Shown here one piece after another: positions 1-20,185 of a stretch of DNA of 20,185 bases (the stretch's first letter is position 1; every line of letters begins with the position of its first letter). The stretch is from positions 1-20,185 of IMG/VR virus record IMGVR_UViG_3300044645_003274. One strand, 5' to 3'. The position numbers were made by a program, and so were the translations under genes. This DNA comes from a virus. The notes under the pieces are model-generated. The model searched no databases and was not told where the DNA came from. It worked only from the letters and a program-made list of their open reading frames with translations.

Positions 1-70
1 GCTTCCTGGCCGCATCGATGCGGGCCCCGAGGGCTGCAAACCGGGCATTGATGTCAGTGCTCACCGCCAT
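1..70 (-). CDS. 5' fragment of a downstream gene, product unknown
   Basis: An ATG at 70 opens a frame that stays open for 23 codons to the window edge, beginning MAVSTDINARFAALGARIDA. It starts three bases after the stop of the upstream metallopeptidase-like gene, so it is probably the next gene of the same minus-strand unit. The visible part is polar and heptad-like (I, F, L, I spacing), as in the helical N-terminus of a structural protein. Too little is present to name a family, and the rest lies outside the window. Confidence 0.5.
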   Translation of the reverse strand, partial: MAVSTDINARFAALGARIDAARK

Positions 71-73
71 GGG

Positions 74-2584
74 TCAGCCCTTGGGCAGTTGTCGGCGGCG
101 GCGGCCGGGCTTCACTGCTGAGCCGGTCTGGCACTTCCGACGCAGAGCGTCGATCCGGGCTTCCAGGGAGTCGGCCCAGGGCTGCTTGCGCAGGCCTACG
201 GCCTCCAGCCCCGCCTGCACGGCATCGACCCGGTGATTGGCGGCTGCGGCCTGGCGTGCCTCCTGGATCAGCCGCTGAATCCGCTCTTCCCGGCTGTCGG
301 TGCGGCGCGTCATGCCGGCAAAGGTGTTGGTGCCAACGGCTTCCATCAGCTCATCGAATGCCGGCGCCATCTTCGCGATCTGCTCCTTGGTGGGCCACAG
401 GGGGCTCTCACCGCCCAAACCGGAGAGGTAGGTGTTTTCCTGGCCCTTGCTCCTGAGCTTGTGCTGCACGTACCGCTCGAAAGACCTGGCAAATACTTCA
501 ATGCCTGATGTCCAGTAGTTCCATTGGCCGGTTGTCGGCTTGACGCCAAGGTCCCGCAGGCCTTTTCTCAGGGTCTGCGGAAAGTCGGCCTCATCAATGG
601 CCTTGCGGACTCCATCCATGGCTTTCCAGACAGGATCGTCTTCCTGGTTGGTGATGCCTCCGGTGCTATTCCAAAACATGGGGCTTGTCTGCTCGCTGAG
701 GAACGATTGCCCCCCTCGGCCGCGTGTGCCGATGTAGTTATCAAGGGCGTGTCCCCATTCATGGGCCAGGGTGCCGACGCCGTTCTTGCGGGTGATGTTG
801 ATCACCTTTGTGCCCGGTTCGTAGTGGGCTGAGGCCCGTCCCTTGCCCCTGGCTCCAAAGGCCAGGCCCAGCTGACCGTCCAGGGAGATGGCCCGATCGG
901 GAAGTCCGGTCACGTCCGCCAGGTCCACCAGGGCCTCTGCGGTCTTGCGCAAGTGGTGGGCCCGCTCATCGTCAGTAACGCTGTTGCCAAACTGCAGGCC
1001 CCTCATCCCCATGCGATTGGCCAGCACCGCCGTGGATCCGGCCGGCGTGTCATCCACACCCAGGGCGCGGCCGCCGGTGCGTTTTGCCCGCTTCACGTAG
1101 AGGTCCGCAGGGTTGATGGTCACCCCGCCACGCTGCACCCCGGTGACCTTGTCGATCGACGCGCCACCCACAACCTCCTCCGTGGCGTTGCGCATCACAT
1201 CGGCCAGCTCGGCAAGGCTCTTCCCGCCGTTGGCCTTTCTGAGGCGGAGGCCAAGGGTGTTGATCTGCCCAGTGATGGACGACTTGGCGTAGCCACCTTG
1301 GCTCGCCTTCTTGCTGAGGTCCACCAGGGAGTTGGCCAGGGGATTGAAGTTATCAGCGGTGCCCTGGGATTGATCGCCCCTGATGGCCCTAATCCGATCG
1401 ACGGTGGCCGAGGCAATTTCCGAAAGCATGTTGCGGGGATCTGCGTCGTCCCGGCGCTTGTCGATGATGCCCTTCACCTGCTGCAGGTGGTCGTAATAGA
1501 GCTTGCGCATCTCGGCCGGCGTCTTTTTGCCCCCGATCTGGGACCGGTTGTAGGCCGAGAAGGCTTTGTCTGTGTAGGGCTGCGCAGGGAAGGCCTTCAG
1601 CGCCAAGTGGCCCGCCAGGCGGGTGAGGTAGTTGGCGTTGGTGATGCCTTCCGTTAGATCAAGGGGTTCCGCCTTCAGGAGCTTGTCCCGCGTCACCAGG
1701 GCCTCGGCCGTCCCCTCTGCTTCTGCTTCTGCCAGGGTTCGCCAGGCGTTGCGCTTGTGGCGGGCGGAGCCCTTCAAATCCTCTCCGACGTTGCCCACGG
1801 CCGAGGCTCGGGCAAACTCATAGTCAGGGTCGCCTGCTTTGGCGGCCCGATCGGCATCTCCCCTGGGCGTGCCCGCCGGGGCCATGCCGGTGCTGGTGTG
1901 GGAGGGGGGCGTAGCTACCTTGGCTGCTGCGGCCGCGGCCGCCTGGGCCTTCTCAGCCGCCGCCTGTTGGCGGGCGCTCTTCAGCAGGGCTGCCTTCTCG
2001 CCCCGTCGTGCGCCGATCGCCCCGGCCAGCTCACCAGCCTCCTTCTGCCGCACCGGGGCGATCCCCCGCTGGGAAGAGGCCCCGCCAGCGACAAGTTCCC
2101 GCAGCCGCTTCAGCCGCTCTTTTCCGATGCTGCTACTCGGCCTGGCCCGGCATTCTTTGCGCAGGCTGATGCAGGTGCTGCCGCAGCCGTAGCCCCTGCT
2201 GCAGCGCTTTTTGCCGCCAGCCCCTGAAGCATCAAGGCGCAGCCCTGGCGATCGGGTCGCCAGGAAACCAGCGCTGCGGGCCTCCCATCGCCCCTGGCTC
2301 AGCCCATCCCAGGCGGGGCGATAAGCGATTTGATTGGCGTCACAGCGGAACTTGAACACCAGCCCATCGGCTGCCATCTGCCCCGCCACCAGGCCCGGCC
2401 GGGGCCGGTCCCAGCTCAACACCGCAGCGCCAGGCAACAGCTCCCCCAGCGCTTGGGTCAGCAGCTGCACCACTGGATCCGCCGATCGCCCAACGGCCGC
2501 GGCCACCGGTGCTCGATGCGCCGCACTGAAGCTGGCGGAATCCAGTCGCGCCAGGCGGGCTTCCAGCTGAGCAAGGGGCAGCAA
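74..2584 (-). CDS. Large virion-associated protein with Cys4 module and LPD1-type HEWGH metallopeptidase-like domain
   Basis: This 836-residue protein is probably a virion or injected polyvalent protein. Residues 128-145 form a cysteine module with spacing C-x5-C-x3-C-x6-C, preceded by an N-terminal domain and followed by an Ala/Lys-rich helical linker (about 150-250). Residues 525-720 match the large-polyvalent-protein domain LPD1: FGNSVTDDERAHHLR, then LGLAFGARG, then AHEWGHALD at 607-615. HEWGH is an HExxH zinc-protease motif, and E696 or E703 in the following helix could be the third zinc ligand. LPD1 proteins are known from phage and conjugative-element polyvalent proteins; peptidase activity here is inference. 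The C-terminus (760-836) is basic and helical. The start is TTG at 2584; the in-frame stop upstream is close, so a much longer protein is impossible. No clear ribosome-binding site is visible. It lies downstream of the Cys-module gene at 2672-3796, in the head-gene direction. Confidence 0.8.
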   Translation of the reverse strand: MLPLAQLEARLARLDSASFSAAHRAPVAAAVGRSADPVVQLLTQALGELLPGAAVLSWDRPRPGLVAGQMAADGLVFKFRCDANQIAYRPAWDGLSQGRWEARSAGFLATRSPGLRLDASGAGGKKRCSRGYGCGSTCISLRKECRARPSSSIGKERLKRLRELVAGGASSQRGIAPVRQKEAGELAGAIGARRGEKAALLKSARQQAAAEKAQAAAAAAAKVATPPSHTSTGMAPAGTPRGDADRAAKAGDPDYEFARASAVGNVGEDLKGSARHKRNAWRTLAEAEAEGTAEALVTRDKLLKAEPLDLTEGITNANYLTRLAGHLALKAFPAQPYTDKAFSAYNRSQIGGKKTPAEMRKLYYDHLQQVKGIIDKRRDDADPRNMLSEIASATVDRIRAIRGDQSQGTADNFNPLANSLVDLSKKASQGGYAKSSITGQINTLGLRLRKANGGKSLAELADVMRNATEEVVGGASIDKVTGVQRGGVTINPADLYVKRAKRTGGRALGVDDTPAGSTAVLANRMGMRGLQFGNSVTDDERAHHLRKTAEALVDLADVTGLPDRAISLDGQLGLAFGARGKGRASAHYEPGTKVINITRKNGVGTLAHEWGHALDNYIGTRGRGGQSFLSEQTSPMFWNSTGGITNQEDDPVWKAMDGVRKAIDEADFPQTLRKGLRDLGVKPTTGQWNYWTSGIEVFARSFERYVQHKLRSKGQENTYLSGLGGESPLWPTKEQIAKMAPAFDELMEAVGTNTFAGMTRRTDSREERIQRLIQEARQAAAANHRVDAVQAGLEAVGLRKQPWADSLEARIDALRRKCQTGSAVKPGRRRRQLPKG

Positions 2585-2649
2585 TGGCGGCAGGTTTTAA
2601 CGCTGCGCCAGTCTGCGGCAATCTGCTGCGGTGCAAGCGATCAACGCCT

Positions 2650-2712
2650 GCGGCCTGGCAGGCCGCCTGAATCAGCCTAGATCCGCTCCTTGCGGCTGTC
2701 GGTGTGGCGGCA
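2650..2712 (-). repeat. Degenerate copy of a metallopeptidase-gene segment (matches 246-308)
   Basis: Bases 2650-2712 align with 246-308 at about 50 matches in 60, including identical blocks GCGGCCTGGC, ATCAGCC, ATCCGCTC and CGGCTGTCGGTG, with a two-base gap. In the large gene this segment encodes TDSREERIQRLIQEA. Here the equivalent frame reads TDSRKERI and then a stop. That frame is not the one used by the 374-residue gene that covers its left part; the rest is intergenic. It looks like a decayed or recombined copy of the same C-terminal tail. Confidence 0.6.
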
Positions 2713-3796
2713 CTTGCGCTCCGAACTCCGGCAACTGCGATGCCGCCTCAACGAACAGCCGCTCGTCTTCATTTTCGATGCTATCCATCCTCTGAGGTTT
2801 TGCAATTTTGCCTCCTTTCACCAATGCAATGCCGAGCGGCTTATCATTAGCCTTTGAGCCACTTGGGAACTGAAAGCCTAAGGCTTTGTACATTTTCATG
2901 CGTTGCTCCCCTAAGCCGTCAGAAGCGAACGCGCTACATGTTACCAGGGAGCCATCTGGCAAGCCTTTGAGTATTTCGGCTGCCTGGCGGAATACGGCTC
3001 TAGCTACGTCTGCCCTATTAGAAGTTGACAGATTGGTGCGGCGGCGAGACCAGCCGACGGTATCACGGCTTGGACCCGTCATGAAGTCTATGTTTATGGC
3101 TTTAATTGATGGGGATTGACGATCGCTGCTGGATAGCTCAATCAAGGGTTTAACCCCAACTTGTCTGCCAAGGGCTGGGACTCTGCTGTGGATATTGTAT
3201 AGCGCTCCCGGCCACCAATCAGCCTCGGGATCGGTTATCGACTCACGGCGCTGGGCTGGCTTTTTAAGTGAAATATCACTCGTTTTGCCTTGAATTTTGG
3301 CGTAGACTGATACGGGTTTACCTGCGGCGTCTTCTGTTTTTATTTTGATTTCTCGGGTAATGCTATCCTTGGTCGTGCTTGCCTTTAATACGTTGATTTC
3401 TGTTTTTGACTTTTGATTTTTGGCTTTTTCTTCACTGGTGGCTTTTGGTGGCGCCGTGTTCTTGGCTTTTTTCTGCTGAGCGATAGGCTCTTTGCCGCCA
3501 TTGCCCTTGGCCATGGCAGCCGCACTGCTCTGGCCAGCAGCCGGCAACATCAGTAGCTCCTTGAGTCGGGCGGCCTTCTGCGGGTTGCCCTTGGCGCGGC
3601 AGGTGCGCCCCTTGGCGATGCATGTATTACCGCAGGCCAGGCCCTTCACGCACTTCTTGGGCGCATCAAAGCGCACCAGGTCCTGCTCCGCAGCCAGAAA
3701 CCCATCCAGCCGGGCACCGCTCCAGCCGTAGAACGCCGTCAGGTAGCTGCGTGATGCCGCCAGGTGTTGGCGGTCAAATTCAGTGGCAACGGACAT
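2672..3796 (-). CDS. Phage protein with Cys4 module and GNAT-like C-terminal region, function unknown
   Basis: A 374-residue protein. Its N-terminus carries the same cysteine module as the 836-residue neighbour (C49, C55, C59, C66, identical spacing, with CGNTCI here and CGSTCI there), preceded in both by GFLA and an R-x-D-A motif and followed by basic residues and an RLK-x-L helix. Residues 85-140 are a low-complexity Ala/Lys/Thr linker. Residues 175-330 form a compact domain; its stretch with RADVARAVFRQAAEIL, a strand, and then YKALGF resembles the end of a GNAT acetyltransferase fold, but I see no convincing acetyl-CoA loop, so this is only a suggestion. The ATG at 3796 lies three bases after the previous stop. 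The middle of the gene (about 2770-3480) is visibly richer in A+T than its neighbours, suggesting separate acquisition. The last 15 or so codons run through a degenerate repeat in a different frame, so the C-terminus may be frameshifted. Confidence 0.7.
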   Translation of the reverse strand: MSVATEFDRQHLAASRSYLTAFYGWSGARLDGFLAAEQDLVRFDAPKKCVKGLACGNTCIAKGRTCRAKGNPQKAARLKELLMLPAAGQSSAAAMAKGNGGKEPIAQQKKAKNTAPPKATSEEKAKNQKSKTEINVLKASTTKDSITREIKIKTEDAAGKPVSVYAKIQGKTSDISLKKPAQRRESITDPEADWWPGALYNIHSRVPALGRQVGVKPLIELSSSDRQSPSIKAINIDFMTGPSRDTVGWSRRRTNLSTSNRADVARAVFRQAAEILKGLPDGSLVTCSAFASDGLGEQRMKMYKALGFQFPSGSKANDKPLGIALVKGGKIAKPQRMDSIENEDERLFVEAASQLPEFGAQVPPHRQPQGADLG

Positions 3797-3799
3797 GGC

Positions 3800-3997
3800 C
3801 TAGCGGTTGGTGATCGGCTTGTAGCTCACGTCTTCGCCCTTGATTTTGTAGTCGTAGACCAGTGCGCCTGAGCGGAAACGACCATCAACAACACCTGTTG
3901 CTCGATTGCTATTGAGAGTTGTGATCGTGATGGGCGCACTTAGCAGCTCTTCAATCAGACCCTTAACGATCGACGCCATTTCTTGCTTGGCATCCAT
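3800..3997 (-). CDS. Small hypothetical phage protein (65 aa)
   Basis: The frame encodes 65 residues with a helical N-terminus (ASIVKGLIEELLSAP) followed by alternating hydrophobic and polar residues typical of beta strands (ITITTLNSNRATGVVDGRF, then ALVYDYKIKGEDVSYK). No family is recognised. It starts at ATG 3997, and its stop is three bases before the 374-residue Cys-module gene, so the two are probably co-transcribed and perhaps translationally coupled. A 35-base gap separates it from the gene upstream. No Shine-Dalgarno sequence is evident. Confidence 0.6.
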   Translation of the reverse strand: MDAKQEMASIVKGLIEELLSAPITITTLNSNRATGVVDGRFRSGALVYDYKIKGEDVSYKPITNR

Positions 3998-4032
3998 GGG
4001 CTGAACCGCCGCAACTGCGCCATTCTGACCGG

Positions 4033-4377
4033 TTAAGCCCCTGCGGATTTTGCTCGGGATGCCTGGCCTTTGGCCTTTTGCGCCAGGGCAGCGGTGGGCC
4101 CAGGTGGTGAATCTGGGGCTGGCTTGCTGCTGGCCCCGGCATCGGGTTCAGAACTGGGCTCGGGGGCAAGTGATCTCGCGCCGCTGGCGATGGCCCGCAA
4201 CTGATCGGACAGGTCCTCAGAGCTGTCTGATTCTTGTGCCAGTTGCGCGGCAATGGCCAGGGCGCTGCGCAACTCCACCAGGCCATGGTCTGGGAGCCAG
4301 CGATCGGCCAGTCGCCGAAGCGCATAGGCAAGATCGGGGCCAATGCTGCCGAGGGGCTGGGGGAGCTGATCGGACAT
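4033..4377 (-). CDS. Hypothetical head-cluster protein with disordered C-terminus (114 aa)
   Basis: The frame could begin at TTG 4416, but ATG 4377 (MSDQLPQPLGSIG) is preferred, because the 11-bp CCTAGCCTGGC element then lies 20 bases upstream, as it does for other minus-strand genes here. Residues 1-65 are predicted helical (DLAYALRRLADRWLPDHGLV, then ALAIAAQLAQ). Residues 70-114 are rich in Pro, Ala, Ser and Lys and probably disordered. No family is recognised. It is the first gene of the leftmost minus-strand run, which continues into the 65-residue gene and the two Cys-module genes, and it is divergent from the plus-strand operon starting at 4456. Confidence 0.55.
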   Translation of the reverse strand: MSDQLPQPLGSIGPDLAYALRRLADRWLPDHGLVELRSALAIAAQLAQESDSSEDLSDQLRAIASGARSLAPEPSSEPDAGASSKPAPDSPPGPTAALAQKAKGQASRAKSAGA

Positions 4378-4397
4378 GGGCGAAACGGGGAGGTGTT

Positions 4398-4408
4398 GCC
4401 AGGCTAGG
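4398..4408 (-). promoter_or_regulatory. CCTAGCCTGGC element ahead of the leftmost minus-strand unit
   Basis: On the minus strand this site reads CCTAGCCTGGC and ends 20 bases before the ATG at 4377. The identical 11-mer occurs at 13464-13474 and 14726-14736, with variants at 9621-9631 and 17682-17692. TAGCCT could act as a -10 hexamer; an operator or leader element is equally possible. The function is inferred from recurrence and position only. Confidence 0.45.
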
Positions 4409-4438
4409 GCTGGCAACGATGCAGAACGACGCCCATTT

Positions 4439-4444
4439 TACATT
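4439..4444 (+). promoter_or_regulatory. Possible -10 box (TACATT) of the plus-strand operon
   Basis: TACATT lies 11 bases before the ATG at 4456, in the only divergent intergenic region of the left half. No recognisable -35 lies at the standard distance. The same hexamer occurs just upstream of the sigma-factor gene (13536-13541). The leader would be only a few bases long. Confidence 0.25.
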
Positions 4445-4455
4445 CTGATTGCGGT

Positions 4456-4674
4456 ATGGTTGACCGGTCCGTCCATCTCGCCATGCGTCGATCCCGTTTG
4501 CCACGCCCCAGGCAGCGCCACCGCCAGCCCGATCCCCTGCGGGAAGCCCTGCTGATCACCCTGCCTGTTTTTGTGGTGGTGATCGCCCTGATGGGGTTTT
4601 CCATCCATCGCGACTACCACGCCCTGCGCCAGAGCCAGGCGTTCAGGTCGGCCGCCACAGCAGGGGGCTGGTGA
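4456..4674 (+). CDS. Small single-pass membrane protein (72 aa)
   Basis: The N-terminal 30 residues are strongly basic (RRSRLPRPRQRHRQPDPLRE). One hydrophobic segment follows at about 31-49 (ALLITLPVFVVVIALMGF), and then a short polar C-terminus. By the positive-inside rule the N-terminus should be cytoplasmic. It is the first gene of the plus-strand operon. An internal ATG at 4483 is an alternative start that keeps the membrane segment. Its TGA overlaps the next ATG by one base (TGATG), which indicates coupling. Small membrane proteins of phage operons can be holins, superinfection-exclusion factors or host-takeover peptides; nothing here decides among them. Confidence 0.6.
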   Translation: MVDRSVHLAMRRSRLPRPRQRHRQPDPLREALLITLPVFVVVIALMGFSIHRDYHALRQSQAFRSAATAGGW

Positions 4675-4934
4675 TGAAAGCTGCGATTAGCCCCCCCCTG
4701 GTCACCACCCCACCGGAGCAGTTGTTCTGGGTGCGCTGGCCGGCCCCAGACGACGCCTTTTATTTTGTGCGTGATCGCCACAATCCCGGCATTTGGGTGA
4801 TCACCCCAATTCAGCCTGCTCCCGTGTCGCGGCTGGAGGCGTTCGAGGTGCGATCGATGGTGGCCAGGCATATCAGCCCAGCACCGGTGCTTGTGCCGGC
4901 ACCATCTGGTTTCGTCCTGAATCCAGTACAATAG
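4674..4934 (+). CDS. Hypothetical protein (86 aa)
   Basis: ATG 4674 overlaps the previous stop by one base and has a good purine-rich ribosome-binding site (AGGGGG) about nine bases upstream; a GTG directly before it would add one residue. The product has a central region rich in aromatics and strands (EQLFWVRWPAPDDAFYFVR, then GIWVITPIQ), suggesting a small beta fold, and it lacks cysteines. No family is recognised. The 3' end contains a TACAAT box that may serve the gene at 5010. Confidence 0.6.
   Translation: MKAAISPPLVTTPPEQLFWVRWPAPDDAFYFVRDRHNPGIWVITPIQPAPVSRLEAFEVRSMVARHISPAPVLVPAPSGFVLNPVQ
4927..4932 (+). promoter_or_regulatory. Possible internal promoter -10 box (TACAAT)
   Basis: TACAAT matches the sigma-70 -10 consensus at five of six positions. 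It lies at the very end of the preceding gene, about 78 bases before ATG 5010, which is the only sizeable gap (4935-5009) inside the plus-strand operon. A clear -35 is not visible. The leader ends in a CA-rich run before the start codon. Confidence 0.3.
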
Positions 4935-5009
4935 ATAAAGCCAGTTGCTGGCTCGTTCGCCCCGGTGGCGGCTGGAGAGGTCCGGCCCCATCTACCACCC
5001 AACAACACC

Positions 5010-5570
5010 ATGTCGCTCATTCAATTGGAAAAGCGCTCCGGCGTGGTCATTCGGTTCAACTGCGATCTCACCGATGCAGACGCCCGGCAGATCGTGCTCC
5101 AGGCCCATGCCGCCCACCAGCAGGTGGGAGATTTTGCAATCAAACTGGCTACCCAGCGTGCCGGACTTTCGCCGGCTCAATCCGGCTGGCTGAAATATCT
5201 GGCCATGGAAATCAGCGGCCAGCTGCGCAGCGCCACATCCGGCCCCTGGGCCTGGTTGCTGGATAGAGGTTTTGTCAACGATCAAATCCGTATTCTGCGG
5301 CGCAGATCCAGCCAGGACCGCTGCGCCTGGGTGGAGCTGCGCCGCGATACCAGGTTTATGACACTCAATAGAGCCCAACACCCCTGGGAGTTTGTGGGCC
5401 GCATCACCCCTGACGGGGGGTTTGAGCTCTGCTCCAAGCTGCGCCAGTTGATCTCGGGAGAAGGCCGCAGCGCCATGGCCGCCATGTTCCCAGCCGAAGA
5501 AGATGCTCTGCGCGATGAGGCCAAATGGCTGCAGGTTCAAGCCACTCTCCTAATGGAGGCCCTGAGATGA
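5010..5570 (+). CDS. Hypothetical protein (186 aa)
   Basis: ATG 5010 is chosen over the upstream GTG 4965, because the earlier codons read like leader sequence and the ATG follows a CA-rich stretch (ACCCAACAACACC) like those ahead of 14960 and 19251. No Shine-Dalgarno sequence is present. The protein has a helical N-terminal half (LTDADARQIVLQAHAAHQQV, then SGWLKYLAMEI), a basic middle (RILRRRSSQDR) and a strand-rich part with WVELRRDTRFMTLN and WEFVGRITPDGGFEL, then a helical end. No family is recognised. Its stop overlaps the next small ORF by four bases (ATGA). The gene is followed directly by coupled small genes leading to ThyX. Confidence 0.7.
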   Translation: MSLIQLEKRSGVVIRFNCDLTDADARQIVLQAHAAHQQVGDFAIKLATQRAGLSPAQSGWLKYLAMEISGQLRSATSGPWAWLLDRGFVNDQIRILRRRSSQDRCAWVELRRDTRFMTLNRAQHPWEFVGRITPDGGFELCSKLRQLISGEGRSAMAAMFPAEEDALRDEAKWLQVQATLLMEALR

Positions 5571-5656
5571 AAGCTGCCACGCTTATCCCAGTGGGTCAGC
5601 AGGTATTGGCTGCCCTGCGGACCCATGATTCGCCATCCTCCTCGGTAACCCCATGA
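5567..5656 (+). CDS. 29-residue small ORF linking two operon genes
   Basis: The frame begins MKAATLIPVGQQVLAALRTH and ends after 29 residues. It has the best ribosome-binding site of the operon (GGAGG, seven bases before the ATG). Its ATG overlaps the previous stop (ATGA at 5567-5570), and its own stop overlaps the next start (ATGA at 5653-5656). The next gene has no ribosome-binding site of its own, so translating this peptide probably feeds ribosomes into it. It may be a functional micropeptide or mainly a coupling device. Its first four residues (MKAA) match those of the gene at 4674. Confidence 0.5.
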   Translation: MKAATLIPVGQQVLAALRTHDSPSSSVTP

Positions 5657-5964
5657 AAACCCGCCGCCGCTGGCCCTTGGCCCTGGCCCTTTGCATCAGC
5701 TCCACCATGGCCATGCCCGCCATGACCGCCTGCTCCGCCCAACCGGCCATGGCGGGCCCCGTAGACACCGCTGCTTACTACTCGGCAGCTTCCACTTGCC
5801 AAGCCCTGAGCCTGGGGGTTTCCAGAGTCAACGCCATCCAATGGGGGCTCAAGGAAAACATGGGTCTGTGGGGGCAATACATGCTGGACGACCTATTTAA
5901 ACGATTGATGTTCCGGCAATTGTTGGAACAATGCCCCGCCGCCATGCTCCGCAATGACAACTGA
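5653..5964 (+). CDS. Small exported protein or lipoprotein (103 aa)
   Basis: The N-terminus is a typical signal peptide: a basic MKTRRR, then a hydrophobic stretch (WPLALALCISSTMAMPAM), then either a lipobox-like MTAC at about 24-27 or a signal-peptidase I site near AMA-GP at about 33-35. The mature part (about 70 residues) has two cysteines (in STCQALS and EQCPAAM) that could form one disulfide outside the cytoplasm. No family is recognised. It is translationally coupled to the 29-residue ORF and overlaps the next gene by 11 bases. An exported protein inside a phage operon could act on the host envelope, as in lysis or superinfection exclusion, but that is inference. Confidence 0.65.
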   Translation: MKTRRRWPLALALCISSTMAMPAMTACSAQPAMAGPVDTAAYYSAASTCQALSLGVSRVNAIQWGLKENMGLWGQYMLDDLFKRLMFRQLLEQCPAAMLRNDN

Positions 5965-6223
5965 CCCACAAGCACAAGGCGCAGCCCCTGGCAACTACGT
6001 TTACAGCGCTGCGCAGCTTTTACTTTTGCGAGCCGAGCGCGACATAGCCGTAAAAGCTGGCGAGGCGCTAGCTGACCAGCTGCAACAGGCCAGGGCCAAG
6101 TTTGAAGCCAACAGAGCGGCAATCGCTGCGCTACGAGCTGACCGTTCATGGCAGCAAGCTGCAGTGGTCAGGGTGTTATTCGCCCTGGGAATCTGCGCCG
6201 CAGTATCAATCCTATGGCACTAA
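5954..6223 (+). CDS. Coiled-coil protein with C-terminal membrane anchor (89 aa)
   Basis: Residues 18-65 are a charged, Ala-rich helix with heptad character (LLLLRAERDIAVKAGEALAD, then QLQQARAKFEANRAAIAALR). Residues 69-88 are hydrophobic (AVVRVLFALGICAAVSIL) and end four residues or fewer from the C-terminus, giving a tail-anchored topology. The layout resembles phage spanin or holin-associated proteins and other small bitopic proteins, but there is no endolysin nearby. The preceding gene encodes an exported small protein, so an i-spanin/o-spanin-like pair is a possibility worth testing; it is not established. The start overlaps the previous gene by 11 bases. Confidence 0.6.
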   Translation: MTTDPQAQGAAPGNYVYSAAQLLLLRAERDIAVKAGEALADQLQQARAKFEANRAAIAALRADRSWQQAAVVRVLFALGICAAVSILWH

Positions 6224-6225
6224 TC

Positions 6226-6951
6226 ATGGATTCACGTTTCAGGGTTGATTTAATCGCCGCCACCCCCAACCCCCAGCAGGTCTGTTGGGCGGCGATGCAC
6301 CAGGACTACAGCGAGGGCTACGTGGTGGACGACCGCGCCAACTGGCCCGAGGAAAGCCGCGCTGGCGAGATCTGCGTCAAGCGACTACTTGCCGGCGAGA
6401 GGGGCCACTACGGGCCCCTGGAGCACGGCCAGATCGTACTCAACGTGGGATGGTTTCCCCATTCCGTGATGCAGCAGGCCCGTACCCATCGGGTCGGGGT
6501 TTCGTTCGATGTGCAGAGTCTTCGGTACACTGGCGGGAGGATAATCGATTACGTGATAGGCGAACGCGATTTTGAAGAAGTTTTTTACCTTCGTCCATTG
6601 GGTTATTACAGCAACCGGCAAGGCAAGAAATACTACTACGATGCACTTCATCGAGCAGCCGATAAAGAGCTTTGCACGACTGCTGCGCTTCGCTATGCCA
6701 AACTAATTGAAGATGGTTTTGCCGAAGAGCACGCCCGCAGTATCCTGCCCTTTGACGTGCGCCAGCACTTCGTAGTGAGCTTCAGCCTGCGGGCCTTCCT
6801 GCACTTCCTCGACCTGCGGGCGAAGCTCGATGCCCAGGACGAAATTCGCCAGCTCTGCGATTTGATGTGCCCCCACCTGCAGGCCTGGGCGCCGGAGATC
6901 GCCGCCTGGTATCACCAGCACCGCTGGGCTAAAGCGAGGCTGGCGCCGTGA
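6226..6951 (+). CDS. thyX: Flavin-dependent thymidylate synthase ThyX
   Basis: ThyX makes dTMP from dUMP using methylenetetrahydrofolate, with FAD and NADPH, in the cytoplasm. The ThyX signature region is at residues 86-101 (RTHRVGVSFDVQSLRY). This is the R-x-H-R...S...S-x-R-Y form, one residue longer than the textbook RHRx7S motif. The upstream helix with HYGPLEHGQIVLNV (61-74) and the C-terminal region with RSILPFDVRQHF and LRAFLHFLDLR (about 171-199) are also typical. The length from ATG 6226 is 241 residues, normal for the family; the upstream in-frame ATG at 6214 lies inside the previous gene. It follows the previous stop by two bases and overlaps the next gene by four (GTGA). Phages carry ThyX to raise thymidylate supply for their own replication. 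Confidence 0.93.
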   Translation: MDSRFRVDLIAATPNPQQVCWAAMHQDYSEGYVVDDRANWPEESRAGEICVKRLLAGERGHYGPLEHGQIVLNVGWFPHSVMQQARTHRVGVSFDVQSLRYTGGRIIDYVIGERDFEEVFYLRPLGYYSNRQGKKYYYDALHRAADKELCTTAALRYAKLIEDGFAEEHARSILPFDVRQHFVVSFSLRAFLHFLDLRAKLDAQDEIRQLCDLMCPHLQAWAPEIAAWYHQHRWAKARLAP

Positions 6952-7535
6952 AAGAGCGCTCAATTCTGTATCAGGCGCCAATGGTCCGCTCCGTGCGGAA
7001 CGGCAGCAAGACGCAAACGCGGCGCGTTGCTAAATTTTGGCGCCCCGGCGACAGTCATGCCGTCAACTTTTGCCCTTACGGCATACCTGGCGACCGTTTA
7101 TGGGTGCGGGAGTCATGGCGCGTTAGCAGCGCACACGACTACCTGCCGCCGTCCAAGCTGCCCAAGGCGTTGACTACTGAGTACCTGGCCGACAATCCAG
7201 GAATGCTCGACGGCAAAACGCGCGCCTCTATCCACATGCCCCGATGGGCATCCCGCATCACGCTGGAGGTCACTGGCGTCAAGGTGCAGCGGCTGCAGGA
7301 CATCAGCGAGGCCGATGCGCAGGCAGAGGGTATCGCGGAGCTGCCGCCGCAGGCCGGCCAGCCTGGCGCCTGGTGGTCTGCTGACCCCGCGCAACCAGCG
7401 CTGCATGGTCGCACCGCTGTTGACGCTTTTCGAGTGTTGTGGGAATCCATTTATGGCCAAGGTTCTTGGTCCGACAACCCTTTGGTTTGGGCCATTTCAT
7501 TTCAGTTAATCCACTCGCAATCTCAACATGACTGA
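6948..7535 (+). CDS. ASCH/PUA-like phage protein (195 aa)
   Basis: This is the widespread phage protein often mislabelled morphogenetic protein. Family features visible are the N-terminal MVRSVRNGSKTQTRRV, the CPYGIPGDRLWVRESW stretch (about 42-58), the PRWASRITLEVTGVKVQRLQ strand region (about 98-117), DISEADAQAEGI and the C-terminal FRVLWESIYGQGSWSDNPLV. The fold belongs to the ASCH/PUA-like superfamily, which suggests RNA or modified-nucleotide binding. The molecular role is not established. The start is GTG at 6948, overlapping the ThyX stop by four bases. It is one of the few plus-strand genes with a clear family match and supports a phage origin for the operon. Confidence 0.85.
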   Translation: MKERSILYQAPMVRSVRNGSKTQTRRVAKFWRPGDSHAVNFCPYGIPGDRLWVRESWRVSSAHDYLPPSKLPKALTTEYLADNPGMLDGKTRASIHMPRWASRITLEVTGVKVQRLQDISEADAQAEGIAELPPQAGQPGAWWSADPAQPALHGRTAVDAFRVLWESIYGQGSWSDNPLVWAISFQLIHSQSQHD

Positions 7536-8496
7536 ACAACCCACCTGGTTCGTACAGCTACAACATGACCTGAACGCTCCAATCATGGTGCCGGATGGTG
7601 CGGCAATCGACTGGGATCGGTGCCGTGATCTATTTCTAATAGCGCTGCTCCAGCGTCTGGAGAGCCGCTGGGGGATCACGCGCCCTGATATCGTGCGCGG
7701 GCTGCTGCAGCGGCGCCTCGCGGGCGAGGAGGTGATAGCTGAGCTATCCGCCGACGCCGACGCCGAGCGCACTGACCAGTTGGCCGACCTGCGAGCCACC
7801 GCCGCCGCCGCCGCCGCCGCCGACGCCGAGCGCACTGACCAGTTGGCCGACCTGCAGGCCGCAGTAGCCGCGTCGACCCAGCAGCCAGCGCTGCCAGACG
7901 GCTACATCGTGCCAACCCCGGTCGATCTAGCTGCGCTGCATGATCCCACGTTTTCGGATGGGCTAACACCATCCCAGCATCGAGATGTTCTGGCCGGCGG
8001 GGCAGGCACCCGAGGATCCGCCCCCAACGATGATGAGCTGCTGCGCACTTATGGCGTTGCCAAGCGCGACCACTGCTACGAAGGGCCGATTGATGACTGG
8101 CCCAAGCGAGCTGAACGAGCAGCAACTGTTCACGGCCTCCGCGCCGTCCTTGCTCGCTGGGGCGCCACCCCGCCAGCCAGTCCGGTGCCGCAGGGGCTGA
8201 CGGATGAGGAGCTTCGTGAAATGTGGCTCAGCCAAGAATGGTTCAACGAAGGGGCAACCTTCAGGGAGTTCGCCAGCATCGTTAGCCGCTGGGGCCGCCC
8301 CGCCATCGAGCCGGTGCCGGTGAGCGATCCGCCGGGGCCGAAGGATTGCGATGCGGAGGGCCTTTGCTGGTGGTGGAGCCGAGACATCACCGCATGGTGC
8401 CTGTGTTTCGCTGCAGACGGTGACTCATCTGAGTGGACCCACTGGCTCCCCCACTGGGCCATCCCACAGCCCCAGACCGGGGATGTGCAGCCATGA
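7528..8496 (+). CDS. Hypothetical phage protein with an internal repeat and W/C-rich C-terminus (322 aa)
   Basis: Residues 1-75 are helical (WDRCRDLFLIALLQRLESRW, then IVRGLLQRRLAGEEVIAEL). Residues 76-116 hold two copies of DAERTDQLADL separated by a run of alanines; this is encoded by a 38-base direct repeat. Residues 165-255 contain two related motifs ending in ARWG and SRWG (LRAVLARWG and FASIVSRWG), each after a helix. The last 60 residues are rich in Trp and Cys (CWWWSRDITAWCLCF) and end THWLPHWAIPQP, which resembles the tail of DUF551-like phage proteins; this link is weak. It overlaps the upstream gene by eight bases and the downstream one by four. The function is unknown. Confidence 0.7.
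   Translation: MTEQPTWFVQLQHDLNAPIMVPDGAAIDWDRCRDLFLIALLQRLESRWGITRPDIVRGLLQRRLAGEEVIAELSADADAERTDQLADLRATAAAAAAADAERTDQLADLQAAVAASTQQPALPDGYIVPTPVDLAALHDPTFSDGLTPSQHRDVLAGGAGTRGSAPNDDELLRTYGVAKRDHCYEGPIDDWPKRAERAATVHGLRAVLARWGATPPASPVPQGLTDEELREMWLSQEWFNEGATFREFASIVSRWGRPAIEPVPVSDPPGPKDCDAEGLCWWWSRDITAWCLCFAADGDSSEWTHWLPHWAIPQPQTGDVQP
7755..7855 (+). repeat. Two 38-base direct repeats at 63-base period with a GCC run
   Basis: Copies at 7755-7792 and 7818-7855 are identical; each holds GACGCCGAGCGC, ACTGACCAGT and TGGCCGACCTGC in order. A GCC trinucleotide run fills the space between them. The period of 63 bases (21 codons) keeps the frame, so unit gain or loss would change the number of DAERTDQLADL helices without disrupting the protein. 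Confidence 0.85.
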
Positions 8497-8969
8497 ATCG
8501 CATCATGCGCACCATCGCCCGCCTCCTGACCCCGTGGCGCGCCATCCGCCAGCTGGAGCGCGAAGTAAAACGGCTGGAGGGGGTCATCGCCAACCCCTAT
8601 CTGGCCGGGCTGCAGATAGGCCGAGATACAGGCATCGAAGTGGGCTTCCAAGGGAGCGGCCCCCAGCTGTTGGCCGGAATGTTTGCCGGGCTGCTGGAGG
8701 CGGACGGGGCAAGCGCTCCCAACTATCTGGATCTGGAGTTTCACACTCATTCCCAGGGCCGAATCCTGGTGCATGTCCAGCGGCTCCACGGTGAGACGCC
8801 GCACGCGCTGCGGGTGAAGGCTGAGAAGAAAGCAGCCGAGTGGAAGGCTGTTGCCCAGGCATTATATGATGCTCTTAACCGTCGGAAGCCCTGCACACTC
8901 CTGGCCTGGATGGCCGCAATGCAGGCCTACCAATATTTAAAAAGTTTGGATGCAGAGGTGCAGCCATGA
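8493..8969 (+). CDS. Hypothetical protein (158 aa)
   Basis: ATG 8493 overlaps the previous stop (ATGA) and is preferred to the upstream ATG 8433, whose extra codons lie inside the preceding gene. The N-terminus is basic and helical (MNRIMRTIARLLTPWRAIRQ) and continues into a charged coiled-coil-like segment (LEREVKRLEGVIANP). The middle contains a strand pattern (LDLEFHTHSQGRILVHVQRL), and the C-terminus is helical. No family is recognised. It overlaps the next gene by four bases, within the same operon. Confidence 0.65.
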   Translation: MNRIMRTIARLLTPWRAIRQLEREVKRLEGVIANPYLAGLQIGRDTGIEVGFQGSGPQLLAGMFAGLLEADGASAPNYLDLEFHTHSQGRILVHVQRLHGETPHALRVKAEKKAAEWKAVAQALYDALNRRKPCTLLAWMAAMQAYQYLKSLDAEVQP

Positions 8970-9148
8970 ACGCCCGCAATGCCAGGAACATCTGGAAATG
9001 CCAGGAATGTTATTACATCATGGATGACTTATGCAGATCGCATTCTTTCTGTCCCGATTACTGCCCACGTTGTCGGCGCAACAGCGTATGGAGCCCCGGA
9101 TTCATGGGGCGGGGCCAACAGGAGGAGGAGGAGGAGGGCGATGGCTAA
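8966..9148 (+). CDS. Small zinc-ribbon protein (60 aa)
   Basis: The protein carries two CxxC knuckles, CQEC at 12-15 and CPRC at 33-36, with extra cysteines at 23, 29 and around DYC. It ends in an acidic EEEEEGDG tail encoded by a run of GAG/GAG-like codons. This is a rubredoxin/zinc-ribbon arrangement, suited to binding nucleic acid or RNA polymerase. Phages often use such small proteins to modify host transcription, but that role is inferred. ATGA overlap couples it to the upstream gene. The acidic tail's DNA (AGGAGGAGGAGG) doubles as the ribosome-binding site of the following 19-codon ORF. Confidence 0.65.
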   Translation: MNARNARNIWKCQECYYIMDDLCRSHSFCPDYCPRCRRNSVWSPGFMGRGQQEEEEEGDG

Positions 9149-9200
9149 CCACTGCTGGTTTGAGCACAGCCTGACCACCGACCGCGTCTGCTATCTTTAG
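9141..9200 (+). CDS. 19-residue ORF at the operon end
   Basis: An ATG at 9141 opens a 19-codon frame (MANHCWFEHSLTTDRVCYL) that overlaps the zinc-ribbon gene by eight bases. Directly upstream is a tandem GGAGGAGGAGGAGG, one of the strongest Shine-Dalgarno runs in the window, although its last unit is only about three bases from the ATG. It has two cysteines and no recognised relatives. It could be a micropeptide or a chance frame behind an acidic-tail codon run. Confidence 0.3.
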   Translation: MANHCWFEHSLTTDRVCYL

Positions 9201-9275
9201 CCTAGCGCGATGGCTTACGGCTGGTCGGCGCCAATCCTCCGAGGTTGGCCCCAGTTGTCCCTAGCGCTTTACGGG

Positions 9276-9297
9276 AAGGGGCCTTTCAGGGCCCCTT
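9276..9297. terminator. Hairpin terminator shared by the plus operon and the HNH gene
   Basis: AAGGGGCC at 9276-9283 and GGCCCCTT at 9290-9297 form a perfect eight-base stem with a six-base loop, followed on the plus strand by TCTCATT. On the minus strand the stop codon of the HNH gene (9286-9288) sits inside the loop. It lies between convergent transcription units and can serve both, though the T-tract is short. Confidence 0.65.
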
Positions 9298-9603
9298 TCT
9301 CATTCCGCCACTGTTATTGCCCGCCACCCACTCCAGCAGCCGCTGTTCCCTGAAGGCTGTCCAGCCGAGCCGTGGTCGCCACCATTGCAAAACCTCCTGG
9401 CTCCCCTTGCTTCCGTTGCAGGCCAGGCAGGCCGGTACGCAGTTTTCACGAACTGTGGGGCCGCCCTGGCTGCGGGGGATCACGTGATCGAGGGATTGAG
9501 CGGTGGCGCCGCAGTAGGCGCACTGGCCGCCCCAGGCTTCGCGGATGCTGCCATGCCATCGGCGCTTTGTGACCAGCTCCGTCTCAACGATCAGGGCCTG
9601 CAT
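9286..9603 (-). CDS. HNH endonuclease
   Basis: A 105-residue HNH nuclease. CAYC at 28-31 and CLAC at 59-62 form the zinc-binding knuckles, [10 protein letters not shown] at 39-48 gives the catalytic His, and N54 and N63 complete the motif. HNH proteins beside terminase and portal genes are known in HK97-like phages, where they assist cos cleavage and packaging; a homing nuclease is the alternative. The position between portal/minor-head genes and the rest of the head cluster, in the same orientation, favours the packaging role. The start is ATG 9603, preceded at 17 bases by the TTTAGCCTGGC element. It ends inside a bidirectional terminator hairpin and has no neighbour within coupling distance, so it may be transcribed alone. 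Confidence 0.88.
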
Positions 9604-9620
9604 GCGCTGCGATCGGCTGC

Positions 9621-9631
9621 GCCAGGCTAAA
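9621..9631 (-). promoter_or_regulatory. TTTAGCCTGGC element ahead of the HNH gene
   Basis: This is a two-base variant of the CCTAGCCTGGC element, ending 17 bases before ATG 9603. Further upstream, CTGGCCAGGG precedes the TAGCCT core by exactly 14 bases. The same ten bases at the same distance occur at the site near 14726. Together these suggest a two-part element, but a functional assignment is inference. Confidence 0.45.
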
Positions 9632-9675
9632 ACGGCTGGGCAGCCCTGGCCAGACTGGCGCAGCTTGGAGGCGGC

Positions 9676-9852
9676 ATGGAAGAACAGATCAGGGCCATCG
9701 CCGACGACGCGGGCGGAGTTTGCTGGGAAATTTGCACCGGTGACATTTGCATCAGGGACCGCAACAGGCAGCAGCTAAACAGGCGCTTGGCAGCGCTGCA
9801 AAGCCTGCAAGGGCCACTACCAAACCAAGGAGCGGAACAACCAACCTCTTGA
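9676..9852 (+). CDS. Small plus-strand ORF, 58 aa, unknown
   Basis: An ATG at 9676 follows GGAGG by four bases and opens a 58-codon frame, [20 protein letters not shown], then [20 protein letters not shown] and a polar tail. The composition is protein-like: a helical, acidic start, three cysteines in 16-25 and a heptad-like RRLAALQSL. It is divergent from HNH and convergent with the minor head protein gene, and its stop codon lies on the first arm of a hairpin at 9851-9874. The competing frames here (81 residues minus, 77 plus) are Ser/Cys-rich and look like shadows. Confidence 0.5.
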
Positions 9853-9874
9853 GTGTCCCAAGTGCGGGACACTC
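9851..9874. terminator. Perfect nine-base hairpin between convergent genes
   Basis: GAGTGTCCC, a six-base loop and GGGACACTC form a perfect inverted repeat. It starts at the stop codon of the 58-residue ORF, 24 bases beyond the stop of the minor head gene on the other strand. No T-tract follows on either strand, so it would be a U-less terminator, an mRNA 3' end protector or a protein-binding palindrome. Confidence 0.45.
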
Positions 9875-9897
9875 AGCAGCCCCATTCAGCCCCCAGT

Positions 9898-11427
9898 TCA
9901 GAGCTCGGCCACCTCGCGCACGATGGAGTCGTAGGCGGCTTGGGCTGCTGAATCCAGCCAGCCCCGCCTGGGGCACCACACCGGATCGCCTGTAGGCCAG
10001 GGCCTAGCGGCCAGGTTCAGCGGATCCTCACCCCCCAGCCCTTGGCGGGGCACGGATTGGGGCCGCTGTTTGCGCTCCATCAGCGGGTAATCGCGAGGGC
10101 TGAGGCGCTCATCGCCCGCACCACCCACCGGCCGCAATTTGGCACCCTTGCCATTGGCCCGGAAGAAATGGGCCAGGGTGCTCTTGCTATGGCGCTTGGC
10201 CTGGGCCTCCCACCGCTCGGCTGGTTTATCCGCCAGGTCGTTTTCGATCACCAGCGATTCCAGGCTCACCGGTGTTTCCTGGCAGCGGCAGTTGGGGTGA
10301 ATCGGGCTCTTCACTGAGCCGATGTAGTACAGGCAGCCGGAGCGGGGGGCGCAGAACTCACAGGTGCGCTCGTCCAACGTGGCCATGTACTGCACAAAGC
10401 CCACCCTCAATTTGCGCCAGCAGCGCTCTTGGGCTTCGCCGGAGGCCATCAGGGTTTCGGTGCGGGCGATGGTTTCCGCCCGATTTTGAAACGCCTCGTT
10501 GATCGTCGGGATCCGTTCTTTCAGATTTTTTGCCAGGGTTTTGGGGTCCGGACCCCGGGCCATTTGGCGGGCGGTCTCAAACGACACGCTCTCCCCCCAC
10601 TTGCCCCACCATTTGGCGTAATAGTGTTTCGCCGCGGCCACGTGTTGATCCGTCGCTGCATCCCGCTCCCGGCGGTAGTTTTCTGATAGGCCTTTGAAAT
10701 CCCGCTCGGCGGCCACCACCGCCCCGGAGAGATCAAAGAGGCGCGTCAGCCGCTGGCCCCCCTGATACTGGCGATCGGGGCCGATGCCAGGGCCTCCGCT
10801 CGCCAGGGGCCCTGTGGGGCCGGTGGCCGGGGCTGGGGCGGTGGGCCGCCTGCCGGTGGGGCTGATGCCACCACCAATCAGAGGCCCCGATGGAGACTGG
10901 GGGGCAGTACCAGGCAGCGCTGGCGATGCTGGCGCCGCCGCCGCTGCCTCCTGGCCTGGCAGTTGGCGGATGGTGCCATCGGGATCGAGCTGGACCATGG
11001 CCGGGGCCAGATCTGCCTGAATCAGCTGCAGTCCGTAATTGGTGCCCAGGTCCTGGGCCTGATCGAACAGCTGGCGCAGCTCCCCGTTCAATCGCTCCAG
11101 CCGCTCGGGGCTGAGCGGCACGGCATTGAGCACCACCATCAAATCTTGAATCAGCTGGGGCTGCAGCAGCAGCCCTGCCTGGTTTTTTTGCAACGGCTCA
11201 ATGGGAACCGGCCCTTCTGGTGTGCTGCCCAGAAAAGCACCGGGGCTGTTGGCGGGGTTGTAGTCGGGCTGATCGGCAGCCTTCTCCAGCAGCTCAAACA
11301 CCCGCGCCACGGTATCCCTCAGCGCTGCTTCAAAAATGCGGCCGATGCGCTGGATTGCTGGGTCTTCCAGGCCCCGCAAAGCCTCGCTGAGCTGTTCGGC
11401 CAGCTGTTCGCGGCGATCAATTCCCAT
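9898..11427 (-). CDS. Mu F/SPP1 gp7-type minor head (head morphogenesis) protein
   Basis: A 509-residue protein whose C-terminal half holds the Phage_Mu_F domain (about 250-390): RAETIARTETLMASGEAQER at 316-335, MATLDERTCEFCAPRSG at 348-364 and PIHPNCRCQETP at 375-386. The CEFC and HPNCRC cysteines and histidine are the expected zinc-binding set. These proteins sit near the portal inside the procapsid and can be injected with the DNA. Residues 155-225 are a long Pro/Ala/Gly-rich linker, and the N-terminal 145 residues are helical. ATG 11427 overlaps the portal stop by 11 bases, the usual portal-then-gp7 order. The 115 residues after the Mu F domain are basic and Trp/Pro-rich and may be a virion-specific extension. 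Confidence 0.9.
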   Translation of the reverse strand: MGIDRREQLAEQLSEALRGLEDPAIQRIGRIFEAALRDTVARVFELLEKAADQPDYNPANSPGAFLGSTPEGPVPIEPLQKNQAGLLLQPQLIQDLMVVLNAVPLSPERLERLNGELRQLFDQAQDLGTNYGLQLIQADLAPAMVQLDPDGTIRQLPGQEAAAAAPASPALPGTAPQSPSGPLIGGGISPTGRRPTAPAPATGPTGPLASGGPGIGPDRQYQGGQRLTRLFDLSGAVVAAERDFKGLSENYRRERDAATDQHVAAAKHYYAKWWGKWGESVSFETARQMARGPDPKTLAKNLKERIPTINEAFQNRAETIARTETLMASGEAQERCWRKLRVGFVQYMATLDERTCEFCAPRSGCLYYIGSVKSPIHPNCRCQETPVSLESLVIENDLADKPAERWEAQAKRHSKSTLAHFFRANGKGAKLRPVGGAGDERLSPRDYPLMERKQRPQSVPRQGLGGEDPLNLAARPWPTGDPVWCPRRGWLDSAAQAAYDSIVREVAEL

Positions 11428-13447
11428 AGCTGTCGCACCTCACACCCATGGCGATCAAATCGAGTCCATCCAGCCGCCTCACCCGGGCGCTGGCCCCTGC
11501 CGCGGTGGTCACCAGCTCGGCAGCGTTCACACCCACCACCGCACACCACTGCCCGCCAGCTCCCAGCACCTCCCACAGCCCCTCGCTGTCAAATCCCACC
11601 GCTGCATTCAGCCCAGCAATCGGCTGGCCGTAGGGGCCCACCAGGGCGGCGGAACCATCGGCCCGCACATCCAACGGCACGCCCGCCACCACCCGCCGGC
11701 CGGTGATTCGAGCCCCATCGGCCCGCACGCCGGCCGGCCGGCCGCGGCCTCGCGATCGTGCAGGGCCAGGCTTGGCAATCCGCTGGGCGATGGCCGCAGC
11801 CAGGGCCTGGCCGTCATCCGGGATGGGCTCTTCCTCCGGTGCGGAGGTGTCTTTTTGCTGCTGCTCAACCTCTTCATCGCAGGCGGAGCAACAGCCATCT
11901 TCTCGGGGATCGCTGGCGCCTGCCAGGCCATCACCCCTGGCCGCGGCGGCTTGCTCCTCTGGCGTGAGCTCAGCGGTGCCTGCCGCCGCTGGTGCTGCTG
12001 ATGTTGTGGGTTCAGCCGGGGCATCGCCGCTGGCGGGGTCGCCGCCGGCTGGATCTGCTTCAAGATCACCACCGAAATCAGGTCCGGTGCCCTCATCGGG
12101 CTGGGGGATGGAGCCATCTGGCTCCCGATTAAGCAGGGTGGTCTCCATCGAGAATTTGGCGCCGCTGAATCGGGCCAATGCGACTTCCGTCGGCGTTATC
12201 ACCTGCTCGCGGATATATGCGGTATCGGTGGTTGCTTGCTTGGAGCGCAGCTCGGCCTCCTCTAAATCTGAAAGCGCGAAGGTGGCGTGGAAATCGATTT
12301 TCCAATCTTCTGGCAGCTCCATGGGGGAGGGCCCGCGGGAACAGGCCGCCAGCAACTCGTAAAACTGGCGCAGGGGGCGATCCAGGTGATCCTGCTGCTG
12401 CTGGGCCGTCTCCATTGCAAAAGCGGCATCTTCTGATCGGCCATCAGCACCCAGTCCGGAGGGGGAAGCACCCCAGAGTTTGGTGTGGGGGATGCGGCTG
12501 GCCCCCTGCACCTCCGTTTCCAGCTTGCCGATCACCGTATCGATGCCCCCCAGGGATCGGGTGATCCAGGCAACGTCCTCGCCGTCGGCATCGATGGCAA
12601 TGCCTCCCAACACAGACCGGCATAGGCCGTTTAGTTCCAGCCGGGCCTGAATGGCCGCCTCCTTTCCATTGGCCACCATCTGGCCTAAACCCCTTATTTT
12701 TTGCACAAAAAGGCTGAAATCGTCGAGGATGGCCGATCCGCTTTTTTGTCCGGTTTCATATCGTTTAAACACCTCCCAGAGGCTCTGCAGCACAGACACG
12801 CCCCACCAGTTATTCAGGCTTTTGAGCCTGTGGGGCAGGGGGTCGCCGTCAAAGCGCAGCAAACGGGAACTATGAATTGGCACCCCTATTTCCTTTTCAT
12901 CCATTCCCACTCGCCTCAAATCGTCGTCTTGATATACAACAAATTGATAACGCTCCGGAGCACCCACGCCAGACCAACCAGGGGCGGGCCAGATGCGCCA
13001 GCGATCCATTGCGTACAGGCCCCGGATCGAGCGCAGCCGTTTGGGATCCACGGGCTCGCTGATTGGTAGCCCGTCGTCGAGCAACAGCACAATCACCGCC
13101 CCGCCATGGTGGCGTGCCATGCGCAAGGCCTCGCGCACATGATCTCGAATGCCCAGGCTTTCCCCGGCCGATACCAGTTTGTCGAGGCGCTTTTTTTGGG
13201 CCTCATTCACATCGCCTCCCACGGTGATACCCCAGCCGGACCTGGTGGCCTCACTGGCAACCAGGTCCACCACCCGGCGGCAAAGCCAACTGCTCACGTA
13301 GAGGTTGTTCAGCTCCTCCTCCTGAAGCAAGCGAACCGGAGCTATGGCCGTGTAGCTGGAGCGGTCACGGCTGGTGCCCATGCGCGTCAGCGCATTGATC
13401 AACACGCCATCGTTGCGCTCCTCTGGCAGCAGGGATTGACCGGACAT
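11417..13447 (-). CDS. Phage portal protein, DUF1073 type, with a long C-terminal extension
   Basis: The portal is the ring through which DNA enters and leaves the capsid. The frame may begin at GTG 13459 (680 residues), but ATG 13447 (676) places the CCTAGCCTGGC element 16 bases upstream. Numbering from the GTG, family features are SSWLCRRVVDLVASEATRSG (56-75), MARHHGGAVIVLLLDDG (114-130), an LYAMDRWRIWP segment (148-158) and TKLWGASPSGLGADG at 326-340 with the following Q-rich helix. The portal core ends near 450. An acidic, disordered linker (450-550) contains a CCSAC cluster, and a distinct strand-rich domain (575-680) follows with repeated VRADG motifs. DUF1073 proteins are usually 400-500 residues, so this extension is unusual. 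It lacks the paired HxT motifs of the Acb1 anti-CBASS enzymes found fused to some relatives. Confidence 0.88.
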   Translation of the reverse strand: MSGQSLLPEERNDGVLINALTRMGTSRDRSSYTAIAPVRLLQEEELNNLYVSSWLCRRVVDLVASEATRSGWGITVGGDVNEAQKKRLDKLVSAGESLGIRDHVREALRMARHHGGAVIVLLLDDGLPISEPVDPKRLRSIRGLYAMDRWRIWPAPGWSGVGAPERYQFVVYQDDDLRRVGMDEKEIGVPIHSSRLLRFDGDPLPHRLKSLNNWWGVSVLQSLWEVFKRYETGQKSGSAILDDFSLFVQKIRGLGQMVANGKEAAIQARLELNGLCRSVLGGIAIDADGEDVAWITRSLGGIDTVIGKLETEVQGASRIPHTKLWGASPSGLGADGRSEDAAFAMETAQQQQDHLDRPLRQFYELLAACSRGPSPMELPEDWKIDFHATFALSDLEEAELRSKQATTDTAYIREQVITPTEVALARFSGAKFSMETTLLNREPDGSIPQPDEGTGPDFGGDLEADPAGGDPASGDAPAEPTTSAAPAAAGTAELTPEEQAAAARGDGLAGASDPREDGCCSACDEEVEQQQKDTSAPEEEPIPDDGQALAAAIAQRIAKPGPARSRGRGRPAGVRADGARITGRRVVAGVPLDVRADGSAALVGPYGQPIAGLNAAVGFDSEGLWEVLGAGGQWCAVVGVNAAELVTTAAGASARVRRLDGLDLIAMGVRCDSYGN

Positions 13448-13463
13448 GGGGGATGGCACCTGG

Positions 13464-13474
13464 GCCAGGCTAGG
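13464..13474 (-). promoter_or_regulatory. CCTAGCCTGGC element ahead of the portal gene
   Basis: An exact copy of the 11-mer lies 16 bases before ATG 13447 on the minus strand. A T-rich stretch (GTTTTTATC) lies about 15-24 bases further upstream. The sigma-factor gene begins divergently only 77 bases away, so this site could also sit where portal and sigma transcription meet. Confidence 0.45.
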
Positions 13475-13535
13475 CAGCGGCCAGATAAAAACACCTCAGC
13501 CACTGCTTCATCCTGCAACCGGGATGGTGCGTCGG

Positions 13536-13541
13536 TACATT
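13536..13541 (+). promoter_or_regulatory. Possible -10 box (TACATT) of the sigma-factor gene
   Basis: TACATT lies nine bases before ATG 13551. If it is a -10 box, transcription would start almost at that ATG, giving a leaderless message or favouring the in-frame ATG at 13569 with a short leader. No convincing -35 is visible. The same hexamer precedes the plus-strand operon at 4439. Confidence 0.25.
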
Positions 13542-13550
13542 TAGAAGGCG

Positions 13551-14516
13551 ATGCACTGCGGATCGGCCATGGCTCAACGGCGGCTGCCCACCGTGGTGGA
13601 CTCGATCCTGAACAGCCTGGAGCATTATCCAGTGCCAACGGCTACAGAACAAATTGAGTACGGACGCGCCGTTCGCGCCTGGCAGGACTGGTCCGGAGGC
13701 CCGGATGCAGCGCCTCCCCGCGTGAGGCGATTTGGGCTCAAGGGCCGGGAACGTCTGGTGACCGGCAACCTGCGACTGGTAGTCAACGTGGCCAAAAAAT
13801 ACCAATCACGAGGGATACCACTGGAGGACCTTATCCAGGAGGGCTCGCTGGGCCTGACCACGGCAGCCGAAAAATACGACCCCGGCAGGGGCTACATGTT
13901 TTCCACCTATTCGTATTGGTGGGTAAAGCAGCGGATCCTGCGTTATGTAATTGATAAGGCCAGCCTGATTCGGGTGCCAGGCAGCACGAATGACGACCTG
14001 TTCAAGGTCAGGCGACAGCTGGACGGATGTTCCGGGCAGCGCAGCGATAAAGAGCTGTTGGTGGCGGCCGGGCTCAAGGAGCTGCCTGACACCATGGTGC
14101 GGCTCCGCGATGCAATGCGGGCCAGGGCATGCGGTAGTACCTCGGTACTGCTGCCCAGTGGTGGCGGCTGCATTGAGGATTTGCAGGCCAGCCCAACAGG
14201 TGGGAAGGACGATCAATACGAAGCGCTGGAACGGGCCGAGCGACAGGCACTGGTGTGCAAATTGCTGGCGGAGCTGCCAGATAACGAACGCCAGGTATGG
14301 GAGCTGCGAGTGGTGGAGGGGGTGCCCCGAGTCGAGGTGGCCCAGATCCTGAATATTTCGGTGAGCGCGGTGGGAGAACTCAAGCGCCGCGCCATAGCTC
14401 ACCTGCAGGCATTGGTAGCCCAGCAGGATGCCGGCTTGCAGGTGGGCTATGGCGCGGCGCTGGCTCCAGTGCCGGCAGCCTGCCAGCAATTGCAGCTCTC
14501 ATTGCTGCCTGGCTAG
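13551..14516 (+). CDS. Sigma-70 family sigma factor (group 2-like), phage-encoded
   Basis: The protein would direct RNA polymerase to a set of promoters. Region 1.2 is at about 12-45. Region 2 spans 66-135 with VTGNLRLVVNVAKKYQSRG, PLEDLIQEGSLGL, and FSTYSYWWVKQRILRYVI at 117-134. Region 3 (136-215) is loosely conserved. Region 4 spans 228-288 with the helix-turn-helix VPRVEVAQILNISVSAVGEL. Aligned by eye with E. coli sigma-70, the -10-contacting Q437 is kept (Q127) but T440 is replaced by L130, and the basic residues of region 2.4 are altered, suggesting changed promoter specificity. It is divergent from the portal gene and surrounded by structural genes. The last 35 residues are an uncharged Ala/Leu/Gln tail. 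ATG 13569 is an alternative start. A host-derived acquisition is likely. Confidence 0.9.
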   Translation: MHCGSAMAQRRLPTVVDSILNSLEHYPVPTATEQIEYGRAVRAWQDWSGGPDAAPPRVRRFGLKGRERLVTGNLRLVVNVAKKYQSRGIPLEDLIQEGSLGLTTAAEKYDPGRGYMFSTYSYWWVKQRILRYVIDKASLIRVPGSTNDDLFKVRRQLDGCSGQRSDKELLVAAGLKELPDTMVRLRDAMRARACGSTSVLLPSGGGCIEDLQASPTGGKDDQYEALERAERQALVCKLLAELPDNERQVWELRVVEGVPRVEVAQILNISVSAVGELKRRAIAHLQALVAQQDAGLQVGYGAALAPVPAACQQLQLSLLPG

Positions 14517-14705
14517 CGGCTTGGCTAGCCAGGCCCGATTCACGTGCCGGCTCTGGCTCCGGTATCGAGCCCTGCGGCGGCCAGAGCCGGCGGCCAGAGC
14601 CAGGGCCCGATTTCGCAGCGACAGCCGGGCAGGTCGATGCCAGCTCCAAAAGCGGCTGGCGCAATACAAAATCCACAACACCATGATTGCCGCAGTGACC
14701 TGCAC
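14499..14705 (-). CDS. Possible small membrane protein (68 aa)
   Basis: A GTG at 14705 opens a frame whose residues 3-20 form a hydrophobic helix (VTAAIMVLWILYCASRFW), followed by a strongly basic, Arg-rich tail. The CCTAGCCTGGC element lies 20 bases upstream, the same spacing as for established minus-strand genes. Against it: the tail is encoded by inverted-repeat DNA, and its end overlaps the sigma gene antisense. ATG 14718 in another frame is an alternative reading of the same element. Function unknown. Confidence 0.35.
   Translation of the reverse strand: MQVTAAIMVLWILYCASRFWSWHRPARLSLRNRALALAAGSGRRRARYRSQSRHVNRAWLAKPLARQQ
14507..14534. terminator. Perfect 11-base hairpin at the end of the sigma gene
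   Basis: GCCTGGCTAGC at 14507-14517, a six-base loop and GCTAGCCAGGC at 14524-14534 form a perfect stem. The sigma stop codon (14514-14516) is inside the first arm. No T-run follows, so it is either a U-less terminator or a 3'-end stabilising structure. The arms also contain a rearranged form of the TAGCC/CCTGGC bases seen in the recurring element. Confidence 0.5.
14546..14591. repeat. 12-base perfect inverted repeat with 22-base spacer
   Basis: GCCGGCTCTGGC at 14546-14557 and its exact complement GCCAGAGCCGGC at 14580-14591 flank a 22-base spacer. A further partial copy (GGCCAGAGCCAGGGCC) begins directly after. It lies just downstream of the sigma-factor hairpin, so the two could form consecutive stem-loops in a read-through transcript. 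Confidence 0.6.
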
Positions 14706-14725
14706 CTGATTTGCGCATTGGCAGG

Positions 14726-14736
14726 GCCAGGCTAGG
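14726..14736 (-). promoter_or_regulatory. CCTAGCCTGGC element in the sigma downstream region
   Basis: This is the third exact copy of the 11-mer on the minus strand. CTGGCCAGGG lies 14 bases upstream of TAGCCT, exactly as at the HNH site. No confident gene starts downstream; the best candidate is the 68-residue membrane ORF at 14705. If it is a promoter, it would run antisense into the sigma gene. Confidence 0.4.
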
Positions 14737-14898
14737 AAACCCGGTAGTCCCTGGCCAGAAATCGAACGGCTGACCGTGGTTCATTGGCCAACAAAGCCAT
14801 CCAAAACCCTGAGCAGCCCCCATTGGCGTCCACTACCAAGAACGGCCAGGCCAAACATTGCGTTTCGTAAATGAATTTGACCCCACGTCTCGGGGTTA

Positions 14899-14962
14899 CG
14901 TTACGGACGTGCTACCATTTATTCACCGGGGCCGAGGGGTCCCACCACCAACAAAAGAAATG
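14899..14962 (+). promoter_or_regulatory. Duplicated promoter/5' leader block, copy A
   Basis: The block contains an extended -10 (TG-C-TACCAT, with TACCAT at 14913-14918), then ATTTATTCACC, then a hairpin (GGGGCC, loop GAGG, GGTCCC, 14928-14943), and a 16-base CA-rich leader ending at ATG 14960. It matches 19249-19312 on the other strand at roughly nine of ten positions. With the -10 as drawn, transcription would start at about 14925, putting the hairpin at the extreme 5' end of the mRNA. No Shine-Dalgarno sequence is present. Confidence 0.5.
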
Positions 14963-15469
14963 ACCAGTTTCCTCGCCACAATTGAAGCCGCTGCGGTCTC
15001 TGTCGAGACAGCGGCCAGGGCTTCTGCCCCTCACCTGCAAACGGTTGCCCGCGCCGATTGGGGCCAGCACCTGAAGGCCGCGGCCGAGCGCACCCTGCCG
15101 GTGATCGCCGCCATCTGGCTGGCCGTCGAGCTCGCCGGTGCCCTCGTGCTGGGCACCTGGCAGGCAGGCCGCGCCACCCGCCTGGCGGTGGAGGCGGTCA
15201 ACAATTGGCTGGCCGCCATCGCCGGGGATCTGGCCGATCCCACCCGGCACCAGCAGGAGGCTGAACAGCCAGCCGAGCAGCCAGCCGAGCAGCAGCCAAC
15301 CGCACCAGTGGCGCCCACAGCCCCAGCAACCCCCCATCTGCCGGTGTTGGCCCCTGCCCCTCGCCGTCGTTTGTCCCTGTCCGGCTGGCTCCAGGCTGAT
15401 GGCTGGGATGCCGACGACGTGGCTGCCCTGGTGCGCCGCCGCCCGCACCCCCAGGGCATAGCGGCCTGA
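14960..15469 (+). CDS. Membrane-anchored hypothetical protein with Pro/Gln-rich linker (169 aa)
   Basis: ATG 14960 is chosen because the codons upstream are shared DNA with the 5' region of an unrelated gene, so they are leader, not protein. Residues 1-44 are helical and Ala-rich, a hydrophobic segment spans about 45-66 (TLPVIAAIWLAVELAGALVL), and a second amphipathic helix follows (AVEAVNNWLAAIAGDL). Residues 95-135 are a low-complexity linker (AEQPAEQPAEQQP, then Pro/Thr/Ala). The C-terminus is a small basic domain with WLQADGWDADDVAALVRRR, which reads like a short helical DNA- or protein-binding motif. No family is recognised. It is convergent with TerL and followed by a GGGGCCCC hairpin. 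Confidence 0.6.
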   Translation: MTSFLATIEAAAVSVETAARASAPHLQTVARADWGQHLKAAAERTLPVIAAIWLAVELAGALVLGTWQAGRATRLAVEAVNNWLAAIAGDLADPTRHQQEAEQPAEQPAEQQPTAPVAPTAPATPHLPVLAPAPRRRLSLSGWLQADGWDADDVAALVRRRPHPQGIAA

Positions 15470-15476
15470 TCTCTAA

Positions 15477-15498
15477 GGGGCCCCAACTCAGGGGCCCC
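15477..15498 (+). terminator. GGGGCCCC hairpin between two plus-strand genes
   Basis: Two copies of GGGGCCCC, itself a palindrome, separated by AACTCA form an eight-base stem with a six-base loop, seven bases after the stop at 15469. No T-run follows. It may end the upstream transcript, or act as a 5' hairpin for the gene at 15528, since it too is followed by a CA-rich, Shine-Dalgarno-free leader. Confidence 0.5.
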
Positions 15499-15527
15499 AC
15501 ATCCTGCACAACACCCCACACCACTCA

Positions 15528-15743
15528 ATGGCTGAATCAACAGAGCCGGCCGATGATTTCATTCTTACTGGTTACAGCGTGGAGGCGATAGAGGGAAGCC
15601 TGGCCATCTGGGGGCACTCCAGTTCTTGCGTTAGCCCGCTGGTTTATCTTCGCCGGCCCAAATGGATCAAGGATGATGATTGCTGGGCTGACATTGTTAA
15701 GTCTATTGTGATCAGCATGAAACCTAATACGGCAGTTTATTAG
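15528..15743 (+). CDS. Hypothetical protein (71 aa)
   Basis: A small acidic-start protein with strand-like segments (FILTGYSVEAIEGSLAIWG, then VSPLVYLRRPKW) and a C-terminal helix (ADIVKSIVISMK). The codons are richer in A+T than those of neighbouring structural genes, consistent with accessory origin. ATG 15528 follows a CA-rich leader (ACACCCCACACCACTCA) without a ribosome-binding site. It is convergent with TerL, with only three bases between their ends, and a 16-base-paired-arm hairpin lies over the junction. No family is recognised. Confidence 0.55.
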   Translation: MAESTEPADDFILTGYSVEAIEGSLAIWGHSSSCVSPLVYLRRPKWIKDDDCWADIVKSIVISMKPNTAVY

Positions 15744-15780
15744 CCGCTAAATCATTGTGATCCAGCTGTTCATTAGCGGC
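15743..15780. terminator. Inverted repeat at the TerL/plus-gene junction
   Basis: GCCGCTAA at 15743-15750 and TTAGCGGC at 15773-15780 are perfect eight-base arms with a 22-base loop. The last base of one stop codon and the whole TerL stop lie within the first arm. There is no T-run. The position between convergent genes suits a transcript-end structure. Confidence 0.4.
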
Positions 15781-17210
15781 CTGATCCTGGCGCCAGCATG
15801 CCCGGCCATGGCCAGTGCCATTACCGCGTCATCGTGGTGACCTGGGGCGGCTTTGCGGTCGCCCTTTTCTGTTTGGCGAAAATTGCGCATCTGCTGGCCC
15901 ACGTAGCTGTTGGGGGGAATCGTGAGCTCGCCCTGCTCTAGCAGCAGCACCAGCCGATCGCTCATCATGATTTTGCTTGGCCCGGATGTGTAAACCTCTT
16001 CCAGTTCGGTGCCTGGCCGCAGCAGACACAGAGCCTCCCCAACTGCTGCCCCAACCCCGTTTTTTTCCACCACCACCAGAGTGGGCTGATATTCATCAAT
16101 CAGCCTGGCGCAGCGCTGCAGGCCGTAATCCCGGCTGCAGCCGGCTTCGTTGAAGCCGGCCACCACCCGCCAGGGACTCGCCGATACATCCAGCACCAGG
16201 CCGCAGAAGGCATCGCCACCGCCGCCGTTCGGATCAATGCCCAGCACATAGCTATGGCCCCAGGTAGGTGCATCCCAGCCCCCTGCGGCCTCTGCCAGCT
16301 CGATCAGATCGTGAGCGTATATTTCGTAGTCGGATGCGGTGAAGTCGAGTTCGTATTCACTGCGCCATTGCTGTTCTGTCAGCTGGCGTTTGCGGCGGGT
16401 TTTCTCCGCCCAATCTGGATCCTGACTATATACTGGGTGCTGGGAATAATGAATGCAAACTTTGGCGTATTGATTGTCGGGAGAGATGCGCAGCCTAGGG
16501 ATGCCATTAACCCCCATGGGCGTGGGATCCACCACCACCTCACCGTGGTCTTCGTGCCAATGGTCTGAGAAGGTGCCGCTGCGGCCATTTGGCGTGGTAA
16601 TCCATAGATGGCGGGCCATGTCTTCCAACATCGAGGTGGAGGGCAGTGCGCCTTGCTCGATGCCGCTCAACCTGGTGATGTAGGCGGCTTCGTCAAACAG
16701 GATTGAGGCGGCAGACGGGATTCCCCTGGCAGCCCGCTCGGTGGGCGGCAAAAAATGCAACGCGCCAAAGCCGTCAAAGACCAGTTTCCTTGCGGATTCT
16801 TTGGCAAACTTCGGGCATCGATCGCGGAGCGAGGCCGCCTGCCCTTTGATTCTGGCTGCCAACTCGCTGGCGTCATCGCCAGTTTTGCTGAACGCCACCC
16901 CAGTCCAGGCCGGCCGGCGGCAGGCTTGGCAAAATTTGTAGTTGATTACCGTTTCAGAAATGCCAGTTTGCCGGCTCTTCAGTACATAGACGTTTTGCAC
17001 CTTGCGGTGTATTTTTATCAGCTCCCGCTGTGCAGCAAACGGTATAAAAGGGATGTACTTGCCGGCAGAGGCAATCTTGGTTTGCGCCGCAAAATCTGGC
17101 CACTTCCCAGGCAGTGAATCCCATGGGTTGGCCTTGGCTGGGCCACCCACCAGCGGATCCCGTGAATACCAATCAACGATGCTGGGCGGCCGAACAATCA
17201 GGGATGTCAT
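15747..17210 (-). CDS. terL: Terminase large subunit
   Basis: The motor and nuclease that packages phage DNA into the procapsid. The 487-residue protein has an N-terminal ATPase with a variant Walker A at about 77-85 (LKSRQTGIS), Walker B with catalytic Glu at about 169-175 (SILFDEAA) and coupling motif III at 204-212 (ITTPNGRSG). The RNase H-like nuclease has its acidic triad at D326 (GIDPNGGGGD), E382 (VVVEKNGVG) and D460/D461 (HHDDAVMALAMA). All key residues are present, so it should be active. ATG 17210 follows the TerS stop by two bases, in the usual TerS-TerL order. No inteins or breaks are seen. It is convergent with the plus-strand gene at 15528. Confidence 0.95.
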   Translation of the reverse strand: MTSLIVRPPSIVDWYSRDPLVGGPAKANPWDSLPGKWPDFAAQTKIASAGKYIPFIPFAAQRELIKIHRKVQNVYVLKSRQTGISETVINYKFCQACRRPAWTGVAFSKTGDDASELAARIKGQAASLRDRCPKFAKESARKLVFDGFGALHFLPPTERAARGIPSAASILFDEAAYITRLSGIEQGALPSTSMLEDMARHLWITTPNGRSGTFSDHWHEDHGEVVVDPTPMGVNGIPRLRISPDNQYAKVCIHYSQHPVYSQDPDWAEKTRRKRQLTEQQWRSEYELDFTASDYEIYAHDLIELAEAAGGWDAPTWGHSYVLGIDPNGGGGDAFCGLVLDVSASPWRVVAGFNEAGCSRDYGLQRCARLIDEYQPTLVVVEKNGVGAAVGEALCLLRPGTELEEVYTSGPSKIMMSDRLVLLLEQGELTIPPNSYVGQQMRNFRQTEKGDRKAAPGHHDDAVMALAMAGHAGARIRPLMNSWITMI

Positions 17211-17212
17211 TG

Positions 17213-17665
17213 CTAATCAAAATCCTCAGCCGGGTCGATAACAGCTGCCTCTCGGCTCTGCTGGTTGGCCGCAACAGCGTCATCCGGGGCCCGCTCCACA
17301 AACAGGTTTGCCTGCGCCACACAGGCTTGAATCATGGCGCTGGGATTATTCGCTGCCCTGGCAACTTTATAGCTATTTTCTAGGCGATAATACACAATCA
17401 GCGCTATGCGCCGCTTGTCGATGCAGGTAAGCGCTTCTTCAAGGGATTCATACATCTCCTTGATATATTTATTAGCAGTGCGGCGCGGCATTGCCCACTT
17501 CTTTTCGCAATGATCACGCAATTCCAGCGGGCTGCAGCCATTTCTGCAGAGTGTCTGCAGCTCCCGCATTCTGAATATTTTTTCTAACTTTGTTGGCTGG
17601 TTCTTTTTGCCTGGTCTCTTTGAGCCGTCACCCCCCGCAGGTTTTGGCGCAGGGAGTCTGCTCAC
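17213..17665 (-). CDS. Terminase small subunit candidate
   Basis: A 150-residue protein directly upstream of TerL, with the DNA-binding, recognition-subunit position. The N-terminus is Lys/Pro-rich. Residues 27-72 form a helix-turn-helix-like domain (MRELQTLCRNGCSPLELRDH, then WAMPRRTANKYIKEMYES), followed by a long helix (RRIALIVYYRLENSYKVAR, about 85-103) and an oligomerisation-type helical tail ending in acidic residues. No named family is certain by eye; the assignment rests on the position, size and HTH. The start is GTG 17665, with a CCTATCCTGGT variant of the recurring element 16 bases upstream. Recognition of pac or cos DNA is inferred. Confidence 0.75.
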   Translation of the reverse strand: MSRLPAPKPAGGDGSKRPGKKNQPTKLEKIFRMRELQTLCRNGCSPLELRDHCEKKWAMPRRTANKYIKEMYESLEEALTCIDKRRIALIVYYRLENSYKVARAANNPSAMIQACVAQANLFVERAPDDAVAANQQSREAAVIDPAEDFD

Positions 17666-17681
17666 GAATCAATAGCGATTC

Positions 17682-17692
17682 ACCAGGATAGG
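17682..17692 (-). promoter_or_regulatory. CCTATCCTGGT element ahead of the terminase genes
   Basis: A two-base variant of the 11-mer, ending 16 bases before GTG 17665, so the spacing equals that at the portal. TATCCT is closer to a -10 consensus than the TAGCCT of the other copies. This site could drive TerS-TerL separately from the upstream small genes. Confidence 0.4.
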
Positions 17693-17702
17693 CAACACGG
17701 CA

Positions 17703-17936
17703 TCAATGCATCACGGCTGCATGGGGGCGGCTACCGGTGATGTTCAGCTGGTGGCTGGTGGTGGGGACTTGGCTTTTTGGGCCCTGGTGGTGCTGGCCAG
17801 GGCGTCTATCCAGTTGGCGCATGATCCTCACCTCACTGGCCACATTGGCCCAGTCGATAGCGGGGGGTGCGGCCTGGCCCTGGGCTTCCGCTGGTGTGCC
17901 GTTGCTGCCAAGGGCTGTGGGCAGGGCTGTGGGCAT
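17703..17936 (-). CDS. Hypothetical protein (77 aa) between zinc-ribbon and terminase genes
   Basis: An ATG at 17936, 11 bases after the stop of the zinc-ribbon gene, opens a 77-codon frame. It has a plausible helix (IDWANVASEVRIMRQLDRR, about 28-46) flanked by Ala/Pro/Gly-rich and His/Gln/Ser-rich polar segments. Longer readings of this frame run upstream into a Gly-Gln repeat that is the shadow of the neighbouring Lys-Ala repeat, so only the part from 17936 is credible. No family is recognised. Confidence 0.45.
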   Translation of the reverse strand: MPTALPTALGSNGTPAEAQGQAAPPAIDWANVASEVRIMRQLDRRPGQHHQGPKSQVPTTSHQLNITGSRPHAAVMH

Positions 17937-17947
17937 GGCTTGAACTG

Positions 17948-18238
17948 CTATGCGCCAGTTTGCGGCTTGGCCTTGGCCTTGGCCTTGGCCTTGGCCTTGG
18001 CCTTGGCCTTGGCCTTGGCGACTCTGGCGGCTCGCTCCGCCCGGCCTTCTGTGGTCTGGCTTTGCCAACAAAGGCGGCAGAAAGGGCCTTTGGCGCCGGT
18101 GTGCCGCTTCCCGCAGCTCTGGCAGGTGGGCCGATCCCGCAACGGCCCCAGCCCCTTCTGACGATCGCGCCACCGCTGCATCCTGGCCGCGGCCGTGGGG
18201 TCAGGGGGCATTTGGTGGAGGGATTGGGGTGCCGCCAT
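17948..18238 (-). CDS. Zinc-ribbon protein with Lys-Ala tail (96 aa)
   Basis: A small nucleic-acid-binding candidate. MQRWRDRQKG is followed by a zinc ribbon, CQSC then GPFCRLCW (two CxxC knuckles 17 residues apart), then TEGRAERAAR and a nine-fold Ala-Lys repeat, ending PQTGA. Small ribbon proteins with a CxxCW knuckle followed by T(P)EG are a pattern I associate with cyanobacterial and phage genomes, though I cannot name the family. The frame is chosen over the overlapping Arg-Pro and Gly-Gln readings because only it has the cysteine motif. The Lys-Ala tail resembles histone H1 tails and would bind DNA or RNA non-specifically. ATG 18238 is used; ATG 18211 would cut the overlap with the upstream gene to 11 bases. 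Confidence 0.65.
   Translation of the reverse strand: MAAPQSLHQMPPDPTAAARMQRWRDRQKGLGPLRDRPTCQSCGKRHTGAKGPFCRLCWQSQTTEGRAERAARVAKAKAKAKAKAKAKAKAKPQTGA
17971..18018. repeat. Hexanucleotide microsatellite (CCTTGG)8
   Basis: Eight perfect CCTTGG units with a partial ninth (GCTTGG) at the left. On the minus strand each unit gives Ala-Lys in the zinc-ribbon protein's frame. Slippage would add or remove two residues without a frameshift, so tail length may vary between isolates. Confidence 0.9.
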
Positions 18239-18542
18239 GGGGTCGAGGTTGATAACCGGAACCTGAAGCTGGCCTGAATGGCGGCTTTGGAGTGGATGGC
18301 CCGCCGTTGCCGTTGCCCCGGATGGTAAGGCCTTCGCTGAAGCGGACCGGGGCGCCAGCAGGAATGTCGCCCAGGGCAATACCGGTTACTTGGCTTCCAG
18401 TGGGGAGCCCGTAGCTGCCCCGTGGTGGCCCCCAAGGGTACCGGCAGCGCCAGGCCATGCTGCGCCTGATCTTGGCGGCCAGCAGAATAACCAGGGCGCC
18501 AACAGCGGCGCCTTGCAGGTATGAAACAAAGTAGGTGGCCAT
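18201..18542 (-). CDS. Small membrane-anchored protein (113 aa)
   Basis: ATG 18542 overlaps the stop of the upstream gene by one base (TGATG); a GTG just before it gives one extra residue. Residues 6-24 are a hydrophobic segment (VSYLQGAAVGALVILLAAK) followed by arginines, so the remaining part is probably cytoplasmic if the N-terminus is outside. Residues 40-75 contain an SAF-like run, GIALGDIPAGAPVRFSEG, followed by a Gly/Pro-rich C-terminus. No family is certain. Its 3' end overlaps the zinc-ribbon gene, consistent with co-transcription. Confidence 0.55.
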   Translation of the reverse strand: MATYFVSYLQGAAVGALVILLAAKIRRSMAWRCRYPWGPPRGSYGLPTGSQVTGIALGDIPAGAPVRFSEGLTIRGNGNGGPSTPKPPFRPASGSGYQPRPHGGTPIPPPNAP

Positions 18543-18934
18543 CACAACCCCACTATCACTTTGATGCTTGTTAGCACCCTATGCATTCGAATCCCGGGAA
18601 GGCAGACCCCATCAATATGCCCCAGGTGAACTTGCACTGGGCTTAACCCAGTGGCGTCGCGATACGCGTCCATAAGCGCCCAGATGTCAGACTCTAGCTG
18701 CTCAAGCAATTTATTAGCTTGCTGCGTAGTTGACGCTTTGGCTGGTTGCTCTGCAATCTCCAAGGGGCGCACATCAATAGCGACAAAGCCTTGTGCGAAG
18801 CTTGCCTGTGCAATGGCGGCTTCAAGATCGGGGCGGACTGGGCCATGATTAACGACCGAGAACTCTATTTTTTGGCAAGGGAATTCTTCCTTCTGGAAAT
18901 GCCTGATTGAAAAGCAGTTGCTGCTGAAGTCCAT
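18542..18934 (-). CDS. Hypothetical protein (130 aa)
   Basis: An A+T-richer gene than its neighbours. The N-terminal 30 residues are Phe/Cys-rich (MDFSSNCFSIRHFQKEEF), followed by a strand (IEFSVVNHGPVRP), two helices (LEAAIAQASFAQGFVAIDV, then TTQQANKLLEQLESDIWALM) and a strand-rich end (VQVHLGHIDGVCLPGIRMHR). No family is recognised. ATG 18934 follows a CA-rich leader (CCCACCAAAACAAC) with no ribosome-binding site. It is coupled by TGATG to the membrane-anchored gene. Confidence 0.6.
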   Translation of the reverse strand: MDFSSNCFSIRHFQKEEFPCQKIEFSVVNHGPVRPDLEAAIAQASFAQGFVAIDVRPLEIAEQPAKASTTQQANKLLEQLESDIWALMDAYRDATGLSPVQVHLGHIDGVCLPGIRMHRVLTSIKVIVGL

Positions 18935-18972
18935 GTTGTTTTGGTGGGTGGGATTTACAATCTGCTAGGGGA

Positions 18973-19251
18973 TTAGGCGTCTTCACTCCATGGCGCGGCT
19001 TCAAGTGCGTCGAGGATCGCTTCCTCGTCAAACAGAAACCAATGCGCCCGGTGGAGCAGAGCAGATGCTGCGGTGTTTTCGGGAACCATCCCAGCAAAAA
19101 AATTGTGGATGAAGGCTTCGACTTGTCCGCGAGGCTTTCCGCTGGTTAGCGCCAGGAGTGCGTCTCTGCTGCCCTCTTTCTTCTCAAGCTGGAAATAGAA
19201 CGCTTCTGTGTAGTCGTATCGGGCTCCAGAGTAGGCAGCTTCGTAATTCAT
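18973..19251 (-). CDS. Hypothetical protein (92 aa)
   Basis: ATG 19251 is chosen; the longer frame reading back to 19413 runs through the duplicated promoter/leader block and into the ParB-domain gene, so those codons are not coding. The product is aromatic at the N-terminus (MNYEAAYSGARYDYTEAFYF) and then helical (QVEAFIHNFFAGMV, then HRAHWFLFDEEAILDALEAA), with an acidic end. No family is recognised. It follows copy B of the 5' leader block and is the first gene of the run 19251-17703. Confidence 0.6.
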   Translation of the reverse strand: MNYEAAYSGARYDYTEAFYFQLEKKEGSRDALLALTSGKPRGQVEAFIHNFFAGMVPENTAASALLHRAHWFLFDEEAILDALEAAPWSEDA

Positions 19252-19312
19252 TTCGTTGTTGGGTTGTGGGGCCCCTCGGCCCCGGTGCATAAATGGTAGC
19301 ACGCCCGTAACG
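19249..19312 (-). promoter_or_regulatory. Duplicated promoter/5' leader block, copy B
   Basis: On the minus strand it holds TG-C-TACCAT (-10 at 19293-19298), ATTTATGCACC, a perfect six-base-pair hairpin (GGGGCC, loop GAGG, GGCCCC, 19268-19283) and a 16-base leader ACAACCCAACAACGAA before ATG 19251. It matches copy A at 14899-14962; the one difference inside the hairpin stem is C here against T there, which keeps pairing through G-U. Confidence 0.5.
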
Positions 19313-19372
19313 ATCTGGCAAGGGCAAAGGGGCGCCGCGGCCACCGCCCCCACCGCCTCCGATGGCTGCGGC

Positions 19373-20113
19373 CTATGCCCTGGGCTGCCGGCGCTGGCGC
19401 TGGCGTTCTCCACGGTCGAGGTAGGCCTCGATCACCAGGGCCAGCCGGCCGGTCAGCTCCGCCGGCTCGGGCAGTGCGGCGGCCAGCTGCACCAGCAGGG
19501 AGCCAAACCGATCGAACTCCTCCTGGGTTGCGAACTGCAGCTTGATCTCAAGCCCTGAATCGGGCTTGCTGGGGGGGGCCGGCGGCTCCGTCTCATCCTC
19601 ATCCACCTGGTCACCGGCCACCAGCGCAGCAAATTCCTCCTCGGAAAACCAGGGGGAGACGTCCAGCTGGGCATCCTCCTCCACCAGCTGGGCAAGCATC
19701 GCCCCGTCAAATTCAGATGTGTCGCTGGTGCGGTTGTCGGCCAGGGCCAGGCTCGTTTTTTCGGTTTCACTCAGATCGAACCGTTGGACGGCAATCAGGG
19801 TGTTCCCATCGCTGGGGATAAACAAAACCCTGTCTATGCCTGCATTTATGGCCGCTTCCGCCGTGCCGTTGCCGGCCAGCACCCGGCGGTTTTCATCAAC
19901 CACGATCGAGCGGGCAGCGCCAAACTCCTCCATCGAGCGGGCCAACATGTCGCGAGAACGGGGCGTGCGGCGGCGGGCATTTTTTCGATCTGGTATCAGC
20001 TTGCTGATCGGCAGTAAAGCCGCCCTGGGGCTGGAGTCTGGGCCGTCCTGGGCGGGGGCTGTGGGCACGATTTCCGCCGTCAATGCGGCGGAAGAGGGGC
20101 GCTTGGGAGGCAT
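19373..20113 (-). CDS. ParB-like nuclease-domain phage protein
   Basis: A 246-residue protein with a ParB N-terminal/sulfiredoxin-fold domain at about 33-130: LLPISKLIPDRKNARRRT, SMEEFGAARSIVVDENRRVL and the nucleotide-binding AGNGTAEAAINAG at 80-92, followed by LSLALADNRTSD-like sequence at about 120-132. The C-terminal part (188-235) carries the common phage extension FATQEEFDRFGSLLVQLA. An acidic Glu/Asp/Pro linker lies at about 165-185. Phage proteins of this kind precede terminase genes, often with a DNA methyltransferase; none is seen here. The function is a DNA-binding or CTP-binding adaptor or nuclease, not settled. ATG 20113 has no ribosome-binding site. A 12-base inverted repeat lies just upstream. 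Confidence 0.85.
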   Translation of the reverse strand: MPPKRPSSAALTAEIVPTAPAQDGPDSSPRAALLPISKLIPDRKNARRRTPRSRDMLARSMEEFGAARSIVVDENRRVLAGNGTAEAAINAGIDRVLFIPSDGNTLIAVQRFDLSETEKTSLALADNRTSDTSEFDGAMLAQLVEEDAQLDVSPWFSEEEFAALVAGDQVDEDETEPPAPPSKPDSGLEIKLQFATQEEFDRFGSLLVQLAAALPEPAELTGRLALVIEAYLDRGERQRQRRQPRA

Positions 20114-20118
20114 CAGGA

Positions 20119-20170
20119 GTTGGGTCGAACGCGCAGCTACAGCTTGCTATAGCTTCTGGTTCGACCCAAC
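20119..20170. repeat. 12-base inverted repeat ahead of the ParB-domain gene
   Basis: GTTGGGTCGAAC at 20119-20130 and GTTCGACCCAAC at 20159-20170 are perfect complements around a 28-base spacer that itself has AGCTA/TAGCT arms and, on the minus strand, a TATAGC hexamer. It begins six bases before ATG 20113, so it is positioned as an operator, a promoter-region palindrome or a partition-type binding site for the ParB-domain protein. Confidence 0.6.
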
Positions 20171-20185
20171 CCCAAATGCCCCGTC

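Follow-up and report, generated by a model that had tools for sequence, protein, structure and literature searches.

In a 20,185-nt stretch of viral DNA (hereafter the window), a short sequence recurs just before gene starts, which raises the question of what it does there and what reads it. The sequence-only reading had described an 11-bp element, and its coordinates were borne out: the minus strand carries all three exact copies of CCTAGCCTGGC, at 4398, 13464 and 14726, together with the variants TTTAGCCTGGC at 9621 and CCTATCCTGGT at 17682. The gaps between each 11-mer and its start codon agreed with its figures as well, at 20 (ATG 4377), 17 (ATG 9603), 16 (ATG 13447), 20 (GTG 14705) and 16 (GTG 17665) bases. 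The length had to be revised: as judged from the site sequences, the conserved part of the element is a degenerate 8-base core, TAGCCTGG, broadening to about YAGMMTGR. The core sites lie 17-23 bases before start codons in the window, as follows.

4399..4406, minus strand: core TAGCCTGG, 21 bases 5' of ATG 4377 (gene 4033-4377)
9622..9629, minus strand: core TAGCCTGG, 18 bases 5' of ATG 9603 (HNH gene)
13465..13472, minus strand: core TAGCCTGG, 17 bases 5' of ATG 13447 (portal gene)
14727..14734, minus strand: core TAGCCTGG, 21 bases 5' of GTG 14705 (small membrane protein gene)
17683..17690, minus strand: core TATCCTGG, 17 bases 5' of GTG 17665 (presumed small terminase gene)
4020..4027, minus strand: core variant CAGAATGG, 22 bases 5' of ATG 3997, new in this analysis
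17955..17962, minus strand: core variant CAAACTGG, 18 bases 5' of ATG 17936, new in this analysis
2608..2615, minus strand: core variant CAGACTGG, 23 bases 5' of TTG 2584 (LPD1-domain gene), new in this analysis
9651..9658, plus strand: core variant CAGACTGG, 17 bases 5' of ATG 9676 (weak ORF), divergent from the HNH site, new in this analysis

The named genes around these sites are the following.

9286..9603, minus strand: HNH endonuclease gene
9898..11427, minus strand: Mu F-like head protein gene, downstream of portal
11417..13447, minus strand: portal protein gene (Phage_portal_3, 2.4e-64)
13569..14516, plus strand: sigma70-family factor gene (Sigma70_r2, 1.4e-19; Sigma70_r4, 8.1e-09), divergent from portal, with a further in-frame ATG upstream at 13551
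14499..14705, minus strand: gene for a small membrane protein of 68 aa, opening with GTG (membrane stretch assigned by eye)
15747..17210, minus strand: large terminase gene
17213..17665, minus strand: presumed small terminase gene, named from its position ahead of the large terminase

Position of the element in the window

Gene starts are those predicted by a home-made caller, which missed the GTG starts at 17665 and 14705. The product of 17213..17665 has no Pfam or PHROG match, and its homologues in the related contigs G003, G006, G009 and G010 were called with a GTG start. The ORF at 14705, earlier taken for a weak membrane-protein frame, is conserved as a small gene: its frame is kept in G003, G004 and G005, and its product has no match in PHROG; this better conserved frame was preferred for the 14726 site over the one opening at ATG 14718 (gap 8 from the 8-mer).

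The recurrence had been called far beyond chance, which does not hold for the count of the 11-mer and does hold once position is considered. With up to two mismatches the 11-mer has 15 matches in the window versus 14.1 expected, and 34 distinct 11-mers, many of them simple repeats, are present at least three times. The count is thus unremarkable for a GC-rich window, while the position is not. All four exact copies of TAGCCTGG lie outside called genes, and in an unbiased count the commonest 8-mers upstream of called starts were TGGCGCAG and CTGGCGCA, with 4 occurrences each, both drawn from the downstream half of this element; none of 36 shifted control windows gave a count above 2. In G003 the top count in the same test was 4, equalled by 2 of 36 shifted windows. 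De novo expectation maximization on G003 upstream sequences returned a related width-10 motif, ca.ccTGGcg, with a log-likelihood of 45.0 versus 26.1-30.3 for five shuffles; for G010, the best motifs exceeded the shuffles, were low in information and were not the element.

The sequence-only reading had also pointed to CTGGCCAGGG 14 bases 5' of TAGCCT at 9621 and 14726. It is present at both sites, and because it is altered in G003, L004 and L007 we kept it out of the element and dropped it as a -35 partner.

Conservation and gene classes in relatives

The core is retained at orthologous positions in related contigs and loci. The 9622 HNH-site core is kept in L004, L005, L006 and L007, and the 14727 core in L006 (G003), L007 and G005, with the upstream flank otherwise altered in L006 and L007. 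Orthologues of the 4399 site read TAACCTGG in L010 and TAGCCTGG in L011, and those of the 17683 site read TATCTTGG in G003 and TACCCTGG in L013. Identical 8-mers were found in G003 for the 4020, 2608 and plus-strand 9651 sites, and in both G003 and G005 for the 17955 site. Across 23 diverged orthologous site pairs, a set partly selected in that some sites had been chosen with the pattern, per-position identity was 0.87-1.00 in the 8-mer and 0.17-0.78, mostly <0.6, at positions -45 to -8. Identity at -20 to -16 was mildly raised (0.52-0.74) in orthologous pairs, a rise absent among non-orthologous sites.

We scanned related contigs with the broad pattern YANMHTGR at a gap of 12-22 bases before called starts, and the motif was enriched at starts in several relatives. 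The window has 6 sites versus 0.43 expected, G003 11 versus 1.04 and G005 7 versus 0.92; G006, G009 and G010 have 5, 6 and 7, with 0.95-1.24 expected. In groups A and B, a single permuted pattern each reached the number of sites seen. As the pattern had been settled on groups A and B before groups C and D were retrieved, the latter provide an independent test: 12 sites were found there (2 of them portal sites already known before the test) versus a permuted mean of 2.57, and 0 of 1500 permutations reached as high. G012 alone contributed 7 versus 0.87 expected, G013 had 2 versus 0.84, and G014 had none.

Late timing is judged here from gene function, and many of the marked genes have no known function. 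Eight of the 12 marked genes in groups C and D have a family match, all of virion, packaging or lysis types (two portal, two tail fibre, two endolysin-type, one of the phrog_21 'portal protein' type and one tape-measure, weak at 5e-4); the remaining 4 are small ORFs, of which 3 were scanned, with no match. None of the 11 sites in G003 lies ahead of annealing-protein, replication-initiator, recombinase, ParB or sigma genes. The same motif thus stands before many late-type genes and not before early-type ones, as expected of a promoter served by a phage sigma.

Promoter-like anatomy and the phage sigma gene

The element looks like a sigma70-family -10 sequence (A-11, T-7, then G) with no -35 box. 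A at hexamer position 2 and T at position 6 are present in all five originally reported sites and their orthologues, the only sites that count for this comparison, given that the pattern forced both bases in later ones. At positions free of the pattern, the 38 distinct contexts have G at the third hexamer position in 30, and, in 25, an A that the pattern did not force 6 bases beyond the hexamer; this A is suggestive of the transcription start, which for a sigma70-family -10 element is expected 6-8 bases downstream. No -35 signal was seen across the 38 contexts (no more than 0.21 bit between -24 and -16), and a sigma70 consensus scan of window positions 1-20000 gave 4 matches, none of them a motif site. 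A host SigA-type promoter (TTGACA-like -35, 16-18 spacer, TATAAT-like -10) was therefore rejected, with neither a consensus match nor a -35 signal. T4 late promoters have the sequence TATAAATA, without a -35, and the site sequences do not fit that type either.

A sigma gene lies in the same genome as the motif, again as expected of a phage-sigma promoter, and a sigma gene stands divergently beside the portal gene in 27 of 80 portal relatives. In the window, 121 bp separate the sigma gene from portal, and its product is 48% identical to the sigma of G003, which has the same sites. TARCYTGR occurs in the 100 bases preceding the portal match in 24 of the 27 sigma-bearing loci and in 0 of 51 loci without one; for the 53 sigma-less loci, the search for the gene covered the retrieved locus, and 15 of the 51 have <1,500 bases upstream, so that a sigma gene could sit off the contig. 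The sigma-bearing exceptions are L051 and L052 (TAGCCTTC) and L062 (TATCGTGA). In the portal tree one branch separates all phages with the sigma gene from those without it, so the association amounts to one evolutionary split, and sigma and motif may share a history without being lock and key. The group C sigmas of L049, L050 and L062 retain a SigA-like RER(I/V)RQIE helix, and loss of -35 reading is therefore not general.

The late promoter core proposed in the sequence-only reading best fits where the sites lie and how they point, the class of gene they precede, their conservation, their -10-like make-up and their co-occurrence with a phage sigma gene. We infer, with a probability of about 0.74, that this element forms the -10 core of the late promoters and is read by the sigma70-family factor encoded divergently beside portal. 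The phage sigma would join the host RNA polymerase core, and the resulting enzyme would open DNA at YAGMMT (T/C-12, A-11, T-7), followed by G-6 and G/A-5. The first transcribed base would be a purine, most often A, some 6 bases beyond the hexamer, so that 5' leaders of about 14-20 bases would precede packaging, virion and lysis genes, with no fixed -35 element involved.

A late promoter core might instead be read by a host sigma (a group 2 or 3 cyanobacterial one), possibly aided by an activator from the phage, whose own sigma would then have another role. Cyanobacteria are described as having several sigma factors (PMC5780444), which lends this some room; however, the motif is far from TATAAT, no site was recovered by the sigma70 consensus scan, all 51 testable sigma-less loci lack the motif upstream of portal, and it is not enriched in G019 or S-CBS4, in neither of which a homologue of the window sigma was found. 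We regard host reading as unlikely. The shared operator that had also been suggested, to which a repressor or activator of the phage would bind at late gene starts, would account for a recurrent motif near starts, for the two facing copies within the HNH/9676 gap and for the 8-base inverted repeat that encloses the 4398 site. That repeat, however, is altered in L010, the 8-mer has no dyad that could be kept between copies, and the portal copies are in one orientation, TARCYTGR being found on the opposite strand upstream of portal in 0 of the 27 sigma-bearing loci; a palindromic operator was rejected on these grounds, and an operator of any kind seems improbable.

The motif keeps a nearly constant distance from the start codon, most often 18 bases, and some copies lie within gene clusters, as would suit a leader RNA signal that aids translation start. 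We rate this explanation as very improbable, considering that the motif is too distant for a Shine-Dalgarno sequence and unlike one, that only some genes are marked and that the motif accompanies the sigma gene. That a GC-rich word suited to the composition of this phage simply recurs by chance agrees with the 11-mer family count and with the many repeated 11-mers, and is contradicted by the core being conserved while flanks change and by the enrichment at gene starts in groups C and D, which leaves it hardly credible.

Comparison with known phages

The promoters of the phage-encoded sigma factors of phiEco32 and phage 7-11 were found by intergenic comparison, as that study describes (PMC4331800). 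The present case resembles theirs in a phage-encoded sigma and a short, low-copy motif upstream of genes (for theirs, 9-base searches and structural plus middle genes, according to the same account), and differs in the motif. Those phages are described there as encoding an anti-sigma and having sharply divided strands (PMC4331800); here late-type genes are intermingled with early-type ones on both strands. For T4 late transcription, the roles of gp55, gp33 and gp45 are described in PMC5780444. Like T4 late promoters, the element would be a -10-type sequence without a -35 at late genes, read by a phage sigma (here predicted), whereas the T4 element is AT-rich and operates together with gp33 and the gp45 clamp, the core here is GC-rich, and the window sigma, in a further difference from the T4 system, matches both Sigma70_r2 and Sigma70_r4.

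The carriers, a freshwater virus family, probably have cyanobacteria as hosts. Because a terminase-alignment scan of genome contigs returned 207 pattern matches, none of them from a relative, the host is assigned from kinship to cyanophages only. The odds are evenly balanced that a freshwater cyanophage clade, at least partly temperate, drives its late genes by a dedicated sigma reading GC-rich Y-A-G-M-M-T-G-R without a -35, with the sigma-promoter match kept at about 35-48% sigma identity. If true, this would offer an orthogonal sigma-promoter pair for cyanobacteria. Sigma factor genes are present in several cyanosiphoviruses, and in the P-SS2 study the authors could only suppose the recognition sequences of its sigmas (PMC2784084). 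For one clade there would now be a concrete recognition sequence and a start-point prediction, both open to test with a short piece of DNA, and late transcription units could be called from metagenomic contigs by the motif. No earlier report of the motif was found in the open literature, subscription journals being mostly outside the search.

The Synechococcus or Prochlorococcus siphoviruses S-CBS1, S-CBS3, S-LBS1 and P-SS2 likewise have sigma70-family genes, unlike the window located elsewhere in the genome; the window sigma is 33% identical to that of S-CBS3 over the match. S-CBS3 has 5 motif sites (1 of 1500 permutations as high), P-SS2 has 4 in its first 50 kb (79 of 1500), S-LBS1 has 2 (206 of 1500), S-CBS1, whose sigma is more distant, has 0, and S-CBS4 has 1 and 2 in its two parts. 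The motif is absent in S-CBS1, not demonstrated in S-LBS1 or P-SS2 and ambiguous in S-CBS3, and we do not extend it to other cyanosiphoviruses. Separately, S-LBS1 carries three copies of GATCCATAGCCTG, which may be a parallel to the motif.

Sites ahead of minus-strand genes

We consider it very probable that the element shared by five minus-strand sites is the core of a late promoter, a reading already put forward from the sequence alone and now favoured by its -10-like anatomy, its placing before starts and its link to a phage sigma gene; we infer the late timing from gene function. For the full statement, that this promoter core would also be read by the phage's own sigma, we estimate a probability of about three in four. 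That phage sigma factors have late promoters of their own is known already, and this would be a further case, marked by a GC-rich, -10-only signature. The window, the complete 20,185-base IMG/VR record, is a fragment of a phage genome, and all five sites were recovered there, each 11-mer ending 16-20 bases ahead of a start. Called gene starts are those of our in-house gene caller, which missed GTG 17665 and GTG 14705.

4398-4408, minus: 11-mer ahead of gene 4033-4377
9621-9631, minus: 11-mer ahead of the HNH gene
13464-13474, minus: 11-mer ahead of the portal gene (11417-13447)
14726-14736, minus: 11-mer ahead of a 68-aa membrane protein gene (14499-14705)
17682-17692, minus: 11-mer ahead of the presumed small terminase gene
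2608, 4020, 9651, 17955: four further members of the core family
13569-14516, plus: sigma70-family gene with regions 2 and 4 matched, divergent from portal

The sequence-only claim that this recurrence is far beyond chance failed by count, since the 11-mer family with up to two mismatches has 15 matches in the window against 14.1 expected and 34 different 11-mers occur at least three times each, but it held by position, the core lying outside genes and ahead of starts. None of the four exact window copies of TAGCCTGG falls within a called gene, and each precedes a start; copies outside called genes make up four of five in G003, a 56.8-kb relative with a 93-94% identical portal, and two of four in the related genome G005. 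The copies at G003 19606 and G005 29169, both with a 17-base gap from the 8-mer, precede orthologous genes (39% identical) that have no counterpart in the window. The core family, approximately YAGMMTGR, also takes in TATCCTGG, TACCCTGG, TAACCTGG, TAGCATGG, CAGACTGG, CAGAATGG and CAAACTGG.

The frame at 14499-14705, previously described as a weak membrane-protein ORF, is a genuine membrane-protein gene, its GTG-start frame being kept in G003, G004 and G005. The protein, 60-68 aa long, has a basic tail and apparently a single membrane stretch at the N terminus. A PHROG scan gave no match for this conserved protein; it is a possible lysis-type small gene. Elsewhere, the gap 9601-9680 between HNH and a divergent small ORF is near-symmetric with facing AGNCTGGCGCAGC copies, and about nine CTTGGC hexamers stand in tandem at 17966-18020 within called gene 17948-18211.

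Pattern, conservation and -10-like anatomy

The broad pattern YANMHTGR peaked at gaps of 12-22 bases ahead of called starts; adjoining bins were mostly near expectation, a few with up to four seen per one expected. Counts were compared with 1500 column permutations of the pattern. Groups A and B, which helped define the pattern, gave 24 sites against 1.61 permuted and 18 against 2.85, respectively, with 1 of 1500 permutations as high in each. Groups C and D, fetched once the pattern was fixed, gave 12 sites against 2.57 (0 of 1500 as high), two of them portal sites already seen before the test. These 12 fell in G012 (7), G015 (3), G014 (0) and G013 of group D (2), and marked two tail fibre, two endolysin-type, two portal and one phrog_21 portal-type gene, one gene weakly matching a tape-measure family, and four small ORFs; scans of three of these four ORFs gave no family match. 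The sigma-less G019 gave 2 sites against 0.88, with 317 of 1500 permutations as high.

Across 23 pairs of orthologous sites, an anchored comparison placed the identity peak on the 8-mer (0.87-1.00), part of which is built in because the pattern served to choose some sites. Identity was intermediate, 0.61-0.96, in the seven bases directly upstream and likewise, mostly 0.65-0.87, in the leader; at positions -45 to -8 it was 0.17-0.78, mostly below 0.6. The selection effect is absent for the originally noted sites, and at the 14726 site G003 keeps TAGCCTGG with most of the upstream flank changed.

According to PMC3753650, A at -11 and T at -7 are better conserved than any other base of sigma70-type -10 elements, and both flip out of the base stack. 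The motif matches this layout, with A at -11, T at -7 and G adjoining T. G at -6 is recognised by sigma region 1.2. Among 38 distinct contexts, an unforced G occupied the third hexamer position in 30 and an unforced A stood 6 bases beyond the hexamer in 25, as expected of a predicted transcription start point. The commonest gap from the 8-mer was 18 bases (17 of 54 sites, search range 12-22), so leaders would be about 15 bases long if this A is the start. No -35 signal was found across the sites.

The sigma gene and its link to the motif

Among the best 80 of 192 portal relatives, 27 carried a sigma homologue, in every case directly upstream of portal on the opposite strand. In 24 of these 27 loci (11 of 13 distinct upstreams) TARCYTGR was found no more than 100 bases upstream of the portal match, a descriptive figure because the form was derived from these same upstreams, the exceptions being L051, L052 and L062. 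The test is the 51 loci without a sigma hit, of which none had TARCYTGR upstream of portal (0 of 21 distinct); in 36 of them a sigma gene would have shown, since at least 1,500 bases upstream of portal are present. Every sigma-bearing phage falls on one side of a single branch of the portal tree, so the association counts as one event, not many. Searches of G019 and S-CBS4 found no homologue of the window sigma, and motif enrichment was absent in both. Of the named phages compared, the Synechococcus phage S-CBS4 has the portal nearest to the window's, at 38.7% identity across 63% of its length.

Sigma region 2.3-2.4 reads the -10 element, and it is well conserved in most lineages, the first of its two tryptophans being changed in L051, L052, L063 and group D. 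SigA proteins are the best solved relatives of the window sigma; the region 4.2 helix is SigA-like in L049, L050 and L062 of group C but departs from SigA in groups B and D as well as in the window and G003. The window and G003 sigmas are just 46-48% identical though the adjoining portal is 93-94%, which we read as fast divergence or replacement at 13569-14516.

The motif is not clearly present in other sigma-carrying cyanosiphoviruses. The freshwater Synechococcus phage S-LBS1, which has a sigma gene, carries GATCCATAGCCTG three times on the virion-gene strand (2503, 8069 and 19750). One copy ends 4 bases ahead of an annotated ATG and, if a promoter, would give an almost leaderless message.

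Other repeats and the wider genome

A second repeated leader, approximately GTTACGG.CGTGCTACCATTTAT.CACCGGGGCCGAGGGG.CCCAC, precedes two different window genes (14890-14960, plus; 19310-19250, minus), and variants precede other genes in G003 and G005. Its minus-strand copy gives a host-type match, TTGCCA-17-TACCAT with TG (19321-19293), and the leader is possibly an early promoter and/or operator. Beyond the window's genes, G003 has a head protease, major head protein, endolysin, serine recombinase, replication initiator and ParB, a gene set that makes it look temperate. An inverted repeat, GGGTCGAA...TTCGACCC, at window 20100-20185 recurs between the recombinase and ParB genes in both G003 and G005 and is a possible attachment site or regulator site.

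Follow-up and report, generated by a model that had tools for sequence, protein, structure and literature searches.

In phage T4, gp55 is a late-gene sigma factor whose promoters have a -10-like element and an unconserved -35, and it carries a short C-terminal epitope for the sliding clamp behind a divergent linker (PMC2988020, PMC7892883). The protein is highly diverged, with a region 2 homology domain; the clamp is the phage's own gp45, and the T4 late system also needs the coactivator gp33. In the reviews consulted, T4 and its relatives are the only phages described as having clamp-activated transcription, in which a clamp made by the phage and a highly diverged sigma take part; a search of the full-text literature (subscription journals lay outside its scope) returned no phage sigma with a clamp-binding motif outside that group. 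For the bacterial beta clamp, one consensus at C-termini is QL(S/D)LF (PMC9690074) and another is QLxLxL, as in the C-terminal QLVLGL of E. coli Pol IV (PMC4564189). Sigma factors are also present in 65 of 153 sequenced cyanophages (PMC10452541), those of S-LBS1 and the S-CBS phages being divergent from each other (PMC6157547).

The DNA analysed here, referred to as the window, is an entire IMG/VR record of 20,185 bp. Like S-CBS3 and S-CBS1 (RpsD4 in both), S-LBS1 and KBS-S-2A, it combines a small cyanophage genome with a group 2-like sigma whose gene is on the other strand from the late genes, but those sigmas belong to different clades and lack the GPDxAP insert described below (S-CBS3 and S-LBS1 are about 27-33% identical to the window sigma). 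Cyanobacterial group 2 sigmas (TIGR02997), and among them a picocyanobacterial subfamily with a GP(D/E)xAP insert, share its domain order and insert; they differ in forming a clade separate from the phage sigmas and in lacking a C-terminal clamp motif. The likeness to gp55 would lie in a late-gene role, a -10-like promoter and a clamp-motif tail on a divergent linker. Unlike gp55, the window sigma has regions 1.2 to 4, region 4 included, and its motif fits the bacterial QLxLxL, so that the clamp would be the host's. Its motif is of the same type as that of Pol IV and has the same extreme C-terminal position (PMC4564189), but the cited beta-clamp binders are polymerases and other replication proteins whereas this protein is a sigma. 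On balance, we favour the reading that the window encodes a late sigma tethered to the host clamp and convergent with gp55: it would work like gp55, in an unrelated phage and with no sequence kinship claimed.

The sigma gene and its setting

The gene lies at 13551..14516 on the plus strand and encodes 321 aa; an in-frame ATG at 13569 (MAQRRLPTVV...) is the likelier true start because the sigmas of relatives begin there. Pfam recognizes Sigma70_r2 (E=1.4e-19) and Sigma70_r4 (E=8e-9). In the AF2 model (mean pLDDT 84), regions 1.2, 2, 3 and 4 are each represented by helices and the C-terminal tail is disordered; Foldseek matches the model to sigma-A and sigma-S holoenzyme chains (E from 5e-12 to 1e-10). 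The best NCBIfam subfamily, TIGR02997, gives 142 bits, far below its cut-off of 384.5, and the protein is therefore better called group 2-like than a standard member of the cyanobacterial RpoD/SigA family. It has the group 2 layout, with regions 1.2, 2, 3 and 4 present and region 1.1 absent. Region 1.2 (residues 15-47, 13593..13691) is placed by alignment and AF2 helices, with no separate Pfam match. It is followed, before region 2.1, by the family insert SGGPDAAPPRVRRFG (13692..13736), which also occurs in a host sigma subfamily. Region 2 covers residues 69-133 (13755..13949) and region 4 residues 237-286 (14259..14408). A disordered linker that diverges within the family (residues 294-312, 14430..14486; block pLDDT falling from 70 to 45) leads to the beta-clamp-binding-like motif QLQLSL (residues 313-318, 14487..14504). 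All of these are on the plus strand. An earlier note on this DNA had described a group 2-like sigma running divergently between the portal gene and the terminase side, with Leu at the position of E. coli T440. Both descriptions are borne out: Leu130 occupies that position in the alignment, and the equivalents of Q437 and R441 are retained.

The gene sits between two minus-strand genes, that for a portal protein of the HI1409/Phage_portal_3 type (11417..13447, start about 13447) and that for the terminase large subunit, TerL (15747..17210), and is divergent from the portal gene. The minus strand also carries genes for a Mu-F-like head morphogenesis protein (9898..11427), an HNH endonuclease (9286..9603) and a putative small terminase subunit, TerS (17213..17665), assigned by position and conserved in relatives; the plus strand carries the sigma gene, thyX and small genes. 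Rfam and tRNA scans found nothing. Several repeats were observed as well. A 65-nt inverted repeat (88%) at 14899-14963 and 19248-19312 precedes two small genes, whose leaders have a TTACGG...GCTACCAT stretch and a GGGGCC..GGCCCC hairpin; leaders like these also occur in G002, L196, L102 and G003, which suggests that there is a second class of promoter, perhaps an early one. A 35-nt inverted repeat (TTGGGTCGAAC/GTTCGACCCAA, 20109-20180) before a ParB-like gene is possibly an operator or partition-like site; L008 and L009 have a repeat that resembles it, with a different sequence. A (CTTGGC)n array lies within an ORF at 17966-18025, and in S-LBS1 repeated CCTAACCT/AGGTTGGGCAG units stand upstream of the terminase genes (L375:34237-34641).

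With the portal protein as query, 11 loci were retrieved, with portals 43-98% identical. The sigma is divergent from the portal in all 11 and lies between TerL and portal wherever TerL is present. Near-identical copies (97-99%) aside, the window sigma shares 31-47% identity with full-length sigmas of the family. Against L008, the portal side of the window is 92-100% identical; near the promoter that the two have in common, identity drops to about 0.6, and it does not recover across the sigma and its 3' flank (13425-14850), and the sigma thus lies within a mosaic block. A TerL-based expansion of the set returned mostly unrelated terminases. The sigma-bearing family probably infects freshwater cyanobacteria, with the sigma adjoining capsid genes in the portal relatives of the first scan, and the nearest cellular sigmas point to a picocyanobacterium as host.

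The C-terminal tail and replication

The window sigma ends in QLQLSLLPG after its variable linker, in agreement with the bacterial clamp consensus QLxLxL, a feature that the earlier note does not mention. Relatives end in QLLLV, QLLLA, QLPLDLD (two), QLPLMTA, QLRLAEA, QLVLV or QLVLT, and the tail of L013 has QLSLL; the exceptions are L015, which ends in FLLPLDV, and L101, in which QMTLL is followed by a frameshift-like extension. The pattern Q[LM]x[LM] occurs in the last 22 residues of 10 of the 12 family sigmas. None of 79 cellular cyanobacterial sigmas has it there; it is present in 2 of 60 other phage sigmas and, among the non-sigma genes that these phages carry, in 9 of 353 (Fisher 1e-11 and 6e-13, with related sequences treated as independent). 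A further 39 picocyanobacterial sigmas were also without it. Only 4 of the 12 match a strict regular expression for this short, degenerate motif. Scans with the S-LBS1 and KBS-S-2A sigmas brought up textbook forms in cyanophage sigma groups (EQLSLFAA, GEQLRLF at the very end, QLALFGPLE, GQLALPLV and GQLVLPLT), and the sigmas of these two cultured phages themselves carry QLxL tail motifs. Two motifs around a basic linker are seen in the cultured S-LBS1 itself, in much of the S-LBS1 group and in the family members L012, L016 and L101. The tail trait requires at least nine changes on the sigma tree and was therefore gained or lost repeatedly. In the L013 phage, two other proteins have clamp-like ends, NPDQLTLL (L196:11441-11740) and QQMALF (L196:15248-15913), the latter protein having no PHROG match.

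By its sequence and position the motif looks like a hook for the host beta clamp. DnaN (PF00712) had no match in 16 phage records, most of them fragments, and thus a phage-encoded clamp of the T4 type was not detected; Pol III alpha was found in none of 9 phage records. DNA polymerase A occurs only in G007, an outgroup phage that has no sigma. In the relative G001 the replication initiator is lambda-O-like and the annealing protein Erf-like, and the phage also has a serine recombinase of the phage-integrase type. That these phages use the host replisome is a natural inference from records that are mostly fragments. In the cultured S-LBS1 and KBS-S-2A, the sigma gene is in the replication arm, opposite the late arm. 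Under the reading favoured here, QLQLSL on its flexible linker would tether the sigma to the host beta sliding clamp on replicating phage DNA and would thereby couple late genes to replication, as gp55 and gp45 do in T4.

Alternatively, the protein could be a late sigma that reads the promoter-like element TAGCCTG as a free holoenzyme subunit, its QLxL tail having no part in clamp coupling; the tail might instead bind some other protein of phage or host, for instance, or be a functionless hydrophobic end. Sigma and element are conserved together in the sigma-bearing phages, as this would predict, and the sigmas of S-CBS1 and S-CBS3 manage without the motif; it is absent from that of PSS2 too, and it is thus not essential to all cyanophage sigmas. 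Yet in an otherwise divergent tail only the motif is conserved, sister groups end in the textbook clamp consensus (QLSLF, QLRLF, QLALPL), and the cellular homologues (0 of 79) do without it, all of which makes a tail with no link to the clamp rather unlikely in our judgement.

A promoter-like element before the late genes

The earlier note had also pointed to a repeated TA(G/T)CCTGG element, and this too holds up: it is promoter-like in sequence and conserved ahead of late genes. The window has exactly five copies and each is on the minus strand; 1.25 would be expected, and 20 simulations gave no more than 4. TAGCCTGG stands before the portal gene (13465..13472), 18 nt before the HNH gene (9622..9629) and about 20 nt before an ATG near 4378 (4399..4406), and TATCCTGG stands 17 nt before the putative TerS gene (17683..17690); the fifth copy is considered in the next section. 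The portal leaders of the 11 lineages have TAGCCTGG, TAGCCTGA, TAGCTTGA, TAGCCTTC, TACCCTGA, TACGGTAA or TAACCTGA, 19-29 nt (about 20 nt) upstream of the portal start. Allowing one mismatch at most, TAGCCTGA is present in 9 of these 11 leaders, whereas the best shared 8-mer in shuffled leaders reached a mean of 4.7 and a maximum of 7 (60 sets; 6-mers or two mismatches made such tests uninformative). In the degenerate form TA(G/T)C(C/T)TG(A/G), 13 of 31 copies lie within 60 nt of a same-strand start, a zone that makes up 4.3% of the sequence (binomial 1.6e-10, counting orthologous sites that are not independent). In larger relatives the overall excess is weak (5 against 3.25 and 5 against 3.55 expected), and an unbiased k-mer ranking of the window puts TAGCCTG first at p=1.2e-4 before correction, which is not significant alone given about 1,100 tests. 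The case therefore rests on the position of the element and its conservation across lineages. S-LBS1 shows no excess of TAGCCT; the 24.5-kb stretch L018 has four copies, all on the late strand. GTTCA...TGAAC palindromes occur before several genes in L102 and G003 (L184/L185), and a TGAAC half-site lies 5-6 nt ahead of TAGCCT in some portal promoters; these are possible regulator sites.

Inspection of the portal leaders by eye revealed no conserved -35. The element thus looks like a -10-only promoter, a resemblance to the T4 late type drawn from comparative sequence. Helix strings and alignment indicate a matching change in the sigma: in region 4.2 the canonical -35-reading residues (RERxRQ) are gone from the window protein, whose recognition helix reads ISVSAVGELK, and from those of L008/L009, L010/L011/L015 and L013, while L012, L016 and L101 retain them wholly or mostly. 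This change is more radical than T440L and fits promoters without a -35. In the mechanism proposed here, the sigma would be expressed from the plus-strand arm of the genome, together with thyX and other small genes, and would join the host RNA polymerase core. The holoenzyme would then initiate at TA(G/T)C(C/T)TG(A/G) promoters that lack a -35 and transcribe the packaging and head genes of the minus strand, with the clamp tether making up for the -35 reading that region 4 has lost.

Whether the sigma reads the element is a separate matter. The earlier note took T440L as a sign of changed promoter choice, an idea that does not survive comparison: across the family the Q437 and R441 equivalents are invariant and the T440 position is occupied by L, K, R, S or T, while the -12 T of the portal promoter is invariant, and T440L is therefore no predictor of a different promoter. 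Co-variation of region 2.4 with the promoter was likewise rejected. The window and L008 sigmas are 46-47% identical and their portal promoters are the same (TAGCCTGGCCCAGG), so that no co-variation of promoter and sigma is visible, and the portal element is kept even where sigmas share only 31-47% identity. In addition, G007 has a similar element (TAACCTGA) without any sigma. Of the phage-specific switch that the earlier note had proposed, a phage-specific, syntenic sigma and a conserved element stand; the link between the two stays an inference because of G007.

The same outgroup lends something to a different interpretation, in which the element is an ordinary TAnnnT -10 for the host primary sigma, or a regulator site, and the phage sigma, as an auxiliary gene, acts on host genes to redirect metabolism. 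The portal elements do match TAnnnT, the late promoters of Ma-LMM01 are SigA-like (PMC5780444), and expression of the S-CBS2 and S-CBS3 sigmas altered carbon metabolism in the host (PMC10452541). However, an ordinary -10 does not account well for a fixed GCCTG core and discriminator, an unconserved -35 and a near-unique position before the portal gene, and the sigma is syntenic with head genes in relatives, unlike a metabolic passenger. We regard this interpretation as improbable and retain the clamp-tethered late sigma as the working model, in which the sigma would read the element, its motif would bind the clamp, and its action would be late and coupled to replication.

Control and origin of the sigma

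The fifth copy of the element, TAGCCTGG at 14727..14734 on the minus strand, is downstream of the sigma gene, antisense to it, and points through it toward the portal gene. Its place is conserved (G002 39940, L009 7909, G001 48239), and one may speculate that late transcription could in this way shut the sigma down. Control of the sigma could also be sought in its tail. Clamp-linked proteolysis is known for some proteins, and the clamp-like motif might serve replication-linked control of the sigma itself, by clamp-dependent degradation or sequestration, rather than activation. No degron-like neighbour was recognised by eye, and the T4 precedent is one of activation (PMC7892883), which leaves this a very improbable function for the motif.

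The 12 family sigmas form a single phage-only clade (SH-aLRT 97*; 70 in a broader set), separate from host sigmas in the phylogeny that the earlier note had called for, and the gene is conserved in related phages. One phage clade together with synteny in relatives marks it as a lasting phage gene and no recent passenger. The insert W-x-DW-x-GPDxAP is common to the family sigmas and is found in a picocyanobacterial sigma subfamily as well. This shared GP(D/E)xAP insert makes an old host origin of the phage sigma likely, while the tree does not resolve the origin. Recent capture of the sigma from the host, as a passenger without a phage-specific role, can draw on that host subfamily, whose insert speaks for an ancient host source, but it is scarcely credible given the separate clade (97*), a best identity of 40% to any cellular sigma and synteny held in relatives with portals as little as 43% and as much as 98% identical. 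A TerL scan of contigs from cellular genomes revealed no prophages of this phage clade, and a distant portal (35%) was present in 1 of 350 picocyanobacterial genomes. Tandem pairs of group 2-like sigma genes were observed in the picocyanobacterial L385, L386, L387, L390, L392 and L395-L398, most of them with the GP(D/E)xAP insert.

Taken more broadly, clamp-tethered late transcription may have evolved outside the T4 family, with host-derived sigmas of cyanosiphoviruses repeatedly gaining tails and using the host clamp at promoters without a -35; we consider this proposal evenly balanced between true and false. The clamp-tail idea is testable in the cultured phages S-LBS1 and KBS-S-2A. If true, it would account for the retention of a sigma next to the head genes in these phages, and replication-coupled late expression would be a convergent and perhaps common strategy, reached through group 2 sigmas that exploit the host beta clamp.
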